From: Cellvibrio sp. PSBB023
GTDB lineage: Bacteria > Pseudomonadota > Gammaproteobacteria > Pseudomonadales > Cellvibrionaceae
Direction: 5' to 3'
Assembly (NCBI RefSeq): GCF_002007605.1
Contig: NZ_CP019799.1
Span: 1,550,001-1,614,000 of the forward strand
Length of the DNA: 64,000 bases
In this document: in pieces, positions 1-64,000 of the stretch
How positions within the stretch are numbered: the stretch's first letter is position 1
Layout of the letters: each line of letters starts with the position of its first letter
Position numbers and translations under genes: made by a program
The notes under the pieces: generated by a model
The model's database searches: none
What the model saw: the letters and a program-made list of their open reading frames with translations, nothing else
What the model was told of the DNA's origin: nothing

Positions 1-688
1 CCGCACCAATCCGGCGGATATCCAAGCGTACTGAGGCATAGAACTTGAGAGCGTTACCACCGGTAGTTGTTTCAGGGTTGCCAAACATAACGCCGATTTT
101 CATACGAATCTGGTTAATAAAAATCACCAAACAGTTGGCATTTTTAATATTGCCTGTGATTTTACGCAGCGCCTGCGACATCAAACGCGCTTGTAAACCA
201 ACGTGATGGTCACCCATTTCGCCCTCAATTTCTGCGCGCGGAGTCAGTGCAGCAACTGAGTCGACAACCAACACGTCTACTGCGCCTGAACGCACCAGCA
301 TATCGGTGACTTCCAATGCTTGTTCGCCGGTATCCGGCTGGGAAATGATGAGATCTTCAACGTTTACACCCAGTTTTGAGGCGTAAATAGGATCGAGTGC
401 ATGTTCGGCGTCGATAAATGCACAAGTGCCGCCCAAGCGTTGGGCTTCGGCAATGACTTGCAGTGTAAGAGTGGTTTTACCGGAGGATTCAGGACCGTAA
501 ATTTCAATGATTCGCCCTTTGGGCAAACCGCCAATGCCCAAGGCGACATCCAGCCCCAGGGAACCGGTTGAAATTGCAGGAATGGCGACTTGTTCTTTGT
601 CGCCCATGCGCATCACGGTACCTTTACCGAATTGACGTTCGATTTGGCTCAATGCAGCCTGCAGGGCCTTCTCTTTATTCGCATCCAT
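1..688 (-). CDS. recA: RecA recombinase, N-terminal part (3' end cut by window edge)
   Basis: RecA is the ATP-dependent strand-exchange protein of homologous recombination and the co-protease that triggers LexA self-cleavage in the SOS response. The reverse-strand frame from ATG at 688 begins [17 protein letters not shown] and shows the Walker A motif GPESSGKTT, the Walker B region and the [22 protein letters not shown] segment including the DNA-binding L2 loop. About 229 residues are visible and the rest lies beyond base 1. The start is supported by a GAGGTG Shine-Dalgarno element a few bases upstream. A LexA box sits 100 bp upstream. The order pncC-recA on one strand is the usual arrangement in gammaproteobacteria. 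Confidence 0.98.
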
Positions 689-787
689 CTGACACCTCAA
701 CGTAACAATAGTGAAATACTGGTTATAAAATCTTTTTGTCGTCAGCGTGTTATTTAACCGACTATGGACATAGCATACATGAAAAAC

Positions 788-803
788 CTGTATGCGCAAA
801 CAG
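788..803. promoter_or_regulatory. LexA (SOS) box upstream of recA
   Basis: The 16-bp sequence is CTGT-N8-ACAG, an exact match to the gammaproteobacterial LexA operator. It lies between the end of pncC and the start of recA. On the minus strand a candidate -35 (TTGCGC) overlaps it and a candidate -10 (TATGCT) follows 16 bp later, the geometry expected for LexA repression of recA. Confidence 0.85.
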
Positions 804-813
804 TACTAGTAAT

Positions 814-1314
814 TTATACAGTATTTTTTTGACAGAGTTCCAGTGCGCCTTCCAGGGCATGAATAACGGCGCCACGCTGGACAGCAGCGCGGTCTCCTGC
901 AATATATTGCACGTCTGTTTTCAGATCACCCGAGGCAGTGAGCCATGCAAACCAGACAGTGCCAACCGGCTTGCCGAGGGTGGCGCCACCGGGGCCTGCA
1001 ATACCGCTGATGGCAACGGCAATATTGGCACCAGATAGGGCGATTGCGCCGCGCGCCATCTCGCTCACTACCGCTTCACTGACGGCACCTTCGCGGTCCA
1101 GCGTATCGGGATTGACGCCCAACAGTGTTTGCTTAGCGATATTGGCATAGCTCACCACACCATATTCAAACCAGTTGGAGCTGCCGGCAATAGCCGTAAT
1201 TGCCGCCGCCACACCGCCACCGGTACAAGATTCTGCGGTGGCGATGCGCCATTGCTTTCGGGTTAAGGTATTGCCGAGCGATTGCGCCAGATCAAGCAGC
1301 AAGCTATCCACCAT
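814..1314 (-). CDS. pncC: Nicotinamide-nucleotide amidohydrolase PncC (CinA C-terminal domain family)
   Basis: PncC deamidates nicotinamide mononucleotide to nicotinic acid mononucleotide, recycling pyridine nucleotides released by NAD-consuming DNA ligase. The 166-residue protein is the stand-alone CinA C-terminal domain of the usual length. It shows the ATAESCTGG motif near residue 26 and the conserved IAVAISGIAGPGG and KPVGTVWFAW blocks. It lies just upstream of recA on the same strand, a standard neighbourhood. The ATG at 1314 has a GAGGTG-type ribosome binding site. Confidence 0.95.
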   Translation of the reverse strand: MVDSLLLDLAQSLGNTLTRKQWRIATAESCTGGGVAAAITAIAGSSNWFEYGVVSYANIAKQTLLGVNPDTLDREGAVSEAVVSEMARGAIALSGANIAVAISGIAGPGGATLGKPVGTVWFAWLTASGDLKTDVQYIAGDRAAVQRGAVIHALEGALELCQKNTV

Positions 1315-1355
1315 TGCACCTCGTTAAGATTAAATAATCGCGCCCAGAAATGACA

Positions 1356-1378
1356 AACCCCGCAACCAGGGCGGGGTT
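1356..1378 (-). terminator. Hairpin between the 1402-1734 gene and pncC
   Basis: An 8-bp perfect stem AACCCCGC / GCGGGGTT with a 7-nt loop lies just after the stop of the upstream minus-strand gene. The following T-tract is weak (TTGTCATTT), so termination may be partial. Confidence 0.55.
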
Positions 1379-1401
1379 AGAGTAGGACGCGGGGAAAGTC
1401 G

Positions 1402-1734
1402 TTATTCGCCGGAATCTTTTAGCAGACTGTTCAGGCCTTCAATATCGGCGCGAGCTACAGCGCGTTGATCCAGTTTGATACGCGCCGGTTCCGGCAGATC
1501 GGTGTATTGGATTACGCCGCGATCCACCAGCACATTGACTACATCTTCCAGAACGCGCACCAGTTCAAGATCCGATGAATGCAGGCTTTCAAGGCGCGCA
1601 TTGACTTCCTCTTTTACTTTCAGCCAGTTTTGCAGCTCTTCACTTTCGACAGCAATGGGTTCACTCATGCCCTCAAAGGGCAAGGGTTCAACCCTGAGCA
1701 GTTTCCCCTGTGCATCGCGCTGTACATAGACCAT
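1402..1734 (-). CDS. Conserved hypothetical protein, 110 aa
   Basis: I do not assign a function. The start is placed at ATG 1734 rather than at the longer open frame because a strong GGGGGAAGG ribosome binding site precedes it by a few bases; the longer frame would overlap the upstream flagellar gene. The protein begins MVYVQRDAQGKLLRVEPLPF, has an acidic helical middle and ends in a short polar tail. Proteins opening this way are common in pseudomonads and are sometimes mislabelled tryptophan synthase beta-like; nothing enzymatic is visible. It follows the flagellar operon on the same strand but shows no flagellar feature. Confidence 0.7.
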   Translation of the reverse strand: MVYVQRDAQGKLLRVEPLPFEGMSEPIAVESEELQNWLKVKEEVNARLESLHSSDLELVRVLEDVVNVLVDRGVIQYTDLPEPARIKLDQRAVARADIEGLNSLLKDSGE

Positions 1735-1841
1735 AGCCTTCCCCCGCCATCGCTGCGTTATCAATAGACGCAAGGATGTTACAAGGTTTCCCAAGCGAAG
1801 CATACCTCTGGCGACCGTGGAGCGAGGGAGCAAGGAATCGG

Positions 1842-2882
1842 TCATGACAATAGACTGACAACCGCAAACCGTGTGAGCTGTGCTTGTGCGATGACGGTTT
1901 GTGCAACAACGGAATAGCGCGAAGCTTTGCGCCCTTGGGTATCAAACACGGCGCCGGCAAAATTCAACGCCCATTGTTTTTCGTCCTGGCTTTCCTGCTG
2001 GGCCAGGAATTCGCGCACATCTTCCTGACGCAAACTGATGTGTTGACGCAAGCTGCTGATGCGATCCAGCGCGCTGACTACAGAATCCAGTAGCTGGCGC
2101 AATTCGCGAAATGATTCCTGGGCAAGTGTGGTACTTAACTCCAAAAATCCCTCTTCAGCGGTGGTGGCTATGCCTTGACTCTGCGCGGGGAACAGCTTGC
2201 CCTCCCCTTTGATTTTCAGTTGCTCCTTGAAGAGCTGCCAATCGTTTTCCGGCATGGAAAATGTGAGTGCGCCATCCTGATCCAGCTCGGCGCGAATACC
2301 CGCATTGCCAAAACTGCTGTTCAGGCGACGCAATATTTGCTCCTCGCTCATGCCCTCATCCAATACCAGGGCAACAGGTTCTGCCAAGGCGCGGCCAGCG
2401 GTAAACAACAGGGTTTCCTTGCCGGCCCGCTGAATGGTGTCCAGTGTTTCCAACCCTTGAATGCTAAAACGGCTGCGCAATGGCTCGTTGAGGCGCAGCT
2501 TGAAATTGGCATCCAGCGATTGGCCGGTGCGCTTACTGCGCTCGGCCAACAAGTTGTTTGCCTGAGTCAGTTGCTGGGTAATTGTCTCGCGCTCATTTGC
2601 TGACTGGGGTGCGCTGAGTTGGCGACTGATACTCAGTTTAAGCGCTGACAGTTGCTCCGATAAATCGCCCAAATAGCGGTCTGCCGCCTGCATGGAAGAG
2701 AGCTGTTGATTAAGCTGAAAATTAAACCCGTTGTGACTGCCACCGCCTCGTGGTTCCCGCGCTTCACGCGCCGACGGTTCCTGCACAGGCTGGCGCGATG
2801 CACGGCCAGTAGCGACTTGCGGTCGAGCCTGCGCGCGCGTTTCCAATGCGCTGGTGATGGGGATTTGCTTATCAACTTTCAT
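1842..2882 (-). CDS. Flagellar locus protein in the LafW position, function unknown
   Basis: This ~346-residue protein is the last gene of the flgB-flgL operon, starting 18 bp after the flgL stop. ATG 2882 (AGGGGA 9 nt upstream) is preferred over the in-frame GTG at 2888. The N-terminus (about 1-55) is Pro/Arg/Gly-rich and looks disordered. The rest is mostly helical, with glutamine-rich coiled-coil-like segments around 60-130 and 245-310. In enteric Flag-2 loci the gene after lfgL is lafW, described as a putative hook-associated protein, so position suggests a filament-junction or cap-related accessory. I see no clear D0-type heptads proving this. The name is by synteny only. Confidence 0.6.
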   Translation of the reverse strand: MKVDKQIPITSALETRAQARPQVATGRASRQPVQEPSAREAREPRGGGSHNGFNFQLNQQLSSMQAADRYLGDLSEQLSALKLSISRQLSAPQSANERETITQQLTQANNLLAERSKRTGQSLDANFKLRLNEPLRSRFSIQGLETLDTIQRAGKETLLFTAGRALAEPVALVLDEGMSEEQILRRLNSSFGNAGIRAELDQDGALTFSMPENDWQLFKEQLKIKGEGKLFPAQSQGIATTAEEGFLELSTTLAQESFRELRQLLDSVVSALDRISSLRQHISLRQEDVREFLAQQESQDEKQWALNFAGAVFDTQGRKASRYSVVAQTVIAQAQLTRFAVVSLLS

Positions 2883-2899
2883 CGCCACGGTTCCCCTGG

Positions 2900-3814
2900 T
2901 TACAGCAAGCTAAAAAGGGATAACTGATTAATTTTCAGATAGGTTTTCTGTGTTGCCTGCAGAGCCAATTGATAGTTATTCAAGTCGATAGTGGCACCGG
3001 CATAGTCCAGGTTGGACAGCTCACCCTCTATCTTCTGGTTTACGAGAGACACTTCATCATTGCTGTCGCTGAGCAGGGTCAGGGTATTTTGACGACCACC
3101 CAGCTCGGTCACTGTTGCCAGTAATTTGTTATGGGTGCCATCCAACTGGTTGATGGTGGTTTCAATTTGTGCGCGCACGGCGGGATTGGACGCATCGAGC
3201 AGCGGGTCTTTGAGCGTTGCAACCAGACTGTGCAGCTCGTTGAGCATATCCATGCCGGCGCCAAAGATTGAATAGGCTGTGACATTCTCGGCCAGCAATA
3301 CACCATTGGCGACGGCGGCTTCGCGAGATTTGTCGTTACCTGTGACGGTGTAGGTTTCTGTCGCCGCGTCGTAGTTCACCGCCGGGGTGTCGCTGAGAGT
3401 GCCGGAAAACAGGTAGCGCCCTTCCTCGTCACGCACATTGGTAGCACTGAACAGGGTTTTCTCCAGGTTTTCCAACTCGCCGGCAATGGCGGCCAGGTCT
3501 TCGCTGGTATTGGAACCATTGGCGGCCCATAACAGGCGATCGCGCACGTTGAGCATGGCATCGGAAATGGAGGTGAGGTTTGCCTCTTGGGTCGACAGGC
3601 TGCCGGAAACGTTATCAATATTTTTGCGGTATTGCGCAAGGCTCGCTTCTTCCCGCTGCACACGCATTACCCTGATGCTAGCGATGGGGTCATCCGACGG
3701 CAGCAACAGGCGTTTATTGGTCGCCAGTTGCTGCATGATTTTGCCCAACTGCGCCGAATTACCGTTCATTGAGTTGTGCATAGTGGCGGTGATTTGTGCG
3801 TTGGTAATGCGCAT
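2900..3814 (-). CDS. flgL: Hook-filament junction protein FlgL (HAP3)
   Basis: FlgL forms the second ring of the junction between hook and filament outside the cell. The 304-residue protein has the flagellin-like N-terminal helix (MRITNAQIT, then LATNKRLLLPSDDP) and a flagellin-like C-terminal helix (AGATIDLNNYQLALQATQKTY). The length is typical for FlgL. It follows flgK by 44 bp, so the two are co-transcribed, probably from the sigma28-type site at the end of flgJ as well as from the flgB promoter. Confidence 0.96.
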   Translation of the reverse strand: MRITNAQITATMHNSMNGNSAQLGKIMQQLATNKRLLLPSDDPIASIRVMRVQREEASLAQYRKNIDNVSGSLSTQEANLTSISDAMLNVRDRLLWAANGSNTSEDLAAIAGELENLEKTLFSATNVRDEEGRYLFSGTLSDTPAVNYDAATETYTVTGNDKSREAAVANGVLLAENVTAYSIFGAGMDMLNELHSLVATLKDPLLDASNPAVRAQIETTINQLDGTHNKLLATVTELGGRQNTLTLLSDSNDEVSLVNQKIEGELSNLDYAGATIDLNNYQLALQATQKTYLKINQLSLFSLL

Positions 3815-3858
3815 GCTGTGCCCCTTTAATCCGATAAAAAGTGAATGCCTGCGACGCC

Positions 3859-5226
3859 TTAGAAGGCGGCGAGCATGTCATCAAACAATTGGTTGGCGGT
3901 GCTGATGACTTTCATATTGGCCTGGTAGGCCTGCTGGTAGGTCATCAGGTTGACGGCTTCCTCCTCCAGGCTGACCGCGCTGATGCTGTCACGCTGGGAC
4001 TGGGCCTGCTGGGTCACGGTGGTAGTGGATTTCAAATCCGCTTGATTCTGCCGACTGTTGCTGGCGACTGTGCCCAGTAGCCCGGTGTAGGCATCGTTGA
4101 GGGTTACCGAGCTGCCATTCAGGGTGATGCTCTGACTCTTGATGGCGAGTAAATCCAATAGCACTTTGTTGTTACCGGTTTCGCCTGCGGCTGATGAAAA
4201 TGCCAATTGCTCCGGTGTCAGGTTATTGACCTTGAGCAGTTGGGTGGCGCTGGTGGGGTCATAGCTGAGCAGCGCTTGGCCGGGGTTGCCCGCCAAATCA
4301 AAACCAGTGACCAAAATGTCGTTAACCTTCTGCGCAAATTGCTCTGCCATGTCGTGCAGGGCGGCTTGGTTGGGAAGCAAATCACCGTATTCGGCGTCAT
4401 ATAAACCGCCGAAGGAACCGCCAAAATTATCCTGCTTGAGTGGGAAATTGGTGCCCAAAAACGACAGGGATACCTGCTGCTCACCCGTCGCCAGAAGCGA
4501 CACCTGCAACTGCCCGGCGGAAGGTCCAGCCACCAGCGGCTGGCCGTTGGACAAGGTCACGCTGATAGAGCCATCGGGCACTTCATTAATGCGCAGCGAC
4601 GCGTATTGGCTGAGATCTTTCACCAAGCTGTCGCGATGATCGCGCAACGCGGTGGTATCGCCCTTGACCGATTCTGCTTCAATGATTTTTTTATTGAGCT
4701 TAGCGATGTTGTCGGTCAGCCCATTGATGGTAGTCACCATGGCGGTGCGCTGCTCGCGCAGGGCCTGTACTTGCGCCTCAATATTGCTGCTCAAGCCGTT
4801 GAATCGCTGGCTCATATTGCCCGCCTCAGCGAGGATTTGCTGGCGCAGGGCAATGGAATTGGGGGTCGCGCTCGCCTCGCTCAAGGCAGCGAAGAATTGA
4901 TCCAAGCCTACGCTGATACTGGAACCCGTACCGGACATTAAACCCTCCAGCGAGGTCAGGTACTCCTGGCGGCTGGCATAGTAGTTTTGTTCGGTAGTGG
5001 CACGCCAAAGCTGCTGGTTCTGGAACTCGCTGGCCATGCGGCGAATACTGCTCACCTCTACCCCGCCACCGACATTGAGCCCACCCGCTCCGGCCAGGGA
5101 GGCGGTAACGGTGGTTAAGCGGCTAAAGCCGGGGGTATTGACGTTAGCGACATTCTGCCCGGTAGTGGCTATGGCCACTTGGGCGGCGCGCACGCCACTC
5201 AGGGCGATTTGGTTGAGAAAGCTCAT
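3859..5226 (-). CDS. flgK: Hook-associated protein FlgK (HAP1)
   Basis: FlgK is the first junction protein on the distal end of the hook. The 455-residue protein starts with the rod/hook-type helix (SGVRAAQVAIATTGQNVANVNTPGFSR) and ends with the matching C-terminal helix (VNLMTYQQAYQANMKVISTANQLFDDML). It is about 90 residues shorter than E. coli FlgK, mostly in the central exposed region, in keeping with the compact style of this locus. A sigma28-type promoter lies about 110 bp upstream inside flgJ, so flgK-flgL can be expressed late, separately from the early rod/hook genes. Confidence 0.96.
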   Translation of the reverse strand: MSFLNQIALSGVRAAQVAIATTGQNVANVNTPGFSRLTTVTASLAGAGGLNVGGGVEVSSIRRMASEFQNQQLWRATTEQNYYASRQEYLTSLEGLMSGTGSSISVGLDQFFAALSEASATPNSIALRQQILAEAGNMSQRFNGLSSNIEAQVQALREQRTAMVTTINGLTDNIAKLNKKIIEAESVKGDTTALRDHRDSLVKDLSQYASLRINEVPDGSISVTLSNGQPLVAGPSAGQLQVSLLATGEQQVSLSFLGTNFPLKQDNFGGSFGGLYDAEYGDLLPNQAALHDMAEQFAQKVNDILVTGFDLAGNPGQALLSYDPTSATQLLKVNNLTPEQLAFSSAAGETGNNKVLLDLLAIKSQSITLNGSSVTLNDAYTGLLGTVASNSRQNQADLKSTTTVTQQAQSQRDSISAVSLEEEAVNLMTYQQAYQANMKVISTANQLFDDMLAAF

Positions 5227-5246
5227 AGGATTAACCTTGTTTGCCG

Positions 5247-6269
5247 CTATTCCCGGATGGGTTTAGTGACCCAGCGCAGGGAGGTTGGATTAGCACTTAC
5301 ATTTTCAGTGCTTTCTTTTGCGATGCTCTCTGTTAAGGCGACCGGTATCGGCGTGGACTTAAATCGTTCCTGCCCCGGAATTAGCGGCATCGCACTGCTG
5401 GCGCCCTGCCCCGGACTCAGGCTTGATACCTGACTCAACTCCGCCAGAACTTTGCTGGTGTACTCGCGGGTTTCCTTAAAGGGAATCTGCCGCACCCAGG
5501 CCGAAACGCTAATGTCGCCGATACGCGGGTCGCCATGGCGTTCAAGCCATTCATCCACCCGCGCCGGGCCAGCGTTATAGGCCGCAACAGCCAACGCCTG
5601 CTCACCGTCATAGCGCTCCAATAGCTTGGACAAAAAGGCACTGCCGAGTTGCTTGTTGTAGTCGGCATCGCGGGTGAGGCGACCGAGGTTGAAATTCACA
5701 CCCAACTCCTGCGCCATTTGACGGGCGGTATCGGGCATTAACTGCATGATGCCCAGCGCGCCCTTGGGCGATACGGCATCCACCTGCCCAGCGGATTCCT
5801 GTTTGATCACACTGTCCACCAAGGCGCTAAACCCAGCCGAACCTTTGTTCCAGACATTGGCCAGACTATCCACCCCGCGCTGCCAGGTGCTGCGCAGGGA
5901 ATCCATGCTGGTGCGTTCGGGCAAGGCCGCCGCGCGCGCCGCTTCGCTGGCATCCTCAATGGTGCTCTGTTGATTGGTGTTGCCGGAGAGCTGCTGCACC
6001 AGTAAATCGGCAATACCGGTTTGACGCTTACTGGCGAGGGTATCGGCGAGCATGCCGTCATAGAAATCGCGCATGGTATCCAGCTCGCGGCTACGCATGG
6101 GGTTATCGGCAGCCAGCACATCGCCTGCTTTGCGCATTTGCTTGAGCACTTGCTGTAGGAACAGGGCTTCAAACTGCTCGGCAGCGGCTTCCAGCCCGGA
6201 GGGCGAAGCAGCGATAGCATTGCTGCTTGCCGAAGGGCTGGTGGAGTTATTGAGGGAGACAATACTCAT
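5247..6269 (-). CDS. flgJ: FlgJ rod-binding protein fused to an SLT-type lytic transglycosylase
   Basis: FlgJ caps the growing rod in the periplasm and opens peptidoglycan for it. Residues about 25-100 are the rod-binding domain (LEAAAEQFEALFLQQVLKQMR). After a linker, residues about 145-285 are a Slt70-type soluble lytic transglycosylase domain: catalytic Glu158 in KQES, GALGIMQLMP at 170-179 and the AYNAGP motif at 230-235. The classical gammaproteobacterial FlgJ instead carries a glucosaminidase (PF01832) domain. The 3' end of the gene contains a sigma28-type promoter for flgK. Confidence 0.93.
   Translation of the reverse strand: MSIVSLNNSTSPSASSNAIAASPSGLEAAAEQFEALFLQQVLKQMRKAGDVLAADNPMRSRELDTMRDFYDGMLADTLASKRQTGIADLLVQQLSGNTNQQSTIEDASEAARAAALPERTSMDSLRSTWQRGVDSLANVWNKGSAGFSALVDSVIKQESAGQVDAVSPKGALGIMQLMPDTARQMAQELGVNFNLGRLTRDADYNKQLGSAFLSKLLERYDGEQALAVAAYNAGPARVDEWLERHGDPRIGDISVSAWVRQIPFKETREYTSKVLAELSQVSSLSPGQGASSAMPLIPGQERFKSTPIPVALTESIAKESTENVSANPTSLRWVTKPIRE
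5337..5362 (-). promoter_or_regulatory. Sigma28-type (LafS) promoter for flgK-flgL
   Basis: The minus strand reads TTAAGT-N14-GTCGCC, the motif shared with both flagellin promoters, flgM and fliD. It is inside the flgJ coding region, about 110 bp before the flgK start. flgKL have a separate class 3 promoter in many flagellar systems, which agrees with this placement. Confidence 0.7.
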
Positions 6270-6278
6270 GGCGGGTCC

Positions 6279-7385
6279 TTAAATCACTATCAGTTCGGCG
6301 TTCAAGGCACCGGCCTGTTCCAGCGCTTGCAGGATGCTCATCACGTCATCCGGCGTGGCGCCCAGGCTGTTAACGGTATTGATAATGCTGTCCAGGCTCG
6401 CGCCTTCCGGCCACTTGAACATGGCATTGGCCTCCTGGTTTACATTCACATCGGAGTTGGGAACCACCGCGGTTTGCCCACGGGAAAAGGCGCCTGGTTG
6501 GCTGACTTGTGCAGTTTCGTTGATGGTGACCGTTAAGGTGCCATGGCTGACGGCTGCCGCCTTAACACGCACCCCTTCGCTGACTACTACTGTGCCGGTG
6601 CGGCTGTTGAATACCACCTTGGGCCGTGCGCGACCGGTTTGTACTTCAAGCCCTTCCAGCATGGCGACAAAACTGGTGCGCTGGTTAGCGGCAGTTGGCG
6701 CTTGCAGGGCGATGCGTGTGCCGTTGAGCGCCGTGGCTATGCCAGCGCCGAATTTGGCGTTAATCGCATCGACGATTTTGGTCGCGGTTTGGAAACTGGG
6801 CTCGCGGATATTAAGGGTGATTTCTTTGCGTTCGGCGAAGTCCGTTGGAATCGCCCGCTCCACGGTGGCGCCGTTGGGCACACGGCCGGCGTTGGCAGAG
6901 TTAATCGCCACACTGGAGCCACTACTGCCTTGAGCGTTTAACCCGCCCACCACCAATGCACCTTGTGCCAAGGCGTAGGTTTCGCCATCCACTCCCACCA
7001 GTGGCGTCATGAGTAATTGGCCGCCGCGCAGGCTTTTGGCGTCGCCCAGTGAGGACACAGTGACATCCACCGTTTGCCCGGGGCCATAGGAGGGCGGAAT
7101 GGAGGCAGTAACCATTACCGCCGCGGCGTTCTTGAGTTTTGGGTCGATATTTGGCGGCAGGTTGATGCCGAATTGCTTAACCATATTGACGACTGACTGG
7201 CTGGTGAACTTGACCTGGTTTTTATCGCCAGTGCCATCCAGCCCTACCACCAGGCCATAACCCACCAACTGGTTGGGACGGATGCCTTCAATATCGACCA
7301 GATCCATCAGCGGCACGGCCTTGACGGGCATGCACAGTAGCGCAGCAAGAATCAGGAACGACCAGGAAAAAAAACGCATGGGCAA
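6279..7385 (-). CDS. flgI: Flagellar P-ring protein FlgI
   Basis: FlgI forms the periplasmic P-ring bushing around the rod in the peptidoglycan layer. The 368-residue protein has an N-terminal Sec signal peptide (hydrophobic stretch SFLILAALLCMPVKA) followed by the hallmark start of mature FlgI, VDIEGIRPNQLVGYGLVVGL. Conserved internal blocks such as LGDAKSLRGGQLLMTPL are present. Length matches the family. It sits between flgH and flgJ with 9-10 bp gaps, so it is part of the same transcript. Confidence 0.97.
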   Translation of the reverse strand: MPMRFFSWSFLILAALLCMPVKAVPLMDLVDIEGIRPNQLVGYGLVVGLDGTGDKNQVKFTSQSVVNMVKQFGINLPPNIDPKLKNAAAVMVTASIPPSYGPGQTVDVTVSSLGDAKSLRGGQLLMTPLVGVDGETYALAQGALVVGGLNAQGSSGSSVAINSANAGRVPNGATVERAIPTDFAERKEITLNIREPSFQTATKIVDAINAKFGAGIATALNGTRIALQAPTAANQRTSFVAMLEGLEVQTGRARPKVVFNSRTGTVVVSEGVRVKAAAVSHGTLTVTINETAQVSQPGAFSRGQTAVVPNSDVNVNQEANAMFKWPEGASLDSIINTVNSLGATPDDVMSILQALEQAGALNAELIVI

Positions 7386-7394
7386 GGTCTCCGC

Positions 7395-8093
7395 TTACAG
7401 GGGGAACAGGGGGTGAGTGAAAAAGCGCGTCAGCCAGCCCGCTGAATTGCTGTCGTTCAGTGCACCGCGACCGGCATAAGAAATGCGCGCGTTGGCCACG
7501 TTCTGCGATGAAATCTGATTGTTGCTGTTGATGTCCTCCAAGCGCACCAAGCCGCTCAGGCGAATATATTCATCGCCCTGATTTAACTTCAATGCTTTCT
7601 CGCCTTTGACCAATAAGGTGCCGTTGGGCAATACCTGATGCACCGTCACCGCAATGGCGCCGCGCAGGGTATTTTGCTGGGAGCTTTTGGCCGAGCCGCT
7701 GAAGTCCCGCGAGCTGGACAAGGAGGATTCCAGATCCGGCATTGTTGAGCCGAAGACCGTAGGCACACCTACGCTGACATCGGAGGATTTGCCATAACTG
7801 GTGCCCGCACTCTTGCTGGATTGGGTGGATTCATCGAGCACAATGGTGAGGATATCGCCCACCCGCAAAGCGCGTTTGTCCTGCAACAGGGAGCCGGTGT
7901 GACCGGTGCGAAACAGGCCGCCGCTGGTGGCCGCCGGTTGGCTGTAATCCAATGCGGGTGGTTGGTAATCCACCCCATCGTCATCACTCATCACCGCCTT
8001 GAAACGCTGGCAGCCAACCAATGAAAACAGCATAAAGGCCAGCACCAGCAGCCGTGTCACAGCGACAGAAAATCCACACATAGTCAGACTCAC
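7395..8093 (-). CDS. flgH: Flagellar L-ring lipoprotein FlgH
   Basis: FlgH builds the outer-membrane L-ring. The 232-residue protein has a type II signal peptide with lipobox LVGC (lipidated Cys28). Family blocks include RVGDILTIVLDE, LLVKGEKALKLNQGDEYIRLSG and VANARISYAGRG near the C-terminus. The start overlaps the flgG stop by 4 bp, implying translational coupling. Confidence 0.96.
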   Translation of the reverse strand: MSLTMCGFSVAVTRLLVLAFMLFSLVGCQRFKAVMSDDDGVDYQPPALDYSQPAATSGGLFRTGHTGSLLQDKRALRVGDILTIVLDESTQSSKSAGTSYGKSSDVSVGVPTVFGSTMPDLESSLSSSRDFSGSAKSSQQNTLRGAIAVTVHQVLPNGTLLVKGEKALKLNQGDEYIRLSGLVRLEDINSNNQISSQNVANARISYAGRGALNDSNSAGWLTRFFTHPLFPL

Positions 8094-8875
8094 ACTGTCT
8101 GGTTGAGGAACTGCTGCATGCTAGACGAGGCATCCAGCACCTTGGCGTTGGCTTCATAAGCGCGCTGGATGGCGATCATGGATACCATAGCTTCCACCAC
8201 CTGCACATTGGAACCTTCCAAAACGCCCTGCTTGATCAAACCCAACCCCTCTTCACCCGGCACACCTTCCACCGGTTCACCGCTGGCGACGGTTTCTTTG
8301 TAGAGATTGCCACCCAGCGCCTCAAGACCCGCCGGGTTTACAAAATTGGCGAGAGTAATTTGCCCTAATTCGACCGGGTTGGTATCGCCCGGCAATACGG
8401 CGGTGACTATGCCGTCGCTACCCACGGTGAAACGGCTGGCGCCAGTAGGCACTTCAATAGCGGGAATCAACGGCAGGCCTTGGGCATTCACCACCACGCC
8501 TTCGGCATTCAATTGCAACTGGCCGCTCTCGGTGTAAAAGGTTTCACCCGAGGGCGACTCCACTTGAAAGAAGCCGCTGCCGATAATCGCCAAATCCATG
8601 GGCTGGCCCGTGGTTTGGATATTGCCTTCGGTAAAGACTTTTTGGGTGCCCGCCACACGCACACCGCTGCCTAACTGAATACCGGAGGGCACAGTATTGA
8701 CCTGATCGGCCTGGGCGCCTGGCTGCAGCTCAATGGCGTAGAACAAATCCTCAAATACCACGCGGTCACTTTTAAAGCCCGTGGTATTCACGTTGGCCAG
8801 GTTGTTGGCTACGGTAGCCATGGCTTTGTCTTGCGCGGCCAGGCCGGTTTTACTTACCCACAATGCTGAACTCAT
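8090..8875 (-). CDS. flgG: Distal rod protein FlgG
   Basis: FlgG forms the distal rod that passes through the P and L rings. The 261-residue protein has the rod/hook N-terminal signature (VANNLANVNTTGFKSDRVVFEDL) and the C-terminal helix (VVEAMVSMIAIQRAYEANAKVL). Its length equals that of E. coli FlgG (260). The gap to flgF contains a twin-hairpin repeat, so stoichiometry could differ across it. Confidence 0.97.
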   Translation of the reverse strand: MSSALWVSKTGLAAQDKAMATVANNLANVNTTGFKSDRVVFEDLFYAIELQPGAQADQVNTVPSGIQLGSGVRVAGTQKVFTEGNIQTTGQPMDLAIIGSGFFQVESPSGETFYTESGQLQLNAEGVVVNAQGLPLIPAIEVPTGASRFTVGSDGIVTAVLPGDTNPVELGQITLANFVNPAGLEALGGNLYKETVASGEPVEGVPGEEGLGLIKQGVLEGSNVQVVEAMVSMIAIQRAYEANAKVLDASSSMQQFLNQTV

Positions 8876-8924
8876 AACTTTCTCCTCTTGGCCTTAGCGG
8901 ATTAGCTGCCGTTAAGGTTTTTAA

Positions 8925-8996
8925 TCTCCCCCAGCCCCTCTTTTTCAAAGAGGGGAGCCAATTCCTCCCTTTAACAAAGGGAGGTTAGGAGGGATT
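8925..8996. repeat. Twin-hairpin repeat (REP-like) between flgF and flgG
   Basis: Two perfect 9-bp hairpins follow each other: CCCCTCTTT/AAAGAGGGG (935-955) and CCTCCCTTT/AAAGGGAGG (964-984, counted from 8000), each with a 3-nt loop. Related C-rich/T-rich paired palindromes act as dispersed intergenic repeats in many gammaproteobacteria. Here it sits inside an operon. Only this copy is recognisable in the window. Confidence 0.6.
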
Positions 8997-8999
8997 GAA

Positions 9000-9728
9000 T
9001 TAGCTGCCGCGAATCATGCGGTTGCCTGCGTTGGAAAGGTCTTCTGCGGCTTTCATCATTTTTACCTGTGTTTCAAACAGGCGATTGAGGCTCATGGAGG
9101 CCACCAGTTGGTCGATAGCCGAGACGTTGCTCGACTCCAAATGACCAGATACCAGCACCACCGCCTCGCTGGCTTCTGCAGGCGCACCACTTTTGGTGAC
9201 CAACATGCCGCTGGCGTCTTTCATCAAATCGGCGGCGGCGACGTCCACCCGTTTGATGCGATCCACTTCTGCCATCAGGGTTTCGCCCTTGGGCAGCACG
9301 GAAACCACACCGTCGGAGCCGATATGAACGCTGTCGTACTCCGGCAGCACAATAGGGCCGCCCTCGCCCATCACCGGGCGACCATTGATGGTCAGGCGCA
9401 GCTCGGCATCCACCTGCATATTGCCGTTGCGGGTGTAAACCTCATTGCCGCCGTTATCCAGGGCGATCAAACCCTGCCCTTTCACGGCGAAATCCAGATC
9501 GCGTCCAGTGGTGATGAGCGGGCCGGGGGTCAGATCCACACCGTTGTTTTGTGCCAGCGCCATATGGCGACTGTCGTAGCCATAGCCATCCACACTCACG
9601 GCCTTGGCCTGCTCCAAATCCGCACGAAAACCGGTGGTGCTGGCGTTGGCGAGGTTATTGGCGCGCACCTGCAGTGAAAGCTGGGTGCGGCTGGCGGCGG
9701 TCATTGCGGTGTATCCCAAACGATCCAT
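9000..9728 (-). CDS. flgF: Proximal rod protein FlgF
   Basis: FlgF is a proximal rod subunit. The 242-residue protein begins MDRLGYTAMTAASRTQLSLQ and carries the rod signature VRANNLANASTTGFRADLEQ. The C-terminal helix is SAIDQLVASMSLNRLFETQVKMM. Length is normal (E. coli 251). It lies between flgE and flgG in the standard order, with a 60-bp gap to flgE. Confidence 0.96.
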   Translation of the reverse strand: MDRLGYTAMTAASRTQLSLQVRANNLANASTTGFRADLEQAKAVSVDGYGYDSRHMALAQNNGVDLTPGPLITTGRDLDFAVKGQGLIALDNGGNEVYTRNGNMQVDAELRLTINGRPVMGEGGPIVLPEYDSVHIGSDGVVSVLPKGETLMAEVDRIKRVDVAAADLMKDASGMLVTKSGAPAEASEAVVLVSGHLESSNVSAIDQLVASMSLNRLFETQVKMMKAAEDLSNAGNRMIRGS

Positions 9729-9788
9729 AGTTCAACCCTTTTTAGCTCAACTCTTTTTTGGCTGTATTAGCCTTTTCTAACCGGTGGA

Positions 9789-10976
9789 TTAAATAGAGCT
9801 GAACAGCACTTGCGTCAGTTCTTTATTGGTCGATAACACCTTGGTATTAGCCTGGTAATTGCGCTGGCTTTCCATCAATCCCACCAATTGCTGGGTCAGG
9901 TCCACGTTGGAGTTTTCCAGTGCACCCGTGCTCAGCTCACCAAACGCGCCCACACCGGGGATACCAATCAGCGGCGTACCTGACTCGGTAGTCTCACTCC
10001 AACGAGTTCCGCTTTCATTTTTCAGCCCACCTAGATTGGCGAAGGTTGCCAATGCCACTTGGCCTTGCAGCAAACGCTCACCATTGCTGTAGTTGGCGTA
10101 GATTTTTCCGTCTTTTTCCACGGCGATACCAATCTGCTCACCCGCGGTATAGCCCGACGGGCGATTGGTGGTAACCACGAAATTGGAGCCGGTTTGGCTG
10201 GAGCGGCTGTAGTCGATAGCGATATTCATCGGCTCAACACCGGCCGGGGTGAAGCTGGCCGTTACGGGTGCCGCCGGAGTGGTGAGCTGGCCGCTGGTAT
10301 TGAACACCAGCGCTTGGGGAGCACCGAGTGAAACGCCATCCGCGTAGTAATGGGCCTGCCAGTTATTGGCACCGGTTTTCACAAAATACTGGGTCAGGGT
10401 GTGTTCTTTACCCTGGGAGTCAAACACCTTGGTGGTGTAAGTGGAGTTGAAAGTATCGGCATTGGCGGGATCAAAGGGGGCAATCGCGGGCACCGCTTCG
10501 TTGGAATCCAGGTTCATCACAAACGACAAGGTATCGGTGGCACGGGCGGGCAAGTTAGCGTTTTGCAATGCCAGGTCACTCACTGTTCCCACTTGCAAAT
10601 TGCCATTGGCATCCACCGGGTAGCCCTGCAAGCGCTCGCCACGGGTATCTACAATCAGGTTGTTTTTGTCGGTGCCAAATACACCGGCGCGGGTATAGCC
10701 CAATTCACCGGTATTGCCTTTGGTCACAAAAAAACCGCCGCCGGCAATTGCCAAATCCAGCTCACGACCGGTAGATACCAGCGAACCGCCCTTGCTGATG
10801 CTTTGGGTCAGGCCCAGCACTTCCACACCCATCGCCTGACTGTCGGCGTAGATACTGCCAAATTCCGTGCGCGAGGATTTAAAACCGGTAGTGCCAACGT
10901 TGGCGATATTGTTGCTGATGGTATCCATTTGTTCGGTAACGGCGCTCAGGCCAGTCAGGGCGATATTAAAGCTCAT
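9789..10976 (-). CDS. flgE: Flagellar hook protein FlgE
   Basis: FlgE polymerises into the universal-joint hook. The 395-residue protein has the N-terminal signature MSFNIALTGLSAVTEQMD followed by ISNNIANVGTTGFKSSRTEF, a repetitive threonine-rich middle and the terminal helix LVGLMESQRNYQANTKVLSTN. Size is similar to E. coli FlgE (402). It follows flgD by 58 bp. Confidence 0.97.
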   Translation of the reverse strand: MSFNIALTGLSAVTEQMDTISNNIANVGTTGFKSSRTEFGSIYADSQAMGVEVLGLTQSISKGGSLVSTGRELDLAIAGGGFFVTKGNTGELGYTRAGVFGTDKNNLIVDTRGERLQGYPVDANGNLQVGTVSDLALQNANLPARATDTLSFVMNLDSNEAVPAIAPFDPANADTFNSTYTTKVFDSQGKEHTLTQYFVKTGANNWQAHYYADGVSLGAPQALVFNTSGQLTTPAAPVTASFTPAGVEPMNIAIDYSRSSQTGSNFVVTTNRPSGYTAGEQIGIAVEKDGKIYANYSNGERLLQGQVALATFANLGGLKNESGTRWSETTESGTPLIGIPGVGAFGELSTGALENSNVDLTQQLVGLMESQRNYQANTKVLSTNKELTQVLFSSI

Positions 10977-11034
10977 AGCAGTAACCTTTTATCCAATAGG
11001 TGATTGGGAACGTGATGAGAAGCGTCAGAAATAA

Positions 11035-11709
11035 CTACAGCAGCCCGGCAACAGGCGTCTGGCCAAATTCAGTGATCTTGTAAAACGGCACCGCACCGGC
11101 ACCGGCCACATCCAGCACCGGGCCATCGGCACTGACGCGCACATGGGTCACCAAGCCCGACACCTCAACTCGCGGGTATTCGCCCGCATCGGTGGTGGCT
11201 TCTACCTTGTACTGGCCAGCGGCTAAGCCCAGCGCGGCAGGGTTGATCTCAAACGGCACTACACCGGCTGTGTGCGAACCCAGGCGGAGTTCTTTTTTCA
11301 CGCCATTGGAATCGGTCAGGGTAATCAGGGTGTCGCCGGACGCATGTTCCAAATTGAGCTGGCCGCGAATAGATGACGACCCCAACTCCAGGCTATCCAC
11401 CGATACCTTGACCTCCTGCCCCACCAAGCCGGACGCCGTCAGGGTTTGCAGGTTATCCAGCAGCACCAGATTGCTTTTGCTCAACTGGGTCATGTTTTCC
11501 ATGCTCTTCACCTGACTCATGGCGGAGAACTGGTTGAGGAACTCGGTACTATCCACTGGTTTGGTCGGGTCCTGGTTCTGGATCTGCGCCACCATCAAAC
11601 TGATGAAGTTGTTCTCCATCTGCGTGGCGTCGCTCACATTCACCGTATTCGCCGTGACCTGATCGATGCTGTAGGGGTTGGATACCGTGTTGTTATTCAC
11701 CGTCGCCAT
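11035..11709 (-). CDS. flgD: Hook-capping scaffold protein FlgD
   Basis: FlgD caps the growing hook and is lost on maturation. The 224-residue protein has the signature FISLMVAQIQNQDPTKPVDS near residues 31-50, then the TEFLNQFSAMSQVKSMENM block, and a beta-rich FlgD-Ig/tudor-like half. The start codon overlaps the flgC stop, so translation is probably coupled. Confidence 0.96.
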   Translation of the reverse strand: MATVNNNTVSNPYSIDQVTANTVNVSDATQMENNFISLMVAQIQNQDPTKPVDSTEFLNQFSAMSQVKSMENMTQLSKSNLVLLDNLQTLTASGLVGQEVKVSVDSLELGSSSIRGQLNLEHASGDTLITLTDSNGVKKELRLGSHTAGVVPFEINPAALGLAAGQYKVEATTDAGEYPRVEVSGLVTHVRVSADGPVLDVAGAGAVPFYKITEFGQTPVAGLL

Positions 11710-12137
11710 TACGACTCTCCTAATTTGAGCAGGCCCTGTTGCATGCCTTTGATGCGATTGAGCACTTCCACGCTGGTCTCAAAACTGCGCGTGGCCGACA
11801 TCATGTCGGTCATCTCTTCAATCTGGTTGATGTCGGCATAGAACACATAGCCATCGCGGTCGGCGAGCGGGTTGTCCGGCTCGTAACGGCGCTGGGGTTC
11901 GCGCCCAGCGCTGATCACATCCAGCACCTGCACATGGGCGCCGCCCAAGCCAACACCGCGAGTGAGCTGGTCGTTTTCATAAATCGCCGCAAATACCGGC
12001 TTGCGTGCCTGATACACATCCTCCGCGCGGGTAGCAGCGGAGTCGGCATTGGCCAGGTTACTGGCGATGGTATTCAAGCGAACGGTTTGGGCGCCCATGG
12101 CGGAACCGGCAATTTTGTAAATCGATTCAAATGCCAT
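11709..12137 (-). CDS. flgC: Proximal rod protein FlgC
   Basis: FlgC is a proximal rod component. The 142-residue protein carries the rod signature LNTIASNLANADSAATRAEDVYQARKP and the C-terminal helix MTDMMSATRSFETSVEVLNRIKGM, both family hallmarks. It overlaps flgD and is 2 bp from flgB. Confidence 0.97.
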   Translation of the reverse strand: MAFESIYKIAGSAMGAQTVRLNTIASNLANADSAATRAEDVYQARKPVFAAIYENDQLTRGVGLGGAHVQVLDVISAGREPQRRYEPDNPLADRDGYVFYADINQIEEMTDMMSATRSFETSVEVLNRIKGMQQGLLKLGES

Positions 12138-12139
12138 GA

Positions 12140-12517
12140 TTAACGCCCCTCAATCGCTTGCTTAAGGCCACTGAATTTCATGGTCAGAAAAGTCAGGCTG
12201 GTTTGGAAATCCATGGAGTTTTTGGAGAAGGCCGTCTGCTCAAGACTCAGATCAACGGTGTTGCCATCCAACGACGCCTGCATGGGGATGCGGTATTGCA
12301 AGGCAGGGCTCGCCGGTTGGGACGCGCTGCTGTAAATATCGCCGATATCAAAAGGTGAATCGGCGCGCTGTAACTCGCGGGCAAAGTCTATATCCCGCGC
12401 CTGAAAACCGGGGGTATCCTCATTCGCCAAATTGGCGGCAAGAATTTCACTGCGCTGCACGCGTAAATCCAATGCGCGGGCATGTACGCCCAGCGCCTCA
12501 TCAATCCGAATACTCAT
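12140..12517 (-). CDS. flgB: Proximal rod protein FlgB
   Basis: FlgB is the basal proximal-rod subunit and the first gene of the flgB-flgL-lafW transcript. The start is placed at ATG 12517 (MSIRIDEALGVHARALDLR), preceded by GAGG about 9 nt upstream; the longer frame would extend through the divergent promoter region. The 125-residue product shows ILAANLANEDTPGFQARDIDF and ends with a helix typical of the family. A sigma54-like site lies about 40-55 bp upstream. Confidence 0.95.
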   Translation of the reverse strand: MSIRIDEALGVHARALDLRVQRSEILAANLANEDTPGFQARDIDFARELQRADSPFDIGDIYSSASQPASPALQYRIPMQASLDGNTVDLSLEQTAFSKNSMDFQTSLTFLTMKFSGLKQAIEGR

Positions 12518-12544
12518 CGCCCAAAACCTCACAATAGGTGTAGA

Positions 12545-12560
12545 TGGCACAGCTTTAGCA
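12545..12560 (+). promoter_or_regulatory. Sigma54-type promoter candidate for flgA
   Basis: The sequence TGGCACAGCTTTAGCA has GG and GC 12 bp apart, as required for sigma54 -24/-12 elements. The -24 half (TGGCAC) is perfect and the -12 half (TAGCA) has one mismatch. It would start transcription about 50 bp before flgA. LafK is the plausible activator. Confidence 0.5.
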
Positions 12561-12572
12561 GGAACCATGCCC
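12557..12572 (-). promoter_or_regulatory. Sigma54-type promoter candidate for flgB operon
   Basis: The minus strand reads GGGCATGGTTCCTGCT, with the invariant GG and GC at 12-bp spacing and three mismatches to the TGGCACG-N4-TTGCT consensus. It is correctly placed about 40 bp before flgB and overlaps the flgA candidate by 4 bp, so only one may be used at a time. Confidence 0.42.
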
Positions 12573-12620
12573 AGAGCGACAAATACCTATATCAGATTGA
12601 TTTTATTGGACTTTATAAAA

Positions 12621-13403
12621 ATGAATGGCGCAAAAACTACGCGATACCTTCCGCATTCCGACCCAAGGGGAAAAGCAGGCGGAAGCACCCTTTCCCCTCG
12701 TCACCCCAAACGCATCTCTGCTCACTGGTGTGCCGGTCTGTTACTGCTGCTATTGCCACTCACAAGCAGCGCCAACCAGCAGGTAGATCAGGCCATCCAA
12801 CAACACCTGGAAGCCCTGATGCGCCCCATCGCCCAACGCGAGGCCTGGAACGGCCTGCGCATTACCCACAACACCGCATTGGGCAGCACTCCGCCCGCCA
12901 ATTGCCAGCAACCACTCAGCGTGCGCGGCGGTGTTGCCAACAGCAGCCGCCAACGACTCACCCTCACCTGCCCCGACCAACCCGGCTGGCGCCTGCAAGT
13001 CGCTACCGACATGCAGCTCTGGCTACCGGTACTGGTAACAACACGGGTGATTGATCGCGGCGAAGCCATAACCGCCGCTGATGTAAAACGGCAAGAAATC
13101 GACATCAACAAAGCCCCACGCGGCTTCTATCACCACCTCACACAAATCACCGGCATGGGCGCCAAACGCCGCATCCGCGCCAACCAATTACTAAGCCCGA
13201 CACTAATCGCCCAACCACTGGCAATAAAACGCGGTGACAAAATAAAAATTGTGGCAACCCAGGACGGCATCAGCGCCTCCATGAGTGGCGAGGCACTAGA
13301 GAATGGCAGCAAGGGGGAAGTGATCAGAGTGAAAAATATTTCCAGCAACAAAACCATCGAGGCCAAGGTGCTGGGTTCAGGGGAAGTGGCGAGTATTTTT
13401 TGA
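12621..13403 (+). CDS. flgA: P-ring assembly chaperone FlgA
   Basis: FlgA is the periplasmic chaperone for P-ring polymerisation of FlgI. I place the start at ATG 12621 (MNGAKTTRYLP), giving 260 residues; the longer frame would run through the divergent promoters. A Sec signal peptide is visible (hydrophobic GLLLLLLPLTSSA, about residues 36-48). The C-terminal half is a SAF domain (LVTTRVIDRGEAITAADV, then GDKIKIVATQDGISASMSGEAL and the terminal block KNISSNKTIEAKV). No clear ribosome binding site precedes the start, so the exact codon is uncertain. The gene is divergent from flgB as in most flagellar loci. Confidence 0.93.
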   Translation: MNGAKTTRYLPHSDPRGKAGGSTLSPRHPKRISAHWCAGLLLLLLPLTSSANQQVDQAIQQHLEALMRPIAQREAWNGLRITHNTALGSTPPANCQQPLSVRGGVANSSRQRLTLTCPDQPGWRLQVATDMQLWLPVLVTTRVIDRGEAITAADVKRQEIDINKAPRGFYHHLTQITGMGAKRRIRANQLLSPTLIAQPLAIKRGDKIKIVATQDGISASMSGEALENGSKGEVIRVKNISSNKTIEAKVLGSGEVASIF

Positions 13404-13749
13404 GGATTAGCTGGATAACTCAGATACTTGCTTCATAGGGAAGCCCTAATCTAATTAAGGCTTTTAAGATGATTGTTTTTCATATACCAGCGCTAAAAAC
13501 TCTAATTCCGAATAAAATTCCTAAGCCAGATGATACTGACGAAAATAAAGCTGGGCACAATTCACTAGCATTTAAATAGAAAAAGAGTAAATCGCTTAGT
13601 CCGCCCGCTATTAAAACGAAGCCTGCGAGATGAAAAAAATTCTCTGGAGAATCAAAGCTTAGGGGATTTTTGAATTACAGGCTATTACGGCGCTGCAGGA
13701 ACCTGTGATTCGGCCAGGCTGCTCCCTTCCTAAAAAATATCCCCTCAAC
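13404..13749. other. Intergenic region with a possible broken membrane-protein fragment
   Basis: No intact gene is visible. On the minus strand, 13480-13674 keeps an open frame of about 60 codons with a strongly hydrophobic, Gly/Leu-rich translation (for example FFHLAGFVLIAGGLSDLLFF) but no start codon. It may be the tail of a decayed small membrane protein or chance. The flagellin promoter begins at its right edge. Confidence 0.35.
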
Positions 13750-13775
13750 TTAAGTCCCGCTCTGAGGTGGTCGCC
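13750..13775 (+). promoter_or_regulatory. Sigma28-type (LafS) promoter of flagellin gene 1
   Basis: TTAAGT-N14-GTCGCC lies about 80 bp before the ATG. Its spacing corresponds to TAAA-N15-GCCG of canonical sigma28 promoters. The same motif precedes flagellin 2, with a nearly identical 70-nt leader after it. Confidence 0.75.
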
Positions 13776-13785
13776 CTAAGCTTTC

Positions 13786-14095
13786 AGCAGGCAAACATGG
13801 CCAGCTTTGAAACCCGTTTTTACATTCACGTTTTACTTAGCACAGGAATATTTCCATGGCTCTGTCTATTCATACTAACTACTCGTCATTGATCACTCAG
13901 ACCAATCTGAGCAAGACCAATAACGCCCTCGGTACTAACCAGCAACGTCTGGGTACTGGTTTGCGCATTAACTCTGCGGCCGACGACGCTGCAGGCCTGC
14001 AAATTGCGACCCGCTTGAACGCGCAATCGCGCGGTATGGAAGTGGCCATGCGCAACACTGGCGATGCTATCTCCCTGTTGCAAACAGCGGAAGGC
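13786..14095 (+). repeat. Near-identical leader plus 5' coding block, first of two copies
   Basis: The leader and first ~240 coding bases of flagellin 1 recur before and within flagellin 2 (second copy about 14835-15145) with only a handful of substitutions, including in the untranslated leader. Flagellin 3 encodes almost the same N-terminus but with many synonymous differences. Recent gene conversion or duplication between copies 1 and 2 explains this. Confidence 0.8.
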
Positions 14096-14737
14096 GCGTT
14101 TAACGAAATGACCGATATTGTTCAGCGCATGAAAGATCTTGCCACTCAGGCATCGAATGATACCAACAGTACAGACGACCGTACCGCCCTCTCAGCTGAA
14201 TACAACGAATTGGGCAAAGAGTTGGCGAACATCATGACCAACACCAAATACGCTGGTGAAACTCTATTCGGCGTCACTGCCACTGCAGGCAAATTTGGTG
14301 CAGCTGGAGGCATGACATTTCAGATTGGCTCAAGCTCTACTGAAACCCTTACATTAAATGTCACCGCCAAAATGGGCACCCTGGTTGGTGCTCTTACTGC
14401 ACTCAACACACAATTCGCAGCTGTACCAGCTGCAGATGCGAAACTGACCACACAAGCGGGCGCTAGCGGTGCAATTACTTTGGCCGAGACGGCACTGAAT
14501 CAGATTGGTTCACTGCGTGCGGACTTTGGTGCAAACATCAACCGTTTAAACCACACTGCTAATAACCTGGCAAACATGAAAGACAATACCGATATGTCTA
14601 AAGGCCGTATTGTAGATGCTGACTTTGCTAAAGAAAGCGCCAACATGAGCAAAAACTCTATGTTGATGCAATCCGGTATTTCCATGCTGAAACAAGCTGG
14701 CCAAATGCCAGGTATGGTGATGTCGCTGTTGGGTTAA
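13856..14737 (+). CDS. Lateral-type flagellin, copy 1 (LafA-like)
   Basis: This is a filament subunit exported by the flagellar type III apparatus. The 293-residue protein has the D0/D1 N-terminus MALSIHTNYSSLITQTNLSK with the RLGTGLRINSAADDAAGLQIATRL block, and the C-terminal RLNHTANNLANMKDNTDMSK...ISMLKQAGQMPGMVMSLLG. The centre is short, so little surface D2/D3 is present, as in lateral flagellins. A GGAATA element lies just before ATG. It has its own promoter and terminator. The first ~240 coding bases and the leader are almost identical to copy 2. Confidence 0.96.
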   Translation: MALSIHTNYSSLITQTNLSKTNNALGTNQQRLGTGLRINSAADDAAGLQIATRLNAQSRGMEVAMRNTGDAISLLQTAEGAFNEMTDIVQRMKDLATQASNDTNSTDDRTALSAEYNELGKELANIMTNTKYAGETLFGVTATAGKFGAAGGMTFQIGSSSTETLTLNVTAKMGTLVGALTALNTQFAAVPAADAKLTTQAGASGAITLAETALNQIGSLRADFGANINRLNHTANNLANMKDNTDMSKGRIVDADFAKESANMSKNSMLMQSGISMLKQAGQMPGMVMSLLG

Positions 14738-14760
14738 TCCACACCAGAGACACTCAAAAG

Positions 14761-14787
14761 CGCCCCGTCTTTGTACGGGGCGTTTTT
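14761..14787 (+). terminator. Rho-independent terminator after flagellin 1
   Basis: An 8-bp perfect stem CGCCCCGT / ACGGGGCG with a 6-nt loop is followed by TTTTTGTTTT. This is a strong intrinsic terminator 24 bp after the stop codon. Confidence 0.9.
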
Positions 14788-14799
14788 GTTTTAGCGACC

Positions 14800-14825
14800 T
14801 TAAGTTCGCAAGTAGTTTGGTCGCT
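14800..14825 (+). promoter_or_regulatory. Sigma28-type (LafS) promoter of flagellins 2 and 3
   Basis: TTAAGT-N14-GTCGCT stands 80 bp before the flagellin 2 start, the same distance as in copy 1. It is only 13 bp after the terminator of flagellin 1. Confidence 0.75.
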
Positions 14826-14905
14826 TTACATCATTAGCAGGCAAACATGGCCAGCTTCGAAACCCGTTTTTACATTCACGTTTTACTTAGCACAGGAATA
14901 TTCCC

Positions 14906-15742
14906 ATGGCTCTGTCGATTCATACTAACTACTCGTCATTGATCACTCAGACCAATCTGAGCAAGACCAATAACGCCCTTGGTACTAACCAGCAACGTCT
15001 GGGTACTGGTTTGCGCATTAACTCTGCTGCCGATGACGCTGCAGGCCTGCAAATTGCGACCCGCTTGAACGCGCAATCGCGCGGTATGGAAGTGGCCATG
15101 CGCAACACTGGCGATGCTATTTCCCTGTTGCAAACAGCGGAAGGGGCATTTAATGAAACCACCGATATTCTGCAGCGCATGAAAGATTTGGCCACCCAGT
15201 CAGCGAACGATACCAACTCCGCTGATGACCGCACCGCACTGCAAGCCGAGTTTGATGAACTTGCTAAAGAAGTAACCAATATTTTCACCAATACCAAATA
15301 CGCTGGCGAAGCATTGTTCACCACTAAATTTGCTGCAGCCGTTAGCTTTCAAATTGGTGCCAGTGCATCAGAAACCCTGTCTTTTGATATCAGCACTGAG
15401 ATAGGCGACTTAGACACAACACTGAACACCGATGTTACAGCCTTGACACTCGACACTGCCGCCAACTCTCGTGCTGCAATCACTGCACTGGAAGACGCCC
15501 TGGGTGAGGTTGGTTCGGTGCGCGCCCAGTTCGGCGCAAACATCAATCGCCTCAACCACACCTCCAATAACCTGGCCAACATGAAAGACAACACCGACAT
15601 GTCCAAGGGCCGCATTGTGGATGCCGACTTCGCTAAAGAAAGCGCCAACATGAGCAAAAACTCCATGCTGATGCAATCCGGTATTTCCATGTTGAAACAA
15701 GCGGGCCAAATGCCCGGCATGGTGATGTCACTGCTCGGTTAA
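14906..15742 (+). CDS. Lateral-type flagellin, copy 2 (LafA-like)
   Basis: A 278-residue flagellin, the shortest of the three. N-terminal and C-terminal helices match copy 1 almost exactly (one notable change is NETTDILQRM for NEMTDIVQRM). The central variable part (about residues 140-205) is different and more acidic. No terminator separates it from copy 3, which begins 45 bp later, so the two are probably one transcript. Confidence 0.96.
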   Translation: MALSIHTNYSSLITQTNLSKTNNALGTNQQRLGTGLRINSAADDAAGLQIATRLNAQSRGMEVAMRNTGDAISLLQTAEGAFNETTDILQRMKDLATQSANDTNSADDRTALQAEFDELAKEVTNIFTNTKYAGEALFTTKFAAAVSFQIGASASETLSFDISTEIGDLDTTLNTDVTALTLDTAANSRAAITALEDALGEVGSVRAQFGANINRLNHTSNNLANMKDNTDMSKGRIVDADFAKESANMSKNSMLMQSGISMLKQAGQMPGMVMSLLG

Positions 15743-15787
15743 TTACAGATTTTTAACTTCACGCTTTCTTAGCACAGGAATATTTAT

Positions 15788-16699
15788 ATGGCTCTGTCAA
15801 TTCATACTAACTACTCATCGTTGATCACCCAGACCAACCTGAGCAAAACCAACAATGCATTAGGCACCAACCAACAACGTTTGGGCACTGGCCTGCGCAT
15901 TAACTCAGCGGCAGATGACGCTGCTGGTTTGCAAATCGCCACCCGTTTGAACGCGCAATCTCGTGGTATGGATGTAGCCATCCGCAACACCGGTGACTCC
16001 ATTTCTTTGTTGCAAACCGCTGAAGGTGCATTCAACGAAATGACCGATATTTTGCAACGTATGAAAGACCTCAGCACTCAGGCATCGAACGCCACTAACA
16101 GCGGTGCGGACCTGATTGCATTGCAAGGCGAATACGATGAGTTGGGTAAGGAAATGGCTAACATCATCAAAAACACCAAGTTCGCTGGCGCCAACCTGTT
16201 CAGTGACGGCACTCTGGTAACGGGTGCGGGCGGTAAATTCTCGGCAGCGATGAACTTCCAGATCGGCGCCAGCGCCAGTGAGACGCTCAGCCTGAACGTC
16301 AGTGCCAAATTGACTGCACTGGGTACCGCGTTGGCTGCTGTATCTGACACCTACACCACACCGGGCACGCCAGGTGTTGAATTGGCGACCACCCAGGTAG
16401 CCACAACGGCTACTAACGCCAACGCCAACGCGAATATCACCCTGCTTGAAACTGCCCTGAACTCTGTGGGTTCACTGCGCGCAGACTTCGGTGCAAATAT
16501 TAACCGCCTGAACCACACGGCTAACAACCTGGCCAACATGAAAGACAACACCGACATGTCCAAAGGCCGTATTGTGGATGCCGATTTCGCCAAAGAAAGC
16601 GCCAACATGAGCAAGAACTCCATGTTGATGCAATCCGGTATTTCCATGCTGAAACAAGCCGGTCAAATGCCAGGCATGGTGATGTCACTGCTGGGTTAA
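15788..16699 (+). CDS. Lateral-type flagellin, copy 3 (LafA-like)
   Basis: A 303-residue flagellin with the same D0/D1 framework as copies 1 and 2 (small changes such as DVAIRNTGDSISLL) and the longest central region, rich in Ala/Thr/Asn. It lacks its own sigma28-type site; the short upstream gap keeps only the last part of the shared leader (CTTAGCACAGGAATATTT). At the nucleotide level it is clearly older than the 1-2 pair. Confidence 0.96.
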   Translation: MALSIHTNYSSLITQTNLSKTNNALGTNQQRLGTGLRINSAADDAAGLQIATRLNAQSRGMDVAIRNTGDSISLLQTAEGAFNEMTDILQRMKDLSTQASNATNSGADLIALQGEYDELGKEMANIIKNTKFAGANLFSDGTLVTGAGGKFSAAMNFQIGASASETLSLNVSAKLTALGTALAAVSDTYTTPGTPGVELATTQVATTATNANANANITLLETALNSVGSLRADFGANINRLNHTANNLANMKDNTDMSKGRIVDADFAKESANMSKNSMLMQSGISMLKQAGQMPGMVMSLLG

Positions 16700-16708
16700 G
16701 ACTTGAAA

Positions 16709-16727
16709 CCCTCTTTACCCAAGAGGG
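16709..16727 (+). terminator. Small hairpin after flagellin 3
   Basis: CCCTCTT / AAGAGGG form a 7-bp stem with a 5-nt loop just after the stop codon. There is no T-tract, so this may protect the mRNA 3' end rather than terminate. Confidence 0.4.
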
Positions 16728-16748
16728 AAATCTACACCCTTCTACGAA

Positions 16749-16776
16749 ACGCCCCGCTACCCCGGGGCGTTTTTGT
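16749..16776 (+). terminator. Rho-independent terminator of the flagellin 2-3 transcript
   Basis: The 8-bp stem ACGCCCCG / CGGGGCGT with a 6-nt loop is followed by TTTTGTTTTT. It resembles the terminator of flagellin 1 in sequence. Confidence 0.88.
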
Positions 16777-16975
16777 TTTTGTCGCCAAAATCATCCAAAG
16801 ACTATTTCTTGTTCTATGAAAACTTCTTTTTATGCCTGGATTAGCAAAAATTAACGGCTTTTACTGAGTAGAAACTACTAATTTCAGAAATATGTGATAA
16901 AAACACAGCTATTATTGCGACATCAAATATTTGACGCCAAATTTCCGTCCCACTCGCCATTAAAAAAATTTTGAT

Positions 16976-17875
16976 ATGGAAATGACTCTTAGCGAAACCA
17001 GTATTAATGCTCAGACGGAAGAGCGAATTACCAAATCCCTGGAGAGCCAAACCTGCCTGATTATTAAAACGGGTAATGTTGATTGCGTTGTGTATTTTTA
17101 TCCTTCGCTGTATCAACTCACCTTAGTGAAATCCGGTATTGAAGAAAAAATTGATTTAGGATTTTCCGGCAGCCGTTTGCTTGAGCGTTTATTGCAAACA
17201 CCGGGCGATGTTGTCTCACGCGAGGATTTAATGCGTCACGCCTGGTCAGATCGCGTGGTGGGTCAAGGCAGCCTCAATCAACAAATTTATACCCTGCGCC
17301 AAATTTTAGGCGATGAAAAAGAGCGGGAAATTATTCAAACATTGCCGCGTCGCGGTTATATGTTGAACCCCAAATACATTGAAGTATCAACCAGTGCTGT
17401 ACAAGAAAGCGACACAGACATCACTGCTGATAGTGACAACAATTCGCACAAAAACCATTCAGCCACACCTCACCTGCCCGCTATTGCGCAATCACCAACA
17501 ACACCGGCGACGCCCAACTGGAATGCGCTGGCACAATTGCGTTTACCCCTGACAGCCGGGCTCTGTGCACTCACGGTGCTGGGGTTTCTGTGGACACAAC
17601 ATCACGATCACGGCACGATAAAAAACCATACAGGTGTAACACTCACCTATGCACCGGAGAACCCGGCACAATTAATTCAATTAGTGCCGCTGGGTGAAGC
17701 TATTAGTGAGCAACTGGAAAACCAGACCAGCGAACCTTTGCAATTGGTATTGGGATCGCACAACGAGATAGTCACTTTAGTATGCATGCGCACCGATGGC
17801 AGCGCGCGTAGTTTGCACATGCATAAAAATAAAGTGTCCAGTTTGAGCGGAGCCGATTTAGCGCCCTGTTTGTAA
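16976..17875 (+). CDS. ToxR-like transmembrane winged-helix regulator, LafZ position
   Basis: The 299-residue protein has an OmpR/ToxR-type winged-helix DNA-binding domain at about residues 55-130 (SRLLERLLQTPGDVVSREDLMRHAW and SLNQQIYTLRQILGD, then TLPRRGYML), a Ser/Thr/Pro-rich linker, one membrane helix at about 189-206 and a ~93-residue periplasmic domain with two Cys residues. This is the architecture of ToxR/CadC regulators that sense periplasmic signals. In enteric Flag-2 loci a membrane regulator named LafZ lies next to the flagellin gene, and this gene holds that position. No ribosome binding site is obvious; ATG 16982 is an alternative start. Confidence 0.85.
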   Translation: MEMTLSETSINAQTEERITKSLESQTCLIIKTGNVDCVVYFYPSLYQLTLVKSGIEEKIDLGFSGSRLLERLLQTPGDVVSREDLMRHAWSDRVVGQGSLNQQIYTLRQILGDEKEREIIQTLPRRGYMLNPKYIEVSTSAVQESDTDITADSDNNSHKNHSATPHLPAIAQSPTTPATPNWNALAQLRLPLTAGLCALTVLGFLWTQHHDHGTIKNHTGVTLTYAPENPAQLIQLVPLGEAISEQLENQTSEPLQLVLGSHNEIVTLVCMRTDGSARSLHMHKNKVSSLSGADLAPCL

Positions 17876-17922
17876 ATGCCGTTCGCTAATCACGATGAAG
17901 CAAGGTCACAATGCCGTAAGCC

Positions 17923-18870
17923 CTAGTGAGTAGATGTGGTGTTATTGGTGGATGCATCACTATTCGCCGGTACAATCAGTTCCGCCTGTTGACTGGAATA
18001 ATCGACACGGGTTTGTTGGTCACCAAATAATTCGCGATATAAGCCTTCGGCTTTTGCAGTCAGCAATAAAATTTCAATGCGCCGATTAACACCGTCCTCG
18101 GGCGTCTCCGGGCGCAGCGGCATCACATCTGCTTGCGCCGCCACTTGTAACACTGCGGCGGTCGCCAAACCGGATTCCACCATCACCTGACGCGCACTCA
18201 ACGCGCGATCACCCGAGAGATTCCAATTATTGTATCCATTGGCCAACTTGTAGGGTGTGGAATCCGTGTGGCCGCTGATAATTAATTTATTTCCCACCTG
18301 CGCCAACACACCGGCCAAGCGTTGCAGCAATACCACAAAATGCGGATTTAATTTCACGCTGCCGCGATCAAACATAAATCGCTGTTGATCGTCTTTAATT
18401 AAAATGCGCAAACCCTGCGGCACCACTTGCACTTCAATATTGGCTTCTGCATCCAACTGTAAGGCTAAGACTTGCATCGCATTCGCCAACTCTTGCAACT
18501 CGGCAGGGCTGGTGTATTTAACAGTTTCGCGGGTGCTGGTTGCGCGCGCGGCTTCACCTACGGCGTCGGGCGTTTCAGGTTTATCTTTGTTGCGTTGCAC
18601 CGGTACACCATCCAAATCCAGTGGTGTACGGCTTGTGCCATCAAACACACCGGCACCGCCATCCACCAGCGGATTAGTCATTGCCTCTGCCGCTGTTGTC
18701 TGTTTGATATTTTGCGGCGTGATCACCCAGAGCACCATAAACAAGGCCATCATCGCCATGGTGAAATCGGCAAAAGCTACTTTCCAGGCACCGCTGTGAC
18801 CATCTTCGTGGCTGCTTTTTTTGCGGCGCTTGACGATTACTTCCGAGTCTTTGTCGCTGCGCTTTCTCAT
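17923..18870 (-). CDS. motB: Flagellar stator protein MotB (LafU-type)
   Basis: MotB anchors the stator to peptidoglycan and, with MotA, forms the ion channel that drives rotation. The 315-residue protein has a basic N-terminus, a single membrane helix with the proton-binding Asp35 in VAFADFTMAMMALFMVLW, and a C-terminal OmpA-like peptidoglycan domain (about 190-300; LIISGHTDSTPYK and RALSARQVMVESG). Asp in the helix and proximity to LafT-type MotA suggest proton drive, as in other lateral systems. It overlaps motA by 4 bp and ends the fliD operon. Confidence 0.95.
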   Translation of the reverse strand: MRKRSDKDSEVIVKRRKKSSHEDGHSGAWKVAFADFTMAMMALFMVLWVITPQNIKQTTAAEAMTNPLVDGGAGVFDGTSRTPLDLDGVPVQRNKDKPETPDAVGEAARATSTRETVKYTSPAELQELANAMQVLALQLDAEANIEVQVVPQGLRILIKDDQQRFMFDRGSVKLNPHFVVLLQRLAGVLAQVGNKLIISGHTDSTPYKLANGYNNWNLSGDRALSARQVMVESGLATAAVLQVAAQADVMPLRPETPEDGVNRRIEILLLTAKAEGLYRELFGDQQTRVDYSSQQAELIVPANSDASTNNTTSTH

Positions 18871-19739
18871 GCCGCGTCCCTTTCATCCTCATAGCGATTC
18901 ACCCAGGTTTCCAGCAGGCGGAACGCTGGTTTTACATCCTGCTCGATCAACTTGCGGCCAGCATCCACCGCTAACAATGTTGGCTTACCAGCCAAATGGG
19001 CAACCAATGTAGTACGCACACATTCCAACGCAGAGAGTTCAGTTTTTACACGCTGGCTCATGGAATTACTCAGGGGCTCCATTACGCAGTAACACATGAA
19101 AATCCCCAAAAAGGTTCCTACCAATGCTGCAGCGACATGCGCACCAATTTCTGCAACTGAACCACCGATATTGCCCATGGTAATGATGATACCCATGATC
19201 GCCGCGAGAATACCGAAACCGGGCATAGCTTCACCGATTTTATGCAGTGAACGCGATGGCTGCAGCAGTGCATGTTCCATTGCATCCAATTCCTGCTCCA
19301 AAAATCCTTCCAATTCATGGGCGCTGATTTTACCCATAGCCATCAAGCGAAAATTGTCGGCGATAAATGCCATCAGGTTGCGCTCTTTTAAAATCAGCGG
19401 ATACTTGCCAAATAATTCACTCGCTTCCGGCTCTTCAATATGGGCATCCAGTGCTTTAAGGCCACCCACATCAACCATTTCCAATAATTCATACAGGCAC
19501 ATTAATAACTGCCGTTGAAATTCTTCACCGCGACGTTCAAACACAAAAACGCCTTTGATTTGTGCACACATTTCCACCAGAACTTCTTTGGGGTTGCCCA
19601 CCACCAGGCTGCCGATACCCGCACCTAAAATAATCACCACTTCCGCTGGTTGCCAGAGCATGGCCAATTCGCCGTGCGCCATGGAGTAGCCTCCCAACAC
19701 ACAGCCCACGATAATGAATGCACCAATAACTTTTTGCAC
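18867..19739 (-). CDS. motA: Flagellar stator protein MotA (LafT-type)
   Basis: MotA forms the torque-generating ring around MotB. The 290-residue protein has four predicted membrane helices (about 5-25, 30-50, 170-190, 200-225) and a large cytoplasmic loop between the second and third, which contains FERRGEEFQRQLLMCLYELLE; PGFGILAAIMGIIITMGNIGG is typical of the third helix. Length equals E. coli MotA (295). The start codon is GTG, preceded by a GAGAGAG ribosome binding site. Confidence 0.96.
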   Translation of the reverse strand: MQKVIGAFIIVGCVLGGYSMAHGELAMLWQPAEVVIILGAGIGSLVVGNPKEVLVEMCAQIKGVFVFERRGEEFQRQLLMCLYELLEMVDVGGLKALDAHIEEPEASELFGKYPLILKERNLMAFIADNFRLMAMGKISAHELEGFLEQELDAMEHALLQPSRSLHKIGEAMPGFGILAAIMGIIITMGNIGGSVAEIGAHVAAALVGTFLGIFMCYCVMEPLSNSMSQRVKTELSALECVRTTLVAHLAGKPTLLAVDAGRKLIEQDVKPAFRLLETWVNRYEDERDAA

Positions 19740-19763
19740 AATAGACTCTCTCTGTTTCCCGGT

Positions 19764-20498
19764 TTAGCTGCGTTCCCGCAAAAAGCGGCTGGCTTTGGTG
19801 ATAGCTTGTTTACTCAATTGGCAGACGCGCGCATCGGTTAAATCCAATACCAAGGCGATCTCTTTCAAACTCAATTCCTGTTGATAGTAAAGAATCAGAA
19901 TCAGGCGCTCGCGCTCATTCAATTCATTCAGTGCTTGCGCCAATAAACGCTCGGTGATTTCACGCTCTTCCAATCCCGAACTATTGTCGGCAAATATTTC
20001 CGGGCCATTGAGCAATAGCTCATCCAAACTTTCGATGGCCTCACAGGCATCGGCCTGTAAAAACGCCTGGTATTCTTTTTCACTCAAGCCGGTAAATTGC
20101 ATTACCTCGGCATCCTGCGGAGCACGGCCTAATTGCCGCGCCAGATGGCGAATGGCATCGCGAATTTTATGAGCCTGTTGACGCACTTGGCGTGGCCGCC
20201 AATCCTGCCTGCGCAATTCATCCAAAATGGCACCGCGAATGCGCAGCTTGGCAAAACTGCCAAAATTATCATCGGGCGTACCGTAGCGACGCAGGCTTTC
20301 CAGCAACCCCATCAAACCGATTTGCTCCATGTCATCGCGGTCGAGCACTTGACTTGCCTGTAGCGACAATTGCCGCACAATGCGCTTCACTAACGGCAAG
20401 TATTGGATCAACAACTGCTGTTCCAACTCAGGCGCAAATACTGCCGCCGGGCGTTGGCCAGCGGTGTAATCAAAATCAATGGCGCAGTTTGCATTCAT
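19764..20498 (-). CDS. fliA: Flagellar sigma factor FliA (sigma28, LafS-type)
   Basis: This sigma factor directs RNA polymerase to late flagellar promoters. The 244-residue protein has region 2 (LPLVKRIVRQLSLQ, then DRDDMEQIGLMGLLESLRRYG), region 3 (LRIRGAILDELRRQDWRPR) and region 4 (LNERERLILILYYQQELSLKEIALVLDLTDARVCQLSKQAI). Its likely targets are the six TTAAGY-N14-GTCGCY sites in this window. FlgM at 31107 is the expected anti-sigma factor. As in other lateral loci, it lies inside the fliD-motB operon. Confidence 0.96.
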   Translation of the reverse strand: MNANCAIDFDYTAGQRPAAVFAPELEQQLLIQYLPLVKRIVRQLSLQASQVLDRDDMEQIGLMGLLESLRRYGTPDDNFGSFAKLRIRGAILDELRRQDWRPRQVRQQAHKIRDAIRHLARQLGRAPQDAEVMQFTGLSEKEYQAFLQADACEAIESLDELLLNGPEIFADNSSGLEEREITERLLAQALNELNERERLILILYYQQELSLKEIALVLDLTDARVCQLSKQAITKASRFLRERS

Positions 20499-20507
20499 GG
20501 CAGCGAC

Positions 20508-20993
20508 CTATTGCGCAACCAATTTACTAACCAACACATGCGCAAAAGGTTGCACCACATGGCGACTGGAAAAATCCGCACTCACAGCCTCTTCCAATCG
20601 GGTTTGCAAATCGGTAATGGAGAGTGCGCGCAACTCGTTCACTGTCATGGAGGACAAATGTGCGACAACCGAGTTGCGCACCATTGGGTCAATTTGCTGG
20701 AGCTTTTTCTCATCGGTATCGGTATTGGCCTGCAACACCAAATCCAATACAAAATAATGTTCGCGACCTTCACCGGGCAAACTGATAATAATTTTTTCGA
20801 TGGCAAAAAATTTATATTCTTCTGCTTTAACCGATTTTTTTGCAGGCGCCGGTGTTGATGTTGGATCCTCCGTTGTTGAGGGCGCCGCAAGAGTCTGTTG
20901 CTGATTGAGCAGAGAGAAATTGATATAGGCTGTCGCCGCTACCACCAGAGTATTTACTACCAGTACTGCCAAAATAATCCGCTGCATCAACAT
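20508..20993 (-). CDS. fliL: FliL-like basal-body stator protein (LafF position)
   Basis: FliL is an inner-membrane protein that surrounds MotB and supports torque. The 161-residue protein has one N-terminal membrane helix (IILAVLVVNTLVVAATAYINF), a Thr/Pro/Ala linker, and a periplasmic stomatin-like domain ending in FAHVLVSKLVAQ. Sequence matches to polar FliL are weak, as usual for lateral FliL. It sits between fliK and fliA in the lafE-F-S order. Confidence 0.82.
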   Translation of the reverse strand: MLMQRIILAVLVVNTLVVAATAYINFSLLNQQQTLAAPSTTEDPTSTPAPAKKSVKAEEYKFFAIEKIIISLPGEGREHYFVLDLVLQANTDTDEKKLQQIDPMVRNSVVAHLSSMTVNELRALSITDLQTRLEEAVSADFSSRHVVQPFAHVLVSKLVAQ

Positions 20994-21070
20994 AACGGCG
21001 CTTGCCCCTTTCCATTAACTAAAAAGCATTTGCTAAAAAAATGTCGCACTGGCGATGCCAGCACAAATGG

Positions 21071-22282
21071 TTAAACCGTAATTAATACATCGCTGGCCTG
21101 ACTGCCTTGCGCACGCGTGTCATCCACTCGCGGCTGGCCGTTAACCTGAATCATTTCCTCGGCCATCAAACCTTGGGCGCTATGACGGGAATGTTGTTGG
21201 CCGGACTGTCCTTCGCTGTTGGTTTGCACATTCACCTGGGTGAATTGCCCACCGGCCAATTCCTGACGCAAGCGATCACTGGTGTGTTGCAGCAGACGGG
21301 CGACATCTGCCTGACTGGCATTGATGTGCACTGTGAGACGGCCCGCTTCATGGCTGAGAAAAATTTCCAGACTGCCCAGTTCCGGCGGGTCCAAACGGAT
21401 GGTGGCATTTTGGATACGCTGCTGGATTTGGACTTGTACCTGATCGCGCAGGGTGTGCAGCAATTGCTCGCCCCATTTCGCTTCAGGCGTAAGCCCTTTC
21501 GCCGCAGCTTGGAGACTGCTGTCTTGTAATGTTTTATCGCCCAGGTTGATGATGCTGTTACTCAAGGTGCTGGATGCACGATCAGCAACCGGGCTGAGGG
21601 AATCTGTTGTGCTACTGGCCAGCGCGGTGGAATCCACCAATGACGTGTCAGTGCCCTGTTGTAATGGCTGTTGTGTTGATTGCTGTATTGATTGCAGTGC
21701 AGCCTCACTCACGCCATGTGTCGCCGCAAAACCCTGGGGCTGATTCGCTGGCAGCGGCTCAGTCGCCGCGCGATTTGCCCACAAGGCCAGTGTCGGGTTG
21801 GCTGGCATGGATGGCTCACGGGATTTATCGCCGGTGATCGATGCCACCTGTGTATTCATCCCACGCGCGCCCTGTTGGGCAACGCCGGTAGCACTAAATG
21901 GCAGCGATGCCGCATTGCGAGAATTATTGGCGACAGCCGCTTGTGCATCACCCGACGGAGTTGGCGCGTCACGCACTTGCAATTGCACCTGCTGTTGGTC
22001 AAGCGCCTGTTGCAACCATTGCTCTGCATCGAGCTCCGGCGCGGCTTGTGTGTCGGTAGTGACGATATCAGGAGTAACATCCAGCAATAATTCCGCGCGC
22101 CCTTCTGTTCCATTACCGGCACTCTCCTCTACGCGCTCGCCAGCAAACAACTCGGCAAATACCGGGTTGTTATTTGTGCCTTGGCCAGTGTCAGCAGCGG
22201 CAATGGTATTTGTATCCAAGGCTGCGAGCGGTGCTTCGGTAGCGGGTGCGGCAGCGGAAGAAGAACCCAGTGATGACAGCAT
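21071..22282 (-). CDS. fliK: Hook-length control protein FliK (LafE position)
   Basis: FliK measures hook length and switches the export gate from hook to filament substrates. The 403-residue protein has a long low-complexity N-terminal part rich in Ala/Gln/Thr, typical of the molecular ruler, and the Flg_hook C-terminal domain at about 275-370 (IRLDPPELGSLEIFLS, then LTVHINASQADVARLL and LRQELAGGQFTQVNV). It is followed by a 77-bp gap before fliL. Confidence 0.95.
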   Translation of the reverse strand: MLSSLGSSSAAAPATEAPLAALDTNTIAAADTGQGTNNNPVFAELFAGERVEESAGNGTEGRAELLLDVTPDIVTTDTQAAPELDAEQWLQQALDQQQVQLQVRDAPTPSGDAQAAVANNSRNAASLPFSATGVAQQGARGMNTQVASITGDKSREPSMPANPTLALWANRAATEPLPANQPQGFAATHGVSEAALQSIQQSTQQPLQQGTDTSLVDSTALASSTTDSLSPVADRASSTLSNSIINLGDKTLQDSSLQAAAKGLTPEAKWGEQLLHTLRDQVQVQIQQRIQNATIRLDPPELGSLEIFLSHEAGRLTVHINASQADVARLLQHTSDRLRQELAGGQFTQVNVQTNSEGQSGQQHSRHSAQGLMAEEMIQVNGQPRVDDTRAQGSQASDVLITV

Positions 22283-22609
22283 TTATCCCTCACCTTGCAA
22301 CAAATCGGTACGCAGGTAAGCCGAGCGCCCTTCGGCATAATCCACATGGCTAACCAGTAACTGACGCAGCTTTTCACAAGCGTCGGAATACGCGGGCAAC
22401 ACCCGCTCATAGAGTTCACGCAACTGCTTTTTCACGCGCACTAATTCCGGGCTGGGCGATTCCAAAGTGGCCAGCTCCGCCAGACAGTTGCGGATATGCA
22501 GATCCACCTGCCCTACACGTTCCCAGTCTTTGGCACGCAGGGCTTCCGTGAGTTGTTCACCCAGGGTGATCAGTTTGAGCTGTTGGTAGCGATCAGCGGC
22601 GTTGGGCAT
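22283..22609 (-). CDS. fliT: FliT-like export chaperone (LafD position)
   Basis: FliT-type chaperones bind the filament cap protein FliD before export. The ~108-residue helical protein follows fliS and precedes fliK. ATG 22609 is chosen; an in-frame GTG at 22630 with GGGGTGA nearby is an alternative adding seven residues. Sequence is poorly conserved in this family, and the call relies on size, helical content (QLTEALRAKDWERVGQVD, VKKQLRELYERVLPAY) and position. Confidence 0.7.
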   Translation of the reverse strand: MPNAADRYQQLKLITLGEQLTEALRAKDWERVGQVDLHIRNCLAELATLESPSPELVRVKKQLRELYERVLPAYSDACEKLRQLLVSHVDYAEGRSAYLRTDLLQGEG

Positions 22610-22997
22610 TGACACCGTCCCACCCTTCACGAATCACCCCAAGCAGGTGCACTACTTCTTCCAAGCCTTCCAGCGACAGGCTCACACTCACGTCGGATAG
22701 GCGATAAATGCAGTAGTCGTACAAACGCGACAACCCCTGCACCACTTCGCCACCGTTGTCGTAATCCAGTGCGCTGTTCAGGCCATTGATGATGTTCATG
22801 CACTTCTCCAGCGAGCGCCCTTTTTCCTGGTAGCGCTTGGCTTCGATGTGACCGCGTGTGCGCGCCAGTTCATCCAGCAAGCCATCAAATAACACCAGCA
22901 CCAATTCATAGGGCGATGCCGTGGCCGCTTTCGCTTCCAAATCCACGGAGCGATAGCTGTCGTAACTTTCATTGGCGAGATAAGGATTGTTCATCAA
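22593..22997 (-). CDS. fliS: Flagellin export chaperone FliS (LafC position)
   Basis: FliS binds the C-terminus of flagellin and prevents premature polymerisation. The 134-residue protein shows the family blocks ASPYELVLVLFDGLLDELARTRGHIE, the helix KCMNIINGLNSALDYDNGG and YDYCIYRLSDVSVS. It overlaps fliD by 4 bp and fliT by 17 bp. Confidence 0.95.
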   Translation of the reverse strand: MMNNPYLANESYDSYRSVDLEAKAATASPYELVLVLFDGLLDELARTRGHIEAKRYQEKGRSLEKCMNIINGLNSALDYDNGGEVVQGLSRLYDYCIYRLSDVSVSLSLEGLEEVVHLLGVIREGWDGVNAQRR

Positions 22998-24319
22998 AAC
23001 ATACCGAAGGTTTGTTCCATGGCCGCCATGGTTTGCATCATGCTGGTGTACTGCTTCAGATAGCGGGCATAGTAGTTGTCGTATTGTTTTTGGATGTCGT
23101 CGAATTGGTCATCCACACGGCTGAGCATGGTGTTCAAACTCTCCTTGCGCGCCTTCATCAAGTTGTTGGTGCCACTGGTATAAACCGCCAGGTTTTTATC
23201 AATGCTGTCGAGCAAGGCATCCTTGGCGTTAAACAATTTGTCCAACCCTTCGGGATTGGCGGCAATGGCTTTTTCAAAACGCGCGCTGTCGATCGTCAAA
23301 TTGCCGTTGCGATCCGCAGCGATACCAAAATCGATCAAGGTAACGCCGCCAAATTCGGTGCGTAACAGCTTGTTCAATGTAGATTCCACCGCGCGGATAC
23401 TCGCATCACCCGCCAATACGCCACGAGACGCCGATTCACCGCCGCTCGCGGTTAGCGAGTCAAACGTGCCCAACAAGGTATTAATGGCATTAATAAAACT
23501 CTGCACTTTGTCCTTGGTGGCTTTTTCATCGCGCCCCACCGTCACCGACAGCGGCTGCTCGCCCGTGCTATGGGCTTTGGTAAACGTCAGGCTCACCCCA
23601 TCGATAATGTTGTCGAAGTTATTGGTGGCATTCGTCAGCAACATGCCGCTCTCACCACCGAGTAATACCTCGGCATCTTTTGCGGCACTCAGCTCGCGTC
23701 GATTGGTCAACGCGGTATCAAATGCGCCACCACTAGTGCCGGATGTAGACACCCCAATCGCATTCTCCAAACCGGTTTTTTCACTGGCGAGTACCAAAGA
23801 CACAGTGCCATTACTGCGCACCAGCGTCGCTTTCACACCGCTGTTATCACTCGCCGCATTAATCGCCGCTGCCACTTCTGCCAGTGAATTACTGCCATTG
23901 CCATCGCTATCAATAGCGCTCAAATCCACGGTAAAACTTTTGCTGCCCTGGGTGATGGTCAGGTTACCGCTGGTATCCACATCGGTATCGCTCAAGCCTT
24001 CAATCGACACCTGATGAGCGCTGGCAAGCTGCTTCACAAAAAATTGGTAATTACCGGCAATCGCCGTCGTTCCCACTTTTGCGGTGGCATAACCTTCGCT
24101 GTTAAATGTCGCTGTATTGGTCAGCACACTTTTATCCGTGCCCTTCAAACTTTTAATACTGGAACTGAACGTTTTCAGCGCGGTTTCCAGCGAGGTAATC
24201 GCCGTCAACTTCGCTTTGTAATTCGTTTCATTGCGATTCGCCTTAGTCAACGCCGACTGCACTTCATAATTCGCCAGCTGGGTTGCCATACTTTTAACGT
24301 ACTCGGAATCTATCGCCAT
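22994..24319 (-). CDS. fliD: Filament cap protein FliD (HAP2, LafB position)
   Basis: FliD caps the filament tip and guides flagellin insertion. The 441-residue protein has the FliD N-terminal helix (YVKSMATQLANYEVQSALTK), the SLKGTDKSVLTNTATFNSEGY type block, a hook-IN-like segment (DTDVDTSGNLTITQGSKSFTV), and the C-terminal helical region KESLNTMLSRVDDQFDDIQK with YYARYLKQYTSMMQTMAAME. It heads the fliD-fliS-fliT-fliK-fliL-fliA-motA-motB operon. A sigma28-type site lies about 175 bp upstream. Confidence 0.95.
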   Translation of the reverse strand: MAIDSEYVKSMATQLANYEVQSALTKANRNETNYKAKLTAITSLETALKTFSSSIKSLKGTDKSVLTNTATFNSEGYATAKVGTTAIAGNYQFFVKQLASAHQVSIEGLSDTDVDTSGNLTITQGSKSFTVDLSAIDSDGNGSNSLAEVAAAINAASDNSGVKATLVRSNGTVSLVLASEKTGLENAIGVSTSGTSGGAFDTALTNRRELSAAKDAEVLLGGESGMLLTNATNNFDNIIDGVSLTFTKAHSTGEQPLSVTVGRDEKATKDKVQSFINAINTLLGTFDSLTASGGESASRGVLAGDASIRAVESTLNKLLRTEFGGVTLIDFGIAADRNGNLTIDSARFEKAIAANPEGLDKLFNAKDALLDSIDKNLAVYTSGTNNLMKARKESLNTMLSRVDDQFDDIQKQYDNYYARYLKQYTSMMQTMAAMEQTFGMF

Positions 24320-24492
24320 TGCAGTTCTCCTCGCGTGGGTTTCAGCAATATCAATGCCAACACATAACCTATTGTTTTATATAGGTTTAATGAAAAAACA
24401 TGCAGAAAAATTACTTCCGCTTAGGCCACAGGGAAGCGCAGGAGGAAAACCCGTTTCCGCATTCACTCACACAGAGCCCAATGCTTTACACA

Positions 24493-24518
24493 GGCGACAT
24501 AAAAGCCGTATGGCTTAA
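24493..24518 (-). promoter_or_regulatory. Sigma28-type (LafS) promoter of the fliD operon
   Basis: The minus strand reads TTAAGC-N14-GTCGCC, one substitution away from the form seen at the flagellins. It implies a 5' leader of about 165 nt before fliD. It lies between fliD and the first copy of the 120-bp repeat. Confidence 0.65.
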
Positions 24519-24578
24519 ATAAACAGACAGCAATAAACAGGCAGGCAGAAACAGACAGGAAAAACCAAAACACAGATA

Positions 24579-24698
24579 AAAAAATGCCCGCTACACCAGT
24601 GCGTAGCGGGCAAACATGAGTGCAATAAAAAATGGGTGACTCAGTAAATCATCGGAGAAAAACACACGTTTTACATGGAGCTATTGCAAGAACACACA
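24579..24698. repeat. 120-bp direct repeat, copy 1 (left border of the Rhs insert)
   Basis: This 120-bp sequence recurs at 30199-30318 in the same orientation with three substitutions. It contains a CCCGCTAC / GTAGCGGG hairpin (24587-24610) that on the minus strand is followed by a T-rich run, so each copy is also a terminator. The repeats bound the AT-rich Rhs segment exactly. One copy probably existed before the insertion, ending the flgN transcript. Confidence 0.9.
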
Positions 24699-24804
24699 TT
24701 ACCTTAGTTAATTCGAAAAAATCGGCTTGTGTTTAAACTTAACCTACTGGCTGAGATTTTTACGCACCCCATGGGTAAGTGTCGAGCTTTGCTTGCAGGT
24801 AACC

Positions 24805-24838
24805 AAATAAGGCCAAGCAAGAATACCCAGCCTTATTT
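24805..24838 (-). terminator. Hairpin after the putative immunity gene
   Basis: AAATAAGGC / GCCTTATTT form a perfect 9-bp stem with a 16-nt loop, 24 bp after the stop of the 24863-25531 gene. The T-tract is short. The surrounding 24699-24862 holds no gene. Confidence 0.5.
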
Positions 24839-24862
24839 AGAAAAAGTTACTTCAAGTAAATT

Positions 24863-25531
24863 TTACTTTTCTTGATGAGAAAGATTGATGCTAAACCAAC
24901 TTGCTGCAGAGTCAATGCCAGCACCATCCCGATTTACAATTTCACTCCATGGTTTTCCAATAAATTCAGGTAAAAATACAATTGGATTAAGGCTGATCAC
25001 ATTTTTTTCACAGTGATAGGCAATTTGATCTACAGCCTCACAAATTCTCTTAGTTAATATTGACTTCTTAAGTGCAAGCTGTACCAAATTATCTAAGCAT
25101 AAATTTTTACTCTCAACATATTTAAGATCACATTTCGATTTTTTCAATACAGAAATTACCAATTCTTTAAAATGATCGACCAAATCTAACTGAACATGAA
25201 GTTTATTTAAATTCACATTGTTTTGTTTCATAACTTCAATTGCAGCAGTAATCAATTCTTCGAAAACTTCTGACGATATGACCACCTCATTTAAATGGTT
25301 TTGACCATTGTATATTTTCATATCATATCTAGATCCTAATTGAACAATCCACTGCCCATCAAGTGAACGCTTTTTGACTGGAATGTCATTGAATCTAAAT
25401 CCAGAATCTAACGTCACGTCGAGCAAGAATGAATTATTTTTAATTCTCTCTAAATTGCTAACAGGAGCTGCTGCTGTTTGCAGTGCGAGAAACATCAGTA
25501 CAAGAAGGATAGGTTTAAATATTAATTGCAT
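24863..25531 (-). CDS. Putative periplasmic immunity protein for the Rhs amidase toxin
   Basis: The 222-residue protein is encoded directly after the Rhs gene and overlaps its end by 10 bp, so translation is coupled. ATG 25531 has GGAG 7 nt upstream and starts a clear Sec signal peptide (MQLIFKPILLVLMFLALQTA, cleavage near AAA-AP). The mature part has an N-terminal beta-rich section and a helical C-terminal half with four Cys (KSKCDL, KNLCLD, KRICEA, YHCEK) that could form disulfides in the periplasm. Tae4 amidases act on peptidoglycan and their Tai4 immunity proteins are small, periplasmic, helical and Cys-containing. Size here is about double Tai4, so it may be a divergent or new immunity family. 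Confidence 0.65.
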   Translation of the reverse strand: MQLIFKPILLVLMFLALQTAAAPVSNLERIKNNSFLLDVTLDSGFRFNDIPVKKRSLDGQWIVQLGSRYDMKIYNGQNHLNEVVISSEVFEELITAAIEVMKQNNVNLNKLHVQLDLVDHFKELVISVLKKSKCDLKYVESKNLCLDNLVQLALKKSILTKRICEAVDQIAYHCEKNVISLNPIVFLPEFIGKPWSEIVNRDGAGIDSAASWFSINLSHQEK

Positions 25532-28500
25532 GAACATGCTCCTATAGGAAGAACCCAAGCATCACCTAAAAATCCACTTACGTATGGATCAGTGTAGTTA
25601 CTAGTAACAACTGCGGCATGACCGCCAGAGGATACAACTGCTACTTGTCCTGTAGCCAACGAACTTTGCAATACATTTAATTGGTTTGAGTTTGTTAATG
25701 TTTGAGATGGATCCCCCCAAGCCTGCCGTAGGTATGCATTCATTTGACGAGCGGAAATGATATATCTATTGGTTCCATCACCCCAATTTCGATTAGCACC
25801 AGGAGCACCAGATGGTATTTTAGCTCCACCCATATTAAGAGCATAACTGACACGTGCAGCGCAAGAATTTTGAAGACCACCAGGTGAGTTCTCACCATAT
25901 AGCTCATTCATTTTAAAACCGATTAAATTCCAGACATCAGCCCCAGTGTACTCGTTGTAATTTGGATAATTATTCCAGAAGTTTGAGGATGTTGGCATTC
26001 CACACTCACACAACCCCGTGAGGTCAAATCTATTATTAGGATTGTTACCAACATACGTGTAAGTATTCAAACCAGCAGCCAAACCAATAGGATCGCTCTG
26101 TGTATACCGTCCCGTCGACGCATCATAATAGCGGTTCCAGTTGTACCAGAGGCCGCTCTCATTATCGTAATACTGGCCAGGGTAACCAATATTCAAATCG
26201 CCAATTTGATTTGTAGAAACCGTTCGATCATAGGGCTTATTGTATGCTCTCCAAACAATGGTATTACTAGTATTAGTAACAAGGTGTGGGCGACCAATAT
26301 GATCGGTGTGGACATAATGTAATGCACCGTTGTGAATTAACCCGATCAATTGTCCATCCAGCCAAATATATTGTCGGCTTATCGTCAGTGAATTATTAGC
26401 GGTTTCTCCTAACAATAGACCGTTAGGTGCATAAACATAATTGATATTTACCGGGCCGGATTTTCTCACTCGCTGATTCAAGGCGTTGTACAAATACACT
26501 GTTGTAGATCCACCTACTGTGACCGTTTCTTTGCGATTGAAACGATCATATGTGTAAGAAGTTGTCACAGCAGAAGCCGATTTTGAAGTGATGTTGCCGA
26601 TAGGATCATATTGGAAACTTCTAGCGTTAGATCCCGTAATTGTTATAAGGCGATCCGTTCCATATTGGTATCCATAATTCCTGGTTGATGACATAACCGT
26701 TTCCGTCAAACGATTACCATTCAAGTCATAGGTATAGCTGTCATTTACCATATATGTACTGACATTTTTCAAGCGGGAATCCGCATCGTATTGATACGTA
26801 AAAGACTCATAAGGGCCATTGTTAACGCTAGTAAGATTATTATTGCTGTCATAACCAAAACTAATTGATTGAACGCCACCGCTGGTGATGCTGGTCAAGC
26901 GATAATCCAAATCGCGTGGCATAGAGCGTGTGGTTCCATTCCCAAATGTCCAACCGGAAACTGGTCCATATGCATAATAATTAATATTACTTGCCAGGGT
27001 TTGCGTTGTAGTACCAATGGTGACTTTAACTGCATTGACTCGCCCCAAGTTATCGTACTCATAAATAACCTTATTGCCACCAGGGTATGTGATGCTTGAA
27101 ACTCTGCCATTAGCATCATATGCCCAACTGGTTGAGTAGCTGACAAGATTATTAATCGTGGAGGATTGGCTGCTCAATGAGCCATCTTTGTTGTAACTAA
27201 AACCAACTCCAACACCCATGTTGCTCGCCGCACATAGTTTGCCTTTTCCATTGTTGCAATTGTCGTACGACCATGTTTGAACTCGTGTGCCGGTACCAGT
27301 ACCAGAACTCGCTTGCGTCATTCTGTTAAGCGCATCGTAGCTATAGGCGATCGAAATACCATTAGCGCGTGTAATCTGCGTCATCCTGCCACGATTATCA
27401 TAAACATAATTGCTTACACCTGTTTCCGGACTCGTAACTTTCACATTGTTACCCAAACCATCAAATACATAATTGGTTGATTTGGTCCGACCATCAATTA
27501 ATTGCGTCAGATTGCCTGTTGAATCGTAGAAACTTTGGATATAAGCATTAATTGCAGTGGTTGTAGTAATGCGCTGATTGTGGATGTCGTAAGTATGATG
27601 GCTGTATTGATTGAGCGAGTCCCTTTCCGAAACCAAATTATTGTTATTGTCCCACTGGTAACCCTTACTCTGACCTGAGTTGCCATTTTCCGTGAGTACA
27701 CGACCGAGTTCATCACGCACATAGCTCCGATAATGATGAAGGGTATTACCTGTGTATTTGCTAATAGAACTGATATCACCATCAGTGGTGCGAGTGTAAG
27801 ACTCAGTTATTAAACGCGAACTAGATGTTCCTTTGGCAATTTCACTAACAGAACCATTACTTGAGTAATCTATGTATTCCGTTACGCCGTTTTTCGTACT
27901 TTTGGTCATTCCAAATGGGCCATACTCAAAAGAGTTTGTGCGAGGTGAATCGCTCCCCGTAATTACCTCCTGAGTAACGCGCCCCCTTGCATCATATGTC
28001 AACGTTTTCACCAAACCATTAGGGTCGGTGATTGTGCCTGGCAAACCAGATGATGCGTGGTTGCTATAAATAGTTGTATGTCCTGCTGCATTGGTAGCGC
28101 TGGTGAGATAACCTTGCGAATTCCATGAACGCGTACCACCAGCAGCTCCACTCACAACCATTTGAGACATTACTTTATTGCTGTGGAAGCTGTAACTAAA
28201 ATTGGTTGTCTGGCATTGATTAAGAATACCGATTGAGCGGCGATTACAAGTGGTTGCACTTTGCAATAAGTCTTTTGAAGCGTGGCTAGCTGGGTAATAA
28301 ACAAAGTTGGTTTCATCTATCGGATCAGAAAGACTTGCACCAAATCTTTTTTCATTAGTTAGCTTGCTACCATTTTGGTATATGTATGAGAATTGAGTAA
28401 TACGCGTTAATGAAGAATCATTTGGATTGCTGACACGTTTCTCAGAGACAAGACCCGCCTGATTGTAAGTGTAGCTTGTGAGCCCACCGTTCCAGTCAGT

Positions 28501-29883
28501 TTGTGTAAGTATCGCACCATTGGAATTATAAGTTGTTAATGCAGCAGCATCAGGACAAGACTGCACACCACTTCGTTCAACACGCTTTAAGTTGCGCATT
28601 CCCGATTCAACTTCATAAATATATTTACTGCGCGCACCTTTAGAGTTTGTGACTATAGTGTAAGTAGGATCGTACTCGAATGTGGTGGAAAAAGAGCCAT
28701 CTGCTCTGGCACTTTCGATTACTCGTCCACTATTGTAAAAATAATTGCTATAGCGGATACCATTGTAAGAGATGCCTGTTAATAAATTACCAATCGCACC
28801 ATTTTCTCCGTAGTGATATGTACGCGATCCCGTACCTGAAGGATAAGTAACTGTATTGTTTCCGTAAGCATAATATTTACCACCGGAATCTGTCACACCC
28901 ACAATGTTGTTCCCGCTCCAGGTAAATTGGATATAGCGGCCGGATGAGTGAGTTACTCTGTAAAGGCCAGAGTTATTGTAAGTAAATGTCCAGCCTACAC
29001 CTGCAGCATTGTGTTTGGTTAATATGGTGCCACTGTGGTCATATACTTCAACACCACCATCATCCAGTATGAAAGTCCATTTTCTTGTGTGGAAATTATA
29101 AGTTTGCCACGGTGTAATCGACCCTATTGCTTTGCTCCCATCCGGTGCTCTACGTTCAATCTCCACGGGAAATATATCATCTGAGTCTTCACGCCAATCA
29201 TAACATTCACCATAGGTAGGGCCGCACTGAGTAAGGTATTCCCCAACGATATTAGCGTGATCATATGTGATATTTAGATAGTAGCTATAGCTATGTCTCC
29301 AGCTTGGGCCAACGCTACCCATTCCAGGTGATCCATTTTGCCCTGCACGGTAATAGCGAATAAAGTCCAAAGGCATTTCTGCGTCGCTACCGTCAGTGAA
29401 ATCAACCTCAGTCTGTATTTTTTGGCCTGAAGAAACAATTACAGGGTTTCCTGCCGTATTGCATGCGTCATCTGGATTCGGTTCTGGTTCTGGAGGAGGC
29501 GGTGGTTCTGCTGGCTGTGATCCGCTATTGCCATAACCAATTCCACCGCCAGGGTACCATCCAGAGTCACCTCCCAACCTATCTTTACAGCCAGGGAACC
29601 AATTATATCCCTCGCACTCACCGTCAGGCGTGGCCTCTACCACCACTGGTAGCCCTAGGCAATACTTTAAATCGTGCTCTAAACAAGCCGATTCACTCGT
29701 GTGAGATCCGAACTCAGAGTCACCCCAAGTAAACGCGCACGTGTATTGAACTGCTTGCTGGCATTCGTGAAGAGTATCGAACGCGAATGCACTTTTTGAA
29801 ATAAATAAAGAAAAGATTACCGTTCTTACCAAGGGAATATAGAAAAAGTAAGGTTTTTTATTAAATCCAGAAAAAAATGACAC
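25522..29883 (-). CDS. Secreted Rhs/YD-repeat polymorphic toxin with Tae4-like amidase tip
   Basis: The 1453-residue protein starts at GTG 29883 behind AAGGAG. A Sec signal peptide (cleavage near SAFA, residue 35) is followed by a Cys-rich region, a Pro-rich linker (about 125-140) and a DUF6531-like entry (NPVIVSSGQKIQTEVDF). A long Rhs/YD-repeat shell leads to the core block DHIGRPHLV, YDASTGRYTQSDPIGLAAG and a final FDLTGL. The last ~155 residues match the Tae4 peptidoglycan amidase pattern: catalytic Cys1341 in NSCAARVSYALN, His1422 in GGHAAVV, terminal LGDAWVLP. Tae4 enzymes cleave between D-Glu and mDAP in the peptide stem. No PAAR domain is present, so the export route (Sec plus surface release) differs from T6SS-loaded Rhs. 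The gene is AT-rich relative to its neighbours. Confidence 0.85.
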   Translation of the reverse strand: MSFFSGFNKKPYFFYIPLVRTVIFSLFISKSAFAFDTLHECQQAVQYTCAFTWGDSEFGSHTSESACLEHDLKYCLGLPVVVEATPDGECEGYNWFPGCKDRLGGDSGWYPGGGIGYGNSGSQPAEPPPPPEPEPNPDDACNTAGNPVIVSSGQKIQTEVDFTDGSDAEMPLDFIRYYRAGQNGSPGMGSVGPSWRHSYSYYLNITYDHANIVGEYLTQCGPTYGECYDWREDSDDIFPVEIERRAPDGSKAIGSITPWQTYNFHTRKWTFILDDGGVEVYDHSGTILTKHNAAGVGWTFTYNNSGLYRVTHSSGRYIQFTWSGNNIVGVTDSGGKYYAYGNNTVTYPSGTGSRTYHYGENGAIGNLLTGISYNGIRYSNYFYNSGRVIESARADGSFSTTFEYDPTYTIVTNSKGARSKYIYEVESGMRNLKRVERSGVQSCPDAAALTTYNSNGAILTQTDWNGGLTSYTYNQAGLVSEKRVSNPNDSSLTRITQFSYIYQNGSKLTNEKRFGASLSDPIDETNFVYYPASHASKDLLQSATTCNRRSIGILNQCQTTNFSYSFHSNKVMSQMVVSGAAGGTRSWNSQGYLTSATNAAGHTTIYSNHASSGLPGTITDPNGLVKTLTYDARGRVTQEVITGSDSPRTNSFEYGPFGMTKSTKNGVTEYIDYSSNGSVSEIAKGTSSSRLITESYTRTTDGDISSISKYTGNTLHHYRSYVRDELGRVLTENGNSGQSKGYQWDNNNNLVSERDSLNQYSHHTYDIHNQRITTTTAINAYIQSFYDSTGNLTQLIDGRTKSTNYVFDGLGNNVKVTSPETGVSNYVYDNRGRMTQITRANGISIAYSYDALNRMTQASSGTGTGTRVQTWSYDNCNNGKGKLCAASNMGVGVGFSYNKDGSLSSQSSTINNLVSYSTSWAYDANGRVSSITYPGGNKVIYEYDNLGRVNAVKVTIGTTTQTLASNINYYAYGPVSGWTFGNGTTRSMPRDLDYRLTSITSGGVQSISFGYDSNNNLTSVNNGPYESFTYQYDADSRLKNVSTYMVNDSYTYDLNGNRLTETVMSSTRNYGYQYGTDRLITITGSNARSFQYDPIGNITSKSASAVTTSYTYDRFNRKETVTVGGSTTVYLYNALNQRVRKSGPVNINYVYAPNGLLLGETANNSLTISRQYIWLDGQLIGLIHNGALHYVHTDHIGRPHLVTNTSNTIVWRAYNKPYDRTVSTNQIGDLNIGYPGQYYDNESGLWYNWNRYYDASTGRYTQSDPIGLAAGLNTYTYVGNNPNNRFDLTGLCECGMPTSSNFWNNYPNYNEYTGADVWNLIGFKMNELYGENSPGGLQNSCAARVSYALNMGGAKIPSGAPGANRNWGDGTNRYIISARQMNAYLRQAWGDPSQTLTNSNQLNVLQSSLATGQVAVVSSGGHAAVVTSNYTDPYVSGFLGDAWVLPIGACSCN

Positions 29884-29950
29884 ATTAAACTCCTTATCTA
29901 GCTTAGATCAACAAACGCAATCAATATAAACTATCGAATGCAACAAAATC

Positions 29951-30198
29951 TCAACTAAGGAGATTAATGCAAATGTGATTGTTATCACCACCCAAAAGGA
30001 AATTTAAGCGCCATTTTTTAATTAAAATGAAAACTATGTGAGTCGGGAAGTTTTGAGCTCTAATTTTTTTGCAAAACTGGCTGGGTGTTAGCCCCGCTTG
30101 CTTTTTAAATGGCTCGTTAAAAGTGGATTGGAAATTGAATCTAACCGCAGAAGCTGCATCGAATATTGAAAGGATAATTAGATGCTTACAACACGCAT
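29951..30198 (-). pseudogene. C-terminal remnant of an AraC-family regulator
   Basis: No complete gene remains. The minus-strand frame around 30055-30175 translates to the second helix-turn-helix of AraC regulators: AASAVRFNFQSTFNEPFKKQ followed by AGLTPSQFCKKIRAQN. The frame is cut at its 5' side directly at the second 120-bp repeat, and its C-terminal continuation drifts into AT-rich, non-homologous sequence before a stop at 29951. It is probably a passenger that was truncated when the insert formed. Confidence 0.7.
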
Positions 30199-30318
30199 AA
30201 AAAATACCCGCTACACCAATGCGTAGCGGGCAAACATGAGTGCAATAAAAAATGGGTGACTCAGTAAATCATCGGAGAAAAACACACGTTTTACATGGAG
30301 CTATTACAAGAACACACA
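30199..30318. repeat. 120-bp direct repeat, copy 2 (right border of the Rhs insert)
   Basis: Second copy of the repeat at 24579-24698 (117 of 120 positions identical by eye). Its hairpin CCCGCTAC / GTAGCGGG (30207-30230) followed on the minus strand by ATTTTTTAT serves as the terminator of the flgM-flgN transcript. The sequences outside the two copies differ, as expected for a duplication made on insertion. Confidence 0.9.
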
Positions 30319-30367
30319 GCAATCCTTTGCAAATACCTTTCCTTATAAAATCTGAACGCTACAGAAT

Positions 30368-30826
30368 TTAATAATACTGCGGCGAATAAACCTGCTCTGC
30401 CTGTTGCCCGCCTAAAATGTGATTGATAATTTCGTTGTGCATGGCGAGTAATTTACCGTTGCGTTCGTTGAGGCGTTTGGTTTCGCTTACCAAGCTTTCC
30501 AGTTGCGACCAGCGTGCGAGTGGGCTCATGGATTCGGGGAGCATGCACAGTAATTTGACTATGCCTTGGTTGCTCGCGGCGGCGGGGATGCCGAAGGCGG
30601 CGAGTATTTTTCGGCGGCGTTCGGCGCGGGCGCGAATAAATTCGATCAGCACGAGTATCTGTTGATTGAGCTGTTCAATTTGTTCGCAATTACGCAGCAG
30701 CAGTTGCTCGTAAAGGCATTGCATGAGCCCCTGCAAACCCTGGTAGTCGGCGCAGTCCTGTTCTATGTCGCGCCCGGCCAATTGAACCAATTGCTGGGCG
30801 CGATTCAATTGTCCGGTGTCAGTCAT
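30368..30826 (-). CDS. flgN: FlgN-type export chaperone
   Basis: FlgN chaperones the junction proteins FlgK and FlgL. The 152-residue, wholly helical protein begins MTDTGQLNRAQQLVQLAGRD and has the FlgN-like pairs LQGLMQCLYEQLLLRNCEQIEQLN and SLVSETKRLNERNGKLLAMH. It overlaps the flgM stop by 4 bp and ends the transcript at the 120-bp repeat terminator. Confidence 0.85.
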   Translation of the reverse strand: MTDTGQLNRAQQLVQLAGRDIEQDCADYQGLQGLMQCLYEQLLLRNCEQIEQLNQQILVLIEFIRARAERRRKILAAFGIPAAASNQGIVKLLCMLPESMSPLARWSQLESLVSETKRLNERNGKLLAMHNEIINHILGGQQAEQVYSPQYY

Positions 30827-31107
30827 AAATCGCTACTGCGGTGATAGGCGAGAATACTGTGGGCGAGCACTTTTACATCGCTGCTTAATTCGCCGCGCGC
30901 CAGCGCTTGTTTGATGGCGGTGACTTGGTCCATGTCGATTTCCGGCAGTGCGCGCATGGCTTCTTGCAATTCTTCCAGGCGCGGTTCTGCGTTGGCATTT
31001 TGTGTAGCTGCAGCGGTTTTGGAGGGCGCAGCAACGCCGGTTTTGCCTGCGGCCGGTGCCTCAGTGGCGGCACTGTAGCCAGATGTAATGTGCCTGCTGA
31101 TTTCCAT
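30823..31107 (-). CDS. flgM: Anti-sigma28 factor FlgM
   Basis: FlgM binds sigma28 until the hook is complete and is then exported. The 94-residue protein has the usual disordered Ala/Thr-rich N-terminal half and the conserved helical C-terminal half (EIDMDQVTAIKQALARGELSSD, then VLAHSILAYHR). AGGA precedes ATG 31107. A sigma28-type motif about 60 bp upstream suggests feedback by the sigma it inhibits. Confidence 0.94.
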   Translation of the reverse strand: MEISRHITSGYSAATEAPAAGKTGVAAPSKTAAATQNANAEPRLEELQEAMRALPEIDMDQVTAIKQALARGELSSDVKVLAHSILAYHRSSDL

Positions 31108-31161
31108 GATGAGATCCTGAAATAAGGGGGTTACTGTGTATGAACCCTGTTATCAACACTA

Positions 31162-31187
31162 AGCGACCCATTCTGGCGATTACTTAA
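31162..31187 (-). promoter_or_regulatory. Sigma28-type (LafS) promoter of flgM-flgN
   Basis: The minus strand reads TTAAGT-N14-GTCGCT in the 124-bp gap between fliJ and flgM, about 55 bp before the start codon. Confidence 0.75.
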
Positions 31188-31231
31188 ATGGTTCTGCAAA
31201 AAATTTTAATCCGCCAGTTTACCGGCGCCTT

Positions 31232-31654
31232 TTAGCCTTGCGCGCGCCACCAGGATTGCGCTGCCAGCCCGTCCTGTATTTTTTGCTCTTGCTGGTTGAG
31301 CTGTTGTTGCCATTGGGCCATTTTGGCGTCTATCACATGGGCGACGATTTTTTCGCTGCGCATGGCCGCCATTAATTCCACTTGAATGCGCGCCAGGTTT
31401 TCCTCTGCCAACGCCAGCTCGCGCTGTTGCAGCTCCACCATTTTGTGCAGTGTCGCTTTGTATTGTTGCTGGTTGTTACGCTGCAAGGGCGTGGTCATGG
31501 GCACAGTAAAACTGCACAGCCGGTTGAGGCCAATAATGTTGTTGCGGTAGCGCTGGCAGAGATTCTGCTGATAGGTCACTCGCCCCAGCATTTGCTGCAC
31601 CTTGGTGCTGCGCAAACTGGCCAAGCGGGATAAGGCGGCTAACTGTTCTTTCAT
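31232..31654 (-). CDS. fliJ: FliJ-type export protein
   Basis: FliJ is the coiled-coil stalk of the flagellar export ATPase and shuttles chaperones. The 140-residue protein is a long glutamine- and leucine-rich coiled coil (LAALSRLASLRSTKVQQML, then ELQQRELALAEENLARIQVE). It is 15 bp after fliI. FliJ sequences diverge strongly, so the call rests on size, coiled coil and position. Confidence 0.85.
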   Translation of the reverse strand: MKEQLAALSRLASLRSTKVQQMLGRVTYQQNLCQRYRNNIIGLNRLCSFTVPMTTPLQRNNQQQYKATLHKMVELQQRELALAEENLARIQVELMAAMRSEKIVAHVIDAKMAQWQQQLNQQEQKIQDGLAAQSWWRAQG

Positions 31655-31669
31655 GATTGGTCACTGCCC

Positions 31670-32989
31670 CTATCGAATAATGCTTCTGAGCCCGGCAAGG
31701 CTCTGTTCCAGATCGGCACCGGCGCCCACATCCTGCCGTAAAAACCGTTCAATGGCGGGTGCCAATTGCACCGACTGATCGGTTTTTACATCCATGCCCG
31801 GGGTGTAACCACCGAGCGGGATCAGTTCTTTGATTTTTTCGTAGGTGCTGTAAAACTCTTTTAATTGCCGCGCCGCACTTTGGTGTGCCGGTTCCGTAAC
31901 CTGGGTCATGCAGCGACTGACCGAGGCGGCAATATCGATGGCCGGGTAATGGCCGACATCCGCCAGCCGCCGTGACAGCACTATGTGGCCGTCCAGAATG
32001 GCGCGCGCGCAATCCACAATCGGGTCTTGCTGGTCATCGCCCTCTGCCAATACGGTGTAGAGCGCGCTCAAGCTGCCGCGCTCGCTTTCGCCGTTACCGG
32101 CGCTTTCCACCAGTTCAGGCAGCATGCCAAATACCGAGGGCGGGTAACCTTTGGTCGCCGGCGGTTCGCCGAGTGCCAACGCAATTTCACGCTGGGCCAT
32201 GGCATAGCGCGTGAGTGAATCCACTAACAGCAGTACGTCTTTGCCTTGATCGCGAAAATAGGCGGCGATGGTGTGGCACAGCTCGGTAGCTTTCATGCGC
32301 ATCAGTGGCGATTCATTGGCTGGCGCGACCACAACGACGGCTTTGCGTAAGCCCTCTTCCCCCAGCGAATGGAGGATAAACTCCTGCACTTCGCGCCCGC
32401 GTTCGCCAATCAAGCCAACTACCACCACATCGGCGGCGGTTTGACGGGTGATCATGCCCAGCAGCACACTTTTACCCACACCACTGCCCGCAAACAGGCC
32501 GACACGCTGGCCTTTGCCGAGGGTGAGCAAGGCATTAATCGCCCGCACACCGACATCCAAGGGCGCCGATACCGGCCTGCGCTTGAGCGGATTTACCCGC
32601 GGTAATTCGGTGGGCAAGGTGTCGCGACCGCTGAGTTTGCCCAAGTCGTCCAGCGGTTCGCCCAAGCCATTGAGCACCCGTCCCAACCAGGATTCATCGA
32701 TCTGCAACAGGGCTTCATCTTTGGCGGGAAATACGCGGGAACCAGCGGTGAGGCCGATGGGTTTTTTGAAAGGCATGAGGTAGCTGATGTCGCGGTTAAA
32801 ACCCACGACTTGTGCGTCCAGCATGCTGCCATCGCCCTGCTCCACATAGCAGCGCTGGCCGGTCATGCGCTGGCAGCCATGGCTTTCCAGCAACATGCCG
32901 GATACCCGCACCAAACGGCCACTGACCTTGGCCAGTTGCACGCGCTCCAGTGAACGCAGTGCATCGTCAAGCTTGAAGCTTTCCAGCAT
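31670..32989 (-). CDS. fliI: Flagellar export ATPase FliI
   Basis: FliI is the F1-beta-like ATPase that energises type III export at the base of the flagellum. The 439-residue protein has Walker A in GLFAGSGVGKSVLLGMI, the block GLIGERGREVQEFI, Walker B (DVLLLVDSLTRYAMAQREI) and the GEPPATKGYPPSVF loop. Length and motifs are standard. Confidence 0.97.
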   Translation of the reverse strand: MLESFKLDDALRSLERVQLAKVSGRLVRVSGMLLESHGCQRMTGQRCYVEQGDGSMLDAQVVGFNRDISYLMPFKKPIGLTAGSRVFPAKDEALLQIDESWLGRVLNGLGEPLDDLGKLSGRDTLPTELPRVNPLKRRPVSAPLDVGVRAINALLTLGKGQRVGLFAGSGVGKSVLLGMITRQTAADVVVVGLIGERGREVQEFILHSLGEEGLRKAVVVVAPANESPLMRMKATELCHTIAAYFRDQGKDVLLLVDSLTRYAMAQREIALALGEPPATKGYPPSVFGMLPELVESAGNGESERGSLSALYTVLAEGDDQQDPIVDCARAILDGHIVLSRRLADVGHYPAIDIAASVSRCMTQVTEPAHQSAARQLKEFYSTYEKIKELIPLGGYTPGMDVKTDQSVQLAPAIERFLRQDVGAGADLEQSLAGLRSIIR

Positions 32990-32992
32990 GGC

Positions 32993-33697
32993 TTAGCCCT
33001 CAGTGAGTTGCATGTGCTCGGCCAGCGTATCGATGCAGGAATCCAGCCGCTGTTGGCAGCCAATATCCACCTCGGTTTGCGCAGTGACTATGCGGCATTC
33101 GCCCAGTGCCAACTTGTCGTCCGGCACCAAGCGCCAGGCGGCAGCACGACCGGGCGCCAAATCCTTGATGCGCGAATACTCTTCCGGGTTGAGCAGTATG
33201 TGTACTTCGTTCTGTTCTGTGGGCATGGAGGCCAAGGCTTCCTCCGCCAGATTCAGCAATTGGGTGGGGTGCAGGGTCAGCTCACAGCGAATCACTTGCT
33301 GGGCGACTTTTTTCACCAGCTCCAACAATTCCTGCCGACGCTTGCGCTCAAATTCCTGCAAGAACACGCGCAGTTGTTCGCTGATCTGTTCCAGCGGTTC
33401 ACTCGCGGTTTCAAACAGTTGCTTGCCTTCCTGGCGCCCTTCCTCACGGCCGCGTTGCAAACCTTCGTTGCGCCCTTGTGCAAACCCGTCGCGTTCGCCC
33501 GCTTCCTGCCCCTGGATCAAGCCTTGTTGATAGCCCTTTTCCGAGCCCTCCTGAAAACCCTCGGCAATGGCGCGCTGGATGGCTTCCGGGTCGCTGCCCC
33601 ACTGGCCCGCTTGCAGGTTGGAATTGACATTGGCGCGCGGCGGGAAACGATAAGGCCGCCACCCTTTACCTGCCCCTTTAAGCACTTTAACCGTCAT
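32993..33697 (-). CDS. fliH: Flagellar export regulator FliH
   Basis: FliH dimers hold and restrain FliI at the C-ring. The 234-residue protein has the typical glycine-heptad/coiled-coil region (QEGSEKGYQQGLIQGQEAGE, RNEGLQRGREEGRQEG; about residues 45-100) and a conserved C-terminal domain similar to V-ATPase subunit E (LTLHPTQLLNLAEEALASM). It is 3 bp from fliI. Confidence 0.95.
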   Translation of the reverse strand: MTVKVLKGAGKGWRPYRFPPRANVNSNLQAGQWGSDPEAIQRAIAEGFQEGSEKGYQQGLIQGQEAGERDGFAQGRNEGLQRGREEGRQEGKQLFETASEPLEQISEQLRVFLQEFERKRRQELLELVKKVAQQVIRCELTLHPTQLLNLAEEALASMPTEQNEVHILLNPEEYSRIKDLAPGRAAAWRLVPDDKLALGECRIVTAQTEVDIGCQQRLDSCIDTLAEHMQLTEG

Positions 33698-33706
33698 ATC
33701 GGCCCC

Positions 33707-34774
33707 TTATTCCACTGTCTGTTCGCGGAACAATTGCAACTGCACTTCACCGTTGGCGGCCATGTCGCGCACCACCGCCATAATGTCCTTGCGTACCTGC
33801 TCAATGCGGCTCAAGGGCACCGGCCCCTGACGGCGATTGATGGATTCCATTTGCTGCGCCTGCCGCTTGGGCATGGCTGCCATAATCGCTTTGACCAGCG
33901 CTGGTTCAGCGCCTTTGAGCGCCACTACCCACTCGTCCAGCGGGATTGCTTCCAACAAGGCTTGCAATACTTCCTGGCTTTGGCGCGAGAGGATAAAGAA
34001 GTCGTACATTTCGTCTTCAATCTTGTCCACCAAGTCCTTGTTGTGGGCACGCAGCAACTCAAACATCTGGTTACGGTCGCCTTTGAAGCGATTCATGATG
34101 TCCGCTGCCTGCTTCACACCGCGCACCCGCGAGCCTTGGGTTGATAACACCGACAAGCTGCGGTCGATCAATTCTTCCAGTTCGGCGATCACATCGCTGT
34201 TCACTTCGCTCAGGTTGGCGATGCGGTACAACAGCTCGTCCTGACTGGCGGCAGGCATGCATTCCAATACTTCACTGGCCATGGCGGGCGGCAGGAAAGC
34301 GAGGAAAACCGCCTGCATCTGCGCGTGCTCCTTGGCGATCAGGGCGGCAAACTGGCGCGGATCAATCCACTCCATTTTGGCCATCTTGGCGCGAATTTCT
34401 TCACCGTAGATGCTGTCGAGCAGGCCCCGGGTAATATCGCTGCCAAGCGCTTTGCCGAGCATGCCGGACAAATAGGAGCGCGATGCCCCCTTGATGCTGC
34501 TCTGCTCTTTGTAGTCCTCAAAAAAGCGGCTGATCACTTCCGATACCATCGGCTGCTTCACATTGCTCAAGCGCGCCATGGCTTGGCTGATACTGACAAT
34601 TTCCTCCCGCGAGAAGTGGCGCAAGACACCCGCCGAGGTGGAATCGCCCATGCTCAAGAGCAGGATGGCAGCCTGCTCAACCGGGCTGAGCGAGCGCATA
34701 GGCACGCGCGCCGGAACGTCTTTGGTCGCTGAGGCACTGCGCTCATCAGCCTGCTGGATTGAGGGTTCTTTCAT
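33707..34774 (-). CDS. fliG: Flagellar motor switch protein FliG
   Basis: FliG is the rotor protein that engages MotA. The 355-residue protein shows the N-domain LSPVEQAAILLLSMGD and the C-terminal torque domain (GVKQAADIMNRFKGDRNQMFE, then EWVVALKGAEPALVKAIMAAMPKR), with charged residues in the final helices where MotA contact occurs. It overlaps fliF by 29 bp. Length is slightly above E. coli (331). Confidence 0.96.
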   Translation of the reverse strand: MKEPSIQQADERSASATKDVPARVPMRSLSPVEQAAILLLSMGDSTSAGVLRHFSREEIVSISQAMARLSNVKQPMVSEVISRFFEDYKEQSSIKGASRSYLSGMLGKALGSDITRGLLDSIYGEEIRAKMAKMEWIDPRQFAALIAKEHAQMQAVFLAFLPPAMASEVLECMPAASQDELLYRIANLSEVNSDVIAELEELIDRSLSVLSTQGSRVRGVKQAADIMNRFKGDRNQMFELLRAHNKDLVDKIEDEMYDFFILSRQSQEVLQALLEAIPLDEWVVALKGAEPALVKAIMAAMPKRQAQQMESINRRQGPVPLSRIEQVRKDIMAVVRDMAANGEVQLQLFREQTVE

Positions 34775-36440
34775 TTCGACCTATCCATTGTTTAATGACT
34801 TCGGACACACGTTCAGGATCATTTTTGGCCAGCATTTGCAAATGCTCGATTTGCATTTCCAACCCCGAGCCGGGCGCGGGCAGGCGAATTTCGGCCAGCG
34901 GGTTAAATTCACCCAAGATATTGGGCGCACCATCGCCACCAAAACCGCGCAGCGGGTGTTGCTCGGTGCGCAGCGCCAAGGGCGGCTCCACCATGGGCGG
35001 CATCAGTTGCTGGTTGGAGCGGATTAAATTGCGCACGGCCGGGCGCACCACCATGAATAACAGCAGCAGGCTGACCAAGCCAAACAGGCCCATTTTGGCC
35101 AGCTCATACACCCGGGTGCTTTCCCACCAGGGCGTGTTTTCTACAATCTCGACCGGCTTGGTAAAGGGGAAGACGCTCAGAGTCAGCAAATCGCCGCGCC
35201 GTTCATCAAAGCCCACCGCACTTTTCACCATGGATTCCAATTCCGCGCGGGCTTCCGCTGTCCAGCCACCTTCGGGGGCACTGCTGGCATTCAACACCAC
35301 CGCCACTGTCTGGCGGCGCAGAGCAAAAGGAGCGTGTTTGATGTGGGTTACGGATTGGTCGTACTCCAACTGGCGGTTGGATTCTTTGCGCAAGGACGTG
35401 GCCGCTTTATTGTCCACACTGGATTCAGCCGTCGCTTCGCCTTCGGCAGGCTCAGCGGCGTCGGCATTGGCGGGGGGAATATCTTGCGGTGGCGGCACCG
35501 GGCGATTGCTCAGGGAACCGGGCACACCCAACGCGAGTTGGTCCAGCACGCTTTCGTCACGCAGGATTTCCGAGCGCAAGCGTGGGTTGTCGCCATAGGA
35601 TTGCAGTGTCTCTTCGCGCTGGCTGAAATCGATATCCGCCGCCACGCTGATGCGGTAATTGCCTGCACCCAAAATCGGGGCCAGCACCTCCTCCACATTG
35701 CTCACAGCCTTGGCTTGATAGCCATCCACCAGCTCCCAGCTTTGCGAGGGGCCCGCGTTTTCATTCAGGCCGCGCGATAAAAGCACGCCCTGCTGATCGA
35801 CCACACTCACATCGCCACTGGCTAACTGCGGCACACTGCTCGCCACCAGATTAACAATCGCACTCACCTGCTCCGGCTTGAGTTTGTAACCCGGCGCCAA
35901 CTGCAACATCACCGAGGCTTTGGCCGGGTCGCGCTTGCTCACCACAAACGAAGTGCTCTCCTGCAAGGCCAGGTGTACCCGCGCCATATCCACGCCTTTC
36001 ATGGTGATAATTGAGCGCGCCAGCTCACCTTCCAGACTGCGCTTCAGGCGTACATCCTGCACAAACTGACTGGAACCCAATGGCTCCTCTTTATCAAATA
36101 ATTCATAGCCGGAGGGCATGGCTACCTGGATGCCCTTGGCCGTGAGCAGCATACGCGCGCGCGCCAACTGATCCTCGCGCACCAGGATTTGCCCGCTCTG
36201 CGGGTGCAGGTTGTAGCCTATGGCCTCTGCATCCAACACGCGCATCACTTCCGCTGCCGGATAGGCTTCACCCGCCCCGTAGAGCGGGCGAAAGGAGCCT
36301 TGGTCGCGCCACAAATACACCACCACACTCACCGCCACTATGGCGGCTACCGCGGCCATGAGCATCAGCCCCAGGCGCGGATCCAGTGTGAAACCACCAC
36401 TGCCCCGGCTGGCTAACCTGTCTTTAATGAACTGCACCAT
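34746..36440 (-). CDS. fliF: MS-ring protein FliF
   Basis: FliF forms the inner-membrane MS-ring that hosts the export gate. The 564-residue protein has membrane helices at about 25-45 and 445-465, between them the ring-building motifs (LYGAGEAYPAAEVMRVLDAE, SGQILVREDQL, PSGYELFDKEEPLGSSQFVQ), and a short cytoplasmic tail for FliG. It is the second gene of the fliE operon. Confidence 0.96.
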   Translation of the reverse strand: MVQFIKDRLASRGSGGFTLDPRLGLMLMAAVAAIVAVSVVVYLWRDQGSFRPLYGAGEAYPAAEVMRVLDAEAIGYNLHPQSGQILVREDQLARARMLLTAKGIQVAMPSGYELFDKEEPLGSSQFVQDVRLKRSLEGELARSIITMKGVDMARVHLALQESTSFVVSKRDPAKASVMLQLAPGYKLKPEQVSAIVNLVASSVPQLASGDVSVVDQQGVLLSRGLNENAGPSQSWELVDGYQAKAVSNVEEVLAPILGAGNYRISVAADIDFSQREETLQSYGDNPRLRSEILRDESVLDQLALGVPGSLSNRPVPPPQDIPPANADAAEPAEGEATAESSVDNKAATSLRKESNRQLEYDQSVTHIKHAPFALRRQTVAVVLNASSAPEGGWTAEARAELESMVKSAVGFDERRGDLLTLSVFPFTKPVEIVENTPWWESTRVYELAKMGLFGLVSLLLLFMVVRPAVRNLIRSNQQLMPPMVEPPLALRTEQHPLRGFGGDGAPNILGEFNPLAEIRLPAPGSGLEMQIEHLQMLAKNDPERVSEVIKQWIGRNERTLNPAG

Positions 36441-36475
36441 GTGAACATCTCACTCGGGTTTGGGGAATGGGGGGA

Positions 36476-36835
36476 TTAGAGCGGTGTACGCATAATCTCT
36501 TCAAAGGCGCTGGTCACCTTGTTGCGCACCTGCATCAGCGCCGAAAACGACACGCTGGCTTTCTGGCTTTCAATCATGGCACCTACCAGATCATCGCTGG
36601 CACCCGAATCGACTGCTGCTGTCAAGGCGCCCGCTTTGTGGTGCTGGTTGTCGATGGCGGTGAAAATCTCACCAAAGGCAGTGCGGAACCCGTCTTTTGG
36701 GGCTGAACCGCCCTCCAATCCGCTGGCGTCAAACAGCGTCGATGCCTCCAGTACCGGGCCTTCGGCGCCCTGTTTCATCTGCTCCATGCGCCCCAACAAA
36801 TCCTGCTGTACTTGCGTTATTGAATTCATATCCAC
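36476..36835 (-). CDS. fliE: Hook-basal body protein FliE
   Basis: FliE joins the MS-ring and export gate to the rod. The 119-residue protein contains the family C-terminal block ASDDLVGAMIESQKASVSFSAL and MQVRNKVTSAFEEIMR. It lies between lafK and fliF, with 32 bp after lafK, and could be co-transcribed with it. Confidence 0.94.
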   Translation of the reverse strand: MDMNSITQVQQDLLGRMEQMKQGAEGPVLEASTLFDASGLEGGSAPKDGFRTAFGEIFTAIDNQHHKAGALTAAVDSGASDDLVGAMIESQKASVSFSALMQVRNKVTSAFEEIMRTPL

Positions 36836-36867
36836 GGTCTCTGATACATTCAGGGTTAAAGAATGGG

Positions 36868-38265
36868 TTAAAAAGTAATTTGTACGCCCTGCTCACGCAT
36901 GGCGGTCAAGCGATAGCGCAAGGCGCGGGGCGTCATGCCCAGGCTTTCTGCCGCCTTGGCTTTGTGGCCGCCAAAGCGGCGGATGGTATCTATTACATGC
37001 TGGTACTCCGCCCACTTACCGCTGGCGCGCAGGGCAGCTTTGCCGCACATCTCGCTGTTTAGATCCGCACCAGATTCAGTGACATAGGGTTTTCCGGGGA
37101 TTGCGCCGCGCGTAGCGGGCAATGCCAGGCCCAAATCCTGGGGCTGGATAAACAGACCATTGCGCAACACCAAGGCGCGTTGCAGCATGTTTTCCAGCTC
37201 GCGCACATTGCCCGGCCAATCGTGGGCCAGCAGTGCATCGCAAGCTGCCGGCGTGAGCAGGTCATCGCGCTGTTCATGGGGAGCGTGTTTACGAATCAGG
37301 CGCCGCGCCAGAGGCAGGACATCCTCTTTGCGCTCGCGCAGTGGGCAGATGTGCAGGGGCAATACATCCAAACGGAACATCAAATCGGCGCGGAAACGGC
37401 CCTCGGCCACCTCCTGCTGCAAATCGCGGTTAGTGGCGGCGATAATGCGTACATTGAGCGGGATTTCCTTGTGACCGCCCAAACGCTCTACCCGCTGCTC
37501 TTGCAGTACACGCAGCAACTTGGCTTGCAATCCCAAGGGCAGCTCGCCGATTTCATCGAGCAATAAAGTGCCGCCATTGGCCAATTCAAACTTGCCCGGC
37601 TGGGCAGCGGTTGCACCGGTAAAGGCGCCGCGCTCATGGCCGAACAACAGGGATTCCAGCATCTGCTCAGGAATGGCCGCGCAGTTCACGGCAATAAAGG
37701 GAGCATCATCGGCAGCAGAAAAACGGTGGATATAACGCGCCATCATCTCCTTGCCGGTGCCAGTTTCGCCGGTGATGAGGATCGGTGCCCGCGCCAGCGC
37801 AACCCGCTGGGCCATGGCTAATAAGCGGCGACCCGCTTGCGAGCAGGAGACAAAACTCTCCTCCGCGGCCAAACCGGATTCCTGCCGTTGCAGGAGTGCA
37901 TTTAATTGCGGGGCGCTAAACGGCGCTAATAAATAGTCAACACAACCCAACTCCAGCAGCGCAGCGGCTTTTTGCTGGTCGGCATACTCAACCACGGGAA
38001 TCACGCTGATGTCGGGCGCATCGCCAATCATGGCGCCAATACGCGCAAACAGGCCGCTGCCGGGGAAGCTACTCACAAACACAAAGATCAGGTTGGCCTG
38101 GGCGATAAGGCTGGTGCTCAGTTCAGAAAACTGTGCGCAGTGAATCACCTGGCAGTCGCGCTGCATCAGTCCGCTGGTCAGCAGGCTGTAACCATCGTCG
38201 CGCGAGTGCCCCAGAATAATGACCTTGCTCGCAGCAGCAACATGTATTGATTGGCTTGTAGACAT
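36868..38265 (-). CDS. lafK: Sigma54-dependent flagellar activator, LafK-type
   Basis: LafK activates early lateral flagellar genes with sigma54. The ~465-residue protein has a degenerate receiver-like N-domain (about 15-125) in which the phospho-acceptor region reads NLIFVFV, without the Asp. The AAA+ domain carries Walker A GETGTGKE (about 166-173), the sigma54-contact loop GAFTGA (213-218) and the Walker B run GGTLLLDEIGEL. A Fis-type helix-turn-helix (GHKAKAAESLGMTPRALRYR) ends the protein. ATG 38265 is used; in-frame GTG 38268 and TTG 38274 are alternatives. It heads the minus-strand fliE-J block and is divergent from fliM, the arrangement known in Vibrio and enteric lateral loci. Confidence 0.9.
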   Translation of the reverse strand: MSTSQSIHVAAASKVIILGHSRDDGYSLLTSGLMQRDCQVIHCAQFSELSTSLIAQANLIFVFVSSFPGSGLFARIGAMIGDAPDISVIPVVEYADQQKAAALLELGCVDYLLAPFSAPQLNALLQRQESGLAAEESFVSCSQAGRRLLAMAQRVALARAPILITGETGTGKEMMARYIHRFSAADDAPFIAVNCAAIPEQMLESLLFGHERGAFTGATAAQPGKFELANGGTLLLDEIGELPLGLQAKLLRVLQEQRVERLGGHKEIPLNVRIIAATNRDLQQEVAEGRFRADLMFRLDVLPLHICPLRERKEDVLPLARRLIRKHAPHEQRDDLLTPAACDALLAHDWPGNVRELENMLQRALVLRNGLFIQPQDLGLALPATRGAIPGKPYVTESGADLNSEMCGKAALRASGKWAEYQHVIDTIRRFGGHKAKAAESLGMTPRALRYRLTAMREQGVQITF

Positions 38266-38657
38266 CACCGTCAATCACCTTCTATGGGTTGCATCCGGAT
38301 TGTGGGTTAACCCGAAAGCCGGGTATCGCATTTAAGTGTTGTGCGCGCCGGGTCGCCCTTGAAGAGCATTAGCCACTGTGTGATACAGCGCCACCAGCGC
38401 CGTGAACCAGGTCACGCCACCAAACCATAACAAGCACCCCGCAAAGCACTAAATCATTTGGCATCAAATAAAATCAAAACGTCTAAAAACCCCTTAAAAA
38501 CAGCTTTTGATATCTATTGATTTAATTTCACCGCCCGCCCACTCCTATACTCGCTCGCAATGAGGGCTGATGCTGTTATCGCCCTCCCACGGACATTGAT
38601 CACTGCAATATCCATCACAGCCACATTTATCTCAGCGACACTTATCCAGTACAGGAA
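38266..38657. other. Divergent regulatory region between lafK and fliM
   Basis: No gene is visible in this 392-bp region. It must carry the promoters of both lafK and the fliM operon. I find a sigma28-type motif near its left end (38332-38357, plus strand) but no convincing sigma54 -24/-12 pair. The right half is AT-rich with a possible sigma70-like TTAATT-N18-TATACT ending about 100 bp before fliM. Confidence 0.5.
38332..38357 (+). promoter_or_regulatory. Sigma28-type (LafS) motif about 300 bp before fliM
   Basis: TTAAGT-N14-GTCGCC matches the flagellin form exactly, on the plus strand facing fliM. It would give a leader of nearly 300 nt, or start a separate short RNA. fliM operons in lateral systems are expected to be early (sigma54) genes, so a late promoter here is unusual. 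Confidence 0.6.
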
Positions 38658-39503
38658 ATGCGCATGACAGGTAATGCGAAAGTTCAGCACAAGGTAGCCA
38701 GCGACCAGCTGATACGGTTAAAACCCCAGAAGCTGGGGCGCCACTATCACAAGATTCCCCTGTACATCCGTGAACTTTCCAACAAGTACCCACGGGTGAT
38801 CAGCGATTATTTTTTGCGCAACTACCGGATCAATCTGGAACTGATGAATGTGGTAGTGCACGAACAGCGCGCCACCGACCCGGAATGTATTTACCGCTCT
38901 GGTTTGGGCAAGGTGGGCTTTTCCATGGATCGCCCCCTGCTCACCGAAGTGCTGGAGTGCTATTACGGCGGTATTTGCCTGCCCAACCAGGATGCACCGC
39001 CGGTCAGTATTTCCGAACAGCGTATGCGCAGCCGCCTGGGTATTGATGTGGCGCAGATTTTTGCGCAAGCCCTGCTGGCGGGTGAAACCTTTGGCGATCT
39101 CAAGGCCTTTGATAATGCCTACGAGGAGATCCAATGGGAGTACATCGCCGAGTTCCAGTACCACAGCCACATCACCAACAAACAGGCATCCATCTTCATC
39201 TATCTGGATACCCAACTGGTCGATGAACTGACCAGCCGCATGACCAACCCGCTGCCTGCACCCACTGGCGTTAGCCCGATTCATCAAATCAAGAACCTGC
39301 CGGTCAGGCTCAACTGCGTTATCGCCTCGCTGCAAATGCCGCTCGCCCAAGTGCTCGCCCTCAAGACCGGCGACATAGTGATGATGCGCATGCGCGACCG
39401 CTGCGATGTGGAAATCAACCAGGAAAAACTCTTTCGCGGCGCCCTCTTTGAAGACGATGGCGCCCTCTTTTTAACCTCACTGGAGAGCGTGAAAACATCA
39501 TGA
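38658..39503 (+). CDS. fliM: Flagellar motor switch protein FliM, N-terminally short
   Basis: FliM forms the C-ring wall between FliG and FliN. The 281-residue protein keeps the middle domain and a C-terminal SPOA domain (LPVRLNCVIASLQMPLAQVL, ALKTGDIVMMRMRDRCDV). It starts MRMTGNAKVQHKVASDQ and lacks the N-terminal LSQxEIDALL-type CheY-P binding peptide; E. coli FliM is 334 residues. The rotor may therefore not reverse in the usual CheY-P dependent way. It overlaps fliN by 4 bp. Confidence 0.92.
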   Translation: MRMTGNAKVQHKVASDQLIRLKPQKLGRHYHKIPLYIRELSNKYPRVISDYFLRNYRINLELMNVVVHEQRATDPECIYRSGLGKVGFSMDRPLLTEVLECYYGGICLPNQDAPPVSISEQRMRSRLGIDVAQIFAQALLAGETFGDLKAFDNAYEEIQWEYIAEFQYHSHITNKQASIFIYLDTQLVDELTSRMTNPLPAPTGVSPIHQIKNLPVRLNCVIASLQMPLAQVLALKTGDIVMMRMRDRCDVEINQEKLFRGALFEDDGALFLTSLESVKTS

Positions 39504-39868
39504 ACAATTCTTTTAGCGACAGTGACTTTGACAATTTGATGGGTTCCAACGACCTGGGCCTGCCGCCGCTCACCAGCGAAACCAGCGCGCCCGAAGCACC
39601 GGCCATGCCGCAACAGGATTTAAGTTTCTTCGGCAAGATCCCGGTCAATGTCACCCTGGAAGTGGCCTCTACGGAAATCCCGCTCAAGGATTTAATGGAA
39701 GTGGATATCAGCAGCGTGATCATGCTCGACAAACTCGCTGGCGAACCGCTGGACGTGAAGGTCAACGGCACCCTGTTCGCCAAGGCAGAAGTAGTGGTGA
39801 TGAACGGCAACTACGGCTTGCGTATTGTGGAGCTGAGCGGCACCAAACTGGACGGCCTGACAGCATGA
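39500..39868 (+). CDS. fliN: Flagellar motor switch protein FliN
   Basis: FliN forms the bottom of the C-ring and docks the FliH-FliI export complex. The 122-residue protein has an acidic flexible N-terminus and the SPOA domain (IPVNVTLEVASTEIPLKDLM, then DVKVNGTLFAKAEVVVMNGNYG). It overlaps fliP by 4 bp. Confidence 0.95.
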   Translation: MNNSFSDSDFDNLMGSNDLGLPPLTSETSAPEAPAMPQQDLSFFGKIPVNVTLEVASTEIPLKDLMEVDISSVIMLDKLAGEPLDVKVNGTLFAKAEVVVMNGNYGLRIVELSGTKLDGLTA

Positions 39869-40629
39869 GTGCCGCGCGCCGACTGCTCACCGGCATAACG
39901 CTCCTATGCGGCTTGCTGCTCAGCCCCTTGAGTGCCTGGGCGGCAGGTGGCGATATTCCGCTGCTGCAATTCAACGACACCGCTGGCGGCGGCCAGGAGA
40001 TGAGCGTCAAGCTACAGATTCTGGTGCTCATGACACTGCTCGGCTTTTTGCCCGCCATGCTCATGATGATGACCTGCTTTACCCGCTTTATTATTGTGCT
40101 GGCGATTTTGCGCCAGGCCATTGGTTTGCAACAAAGCCCACCCAACCCGGTCTTAATCGGCGTCGCCCTCTGCCTCACCCTGTTGGTGATGCGCCCAGTC
40201 GGGCAAGAAATTTACACCAAGGCTTACGTGCCCTTTGAGGCCGATCAAATCACCCTGCAACAGGGTTTAACCGAAGCCAAACACACATTGAGTCGCTTTA
40301 TGCTGGCGCAAACCAGCAGCAGCTCGCTGGACACCATGCTCGCCCTTGCGGAAGAAGAGCGCCCCACCGATTTGGCCGAACTGGACTTTTTTGTACTGCT
40401 GCCCGCTTTTGTCTTGAGCGAATTAAAAACCGCCTTCCAAATCGGCTTTATGATTTTTGTGCCCTTCCTGGTGATCGACCTGATTGTGGCCAGCGTGCTC
40501 ATGGCCATGGGCATGATGATGCTCTCGCCCATGATGATCTCCCTGCCGTTCAAGCTCATGGTGTTTGTACTGGTGGATGGCTGGACGCTCCTGGTCGGCA
40601 CCCTCACCACCAGCATCCAACCCTTTTAG
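39865..40629 (+). CDS. fliP: Flagellar export gate protein FliP
   Basis: FliP is the core pentameric part of the type III export gate in the MS-ring. The 254-residue protein has the typical cleavable signal peptide (LLTGITLLCGLLLSPLSAWA), four membrane helices and the blocks FTRFIIVLAILRQAIGLQQ, PPNPVLIGVALCLTL and MILSPMMISLPFKLMVFVL-like end (here MMMLSPMMISLPFKLMVFVL). Length is normal. Confidence 0.96.
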   Translation: MSAARRLLTGITLLCGLLLSPLSAWAAGGDIPLLQFNDTAGGGQEMSVKLQILVLMTLLGFLPAMLMMMTCFTRFIIVLAILRQAIGLQQSPPNPVLIGVALCLTLLVMRPVGQEIYTKAYVPFEADQITLQQGLTEAKHTLSRFMLAQTSSSSLDTMLALAEEERPTDLAELDFFVLLPAFVLSELKTAFQIGFMIFVPFLVIDLIVASVLMAMGMMMLSPMMISLPFKLMVFVLVDGWTLLVGTLTTSIQPF

Positions 40630-40671
40630 CGCCCGCCAGCCCAACGCCGCCTCTCAACGGAATCGCCTTTT

Positions 40672-40944
40672 ATGATGACACCCGAAGCTGCCACTACACT
40701 GATCGCCAACGCGGTTTACATCACCGGCCTGGTAGTCTGCGTGCTGATTGTTCCCAGTTTGATTGGCGGTTTGCTGGTGAGTATTTTTCAGGCCGCGACG
40801 CAAATTAACGAGCAGATGCTGAGCTTTTTGCCGCGCCTGCTCATCACTCTCGCCATGTTGATATTTGCGGGCACCTGGATTCTGCAAACCCTGAGCGATT
40901 TGTTTGTGGAAATATTCCAGCTCGCAGGCAGTTTGGTCGGCTAG
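40672..40944 (+). CDS. fliQ: Flagellar export gate protein FliQ
   Basis: FliQ is a small two-helix export gate subunit. The 90-residue protein (MMTPEAATTLIANAVYITGL) has both hydrophobic segments and the conserved IFQAATQINEQMLSFLPRLL loop. It is 42 bp after fliP and 4 bp before fliR. Confidence 0.96.
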   Translation: MMTPEAATTLIANAVYITGLVVCVLIVPSLIGGLLVSIFQAATQINEQMLSFLPRLLITLAMLIFAGTWILQTLSDLFVEIFQLAGSLVG

Positions 40945-40948
40945 CGCC

Positions 40949-41749
40949 ATGGTCACGGCCACGCCCCTGCTTGACGCCAGCCAGCTCATGCATGACATGC
41001 AGGCTTACTGGTGGCCGTTTTGCCGCCTGCTCGCCCTGTTCAGCATGGCGCCGCTGTTTAATCACAAAGCAGTATCCATTCGCATCCGCGTGTTGCTGGC
41101 GCTGGCCATTACCGCTGCCCTCACCCATGTACTGCCCGTACCACCCGACATCAACCCGCTCTCACTCAAGGGGATTTTCACCAGCATTGAGCAAATTTTA
41201 TTTGGCGTATTACTCGGGCTAATGCTGCAACTGGTATTTATTATTTTCATGTTGGTGGGCGAAGTTATCTCTACCCAAATGGGCATGAGCATGGCGCGTT
41301 ATAACGACCCAACCAACGGCGTTTCATCATCGTCTATTGTTTACCAGTTGTATTTTATTTTGCTGGTGTTTTTATTTTTTTCGATTGACGGCCACCTGCT
41401 TACCGTGAGTGTGATTTACCAAAGCTTTCTCTACTGGCCCGTCGGCGGTGGTTTGCATTATTTGGGAATTGAAGGATTTTTACGCGGTATCGCCTGGATG
41501 TTTGCAGCCTCGGTACTCATTAGCCTGCCTATAGTGTTTTGTATGGCACTGGTGCAATTTTGTTTTGGTTTGCTCAACCGAATCTCACCGGCCATGAACC
41601 TCTTCTCGCTTGGTTTTCCCATCACCATTCTGGTTGGCCTGTTGTGCATTTATTTAACCCTGCCCAACATGCCGCAAAGCTACCTGCATTTAACCCGCGA
41701 ATTGCTCGACACCATTGGGCGCATCTTGCAGGAGGGCAATCGTGTCTGA
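40949..41749 (+). CDS. fliR: Flagellar export gate protein FliR
   Basis: FliR completes the FliP-Q-R export gate. I place the start at ATG 40949 (MVTATPLLDASQLMHDM), giving 266 residues; the longer frame starts inside fliQ. About six hydrophobic segments are seen and the family block RLLALFSMAPLFNHKAVSIR lies near residue 25-45. The stop overlaps the flhB GTG by 8 bp. Confidence 0.95.
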   Translation: MVTATPLLDASQLMHDMQAYWWPFCRLLALFSMAPLFNHKAVSIRIRVLLALAITAALTHVLPVPPDINPLSLKGIFTSIEQILFGVLLGLMLQLVFIIFMLVGEVISTQMGMSMARYNDPTNGVSSSSIVYQLYFILLVFLFFSIDGHLLTVSVIYQSFLYWPVGGGLHYLGIEGFLRGIAWMFAASVLISLPIVFCMALVQFCFGLLNRISPAMNLFSLGFPITILVGLLCIYLTLPNMPQSYLHLTRELLDTIGRILQEGNRV

Positions 41750-42875
41750 ACAACACAGCTCCCAGGAAAAAACCGAAGAGGCCAGCGCGCAGAAACTCAA
41801 AAAGAGCCGCGACGAAGGCCAGGTCGCCCGTTCCAAAGACTTAGCTACCACCATCTCGCTGTTGGTAACCCTGTTTGTACTCAAATACAGTTTTGGTTTT
41901 TATGCCGATACCCTGCATGAAAGTTTTCGTATGTCCTACATAAACTTTCATCAAGCAGAAATGGATTTAAACGATCTGCCACTGCTACTCACCCAGAATT
42001 TATTATTGTTCGGCATGCTGTTATTGCCACTGCTGATTACACCACTGCTGGTGATATGCCTCTCGCTAGTGCCCGGCGGCTGGGTATTTGCCAGCAAAAA
42101 TTTTATGCCGCAATTTAGTCGGCTCAACCCACTCAAAGGTTTGGCAAAAATTGTCTCAGCACAGAATTGGAGCGAGCTGCTTAAATCCATCGTAAAAATT
42201 ACCGTACTATTGCTCGCCGCCTGGTGGCTGGTATTGGATGCCAGCGCGCGTATGCTGGAATTCCAGCGCATGGATCTAACCAGCGCCATCACTCAGGCCT
42301 TTGGTTTATTGTTTAACACCACCTTGATTTTGCTCACGGTATTTGTGTTGTTTTCGTTTATCGACATTCCCTTGCAGCGCTTCTTTTTCCTCAAAAAAAT
42401 GCGTATGACCAAACAGGAAGTCAAAGAGGAACACAAAAACCAGGAAGGCCGCCCTGAAGTGAAGGCGCGCATCAAACAACTGCAACGCCAAATGCTTCAG
42501 CGCCAAATTAATCGCGTGATAAAAAATGCCGATGTAGTGATTGTGAACCCGCAGCACTATGCCGTCGCACTCAAATACGACCTCAAAAAAGCCAAGGCAC
42601 CCTATGTGCTCGCCAAAGGCGTGGATGAATTGGCACTCTACATCAAAAAGCTCGCTGCCAAACACCAATTGGAAGTGGTGGAAGTGCCACCGCTGGCGCG
42701 TGCCATTTATTTCACCACCCAAATTAACCAACAAATTCCGGCACCGCTCTACACCGCTGTGGCTCATGTGCTGAGTTACATTTTGCAACTGCGGGCTTAC
42801 CGGCAGGGGCGCAGAAACAAACCGCAATTGGCGAATAACCTCAATATCCCGGCCAGCATGGCCAACAGGACTTAA
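41742..42875 (+). CDS. flhB: Flagellar export switch protein FlhB
   Basis: FlhB controls substrate switching by self-cleavage. GTG 41742, behind GGAGG, starts SEQHSSQEKTEEASAQKLKKS, the standard N-terminus, giving 377 residues. Four membrane helices are followed by the cytoplasmic domain with the cleavage site NPQH (Asn269-Pro270; NPTH in most homologues, so Thr is replaced by Gln). FliK is its expected partner. Confidence 0.95.
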   Translation: MSEQHSSQEKTEEASAQKLKKSRDEGQVARSKDLATTISLLVTLFVLKYSFGFYADTLHESFRMSYINFHQAEMDLNDLPLLLTQNLLLFGMLLLPLLITPLLVICLSLVPGGWVFASKNFMPQFSRLNPLKGLAKIVSAQNWSELLKSIVKITVLLLAAWWLVLDASARMLEFQRMDLTSAITQAFGLLFNTTLILLTVFVLFSFIDIPLQRFFFLKKMRMTKQEVKEEHKNQEGRPEVKARIKQLQRQMLQRQINRVIKNADVVIVNPQHYAVALKYDLKKAKAPYVLAKGVDELALYIKKLAAKHQLEVVEVPPLARAIYFTTQINQQIPAPLYTAVAHVLSYILQLRAYRQGRRNKPQLANNLNIPASMANRT

Positions 42876-42877
42876 CC

Positions 42878-44971
42878 ATGAATTTACTCCAGCAACTTAT
42901 GCCGAACCTCCGCAGTGGCCGCATTGGTATTCCGCTGCTGATTTTATCGATACTGGCAATGATTATTTTGCCGCTGCCACCGCTGCTGCTGGATATTTTA
43001 TTTACCTTCAATATCGCCGTATCCATTCTGGTATTGCTCACCAGCGTGTCCACCAAAAGCCCGCTGGATTTCTCGCTTTTTCCCACAGTGATATTAATCA
43101 CTACCTTGATGCGCTTGTGTTTAAACGTAGCCTCTACCCGCGTGGTATTACTGGAAGGCCACACCGGCACCGAAGCCGCCGGTAAAGTGATTGAAGCCTT
43201 TGGCGAAGTAGTAATTGGCGGAAACTTTATTGTCGGTATGGTGGTGTTCCTGATTTTGATGATCGTGAACTTTATTGTGATCACCAAAGGCGGCGAAAGA
43301 ATTTCAGAAGTCACCGCACGCTTTACGCTGGATGCCCTGCCCGGCAAACAAATGGCGATTGATGCCGACCTCAACGCCGGTTTAATCAGCCAGGAAGATG
43401 CCAAACAACGTCGTCAACAAGTCTCCAAAGAAGCCGATTTTTACGGCGCAATGGACGGTGCATCCAAATTTGTACGCGGCGATGCTATTGCCGGTATTTT
43501 AATTCTGCTCATCAATTTGTTCGGCGGTTTTGCCATAGGTGTGTTCATGCACAACCTGAGCGCAGGCGAAGCCTTCCAGCAATATGCACTGCTCGCCATT
43601 GGCGATGGTTTGGCCGCTCAAATTCCCGCCCTGCTGCTCTCTACCGCCGCCGCCATTATTGTTACGCGCATTAATGAATCCTCCGAGATCACCCAACAAG
43701 TCCAGCGCCAAATGCTGGCGACTCCCTCACTGCTCTACACAGTCGCCGGGATTTTATTGTTATTGGCACTGATTCCCGGCATGCCCAAACTGGCGTTTAT
43801 GAGTTTTGCCGCACTGATTGCCTTTATCGGTTGGCGCGTGTCACTCAACCCCAATCCCGCTGATGCCAGCCTCGATGAAGCCGAAGCTATCACCGCCGCC
43901 ATGGGTCAAGAGCAAGCGCAACAGTTAGCCTGGGACGATATTCCGGCGGTGGAATCTGTATCTATTTCCCTCGGTTACAAACTGGTGGGATTAGTAAACC
44001 AAGCAGCAGGCGCACCACTGGCACAACGTGTGCGCGGCGTGCGTCAAACCCTGTCAGAAAATTTGGGATTTTTATTGCCGGAAGTACAAATCCGCGACAG
44101 CCTGCGCCTTAAGGCGGCGCAATACAATATTTACATTAATGGTGAAAAAATTGACGGCGCCGAGCTGCATGCCGATCGCCTGATGGCCATTCCCTCCCCC
44201 GAACTTTATGGCGAAGCTGACGGTATTTTAGGTATCGACCCCGCCTACCGCATGCCAGTGGTGTGGATTTTACCGAGCGAAAAACCCCGCGCGCTAAATT
44301 TGGGTTATCAAGTCATTGATTGCGCCAGTGTCATCGCCACCCATTTAAATAAAGTGATTCGTGCGCACTTGCCGGATATTTTTAAACACGACGATGTAGA
44401 ACATTTAATGCAGCGTTTGGCACAGCTCGCCCCTAAATTAGCGGAAGCGTTAAAAACCCAACTCAGCTTTACCCAACAGCACAAGGTGTATCGCCAATTG
44501 CTGCAAGAGGAAGTATCACTCAAAGATATTGTCAGCGTTGCTACCGCGTTGGTCGAAGGCAGCGAAAGCACCAAAGACCCGGTACTGCTCGCCTCCGATG
44601 TGCGGTTTGCATTGCGCCGCAATATTGTGTCCAGCATTGCGGGCGACCGCAGTGAATTATCGGTATTTGTCTTGGATAACACCTTGGAAAATACCCTGCT
44701 CAGCGCCTTAAGCATTGCCAAACAAGCAGGGCCAGTGAGTTTGGATAATATTCCTGTAGAACCCAACCTGCTCAACCAATTGCAAACCTCTATGCCGGTG
44801 GTTAAAGAGAAACTCCGCAGCGAAGGCCACCCGCCCATTCTGGCTGTCATGCCACAATTGCGCCCACTACTGGCACGTTATGCGCGGGTATTCAGTCCCG
44901 GCCTGCACGTGCTATCGCAAAATGAAATTCCCGAGAAAGTGGGCGTAACTATTTTGGGAAGCTTGGGGTAA
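42878..44971 (+). CDS. flhA: Flagellar export gate protein FlhA
   Basis: FlhA forms the nonameric ring that receives chaperone-substrate complexes. The 697-residue protein has about eight N-terminal membrane helices, the FHIPEP-type conserved region (LFPTVILITTLMRLCLNVASTR, RFTLDALPGKQMAIDADLNAG) and the cytoplasmic domain (ALRRNIVSSIAG, ILAVMPQLRPLLARYA). It is the last gene of the fliM operon. A short imperfect tandem repeat of about 20 bp (AGCTTGGGGTAA core) spans its stop codon. Confidence 0.96.
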   Translation: MNLLQQLMPNLRSGRIGIPLLILSILAMIILPLPPLLLDILFTFNIAVSILVLLTSVSTKSPLDFSLFPTVILITTLMRLCLNVASTRVVLLEGHTGTEAAGKVIEAFGEVVIGGNFIVGMVVFLILMIVNFIVITKGGERISEVTARFTLDALPGKQMAIDADLNAGLISQEDAKQRRQQVSKEADFYGAMDGASKFVRGDAIAGILILLINLFGGFAIGVFMHNLSAGEAFQQYALLAIGDGLAAQIPALLLSTAAAIIVTRINESSEITQQVQRQMLATPSLLYTVAGILLLLALIPGMPKLAFMSFAALIAFIGWRVSLNPNPADASLDEAEAITAAMGQEQAQQLAWDDIPAVESVSISLGYKLVGLVNQAAGAPLAQRVRGVRQTLSENLGFLLPEVQIRDSLRLKAAQYNIYINGEKIDGAELHADRLMAIPSPELYGEADGILGIDPAYRMPVVWILPSEKPRALNLGYQVIDCASVIATHLNKVIRAHLPDIFKHDDVEHLMQRLAQLAPKLAEALKTQLSFTQQHKVYRQLLQEEVSLKDIVSVATALVEGSESTKDPVLLASDVRFALRRNIVSSIAGDRSELSVFVLDNTLENTLLSALSIAKQAGPVSLDNIPVEPNLLNQLQTSMPVVKEKLRSEGHPPILAVMPQLRPLLARYARVFSPGLHVLSQNEIPEKVGVTILGSLG

Positions 44972-45041
44972 GTTTGGAGAGCTTGGGGTAAATTTGGGAT
45001 TTTTTGGGAAGGAGCGGGATAAGAAATTGAACGCTACCTTC

Positions 45042-45389
45042 CTATTCATCATCCAATTCACCGCGCATAATGCGTAGTTTTTCTACCATGCTGGTGAACT
45101 CAGCGGAGGGCTGTTCCAAAATAAAACCCGCTTCAAAATAGCCGGTTTTATCATTCACACCGGACCATTTGCAGCTGGCATCCACTTCAAGTTGCAGCAA
45201 TTCATTTTCCGCCAAACGCATCCGCAGTCGTAAATTCATACGAGTACCAGGTTCTATGGCCGTATCGCTCAACAGCTTGAACCCGAATTCAGACACATCG
45301 CCCACATAACCAATCAGCGCCCCATTTTTGGGGTTACTCACCTTAACGCGAAAAATGGAGCGAAAAATAAGTCGACTTTGATTGCGCAT
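45042..45389 (-). CDS. PilZ-domain protein (c-di-GMP receptor), 115 aa
   Basis: PilZ domains bind cyclic di-GMP. Starting at ATG 45389 (MRNQSRLIFRSIFRVKVSN) the protein has the binding motifs RxxxR (RSIFR, residues 10-14) and DxSxxG (DVSEFG, about 31-36), followed by a beta-barrel ending ASCKWSGVND...GYFEAGFIL. It is a single-domain PilZ protein convergent with flhA. A degenerate LafS-like site (TTAATA-N14-GTCGCC) lies about 55 bp upstream, so it may be co-expressed with late flagellar genes. No clear ribosome binding site is visible. Confidence 0.85.
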   Translation of the reverse strand: MRNQSRLIFRSIFRVKVSNPKNGALIGYVGDVSEFGFKLLSDTAIEPGTRMNLRLRMRLAENELLQLEVDASCKWSGVNDKTGYFEAGFILEQPSAEFTSMVEKLRIMRGELDDE

Positions 45390-45445
45390 AATAAATAACC
45401 ACGAAACCGAAACAGAAGCGCACACCAACTGTGCTAAAGCGGTAA

Positions 45446-45471
45446 GGCGACAGGGTTGGTTAGTTTATTAA
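45446..45471 (-). promoter_or_regulatory. Degenerate LafS-like site upstream of the PilZ gene
   Basis: The minus strand reads TTAATA-N14-GTCGCC, with the right spacing and an intact -10 half but two mismatches in the -35 half compared with the other sites. It partly borders the end of the upstream gene. Confidence 0.3.
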
Positions 45472-45475
45472 ATCG

Positions 45476-46984
45476 CTATTCTGCTTTTTCATTCGTCGCC
45501 ACCGGCTCCATAGGCACCAACTCCAACTGCAACCCGCTTTTGGTGACAGTGGGCGGTGGCCTGCGCCCCGGTGCTTTTACCGCCGCAGGTGCGGCGCGTT
45601 CGGCTTGTGCCATGGCCGCTTCCAGCTTTTTGCGCTCGGCGACTTTTTCCAACTGCTGCGCCATGTGCCGACATTTATCGGCTTGCGCCTGCATGGCGGG
45701 CATCTGCCCCAGAATATCGGACAGCAAGTAATACGCCTGGGGTAACTCAGCGTAATCCGGGTATTGCTTGTGCATAGCGTTCAGCAGTTTGACTGCCAGT
45801 GCGCTATCGCCCTGCTGCTTTAACAGGCTTGCCAATTGCAGGCGCAATACCGGTGAGTCAGGCAAAAAGTCCGGTGCAATCACCCGTATTTGTTTAAAGC
45901 CGGGCGTGAGTTTATCCAGGCGTTTTTTGCGATTAAGAAAATGCAAATAGATTGTGCCAAAATCAGCCATGAGCGCCGTTTTTTTACACACATAAAGCAA
46001 CTCAAAGAATTGATCAAAAAAGCGCGCGTCGTTCGGGTATTGCTTAAAGGCTTGATAATAAAGCGTCACCACCCGCTCGTAATCGCCTTCTTTTAACAGC
46101 ACTTGAATCTGCGCGGCCAAGCGATCCGCCGCTTCGCGTTTGGGCTGTTCTTCATCCTCATCAATACGGGCGCTGTAACCCAGCTGATCCTGATACTGGA
46201 ATAGCATGTAGCCCATTAAATGAAATGCGACCAGGGTGTAATAACTGGACACCATGGATTGCAAAACATAAGACACCGCCGGAAATAATTGCCCAATCCA
46301 TTCATGCAACAAACCCACAGAGGTCATCATGATCAGGATAAACGCCATCAATAAACCGTAAGGCAAACCAATTGCGCCAATTAATGACAGCGTCGCAAAG
46401 GGGTTCATGGCCTCCAACATATTTTCGGTTTGCGCAAAGCGAATCAAAATAGCCGGAAAGGAAATGACCGCAATAAATCCCAACAATCCACCTATGGCAG
46501 GCCCCAGGAAATGCGCGGCAACCCCCACAGCCAATCCCAGTATTATTGTGATGACCACCAACTGTAACAGCAGGCTAATACCGCCTTGATAAGCGTCCAT
46601 TACGTCCGGCGCTTTCATCTCGCCCATGGCGGTGCGCTCAAGGCAAGTGAAGCTGTATTTGAGCAAAGCACCTGCGGCAAATAAATACAGCGCGAGCGCG
46701 AGAATCCATAAAAATGGCATGAGCATAGCCATCACTGAAGCGATGGAGGTGATCACAATTAAACTCATTGACGAGGCATTGAGCGGGTACTTAAACGCCT
46801 CCGGCAAGCGCCGCCAAAAAGGTTCAGCCTGATTGCCGGAACCCAGGCTAACCAGATGGTGCCCGCACACAAAACAGCGCGCCGGTAATTGCGCGTCGTC
46901 CACACAGTGATCGCATTGATGCACATTGCACTGCTCGCAGAAATAAGTCGCGCCATCCAAGGGGTGATATTTACAGTAATGCAC
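45476..46984 (-). CDS. Membrane protein with N-terminal B-box-like zinc finger and C-terminal TPR region
   Basis: Function unknown. GTG 46984, behind GGAG, gives 502 residues. Residues about 1-45 hold a B-box-like Cys/His cluster (YCKYHPLDG, FCEQCNVHQCDHC, ARCFVCGHH). Then come about six hydrophobic helices (about 65-270), resembling Yip1/DUF4013-type membrane domains. From about 285 on the protein is soluble and helical with TPR-like units (LLKEGDYERVVTLYYQAFKQ, LLKQQGDSALAVKLLNAMHK) and a basic Ala/Pro-rich tail. It overlaps the rhomboid gene by 14 bp, so the two proteins are made together and may cooperate. Confidence 0.75.
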   Translation of the reverse strand: MHYCKYHPLDGATYFCEQCNVHQCDHCVDDAQLPARCFVCGHHLVSLGSGNQAEPFWRRLPEAFKYPLNASSMSLIVITSIASVMAMLMPFLWILALALYLFAAGALLKYSFTCLERTAMGEMKAPDVMDAYQGGISLLLQLVVITIILGLAVGVAAHFLGPAIGGLLGFIAVISFPAILIRFAQTENMLEAMNPFATLSLIGAIGLPYGLLMAFILIMMTSVGLLHEWIGQLFPAVSYVLQSMVSSYYTLVAFHLMGYMLFQYQDQLGYSARIDEDEEQPKREAADRLAAQIQVLLKEGDYERVVTLYYQAFKQYPNDARFFDQFFELLYVCKKTALMADFGTIYLHFLNRKKRLDKLTPGFKQIRVIAPDFLPDSPVLRLQLASLLKQQGDSALAVKLLNAMHKQYPDYAELPQAYYLLSDILGQMPAMQAQADKCRHMAQQLEKVAERKKLEAAMAQAERAAPAAVKAPGRRPPPTVTKSGLQLELVPMEPVATNEKAE

Positions 46985-48410
46985 GCTCTGCTCCCTGTGC
47001 GAATTGTGTAGCCAGTTGTTCGTAATGGGTACGCTTGCCAGTATCGCGCAGGCGTAAAAATGCTGTCGCCAATTTGGTCGCCAGCACACTCATAGCGGGG
47101 TTGGTACAGCCCTTTTGCGCAAGCCCGTTAAATAATTGCTCTGCCGCGCGCGGGTTTTCCAAGGCGGAAAATTGCATGGCCAATTTTAACGCGGCGCCTT
47201 CACTCAAGGATTCATGCACCTCAGGGTTATCCAGCCACACCCGTTCCAGTTTTTTGATCTGATCCGGCGTTAACAGCGGCAAAGTCAAGAGCGTTATCAC
47301 CGCCGGTTGCAATGCCGCACCGCGCTGTATTTTCAGCAGGTTGTAGCGAATCATCACCCATTCAAATTGATTCCCTTTTTCAGCGATAAGCGCATCCACC
47401 AATTGCAGGGCACGCTCAAAACGGAATTTTTCAATCGCCTCATAAATCTCGGCCATAGGCTTTTGCGCGGGATCTACGCTCTGGTCGTTATTGATGTAGT
47501 CATCATTAAACAGCGAACGGTTCATCAACCAGGCGACACCAATCAGCAGCGCGCCCGTCACAAAGCCACCGGCGTGCGCCATAAAGGCGATATTGGAATG
47601 GGTATCGGTTTGGTATTGGTAAATTTCCTTGCCGATATAAAAGGGCAAAATCAACAGCGCGGGCGCACGGAAATAGCCCACCACAAAGAAAAACCAATAA
47701 AAGAATTCAATTTTCTTAAAGCGAAACACCGCAAGGTACATAGCCATCACCCCGGAGATAGCACCGGAAGCACCGATCAACGGCTGACTACTCGCCCAAT
47801 CCGTCGCCACCTGCGCAAAGCCTGCGCCCACACCCGACAGCAAATAAAACAGCAAAAACCGCCAATGCCCAATCGCCGCCTCTACCGCAAAACCGCACAC
47901 AATCAGGAAAAACATATTGCCCAGCAAATGCATAATGTCGCCGTGCAAAAACTGGTGGGTTAGAAAACTGGGAATGGATAATTTATTGGCCTGCAAACCA
48001 TTGGCCACATAACTGAGCGACTGAATCAACCCATGCAACTGCGCCCGCTCCTCCACCCACTGATCAAAGCGATCCGGCGTGAGGTAACTGCGCACATGGG
48101 TTTGCAAATAGCGGTAAAAATCCTCGCGCATCAGCAGATCGGCAATGATGTAGTCATACTCCCCCTTGGCATATTCACGGCGATACTCCGTCAACTGTAC
48201 ATCGCCCTGCTCCTCCAGGTAAGCCTCAAATATCGGCCATTCATCCTGAATAAAGCCCTGCGCATGGTAGCGGCTAATGGCTTCAATAATTTTGGGGGTA
48301 TCGCCGCTTTGGTAGAGGAAAAACACCATGACATTAATAAATACCAGGGTGCACAACACAAGGGGCGCATGGCGCCAATCCAGGGACTTTTCAGTAGGGA
48401 CTATGATCAT
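46971..48410 (-). CDS. Rhomboid-family intramembrane serine protease with C-terminal helical domain
   Basis: Rhomboids cut transmembrane substrates within the bilayer. The 479-residue protein has an N-terminal helix, a long polar loop (about 40-140), then the rhomboid core: HGDIMHLLGNMFF, catalytic Ser in GASGAISG and catalytic His in AHAGGFVTG. After about residue 300 it continues as a ~170-residue soluble helical domain that looks TPR-like (ALQLVDALIAEKGNQFEWV). The catalytic pair is intact. It is followed, with overlap, by the zinc-finger/TPR membrane protein. Confidence 0.88.
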   Translation of the reverse strand: MIIVPTEKSLDWRHAPLVLCTLVFINVMVFFLYQSGDTPKIIEAISRYHAQGFIQDEWPIFEAYLEEQGDVQLTEYRREYAKGEYDYIIADLLMREDFYRYLQTHVRSYLTPDRFDQWVEERAQLHGLIQSLSYVANGLQANKLSIPSFLTHQFLHGDIMHLLGNMFFLIVCGFAVEAAIGHWRFLLFYLLSGVGAGFAQVATDWASSQPLIGASGAISGVMAMYLAVFRFKKIEFFYWFFFVVGYFRAPALLILPFYIGKEIYQYQTDTHSNIAFMAHAGGFVTGALLIGVAWLMNRSLFNDDYINNDQSVDPAQKPMAEIYEAIEKFRFERALQLVDALIAEKGNQFEWVMIRYNLLKIQRGAALQPAVITLLTLPLLTPDQIKKLERVWLDNPEVHESLSEGAALKLAMQFSALENPRAAEQLFNGLAQKGCTNPAMSVLATKLATAFLRLRDTGKRTHYEQLATQFAQGAERALL

Positions 48411-48595
48411 TTGTTATCGTACATTCCATTTGCTTTTGTGAGTCAGCGCAAATATTAACCCTGACCCAGCGCAAAGTCATGCAGATTCAGACGGCTACCC
48501 AGCACCCAACAACTGGGCAATTTTTGAACGAATGCAATCTAAATAATGATAACTATAGGTTTTTGCCAAGGTTGTTTATATAATCCCGCCCGCAC

Positions 48596-48671
48596 GTCCC
48601 TGTAGTTTAATCGGATAGAACGTATGCCTCCTAAGCGTATGATGTGGGTTCGATTCCCGCCGGGGACGCCA
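48596..48671 (+). tRNA. tRNA-Arg, anticodon CCU
   Basis: The 76-nt sequence folds as a cloverleaf: acceptor GTCCCTG pairs with CGGGGAC, anticodon stem TATGC/GCGTA encloses loop CTCCTAA (anticodon CCT), and the T-arm carries GGTTCGATTCC. The CCA end is encoded. tRNA-Arg(CCU) genes are frequent integration sites; no duplicated 3' end is visible in the window. Confidence 0.95.
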
Positions 48672-49019
48672 TTAACACCTCACTATTTTATGGCGAATTA
48701 TTAAAAAATAATTTGTTCACATCTTCATGTTTTACAGCACGCTGTAAATACTCTCAAATACAAAATTGATCAGCACAAAATCAATTTTTTGTTAAAAAGC
48801 AATCCAACAAGCTGTATTTCAATTAACAGAACGCTCAGTCGTTTCAATGTCGTTTATTCAAAATGCGCAGCCTGCCTGTTAGATTTTTCCAGCGCGAAAA
48901 ATAGGATGAATGGTATTGCTTACATCGGCAGGGCTTGAATAACTGTAATCGTTCGAATACATTTATAACTAACAGCCGACACCGCCATTGCACTGGCAAA
49001 AACGATTGAGGATTAAACA
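48672..49019. other. Intergenic region without a recognisable gene
   Basis: This AT-rich 348-bp stretch between the tRNA and the antitoxin-like gene has no open frame that looks coding. In particular there is no toxin gene upstream of the antitoxin-like gene. I see no att-like copy of the tRNA end. Confidence 0.6.
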
Positions 49020-49310
49020 ATGGTTAAAGTTGCTGATTTACCCACTTTTGACTTGGCGGAAATACTCGACAGCGAGGCTGCCATCGGTGAATACCTGAAT
49101 CTGGTTCTTGAAGAGGACGACTCGGCAGAGCTGGCTCACGCACTGGGCGTAATTGCCCGCGCCCGTGGCATGACCCAGATTTCGCAAGAAGCAGGTATTA
49201 GCCGCGAAGCACTTTACAAAGCACTTCGCTCCAATGCCTCACCCCGCTTCGACACCATTAGTAAGGTGCTTCATGCGCTAGGGTTAAAACTGACCATCGT
49301 GCGCGCCTGA
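49020..49310 (+). CDS. Orphan HigA/HI1420-type antitoxin-like regulator
   Basis: The 96-residue protein belongs by pattern to the HI1420 group of addiction-module antidotes: an N-terminal section (LAEILDSEAAIGEYLNLVLE), the phrase ELAHALGVIARARGMTQISQEAG and a lambda-type helix-turn-helix (SREALYKALRSNASPRFDT), ending VLHALGLKLTIV. Normally a RelE/HigB-like toxin gene precedes it; none is visible here. It may be a leftover antitoxin or a stand-alone repressor. It is related to the protein at 55306. Confidence 0.85.
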   Translation: MVKVADLPTFDLAEILDSEAAIGEYLNLVLEEDDSAELAHALGVIARARGMTQISQEAGISREALYKALRSNASPRFDTISKVLHALGLKLTIVRA

Positions 49311-49341
49311 TCAATACCATCACTCCACACTCTTTTCCTGC

Positions 49342-49380
49342 GTGCTTTTATTCAAACATAAAAGCACCTTCAGCTTTTTT
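49342..49380 (+). terminator. Terminator after the antitoxin-like gene
   Basis: GTGCTTTTA / TAAAAGCAC form a perfect 9-bp stem with an 8-nt loop; a T-run follows after a few bases (CTTCAGCTTTTTT). It is 32 bp after the stop codon. Confidence 0.6.
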
Positions 49381-49432
49381 ATTAGCGCCTTCTCCCGCAC
49401 ACCAAACAAAACAGCTTAAAAATTAATTTCCT

Positions 49433-49476
49433 ACCTGTAGCCTGTATGGCAGCCTAGCGGAATACAGGTTTTTTTG
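49433..49476 (+). terminator. Second hairpin with T-run in the same gap
   Basis: ACCTGTA and TACAGGT pair across a 23-nt internal sequence and are followed by TTTTTT. It may be a second terminator or a remnant. The rest of 49311-49657 holds no gene. Confidence 0.4.
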
Positions 49477-49657
49477 TTGAATAAAAAATACCCAGGGTTA
49501 ATTGGATATTTGTGGGATGCACGTTGCGAAGTAAACAGCCTCAGAACTAATCAGCGCAAGAATGGGTATTAATTAACGCCACCCAATTTAATTCACTTTG
49601 GTTCCCGCTCCAAAATTAGCTGCACAATATTCCTATGCTCAAATCTTATAGTAAACA

Positions 49658-50767
49658 CTACAGCTTACTGAAATGAGTTAGAGCTTCATCATGATTAAAA
49701 ATCTTCCACTGCGGTATTTCAACCTTATCACCAAGATATATGCCCATCCTATAGTCAGGCCATGCAATATCTAACTCGATTAATTTTCCGTTGATTGGCT
49801 CTTTAACTGCGTGAGAAATTCGCGGTGCGGAGCTAAGTTTCTTCTGGGCTAAATGGATAAGTCCATGAAGTGCCGGATCTACATGTTGTTTTACGTTGGT
49901 CCAAGAGTTTTCCATCAGAATCCCTTGTTCCTTTCGCAGCCTATTAATAAGCTGCACATCGGTATGCTTTATATACATGTGCCCATGAAATGGCTCCTTC
50001 CTATGGCAATCGGCACATAAGCAAATTAAGTTGTTGGCAGAATTGTCGTGTTTGACTCCATTGATGTGGTGCGTGTGAAGCAATCGTTTGTTGCTTTCCA
50101 AATTTACCTGGCAGCCTTGGCAGGTAAATTTGGCATTCGCTTTTTCTCTTGCAGTAATAGCATCCCAATCTTCTGAATAGCCAAATTCTGTTGTTTGGGG
50201 CTTGGGTTTCGGATGGTGTTTAAATAGTGAGCTATAGTTAGAAAAAAATTCGCTGAAGTTAAAGTTATTTACGATGTTGTTCCGTTCATATGTCGAAGAC
50301 TGACTCGCATTTTTGTAATTTAATTGATTTATACAGTTTTTACACACTTGCAATCTGGCTTCACCCTCTCGGTATTGTCCGAATTTAGTAGTTCCAAAAA
50401 TAGGAAAGTCGCCACTAATGCTATTAGTGACATTGTAGCGCTCAAAGCGATTGCGAGCTTTCATGTCCTGAATGGTTTTGCAGTCGAATACATGAAATTT
50501 TCTACCACTAGAGGGGTTCACCAGTGCTTCTTCGACCAAATGCCCATGATCTGGAATAAACAAAATTACCTGGCGACCTTTAATACTCAGCAAGCCTTGT
50601 GCGGATTCAAGCTGATCGAGGCTGATCTCTAAGCTGCCAGTGCTTAACTGGGTATCAAACTCCAAATCTGAATCAGTCCAGTTAGTTTCCAATTGTGCAT
50701 CAACTATTTTTGCGCCCATGCGGGAAACGTTACTCCATAGAGCGCTGAAATCGACGTTAATTTTCAT
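49658..50767 (-). CDS. zorE: HNH endonuclease, ZorE of a type II Zorya defence system
   Basis: In type II Zorya the ZorE nuclease is the cytosolic effector that attacks invading phage DNA when the ZorAB motor senses infection. The 369-residue protein has a central-to-C-terminal HNH nuclease: zinc pair CQGC (C216, C219), HTHH at 231-234, the Asn of SANNL and second pair CADC (C251, C254). Another Cys pair VCKNC (142-145) precedes it. The N-terminal half has no recognised domain. The start overlaps the zorB stop (ATGA), so it is the last gene of a zorA-zorB-zorE operon. The name follows operon context plus the HNH domain. Confidence 0.85.
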   Translation of the reverse strand: MKINVDFSALWSNVSRMGAKIVDAQLETNWTDSDLEFDTQLSTGSLEISLDQLESAQGLLSIKGRQVILFIPDHGHLVEEALVNPSSGRKFHVFDCKTIQDMKARNRFERYNVTNSISGDFPIFGTTKFGQYREGEARLQVCKNCINQLNYKNASQSSTYERNNIVNNFNFSEFFSNYSSLFKHHPKPKPQTTEFGYSEDWDAITAREKANAKFTCQGCQVNLESNKRLLHTHHINGVKHDNSANNLICLCADCHRKEPFHGHMYIKHTDVQLINRLRKEQGILMENSWTNVKQHVDPALHGLIHLAQKKLSSAPRISHAVKEPINGKLIELDIAWPDYRMGIYLGDKVEIPQWKIFNHDEALTHFSKL

Positions 50768-51468
50768 TCCACCGTCTCTAAAATTCGTTTTATCTGAATA
50801 TCAGCGTTGGTTATTACACGAAAGCTTACGCGGCGTGATTTGGTTGGGTCTTCTGTACCTGCTTCATCGCGTATTAACTTAGATGAGGAAAGCCCGACGG
50901 CGGCAAAATTAAGCTTAATCCAATCTCTGTAAGTGCTGCTGGTTTCTAAGTCAAAAATATAGCTGAGCACTGCTTGGGTTCTACCCTGTGACAGTTGCAT
51001 ATTATTAAAATAGGCGTCTCTTTCTGAGGTGTTGCTATTCCACTTGCTGCTAGTATGTCCTTCGATTCGAATTTCATTAATTGAATCGCGATAAGATTTT
51101 AGAACTTCCATATAGCGGGGGAAAAAGTCTTGCAGCAGAACCTTGTATTGTTCATTTAGGGTAGTCTCACCTTCTTTAAACAAGACGTCAGGTGATTTGA
51201 AGGTAAACGTTAGCGTGTCTTCGTCAATGTCGGCATTCCATTTGCTCAAGTCGGGTTCAAATTCGCGCTTAAGCTGCTCATAGATAGCAACCTGGTTTTC
51301 CTGATAGGCAACCGCAACTTGTTTGATTTTATCCCGTTCCACAAAAGCATGGCGCATCAGTGCAATTGCGATAAACAAAAATACAATCATCAAGCCTGAC
51401 ATAAGGTCACTGACGGAAAGCCAGTGAGATTCATCTTCTTCGTGGGTATCTCGCTTAAATAAGTCCAT
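50764..51468 (-). CDS. zorB: MotB-like ZorB of a Zorya defence system
   Basis: ZorB pairs with ZorA in an ion-driven inner-membrane motor that anchors to peptidoglycan. The 234-residue protein has a short acidic cytosolic N-terminus, one membrane helix with the ion-binding Asp21 in WLSVSDLMSGLMIVFLFIAI, and a C-terminal OmpA/MotB-like peptidoglycan-binding domain (about 80-225: IRIEGHTSSKWNS, LSQGRTQAVLSYIF, RRVSFRVI). It is clearly distinct from the flagellar MotB at 17923. It is 8 bp after zorA. Confidence 0.9.
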   Translation of the reverse strand: MDLFKRDTHEEDESHWLSVSDLMSGLMIVFLFIAIALMRHAFVERDKIKQVAVAYQENQVAIYEQLKREFEPDLSKWNADIDEDTLTFTFKSPDVLFKEGETTLNEQYKVLLQDFFPRYMEVLKSYRDSINEIRIEGHTSSKWNSNTSERDAYFNNMQLSQGRTQAVLSYIFDLETSSTYRDWIKLNFAAVGLSSSKLIRDEAGTEDPTKSRRVSFRVITNADIQIKRILETVE

Positions 51469-51476
51469 TTAATTAC

Positions 51477-53132
51477 CTATTGAATCTGCTTTCTGACAAC
51501 ATCATTCATGCGGCTAACCAGCTGGGAGTAATCGCTGGTAAATTGCCCACTTATCGACGCAAGAGCAGAGCCCATGGACTGCATGACTTTGCTAATTTCT
51601 TCACCCAGTGCTTTATCAATCATATCCACTTGTTTAGTGACCGATTCCCCGGTGTTCGACAGGGTTTGTTCAATGGTCTTTTCCAAACTGGCAAATATTT
51701 TTTCAGCATTACGTGAGTGTTCTTGGGCAGCCGTCTCAATAGAGCGGCTGAGATTTTCCTTCATTGTGTTAATGTCTTTTGCAAAAGATTCTGTCACAGA
51801 GCTAGATTGAGTAATAAGCTCCGTGGATGCTTTTTTGAAACTTTCATTCAACTCTTTTCCGCCTTGTTGTAGCTCGCTCAAGAGGTTGCGCATATGGCTG
51901 TCAATATCACTAATGGCTGCATTCATATGCTCGCGAATTTCTTCGGTAGAATTGGCGGTTGCCTGTGCTGACTCTGTGAGTGCTGCGCGGGTTTGGTCTA
52001 CTGTGTCACGATACTGTTCAGCGCTGTCGTTAATACCTTTAGCAAGCTGTTCGCTGGCCTGAGCAACTCCTGTAACGGCAAGTTGGATCTGAGCTTTAAT
52101 TTCTGGAACTGCTTCAACAGCTCGGTCACGCACATCTGCAAACGCGACCAAATGGCGATCAAGCTCAGAAATCTGATGTTGATTGACCTCCATCACTTCG
52201 CGCAGGTTGCTCATGGATTGCGGAATTGATTTGGCATCCTCACTTATAGCCGCGACAGAAGCTTGGGTATGTGTAATAGCAGTCACACCTTCTTTATATT
52301 GAAGACTCATATCCGTTAACTGGTTTTTGTAGTTATCCTGCCAGGTAACAAGTTCGAGGCATGCCTGATTCAGTGCTTTGAAGTTTTCGCCAAATTGTTC
52401 TATTAAATTATTGTTGAAATCAACAATAACCTGTTTGAGCGCCTCAATTACTTGTTCGGTGGCCGACTTGGAAAGCATGTCGGCAAAGTCCTGAAATTTA
52501 ATCCAAAGCTTGTTTTCGAAGGAGGCAAAACTTTCGGCGCTAGTTTTAGTGGTGGATGAAATCTCTGTTAGCACCTCGCTAACAAGTAGTAGATGTTTCT
52601 GATTTTGTTTATTGCTATCGCTTAAGTCAGATCGCAGTAACTTCAATTGTCCTATTAGACTTGAGTCATCATCACCGCCAATGGTTTTTCTAAGAGAGCT
52701 AATCGCATCTGCTTGTTGCTGCATTACGGAAAAAATATCCCTAGCGGATACATCCTCAGGCACATTATTTTCCAATGGTGACGGTTCGATAAAACCCGAG
52801 GAAACCAATGCCTTGAATACGATTGATAACGCCATACCCACTAAACTGGTAATAAAAGCGGTTTTTAAACCGTTGAGCAATAGCGCGATACTTCCATCAA
52901 TGTTGTCGGGATCAAAACTCAATAGGCCAATAATAATTCCAGCGAAGGTGCCTAAAATACCTAGCGAGGTTAGCAAAGTCGGTGTGTATTGGACGAAAGT
53001 GCTGTGCTTTCCTTTTTTCTTCCAGATTAAAGTAACCACAAAAATGGCCAACATACACCATATAAAAATCTCAGTAATGGCATTGGCAGTGGCGCTATGC
53101 AGTCCTGATTCCAGCAAGGGGGAAAGAATCAT
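51477..53132 (-). CDS. zorA: MotA/ExbB-like ZorA with long cytoplasmic tail
   Basis: ZorA forms the pentameric stator-like channel around ZorB. The 551-residue protein has three visible membrane helices (about 17-38, 52-74, 84-106) in the MotA/ExbB arrangement, with TPTLLTSLGILGTFAGIIIG and GLKTAFITSLVGMALSIVFK as hallmarks. The remaining ~440 residues are a long coiled-coil cytoplasmic tail with apolipoprotein-like heptads, the defining difference from flagellar MotA. A modest ribosome binding site precedes ATG 53132. Together with zorB and the HNH gene it defines type II Zorya. Confidence 0.9.
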   Translation of the reverse strand: MILSPLLESGLHSATANAITEIFIWCMLAIFVVTLIWKKKGKHSTFVQYTPTLLTSLGILGTFAGIIIGLLSFDPDNIDGSIALLLNGLKTAFITSLVGMALSIVFKALVSSGFIEPSPLENNVPEDVSARDIFSVMQQQADAISSLRKTIGGDDDSSLIGQLKLLRSDLSDSNKQNQKHLLLVSEVLTEISSTTKTSAESFASFENKLWIKFQDFADMLSKSATEQVIEALKQVIVDFNNNLIEQFGENFKALNQACLELVTWQDNYKNQLTDMSLQYKEGVTAITHTQASVAAISEDAKSIPQSMSNLREVMEVNQHQISELDRHLVAFADVRDRAVEAVPEIKAQIQLAVTGVAQASEQLAKGINDSAEQYRDTVDQTRAALTESAQATANSTEEIREHMNAAISDIDSHMRNLLSELQQGGKELNESFKKASTELITQSSSVTESFAKDINTMKENLSRSIETAAQEHSRNAEKIFASLEKTIEQTLSNTGESVTKQVDMIDKALGEEISKVMQSMGSALASISGQFTSDYSQLVSRMNDVVRKQIQ

Positions 53133-53283
53133 AAGTTTCGTCCGTCGGGTAAATTAAAGTACTTTATCGTTTGCTATGCCAGCGCATAATCCGCGCGAGC
53201 TTGACATTCCTGGCTCTCTGAGCGAGGGATATAACTGGTTTATAAACGCAGAGACCATTTAAAGTGTTTACAAAAAACATCAG

Positions 53284-53538
53284 CTAGAGATTGGGCTTTC
53301 CATAGACATATACGTGATCTTGAATAAGATGTACGTCGGCATCAAAACCACCTTGGATCCGCTTGATACCTTCAACTCCAAAACCGAGTTCAGTCCCTTC
53401 GTAAAAAGCACGAATGTCAAAAAGGTAGGAAGTACCCTTCTCTTTCAGATTAATTATTTTAAATACGCAATCAATGAATCCCTCTTCACTGAACTGGTCG
53501 ATGATAGGCAACCCACTTTCACTTAAAACTATTTCCAT
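53284..53538 (-). CDS. Small hypothetical protein, 84 aa
   Basis: Unrecognised. ATG 53538 has AAGGA 6 nt upstream; the longer frame has no ribosome binding site. The protein starts MEIVLSESGLPIIDQF and is predicted mostly beta, acidic and soluble, with one Cys. It lies upstream of zorA on the same strand with a 151-bp gap, so co-transcription is possible. Immunity-type small proteins have a similar look, but nothing specific supports that. Confidence 0.6.
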   Translation of the reverse strand: MEIVLSESGLPIIDQFSEEGFIDCVFKIINLKEKGTSYLFDIRAFYEGTELGFGVEGIKRIQGGFDADVHLIQDHVYVYGKPNL

Positions 53539-53916
53539 GCTTATTCCTTTGAAAGATTTCCGCCTATTCAGTTGATAGGCACCCAACGTAATAGGGAAGA
53601 AGAACGCGATCGCGCGCATGGGGAAATTAAAACAGCGGAGAGAGTAACTACATCATCCGATGAAATAGTTCCCGTGGGTGAGCTTGGCAGGCAAGTCGTC
53701 CCATTGGTTTTTTTGGAGCATAAGTGATGAAGTCAAAAATGTGAATAACGCCACATTACAAAAAAGATATAGATCTACTACTTTGATAGGCATTCAGACA
53801 TAAGCGTTTAATAATTGTTTTTATAATCAATGAGTTAATGGTTTTAACCAATACCCAGCTAAATCAGCTTTTACTACAGCCAAACCACCCTCACTCCGTA
53901 ACGCCGCCTTTATTGA
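53539..53916. other. Intergenic region without a recognisable gene
   Basis: This 378-bp region contains no open frame I would call. The left half is mixed and the middle AT-rich; from about 53880 it turns abruptly GC-rich where three tiny ORFs begin. Confidence 0.5.
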
Positions 53917-54009
53917 CAGCACCCGCCCCGTCCACTAACCTGCCCGCGCTGCGGTAAATCCCGCAGTCGGGATTACTACCCCCGCATCCAGACCGGCGCT
54001 AGAACGTAA
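53917..54009 (+). CDS. Tiny CxxC ORF, possible zinc-ribbon peptide (start unclear)
   Basis: The open frame between stop codons 53914-53916 and 54007-54009 encodes about 30 residues, HPPRPLTCPRCGKSRSRDYY followed by PRIQTGART. The CPRCG pair and RDYYPR end look like a purposeful small zinc-ribbon-like peptide. No ATG, GTG or TTG start is present in frame, so it may be the 3' part of a broken gene. It is followed after 6 bp by another tiny ORF. Confidence 0.35.
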   Translation, partial: QHPPRPLTCPRCGKSRSRDYYPRIQTGART

Positions 54010-54015
54010 GTTTTA

Positions 54016-54126
54016 GTGTCCTCGTACAGCTACGCCTGTTGTTATGGCGGCTGGACGGGGCCACCTTCGGGTGGGCCGGTGTGGTTTGGACCGGTGGTAG
54101 TAACCCCGTTCAGTTCGCCTCCATGA
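54016..54126 (+). CDS. Tiny Gly/Pro/Trp-rich ORF, 36 aa
   Basis: GTG 54016 starts a 36-residue peptide, VSSYSYACCYGGWTGPPSGG then PVWFGPVVVTPFSSPP. The stop TGA overlaps the ATG of the next ORF (ATGA), a classic translational-coupling signature. Small coupled ORFs of this composition remind me of filamentous-phage gene clusters, but that is a weak recollection and I cannot confirm it. Confidence 0.4.
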   Translation: MSSYSYACCYGGWTGPPSGGPVWFGPVVVTPFSSPP

Positions 54127-54491
54127 CTTACTACCTCATGGTGGTGGAATTAAATCCAAACTATGAGACTTTTATTATGGATAATGTGACCTCTCTACCC
54201 CCTGCTACAAATCCCTGCGTTATCAAGCTTGATCAATTTCAGTACGCCTTTTACCAACAAAGCCAAGTAGAAATTCAATCCCCCGATGGTATGTGCCTGA
54301 CTCGTATTGGCGAGGAAATAAACAACCGCCGCGACGAAGAGCAGCATTTTCAGTTGTGGGAGCAAGTAGTGTTGTTAGAGGTGCTGCTTGAGCAAATCGA
54401 CAGTGACCTGAAACTCCCCGCCCGCGCAGTCACCTGCCTTGCCGATTTAATGACTCGTGTAAATGCGCATTTTTTGAAACACGCGGAGTAA
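54123..54491 (+). CDS. Hypothetical protein, 122 aa, coupled to the upstream tiny ORF
   Basis: Unrecognised. ATG 54123 overlaps the previous stop; a later ATG at 54177 (MDNVTSLPPATNPC) is an alternative giving 104 residues. The C-terminal half is helical and acidic (RRDEEQHFQLWEQVVLLEVL, then EQIDSDLKLPARAVTCLADLM). No signal peptide or membrane helix is seen. Its GC-rich start differs from the AT-rich region before it. Confidence 0.55.
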   Translation: MTYYLMVVELNPNYETFIMDNVTSLPPATNPCVIKLDQFQYAFYQQSQVEIQSPDGMCLTRIGEEINNRRDEEQHFQLWEQVVLLEVLLEQIDSDLKLPARAVTCLADLMTRVNAHFLKHAE

Positions 54492-54499
54492 ACACACAA

Positions 54500-54520
54500 G
54501 GGCGGCAGGCATTGCCGCCC
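54500..54520 (+). terminator. Hairpin after the 54123-54491 gene
   Basis: GGGCGGCA / TGCCGCCC form a perfect 8-bp stem with a 5-nt loop 9 bp after the stop codon. A short T-run (ATTTT) follows at some distance. Confidence 0.55.
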
Positions 54521-54595
54521 GGCTGCATTTTAAAATAAGCTAGGCAGCGCCTGTATCTGGCTTTATTTCCACTGCATAAACACAAGGAGAGCTTA

Positions 54596-55210
54596 ATGAG
54601 TGAAGCCATATTATTTGATGATGGAAAATTGCGGTGCCGTTGGTGTAGCGCCGCCCCTGAGTTCCTCGCTTACCATGACACCGAATGGGGCTTTCCCGTT
54701 GCCGATGATTTCAGGCTGTTTGAGAAAATCAGCCTGGAAGGTTTTCAGTCCGGCTTGAGCTGGCGAACGATTCTTGCGAAGCGGGAGAATTTTCGTAAAG
54801 CGTTTGTGAATTTTGATTTCAATAAAATAGCCCGCTTCACCGATGCAGATGTAGAACGTCTGTTACAAGATGAAGGCATAGTGCGGCATCGGGGGAAGAT
54901 TGAAGCGGTGATTAACAACGCCCGTTGCGCGCAGGAGTTAGTTGCTACAGAGGGATCGCTCGCGAATTTTGTATGGCGTTATGCCTTGCCAAAAAATCCA
55001 GCAAAACCACAGTCGCAATCTACATCTGTGGAATCAGTAGACTTATCCAAAACCTTAAAAAAACGTGGCTGGAAGTTCGTCGGCCCCACGACGGTTTACG
55101 CCTTTATGCAGGCCATGGGACTGATCAACGACCATGCCGATGGCTGTGTTATCCGCAAAAAAGTGGATAAAGAACGAAAGGCGTTTTTGGCGGAGAGGAA
55201 GAAGAAGTAA
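54596..55210 (+). CDS. tag: DNA-3-methyladenine glycosylase I
   Basis: Tag removes 3-methyladenine from alkylated DNA. The 204-residue protein has the family start RCRWCSAAPEFLAYHDTEWG and the zinc-snap ligands Cys14, His27, His180 and Cys184, with the same spacing as E. coli Tag (C4, H17, H175, C179). The block FEKISLEGFQSGLSWRTILAKR is characteristic. A GGAG site precedes ATG 54596. C-terminus is Lys-rich. Confidence 0.95.
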   Translation: MSEAILFDDGKLRCRWCSAAPEFLAYHDTEWGFPVADDFRLFEKISLEGFQSGLSWRTILAKRENFRKAFVNFDFNKIARFTDADVERLLQDEGIVRHRGKIEAVINNARCAQELVATEGSLANFVWRYALPKNPAKPQSQSTSVESVDLSKTLKKRGWKFVGPTTVYAFMQAMGLINDHADGCVIRKKVDKERKAFLAERKKK

Positions 55211-55305
55211 AGCCAAGAATAGACAACACGACAAATCATGACACTTGCGACACTGTAACTCATGAGATACAGTCTTGATGATCAACAGGATTGGAGTAAT
55301 AAGCC

Positions 55306-55596
55306 ATGAGTGAAAAATTTACCCGCTGGGATGCTGCCGATTATCTGGATACCGAAGAGGATATGCTTTCCTACTTTGAAGCATGCCTCACAGAAGATCC
55401 AGGTGATGGCAGTGTTATTCGTGCAGCATTAGGCGATATTGCTCGCGCTAAAGGCATGAGCCAACTGGCACGCGATACGGGTCTGGCAAGGGAAAGCCTC
55501 TACCGCGCACTATCACCCGAAGGCAATCCAGAGTTTTCTACAATTATGAAAGTAATGAAAGCCTTGGGCATCAAACTGCACGCTCAGCACGTGTGA
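55306..55596 (+). CDS. Second orphan HigA/HI1420-type antitoxin-like regulator
   Basis: The 96-residue protein is a divergent relative of the one at 49020, with the same plan: acidic N-terminus (AADYLDTEEDMLSYFEACLTE), IRAALGDIARAKGMSQLARDTG and the DNA-binding part LARESLYRALSPEGNPEF, ending MKALGIKLHAQ. Only 95 bp separate it from tag, so no toxin gene lies upstream, and none follows. It may repress itself or regulate nearby genes. Confidence 0.85.
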   Translation: MSEKFTRWDAADYLDTEEDMLSYFEACLTEDPGDGSVIRAALGDIARAKGMSQLARDTGLARESLYRALSPEGNPEFSTIMKVMKALGIKLHAQHV

Positions 55597-55632
55597 ATAA
55601 ATGGCAACAGAAGAAATATCTGAATAAAAAAC

Positions 55633-55660
55633 ACATAAGGCGGCAATTGCCGCCTTATGT
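55633..55660. terminator. Bidirectional terminator between convergent genes
   Basis: A perfect 28-bp palindrome (arms ACATAAGGCGGCAA / TTGCCGCCTTATGT) is flanked by A-rich DNA on the left and T-rich DNA on the right. It sits between the convergent genes ending at 55596 and 55686. Confidence 0.85.
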
Positions 55661-55685
55661 ATATTTTACCAACGCATCCCGTGGT

Positions 55686-56102
55686 TTATTTAGTTCGACT
55701 AAATACAACCAATGATTTTTCTTTATCGCTGCGGTAGTAATAAAGACGATCTTGAGATACCGAAAAATAAGCGTTTTGATTGAGGTGACTGATAACAGCC
55801 TCGGCAGACTTGTATCCGCAGGATAATTTTGAATTGCTGTCAATCAGCTTTTCATCGATACGAATTTTATCCCCTACTTTTGTAAACTCTGCTTGCGAAC
55901 TATATTCAAGCTCACCGGTTGTGCGGATAATTTTCTGATCGCGCGTAAACTCAATGGTCATGCTGCGACATTCCGGTGAAAACCGTTGCTGCCATTCCGG
56001 CGCAATAGTCCACTTCCCCACTGCTAATTCTTGCTGACTCATATCGGCATAAGCAAAGCTACTGCCGCCAAGTAACACCACTAGCGCAATTTTGTTTATC
56101 AT
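55686..56102 (-). CDS. Exported hypothetical protein, 138 aa
   Basis: ATG 56102 (GGAG 6 nt upstream) begins a clear Sec signal peptide, MINKIALVVLLGGSSFAYAD. The mature ~118 residues are beta-rich with two Cys (PECRSM, LSCGYKS), probably a periplasmic disulfide, and contain ELAVGKWTIAPEWQQ. The pattern resembles small lipocalin-like or DUF-type periplasmic proteins, but I do not recognise the family. Confidence 0.75.
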   Translation of the reverse strand: MINKIALVVLLGGSSFAYADMSQQELAVGKWTIAPEWQQRFSPECRSMTIEFTRDQKIIRTTGELEYSSQAEFTKVGDKIRIDEKLIDSNSKLSCGYKSAEAVISHLNQNAYFSVSQDRLYYYRSDKEKSLVVFSRTK

Positions 56103-56273
56103 TATTTTCTCCATCATCCATATTAACGAGCAGACGATTATGCAATCTAACATGGTACTGGGCAACCATTAGCCCAACCCATGGATGATTACTACAAAGC
56201 GTCACGTACATTTCACCTGCATCCAGCGCCCTGCTACAATCGCCACCTATTTCCAGCCCGATTGTTAAACACC

Positions 56274-56984
56274 ATGAATTTGATTTTGCTTTCCCCCGAC
56301 GATTTAACCTCCAGCCATAGCGCCATAATTAGGGATGCGCGGCGTGTGGCGCATATTAAAAATGTCCATGGGGCTGCACAGGGCGACTCGCTCAAGGTGG
56401 GGTTATTGGGGGGAAATATGGGTACAGGCAGGGTTACTACAATAGATGATAACGGTATTTCGCTCGCGCTGGATTTACAACAAGCCCCGCCTGCTGCGCT
56501 GGATTTAATATTGGTATTAGCGCTGCCGCGCCCAAAAATGTTGCGGCGCATTTTGCAAACCATTGCTACCCTGGGTGTAAAAAAATTACACCTGATTAAT
56601 TCCTACCGCGTGGAAAAAAGCTATTGGCAAACACCGTTTTTGGAAGCGGCCAGCATTCATGAACAATTACTCTTGGGACTGGAACAGGGTTGCGATACGC
56701 GCTTGCCCGAGGTGCATTTGCACAAGCGGTTTAAACCTTTTGTGGAAGATGAGCTGCCCGCGTTGATTGCCAATAGCCGCGCACTGGTGGCGCACCCTTA
56801 TACCACTACCGCCTGCCCGAGCCAGATTGATTATGCGCTGTCGCTGGCGGTTGGCCCGGAGGGTGGGTTTATTGAGTATGAAATTGCGCTATTGGAAAAG
56901 TGTGGTTTTGAAGTGGTGCATTTGGGCGAGCGCATTATGCGGGTAGAAACAGCCGTGCCTTATTTGTTAGGCCGACTGTTCTGA
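56274..56984 (+). CDS. rsmE: 16S rRNA (uracil(1498)-N(3))-methyltransferase RsmE
   Basis: RsmE methylates N3 of U1498 in 16S rRNA using S-adenosylmethionine. ATG 56274 (MNLILLSPDDLTSSHSAIIR) gives 236 residues, the usual size. The SPOUT-class knot is visible in the C-terminal half: LSLAVGPEGGFIEYEI and LGERIMRVETAVPYLLG. An internal-start extension in the longer frame is unsupported. The 3' end overlaps the convergent GGDEF/EAL gene by 18 bp. Confidence 0.95.
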   Translation: MNLILLSPDDLTSSHSAIIRDARRVAHIKNVHGAAQGDSLKVGLLGGNMGTGRVTTIDDNGISLALDLQQAPPAALDLILVLALPRPKMLRRILQTIATLGVKKLHLINSYRVEKSYWQTPFLEAASIHEQLLLGLEQGCDTRLPEVHLHKRFKPFVEDELPALIANSRALVAHPYTTTACPSQIDYALSLAVGPEGGFIEYEIALLEKCGFEVVHLGERIMRVETAVPYLLGRLF

Positions 56985-59423
56985 TTGTTCACGCGCGAGG
57001 ATTTCTTCAAATTCAGCGAAAGGCACTGCTTGGCTGGACAAATAACCCTGGTAGTAATCACAGCCGAAGGATTTAAGAATTTCCAACTGTTCCTGCTCCT
57101 CCACCCCTTCGGCAACCAATTCCATATCCAACAAACGCCCCATGGTAATAATGGTTTCTACCAATACGCGGTCATTGCGGTCGTCGATAATGTCGCGCAC
57201 AAAACCCTGATCAATTTTTAAGGTGCTTACCGGCAAACGTTTGAGATAACTGATAGACGAGTAGCCAGTACCAAAATCATCCAGCGAGAAACTAATACCA
57301 CGATCGCTCAGGGTGGTCATGGTGACAATCGCATCATCCACCCGCTGGATAACAATGCCTTCGGTAATTTCCATATCCAGTGATTTTTCGGGTATGGGGT
57401 ATTTGTCGAGCGCGGCAATAACGTCGTCCACAAAGGCATCGCGGCGGAACTGACGCGGACTGATGTTAATACTGAGCTTCATTCCCGCTTGCCACAAACC
57501 GGATTCTTTCCAGGTGACCAGGGTTTTACAAGCTTCTTCCAGTACCCACTGACCAACATCGATAATCATGCCGGAAGTTTCCAGTACGGGAATAAAATCC
57601 ACCGGCGAGACCATGCCTTTAACGGGGTGATTCCAGCGTAACAAGGCCTCTGCTCCCACGACACGGCCAGTTCTAATATCAATTTTAGGCTGGTAATACA
57701 GCTTGAATTGCGATTCATCCATTGCGCGATGCAGGTCGCCTTCCATGGTGAGCTGTCGGCTCACTTTATCGGCCATTTCTTCATTAAAGAATTCAATAGA
57801 ATCGCGGCCTTTTTCTTTTACTTGATACATGGCGGTATCGGCATAACGCAGCAGTTCATGCACCGAATTATTTTTATCCGGATACACCACCACCCCCACG
57901 CTACAAGTCACGCGCAGTTCCATGTTGTCGTAGAGATAGGGCTGGGAAATGATAGAGCGAATTTTTTCACTGATTTCACCGGCGCGCAGCGCGGCCGTTT
58001 CTATGTTTTGATCCAGCACTGTGAGCACAACAACAAATTCATCGCCACTTAGCCGCGCTACCAGATCTTCCTCGCGCACCGATTCTTGTAGGCGCTCTGC
58101 CACTACTTCCAGTACACGATCTCCCACTGGGTGCCCCAAGGAATCGTTGATGGTTTTGAATTGGTCCAAGTCGATAAACAATACCGCACCAAAATATCCG
58201 TGGCGCTCGGCGCGGCGTAATTCGTGTTCCAATCGTTCAACCAATTGCAAACGATTAGGCAACCCGGTGAGCGCATCGTGGTGCGCCATAAATTCCATTT
58301 TGGCCTGTGCATTTTTGCGCTCGGTAATATCGACCGACACAATCAGCGCGACTTTTTCGTCATAAAACGCTAGCGGCATAATGTGGGTTTGCAAAAATAA
58401 TTGTTTGCCGGTGGCGGTGACAAAACGCTCTTCAATGACATCCAGTTCTTCGTTGCCGCGAATAACGCGGTAATCGTTTTGCAGCATGGTGTCTATATCA
58501 AATACCGAATTTTTCAGCAGTTGGCGCACATGCAGGTTGCGCATTTGATCCGGCGTATAGCCTAGCTCGTTGGCGAGCGCTTTATTAGCAAATAAATAGT
58601 AACCGGCAATATTGCGCGCACCAATCATGACCGGGAGGTGATCGATAATCTGCCGCAAATGTTCTTCACTTTTGCGCAGTGCTAATTCCACAGCGCGGCG
58701 TTTGGCCAGGGAGAGTTCAACAACATCGAGCAATTGATTGGAACTGGCGATGAGTTGAGCCAGTTCATCTTTGCGATGGGGCGGTAATTGGGTGAGGCGA
58801 TTCACACCGGGGTGATCAGGATTGATGTTGTTAATTTCGCGCGACAAGCGCACCAGCGGTTTGGTCAGTGTGAAGTAAAACACTACGAACAACAGCAATA
58901 CCAAAAACATATTGCGCAGCAGGCCAGTCATGAGCGCTGTTTTGGAACGGTTGTAAAAACCCTCTAGTGCCAAGTCCATATCCACGGAGAAACGGATACT
59001 ACCCGAGGTGCCATCGGTATAGCCCGGCAGTAACAGGTTGGCGGTGTATTCTCGGGTGTTGTCGGTAATTTTGCTGGTTAGCCAGCGGGTGGGCACTTCC
59101 GGGCGGGTACTGCTGCCCTGCGCGAGTACATTGCCGGTATCGTCATAGATCACGACTTCGTAAATAAACCCGTAGCGCAACAGGCCGTTCACTACTTCGT
59201 AGGAAAGTTCATCGTCAAGGGTGGATACAGAGCGTACGGCGGGCGGGGTGGCAACCTGGATAACGCGATCGATAAGGGATTTGAGTTCCTTTTCCTGGTT
59301 GAGGAAATCCAGATACAACTGCACGGAGCTCAATATAAAACTCAACACAAACGCCAAAATAATACCGATTTTGGCAAGCTGGAAAGAGATGCCGTTAAAA
59401 AATGAAGGCGCTTTGTCTCTCAT
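56967..59423 (-). CDS. Membrane PAS-GGDEF-EAL c-di-GMP turnover protein
   Basis: The 818-residue protein has two membrane helices (about 14-35 and 163-186) enclosing a periplasmic sensor domain, a HAMP-like segment (190-240), a PAS domain (about 250-370), a GGDEF domain with motif SGDEF (459-463) and an EAL domain with EAL at 592-594, the acidic MEITEG at 684 and DDFGTGYSS at 715. The EAL metal-binding residues look intact, so phosphodiesterase activity is likely. The first G of GGDEF is Ser, a variation tolerated by some active cyclases, so the output direction is not predictable. It may set c-di-GMP for the PilZ proteins nearby. Confidence 0.92.
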   Translation of the reverse strand: MRDKAPSFFNGISFQLAKIGIILAFVLSFILSSVQLYLDFLNQEKELKSLIDRVIQVATPPAVRSVSTLDDELSYEVVNGLLRYGFIYEVVIYDDTGNVLAQGSSTRPEVPTRWLTSKITDNTREYTANLLLPGYTDGTSGSIRFSVDMDLALEGFYNRSKTALMTGLLRNMFLVLLLFVVFYFTLTKPLVRLSREINNINPDHPGVNRLTQLPPHRKDELAQLIASSNQLLDVVELSLAKRRAVELALRKSEEHLRQIIDHLPVMIGARNIAGYYLFANKALANELGYTPDQMRNLHVRQLLKNSVFDIDTMLQNDYRVIRGNEELDVIEERFVTATGKQLFLQTHIMPLAFYDEKVALIVSVDITERKNAQAKMEFMAHHDALTGLPNRLQLVERLEHELRRAERHGYFGAVLFIDLDQFKTINDSLGHPVGDRVLEVVAERLQESVREEDLVARLSGDEFVVVLTVLDQNIETAALRAGEISEKIRSIISQPYLYDNMELRVTCSVGVVVYPDKNNSVHELLRYADTAMYQVKEKGRDSIEFFNEEMADKVSRQLTMEGDLHRAMDESQFKLYYQPKIDIRTGRVVGAEALLRWNHPVKGMVSPVDFIPVLETSGMIIDVGQWVLEEACKTLVTWKESGLWQAGMKLSINISPRQFRRDAFVDDVIAALDKYPIPEKSLDMEITEGIVIQRVDDAIVTMTTLSDRGISFSLDDFGTGYSSISYLKRLPVSTLKIDQGFVRDIIDDRNDRVLVETIITMGRLLDMELVAEGVEEQEQLEILKSFGCDYYQGYLSSQAVPFAEFEEILAREQSEQSA

Positions 59424-59620
59424 TGACCTTGGGCTTCCGGGAACATAATAGTTTTATTGGTAGGGCGTTTGATTTACACCCGGGAGAGCACCACCGCCGA
59501 CATCACCCCGGATGTATCCTTGTCTTCGCGAGAGTATAGAACAAACTCATCACTGGCGCCTGAATCAATAAGTTTATTTTTCATAAGCCAACAGGTCGCA
59601 TTTATGGCAGAAAAGCAGGC

Positions 59621-60730
59621 TTACAGGATCGATTGTGGGTCGCGATAAGGCATGGAAAAACTCGCCGCTACAGCCGGTTGAGTCAGCTCACCCCCATGGC
59701 AATTCAGCGCCGCCGTAAACCCTGGATCGCCCTTCAGCGCAGCAATGCCACCATCTGCCAAACGCAGGATATAACTGAGCGTGGCATTGGTTAAGCCCAG
59801 GGTTGCGGTGCGCCCGACGGCGCTGGGAATATTGGCGACACAGTAGTGAATCACCCCCGCCTCAACATAGGTTGGCTGCTGATGTGTGGTGGGCCGCGAT
59901 GTTTCAAAGCAGCCGCCCTGATCGATAGCGACATCCACCAACACACTGCCGGGCTCCATGCGGGCAATCTGCGCGCGAGTCAGCAAGCGCGGCGCACTGG
60001 CACCGGCATTCAATACGCTGCCAATCACCAGATCGGCAGACAGCGCACATTCATCGATTCGCGTTTGGGTGGCATATTCACAGACCACACGGCCACGCCA
60101 TAGGTCATCCAACTGGCGCAGGCGGGCGATGGATTTATCCATAATACGTACTTCTGCCCCCAAGCCTACGGCCATAGCGGCGGCATTGGCACCCACTACC
60201 CCGCCCCCCAAAATCAATACCTTCGCAGGCGCCACACCGGGAATCCCACCCAGCAATAGCCCCTTGCCGCCCTGTGCCATTTCCAGGTGATGAGCGCCCG
60301 CTTGCACCGCCACTCGCCCGGCGATTTCGGACATAGGCGCCAGCAACGGCAAACGCCCTTGGGCGTCACTCAGGGTTTCATAGGCGAGGCAACTGGCACC
60401 CGAGGCGAGTAATGCGTCGGTCAGAGGACGGCTGGCGGCGAGGTGCAAGTAGGTAAACAGGATATGGGTAGACCGCAAGAGTGGGTATTCTTCCGGTTGC
60501 GGCTCTTTGACTTTGACGATAAGCGTAGCACCGGCATAGACCTCCTCCAGGGTGCCCACAATCTGTGCGCCTGCCGTTTGATACTGCGCATCGCTAAACC
60601 CGGCAGCGGCTCCCGCGCCGCTCATCACCCGCAGCTGATGCCCACGCGCCACCAGCTCAGATACCCCTGCTGGCGTGAGCGCAACACGATTTTCACCGGG
60701 TTTTATTTCTTTAGGGATACCAATTTGCAT
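59621..60730 (-). CDS. ald: Alanine dehydrogenase
   Basis: Ald reversibly deaminates L-alanine to pyruvate and ammonia with NAD. ATG 60730 ([20 protein letters not shown]) follows GGAGG at 5 nt; the longer frame adds four residues without support. The protein has the NAD-binding motif [20 protein letters not shown] near residue 170, the substrate Lys in [11 protein letters not shown] and the catalytic His in [11 protein letters not shown]. At 369 residues the length is standard. Confidence 0.96.
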
Positions 60731-60875
60731 AACTGCCTCCATGTATAGATAGTAGGAGTATAGTCACCTGTCGCCTGAATTATTTTGTGTAATGTCGTGC
60801 AAAATGCAGGCAAATTGGCTCAAGTTGTGCTGCAATTGGGATATGGCAACTTTTGACGCCAGCAGTGAGGTAGTT

Positions 60876-61391
60876 ATGGGTATTTGTGCCAGTGATTTAC
60901 GCGAGTGGATAATCAAACCCTGTCTGAATGCACTGGGCGATTACTCCCCCCTCGCCGAGCAGCTACTGGTCGCCACCGCAGCGCAGGAATCCCTGTTGGG
61001 GCAGCAGTGTTATTGTGAAGAACACAGTGGTTTGGGGCTTTATCGCATAACCAGGGAAAAACATCGGGAGCTGTGGGATAGCTACTTACTCAACTTCCCC
61101 GACCTCGCCTCCCGCGTGCGCGGCCTTGCCAGTCAGCAGCAGTTCTTACTCGATCCCGAACGCGAACTGATCACCAACCTGAGTTACAGCACCGGCATTG
61201 CCTGGATGATTTACCGCCGCGCCGCGCCCCATGCCTTTACCGGCAATCACAATCCGCCTGATTTAAACACCCTCGCCCAACTCTGGACTGTGCATTTTGA
61301 TAATGGCACCCATACCCAAAGACATACCGATGAGTTCATCCAGCGCTATCGCACGCTGGTGAAGCCCTATTTGCACAAAAAGGTAGCCTGA
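60876..61391 (+). CDS. Hypothetical protein, possible lysozyme-like fold, 171 aa
   Basis: ATG 60876 has GAGG 5 nt upstream and gives MGICASDLREWIIKPCLNAL. The segment LLVATAAQESLLGQQ with Glu resembles the catalytic entry of phage-type transglycosylases or lysozyme-like proteins, and similar proteins occur in phage-derived settings. There is no signal peptide. The catalytic assignment is speculative. It is divergent from ald. Confidence 0.6.
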   Translation: MGICASDLREWIIKPCLNALGDYSPLAEQLLVATAAQESLLGQQCYCEEHSGLGLYRITREKHRELWDSYLLNFPDLASRVRGLASQQQFLLDPERELITNLSYSTGIAWMIYRRAAPHAFTGNHNPPDLNTLAQLWTVHFDNGTHTQRHTDEFIQRYRTLVKPYLHKKVA

Positions 61392-61414
61392 TACAGGATT
61401 ACTCGAACGCAGGC

Positions 61415-62329
61415 TTAGCGGATATCCAGCACATCCACATATTGCACCGCCTCTTCCATACGGCCCATAGGTGCTGTTATAGCGCAGCTGTCATCGTCTT
61501 CGTCAGCGCTTTCCTTGTTCGTTTCAAGCTTGATGAAATCAAACAATTTCAAGTCGGCAAGCTGTGACGGCTGCACATTGCGAATGGCCGAGAAGATGGT
61601 TTCCGTACGACCGGGGAACTGACGCTCCCACTGCACCAGCATGTCTTTAACCACCTGACGCTGCAGGTTTTCCTGCGAACCACAGAGGTTGCACGGAATA
61701 ATCGGGAAGCCTTTGAGTTCAGCAAAATGGGCGATGTCCTCTTCTGAACAATAGGCAAGCGGGCGAATGACGATGTTGCGTTTATCGTCCGAGAGCAATT
61801 TGGGCGGCATGGCTTTTAATTTGCCACCGAAGAACATATTCAAAAATAAGGTTTCGATAATATCGTCGCGATGATGCCCCAAAGCAATCTTGGTCGCGCC
61901 GATTTCATCGGCAAAGCCGTAAAGCGTACCGCGACGCAAGCGCGAACAGAGACCGCAGGTTGTTTTCCCTTCTGGCACCACTTCTTTCACGATGCTGTAG
62001 GTATCGCGCTCAATGATATGGTAAGGCACCCCCAGGGCTGCCAAATACTGCGGCAGGATATGCTCGGGGAAACCGGGCTGTTTTTGATCCATATTCACCG
62101 CGACCACCTCAAAGGAGATAGGCGCTGTTTTTTGCAGGCTCAATAAAATATCGAGCATGGTGTAAGAGTCCTTACCGCCCGACAGGCACACCATCACCTT
62201 ATCGCCATCCTCAATCATGTTGTAGTCAACAATTGCTGAACCCGTCAATCGGCGCAGGCGCTTTTGCAGCTTGTTAAATTCCAGACGGTCTTTGCGTTCG
62301 TGTAACTCTTTCATGGACTCGGCACTCAT
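61415..62329 (-). CDS. ttcA: tRNA 2-thiocytidine biosynthesis protein TtcA
   Basis: TtcA thiolates C32 of tRNA using ATP and an iron-sulfur cluster. ATG 62329 ([19 protein letters not shown]) gives 304 residues. The PP-loop SGGKDS and the cysteine pairs [12 protein letters not shown] and IPCNLCGS are intact. The protein end ([13 protein letters not shown]) is variable in the family. Its own promoter is expected in the 62330-62598 gap. Confidence 0.96.
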
Positions 62330-62518
62330 GGGGCACTTTAGGACAGGGGCGTAAAACAAGGGCAGCGGATAAGTCACCAGCATGCGGCGCGCATTGTACG
62401 GATTTTACCCGCAAGTTGAAATCAATGACCGCCAGGAGGCAAAGCCTTGCCGGTCAGGGCTGTACGGCTTATAACCAACAGCCGACACAGGCCACGTCAT
62501 TGCTGATATCACCGCGAG

Positions 62519-62534
62519 TGGCACAGGGCTTGCT
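62519..62534 (+). promoter_or_regulatory. Sigma54 promoter upstream of the YcgR-like gene
   Basis: TGGCACAGGGCTTGCT matches the sigma54 -24/-12 consensus with perfect TGGCAC and TTGCT halves at correct spacing. It predicts a start about 50 bp before ATG 62599. It is the best sigma54 site I find in the window. Confidence 0.8.
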
Positions 62535-62598
62535 CTAGGGAGATAAACACCCCCGATTGTCGGACCCGGGGGCGACTTGTTGCCGCGAGGAGTATTGA

Positions 62599-63435
62599 AT
62601 GTCGTTTCTCGATAAATTATTTAAAAAAGGCGTGCCCAAAATCGCTGAACCAGCGCCCGACAGCGCAAACGCTACTGCCCCACAAGCAGGCCAGCCACTC
62701 ACCATACCTGATGAATATCAATCGCTGGTGGAGTTACAGCATCAACGCCAACTACTGGAAGTAAAAATCACCGGCAGCAGCCGCAGCTACCAAAGCATGA
62801 TTATGGCGATAGACCTGGAGCGTGGCCTGTTGTGGCTGGATGATCTGTTCCCGCAGCAGCTGATTCTGGATGCCGGTGACGAGCTGTGTATTCGCCATCA
62901 TCGCCATACTGAAGAACTGGTAATCCGTGCACCGGTTATTGCGCTGGGCTCCACCTATGGCACCTCGGGTATTGCCGTGGAGCTGCCAAATTTTGCCTAT
63001 TACCAACCGCGCCGCCGCTTCCCCCGCTACACCATTGGCCACCAATCGCCGCTATCAGTAAAAATTCGCCCCATTGGCCAGGAGCCCAGCTTTGGCACCT
63101 TGCAGGATATTTCCGTTGGCGGCATGCGCCTGATGGTTGCAGGCAACCTTTTGCCTTACCTGCGTCACGGCGCGGTCATGCCGCTGTGCGAGGTCAACCT
63201 GAGCGATGATTTACAACTTCGCTGCAAGGCGCGCATTTGTGCATTCCGCATGGGTCGTAGCCCTTATCGCCACACCCAAATCAGTATTGAGTTTATTGAC
63301 ATGGAGGAAGATAAGCGCACAGCGCTGGGGCGATTTCTGCGCGCACAACAATTCAATACCAGCGTGGAGCTCAGCACGTTACAACAATATCACCCGAACC
63401 GTCATAAATCCGGCCGACGCGCTTACGCAGCCTGA
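62599..63435 (+). CDS. YcgR-like PilZ protein (flagellar brake type)
   Basis: The 278-residue protein has an N-terminal PilZN/YcgR-type beta domain (about 45-135: LLEVKITGSSRSYQSMIMAI and LWLDDLFPQQLIL) and a C-terminal PilZ domain with RxxxR (RRRFPRY, about 138-144) and DxSxxG (DISVGG, about 169-174). YcgR-type proteins bind c-di-GMP and slow the flagellar motor. A GAGG site precedes ATG. The sigma54 promoter suggests it is switched on with flagellar genes by a FleQ/FlrC- or LafK-type activator. Confidence 0.88.
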   Translation: MSFLDKLFKKGVPKIAEPAPDSANATAPQAGQPLTIPDEYQSLVELQHQRQLLEVKITGSSRSYQSMIMAIDLERGLLWLDDLFPQQLILDAGDELCIRHHRHTEELVIRAPVIALGSTYGTSGIAVELPNFAYYQPRRRFPRYTIGHQSPLSVKIRPIGQEPSFGTLQDISVGGMRLMVAGNLLPYLRHGAVMPLCEVNLSDDLQLRCKARICAFRMGRSPYRHTQISIEFIDMEEDKRTALGRFLRAQQFNTSVELSTLQQYHPNRHKSGRRAYAA

Positions 63436-63603
63436 TGACTAACCGAACCGCTAACACCTGCTGATGCCTAACAATTAGGCTAAAACCGAATTACAGCGCA
63501 ATTGGCACTAGAGATTCGTTATTTTTAGACTAGGCTTGGATGACCGAATCTATTCGTTGCATGATTATTCGGGACTTTCATATGCGTAACTCAGGATTTC
63601 CAC

Positions 63604-64000
63604 ATGCGTAACAACGGTCACATAACCGGCAGAGAAGTACACCTTTCCAATAAAGATGAAATTGTTTCTTCATCCAACCTGCGCGGCGATATTGAATTCT
63701 GCAATGATACTTTCTGCCGCATTTCCGGCTACAGCCACGACGAATTAATCAATCAACCTCACAATATTCTGCGTCACCCGCAAATGCCTCCCGCCGCCTT
63801 TGGCATGTTGTGGGAAACATTGAAAGCGGGAAAACCCTGGATGGGCATAGTGAAAAACCGCTGTAAAAATGGCGATCACTATTGGGTGGACGCCTACATT
63901 ACACCGCTGCGCCAGAACGGACAGATTTATGGTTACGAATCCGTACGCGCAAAAGCCGAGCCACATTTAATTCAGCGGGCAGAAGCTGTTTACGAGCGCA
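63604..64000 (+). CDS. PAS-domain redox/energy sensor, Aer-like (cut by window edge)
   Basis: The frame from ATG 63604 (AGGA 8 nt upstream) runs off the window after 132 codons. It starts MRNNGHITGREVHLSNKDEI and contains an Aer-type PAS domain: LRGDIEFCNDTFCRISGYSH, the LRHPQMPPAAFGMLW block and KNRCKNGDHYWVDAYITPL. Aer proteins bind FAD and steer toward oxygen; the C-terminal part, likely a methyl-accepting domain, is not visible. A 9-codon mini-ORF from 63582 ends by overlapping this start. Confidence 0.85.
   Translation, partial: MRNNGHITGREVHLSNKDEIVSSSNLRGDIEFCNDTFCRISGYSHDELINQPHNILRHPQMPPAAFGMLWETLKAGKPWMGIVKNRCKNGDHYWVDAYITPLRQNGQIYGYESVRAKAEPHLIQRAEAVYER

Follow-up and report, generated by a model that had tools for sequence, protein, structure and literature searches.

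In E. coli, the class 3 promoters of FliA (sigma28) conform to the consensus TAAAGTTT-N11-GCCGATAA (PMC2859248). Swarming of V. parahaemolyticus requires FliAL (PMC8630636), and FliAL-dependent genes have been described in Plesiomonas shigelloides (PMC11242183). The Flag-2 loci of Enterobacterales resemble the locus analyzed here in carrying lafK (a member of Flag-2 cluster 1), lafZ, lafA, lafS, and lafTU, with an Rhs cargo gene in the variable region of one strain (PMC6993521). No promoter consensus for FliAL/LafS was found in the excerpts of the Plesiomonas (PMC11242183) and V. parahaemolyticus (PMC8630636) papers, nor was a LafS consensus found in the literature searched, which excluded subscription journals; an earlier description is possible.

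The first-pass annotation of the window, a 64-kb stretch of the Cellvibrio sp. PSBB023 genome, had listed six TTAAGY-N14-GTCGCY sites and assigned them to a probable LafS (sigma28) regulon. A pattern scan of the window confirmed the coordinates and strands of all six, which are given here with the genes of the cluster:

2900..3814, minus strand: gene in the FlgL position (Flagellin_N), downstream of flgK; PF00669 over the cut-off
3859..5226, minus strand: FlgK hook-associated protein; TIGR02492 over the cut-off
5337..5362, minus strand: predicted LafS-type promoter of flgK(L), within the 3' end of flgJ; exact motif, conserved
13750..13775, plus strand: predicted LafS-type promoter of lafA1; exact motif, conserved
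13856..14737, plus strand: lateral flagellin LafA1; NF038071 over the cut-off
14800..14825, plus strand: predicted LafS-type promoter of lafA2, probably also of lafA3; exact motif
14906..15742, plus strand: lateral flagellin LafA2; NF038071 over the cut-off
15788..16699, plus strand: third lateral flagellin (lafA3), 80% identical to LafA1
16976-17875: LafZ-like regulator gene, in the cluster
19764..20498, minus strand: LafS, sigma28-family factor; NF009091 282.7 bits (below the cut-off of 339)
22994..24319, minus strand: FliD/LafB, first in the lafS operon; assigned by position, FliD families being below their cut-offs (best 152 bits)
24345..24359, minus strand: candidate sigma54 −24/−12 site close to fliD, TGGCAT-N5-TTGC with 1 mismatch
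24493..24518, minus strand: predicted, autoregulatory LafS-type promoter of the fliD...lafS-lafT-lafU operon; exact motif, conserved
30368..30826, minus strand: FlgN chaperone; PF05130 over the cut-off
30823..31107, minus strand: FlgM, anti-sigma28; TIGR03824 48 bits (cut-off 40.75)
31162..31187, minus strand: predicted LafS-type promoter of flgM-flgN (anti-sigma); exact motif, conserved
36868..38274, minus strand: LafK-type sigma54 activator; all sigma54-activator families listed are below their cut-offs
38332..38357, plus strand: exact motif match in the lafK-fliM gap, of doubtful function
45042..45389, minus strand: stand-alone PilZ-like protein, 115 aa; RxxxR and DxSxxG found by alignment
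45446..45471, minus strand: predicted LafS-type promoter of the PilZ-like gene, TTAAT-N15-GTCGCC; conserved

The third lafA gene (15788-16699) corrects the first-pass annotation, and the TTAAT site at 45446-45471 (minus strand) is an additional target in the window, beyond the six sites listed there. The distance between the start of the gene and its site is 110 nt for flgK, 173 nt for fliD, and 56 nt for the PilZ-like gene. A terminator-like hairpin ends lafA1, and the site at 14800..14825 follows directly after it. The lafA3 gene begins 45 nt after lafA2, has no motif site of its own, and is probably co-read with lafA2.

Whereas the exact motif occurs six times in the window, 100 dinucleotide shuffles gave a mean of 0.02 and a maximum of 1 occurrence. 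When the gap g in TTAA-N(g)-GTCGCY was varied from 5 to 30, seven matches were obtained at g=16 and 0–1 at each other value; the same spacing was favored in five clusters from relatives (21 matches vs. 0–4 at other spacings) and in 18 Pseudomonas/Stutzerimonas loci (45 vs. 0–5). Relatives from the Cellvibrionaceae were scored with G or T allowed as the fifth base, a choice made after the relatives had been viewed. Scores of 11/12 or higher at spacing 14 were found upstream of flgK in 2/2 relatives (only those with flgK inside the stretch examined being counted), of lafA in 5/5, of fliD in 4/5, of flgM in 4/4, and of pilZ in 4/4, and in 0/23 of the remaining upstream regions in these clusters. 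Among random 430-base stretches from the organism's own polar and fliA regions (n = 20,000), a score of 11 was reached in 1.2% and a score of 12 in none. Taken together, the shuffles, the spacing scan, and the conservation reject a chance origin of the motif.

In Pseudomonas, the same tract is found ahead of lafA, fliD, and flgM. In Oxalobacteraceae, TTCA-N16-GTCG precedes fliD in 39/39 loci with a fliD match passing the filter (39 of the 59 loci L028-L087 minus L071, the other 20 having no such match). Enterobacterales and Vibrio have a looser motif, with a spacer that is off by one at some genes. A good site before fliD is absent in G027, L027 (labelled P. plecoglossicida), Rahnella, and E. 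coli, whose Flag-2 system (one locus examined) differs from the locus described here in its looser promoters and in a fliD without a LafS-type site. LafS is associated with the motif in Cellvibrio, Pseudomonas, and Oxalobacteraceae, and with a looser version in Rahnella, E. coli Flag-2, and Vibrio; the promoter type thus seems characteristic of the LafS family and not a peculiarity of one strain. Across 46 non-redundant lateral sites, TTAA, N16, and GTCG are kept while the spacers diverge, a comparison that is partly circular because the sites were selected by match. This set was reduced from 66 rows by dropping near-identical ones; it excludes the 38332 site, the fliD site of G027, L071, L008 and L009 (judged to be the same genomes as G029 and G016), upstream pieces of more than 400 bases (flgM of L009, cut at the locus edge), and sites below 10/12 at spacing 14 (fliD and flgM of L027, the latter of which fits at spacing 13).

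LafS belongs to the sigma28 (FliA/WhiG) family (TIGR02479, 231 bits, cut-off 189.6), and the operon fliD-fliS-...-fliL-lafS-lafT-lafU, which adjoins lafA, is the arrangement expected of the LafS subfamily (lafS, lafA, fliD, and fliL were called by family, and fliS, lafT, and lafU by order and synteny with relatives). The same genome also encodes an ordinary FliA. In a tree without Vibrio LafS, LafS (26 rows, two genomes being present twice) and FliA (25 rows) form separate clades with a split support of 1.0, and the two proteins have different diagnostic residues in regions 2.4 and 4.2; part of the LafS signature is missing in Vibrio LafS. For the tree and the residue comparison, the LafS rows came from 18 of the 80 named loci plus L071, L098, G000, L107-L111, and G418, and the FliA rows were the organism's own FliA and L112-L135. 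A class-level search of 369 genomes (E <= 1e-41) retrieved the genome itself, one LafS-like match (G418, 53%), and four more matches of 38–41% identity that are FliA-like in appearance. The assignment to a LafS regulon stands for the flgK, lafA1, lafA2, fliD, and flgM sites, which keep their position, orientation, and spacing in LafS-encoding relatives; as for the proposed class 3 character of these five gene-adjacent sites, their target set agrees with the FliAL-dependent genes of Plesiomonas (PMC11242183).

Four predicted FliA promoters of polar genes in the same genome read TAAAG-N14-GYCGMTAW; they emerged only when the polar region was scanned with relaxed criteria. Compared with these, the LafS-type consensus YTTAAK-N15-GTCGCYT differs at the second −35 base, in a spacer longer by one base, and at the end of the −10 element, and sufficiently different promoters for separate gene sets are the best explanation of the two patterns. 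Because the predicted polar fliC promoter (GTCGATAA) contains GTCG as well, the two types are told apart by the second −35 base, by the spacer, and by what follows GYCG. The first-pass claim of a shifted promoter preference is supported, but the shift looks like a family-wide trait of LafS and not one peculiar to this protein, and GTCG alone does not discriminate. Whether the spacing equals the canonical one is a matter of alignment: with the −35 G and the −10 G as anchors, the spacer measures 15 for LafS and 14 for FliA. Like the E. coli FliA promoters, the sites are bipartite, with an xAAG −35 element and a GYCG start of the −10 element, and would serve flagellin, hook-associated, and flgM genes; unlike them, they have TTAAK instead of TAAAG, one more spacer base, and CGCYT instead of CGATAA, and their presumed reader belongs to a distinct sigma clade (PMC2859248).

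That these are standard sigma28 promoters whose bases have drifted, readable by FliA and LafS alike and without a separate code, is improbable. The layout common to both sets and the GTCG of the polar fliC promoter would suit it, but the 46-site comparison, within its partial circularity, speaks against drift, and canonical sites matching at 12/13 number four in the polar region (37 kb) and none in the window and fliA region (124 kb). For TAAAG-N14-GCCGATAA, the window contains eight 11/13 matches, none of them at a motif site; genome-wide, the strict form TNAAG-N14-GCCGATA is not enriched (8 vs. 5 for the reversed pattern). Single changes in the −35 TAAAG of the E. coli aer promoter (to TATAG or CAAAG, neither of which is the change to TTAAG) left 26 and 23 of 223 units of FliA-driven activity (PMC2859248), and in V. 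parahaemolyticus the two sigma factors are needed separately, FliAP for swimming and FliAL for swarming (PMC8630636). Still less probable, and in our view very unlikely, is a binding site for a dedicated regulator, such as the LafZ-like protein (16976-17875), instead of a promoter. The sharp conservation of the sites and the presence of such a gene in the cluster would be compatible with it, but the motif is neither palindromic nor repeated, has a fixed orientation, a promoter position, and a sigma28 layout, and occurs together with LafS in Oxalobacteraceae loci without lafA or a LafZ-like match among the matches listed (L028, L037, L029, L045, L051, and L080).

The motif stands out by its placement in the cluster and not by number: in the whole genome (4,705,304 bases), the exact pattern occurs seven times, six of them in the window, and the reversed control likewise seven times, so that the proposed genome-wide search revealed no enrichment of the strict 12-base pattern by count. 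Its occurrence was 5 in G016, 3 in G017, 5 in G027, and 9 in G029, and 0–5 in each of 16 genomes of the genus without LafS. The seventh match (C1:2305811) is probably due to chance because it lies inside long ORFs and the same 26 bases are found in G018, a genome without LafS. Further targets outside the cluster were rejected, as TTMAK-N15-GTCGCY gave 31 genome matches vs. 39 for the reversed control. Outside the window, 13 of the 14 TTAAK matches lie inside ORFs of at least 110 aa. The fourteenth, C1:2183177, is located some 160 nt upstream of a 416-aa ORF, and one of the 13, C1:3149281, inside a 113-aa ORF just before a 481-aa ORF; neither is claimed as a target.

The inclusion of the 38332 site in the regulon was not borne out by conservation, as an orthologous site was found in 0/4 relatives, and the fliM start is 300 nt away. 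fliM is normally an early gene, which also counts against a LafS promoter at this place. That the site is a genuine LafS promoter confined to this lineage, serving the fliM operon or a small RNA encoded between lafK and fliM, is a tentative possibility that we consider rather doubtful, even with an intergenic position and an exact 12-base match for which 0.02 are expected per window.

The PilZ-like protein has both PilZ motifs, yet gave no Pfam hit; PF07238 was found in 32/49 homologues (55–76% identical) and in none of the nine closest. Searching PDB sequences with a PilZ homologue returned one uninformative match (E = 1). Like MotL (PMC8203827) and FilZ (PMC10304486), the protein would be a single PilZ domain encoded with lateral flagellar genes; motL and filZ adjoin motAB, whereas the gene described here adjoins flhA and has its own predicted LafS-type promoter. 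The quoted part of the Plesiomonas FliAL gene list (PMC11242183) contains no PilZ gene.

The sites, their spacing and conservation, the two sigma factors, the two promoter sets, and the residue signatures are all read from sequence; LafS binding, insulation from FliA, the timing of expression, and the PilZ function are our inferences. Very probably, RNA polymerase carrying the lateral system's sigma28 paralogue, LafS, uses the motif as its promoter, and two insulated sigma28 circuits operate in one cell. LafK and sigma54 would first transcribe the fliD-lafS operon along with the early genes, and LafK is the likely activator at the candidate sigma54 site before fliD; sigma54-like matches in the window (6 vs. 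10 expected) are by themselves not above chance, and several Pseudomonas loci, E. coli, and Rahnella have a comparable site at the same place. LafS would be held by its own FlgM until hook completion and freed by FlgM export. Free LafS would then switch on flgKL, lafA1, lafA2-lafA3, flgMN, and the PilZ-type c-di-GMP effector, as well as its own operon in a positive feedback, and would thereby also drive its anti-sigma gene.

Bacteria with two flagella must separate two nearly identical late-gene switches, and the presumed separating code is readable here from the sequence. On a balance that tips slightly in its favor, we propose that LafS represents a sigma28 subfamily with its own code, TTMAK-N15-GTCGCYT, across Gamma- and Betaproteobacteria. 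The code would be set by DWRPR in region 2.4 and ARVCQL[SN]K in the region 4.2 recognition helix and would completely insulate the two flagellar programmes in one cell, with positive feedback of LafS and with a c-di-GMP effector linking lateral filament synthesis to motor control, possibly as a natural orthogonal sigma/promoter pair. With two sigma28 paralogues, two promoter types, and few residue differences that track them, promoter specificity is testable by swaps, and the LafS-type motif predicts lateral regulons in many genomes. The lateral late genes would gain a putative c-di-GMP effector, and a LafS-specific code would let the cell run two flagellar systems without signal mixing.

A lateral (Flag-2-like) flagellar cluster lies in the window. 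Family matches identified flgK, lafA1, lafA2, lafS, fliL, fliD, flgN, flgM, a flgJ-like gene, a flagellin-N gene at the flgL position and a LafK-type sigma54 activator. The match of fliM was weak, and the flg rod and hook genes, lafU, lafT, fliK, fliS, fliJ to fliE and fliN to flhA were assigned via gene order and synteny. A small PilZ-like gene lies at the end of the cluster. The genome, a single contig of 4.7 Mb, also carries a second sigma28 gene, fliA (C1:919480-920136 in genome coordinates; the product is 39% identical to LafS), and polar-type flagellin genes at C1:1023812 and 1026493. The following features were added:

15788-16699, plus strand: third lateral flagellin (lafA3), not part of the first-pass annotation's finding
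16976-17875, plus strand: LafZ-like protein with a Trans_reg_C domain, matched near lafA in all five relatives (38-50% identity)
24863-25558, minus strand: small ORF without a family assignment, next to the RHS-repeat gene, between fliD and flgN
25522-29883, minus strand: RHS-repeat protein with a Tae4-like amidase C-terminus, between fliD and flgN
45446-45471, minus strand: predicted LafS-type site TTAAT-N15-GTCGCC, from the relaxed pattern scan

A terminator-like hairpin closes lafA1 immediately ahead of the lafA2 site, and another follows lafA3; the 45 nt gap between lafA2 and lafA3 has none, and lafA3 is probably co-transcribed with lafA2. The Trans_reg_C domain of the LafZ-like protein is presumably of the CadC/ToxR type. 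Neither the RHS-repeat gene nor the neighboring small ORF, possibly an immunity gene, had a match in the fetched clusters of the five relatives. An Rhs gene is described in a variable region of a Flag-2 locus of Escherichia fergusonii (PMC6993521).

The strict pattern TTAAGY-N14-GTCGCY has six exact matches in the window, as first counted, compared to 0.02 expected. The genome-wide search gave seven matches for the pattern and likewise seven for the reversed control, so that the unusual feature is the clustering. No one-mismatch sites exist in the window, and with up to two mismatches the count (17 found, 13.96 expected) is no richer than chance; the motif is therefore tight. When TTAA and GTCGCY were paired across the window at gap lengths of 5-30, seven pairs were found at gap 16 and none or one at any other length. 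In a genus-wide scan of 21 genomes, LafS-bearing genomes had 3-9 strict matches each and the 16 LafS-less genomes 0-5. Only some of the relatives' matches fall inside the lateral cluster (3/5 in G016, 2/3 in G017, 1/5 in G027, 2/9 in G029), partly because some genes there have TTAAT or TTAAA.

LafS at 73% identity or more was present in 6 of the 144 family genomes, own genome included, a sporadic distribution that suggests horizontal transfer or repeated loss. Each of the five LafS-bearing relatives also has a FliA-like match (37-41% identity). Some match to LafS, mostly FliA-like, occurred in 101 of the 144 genomes (own genome plus 143 relatives). In the relatives' clusters, the site precedes flgK (2/2 available), lafA (5/5, plus a second lafA in G141), fliD (4/5) and flgM (4/4), with spacers mostly differing in sequence. 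It is missing before lafK and lafT (0/4 each), the flgB- and flgA-position genes (0/3 each) and the lafZ-like gene (0/5). G027, whose fliD has no good LafS-type site and whose fetched stretch is without the flgN-to-flhA half, may have a split or decayed cluster. The motif set is real and conserved, and the regulon originally proposed is supported for these four targets; for fliM, conservation does not support it (0/4 relatives). The site in the lafK-fliM gap (38332-38357) is an exact match, unlikely by chance in one window (0.02 expected); that it is functional is possible, albeit rather doubtful.

The PilZ-like gene appears to be an additional target: its start codon at 45389 lies 56 nt past the site at 45446-45471, and a site matching at least 11 of the 12 bases precedes it in 4/4 relatives. 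The protein has both RxxxR and DxSxxG, without a direct Pfam call of its own; PF07238 was found in 32 of its 49 homologues and in 0 of the 9 closest, and three among the homologues listed are named "PilZ domain-containing protein" at the source. Two divergent homologues (P0045 and P0048; 54-59% identity, long contigs, one named Cellvibrio) lack the arginine at position 14. E. coli ycgR is FliA-dependent. Stand-alone PilZ proteins are known from lateral flagellar gene sets: MotL of Shewanella acts on the lateral motor (PMC8203827) and FilZ of Pseudoalteromonas on the polar system (PMC10304486).

A relaxed canonical FliA scan, requiring 12 or more of 13 letters to match, yielded four sites in 37 kb of the polar region. 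They precede fliC, fliD, flgM and a CheV-like gene and all read TAAAG-N14-GYCGMTAW. The window and the fliA region, 124 kb together, gave no canonical site at this level and 16 with 11 matching letters. A shifted promoter preference is supported by this difference within one genome. The spacing, which had been equated with that of canonical sigma28 promoters, is one base longer for LafS when both promoter types are aligned on their two G residues. In a tree, LafS and FliA sequences fell into separate clades (26 and 25 rows, support 1.0; two genomes entered the LafS set twice, and Vibrio LafS lay outside it). Region 2.4 reads DWRPR in 26/26 LafS and DW[VAL]PRS in 25/25 FliA rows; region 4.2 reads [DE]AR[VI]CQL[SN]K in 23/26 and ESR[VI][SC]Q[IL]H[ST]Q in 22/25, the helix being missed or misplaced by the automatic pattern in LafS rows L062, L071 (EARVCQLNK in the alignment) and L164 and misplaced in FliA rows L122, L127 and L133. 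The general sigma-region map would place these residues in contact with the changed promoter bases. Very probably, the motif set represents LafS promoters, distinct from the cell's FliA set. Our search of the open-access literature found no published LafS promoter consensus.

Upstream of the fliD-lafS operon, a sigma54-like site with one mismatch (TGGCAT-N5-TTGC) lies closer to fliD than the LafS-type site. This pattern alone is not above chance; E. coli, Rahnella and a number of Pseudomonas loci have a similar site at the corresponding position. In the simplest circuit, LafK/sigma54 would act first and LafS feedback second, and LafS would also drive the gene of its own anti-sigma factor, FlgM.

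Best spacing-14 matches were scored in Cellvibrio (L008-L009), Pseudomonas and Stutzerimonas (L010-L027) and Rahnella (L071) loci. At least 10/12 was reached upstream of lafA in 20/20 regions (at least 11 in 18) and of fliD in 19/21, the exceptions being L027 and L071. Upstream of flgM, six of the seven regions that could be scored had at least 11/12, and the remaining one fitted at spacing 13. The 46 non-redundant sites gave YTTAAK-N15-GTCGCYT. Since the sites had been chosen for their match, the constancy of its invariant letters is in part circular, but the Y preceding TTAA and the T following GTCGCY lay outside the search pattern. In Oxalobacteraceae (LafS 53-60% identical), an open count found TTCA-N16-GTCG to be the most shared gapped word (34/34 fliD upstream regions), and it precedes fliD in 39/39 loci passing the filter. 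In the distant gammaproteobacterium G418 (LafS 53%), fliD is preceded by TTCAG-N15-GTCGCT and flgK by TTAAG-N15-GTCGCC, with no clear site upstream of flgM. Other systems are looser. Flag-2 of one E. coli strain has TTAAG-N14-GTCGTT (lafA) and TTAAG-N15-GCCGCT (flgK), no comparable fliD site and only a poor match at flgM; Rahnella lafA has TTAAT-N15-GTCGTT; Vibrio campbellii has TTAAT-N15-ACCGCC (lafA) and TTAAA-N16-GTCGCC (fliD). The departures of Vibrio LafS from the LafS rows (DWRSR and PPRICQLHK) fit these looser Vibrio promoters. LafS-like sigma genes were also seen on H11-H14, four entries catalogued as E. coli plasmids in the plasmids collection. Across these loci, the YCGYY-type −10 element looks like a family-wide trait, most sharply defined in Cellvibrio, Pseudomonas and Oxalobacteraceae.
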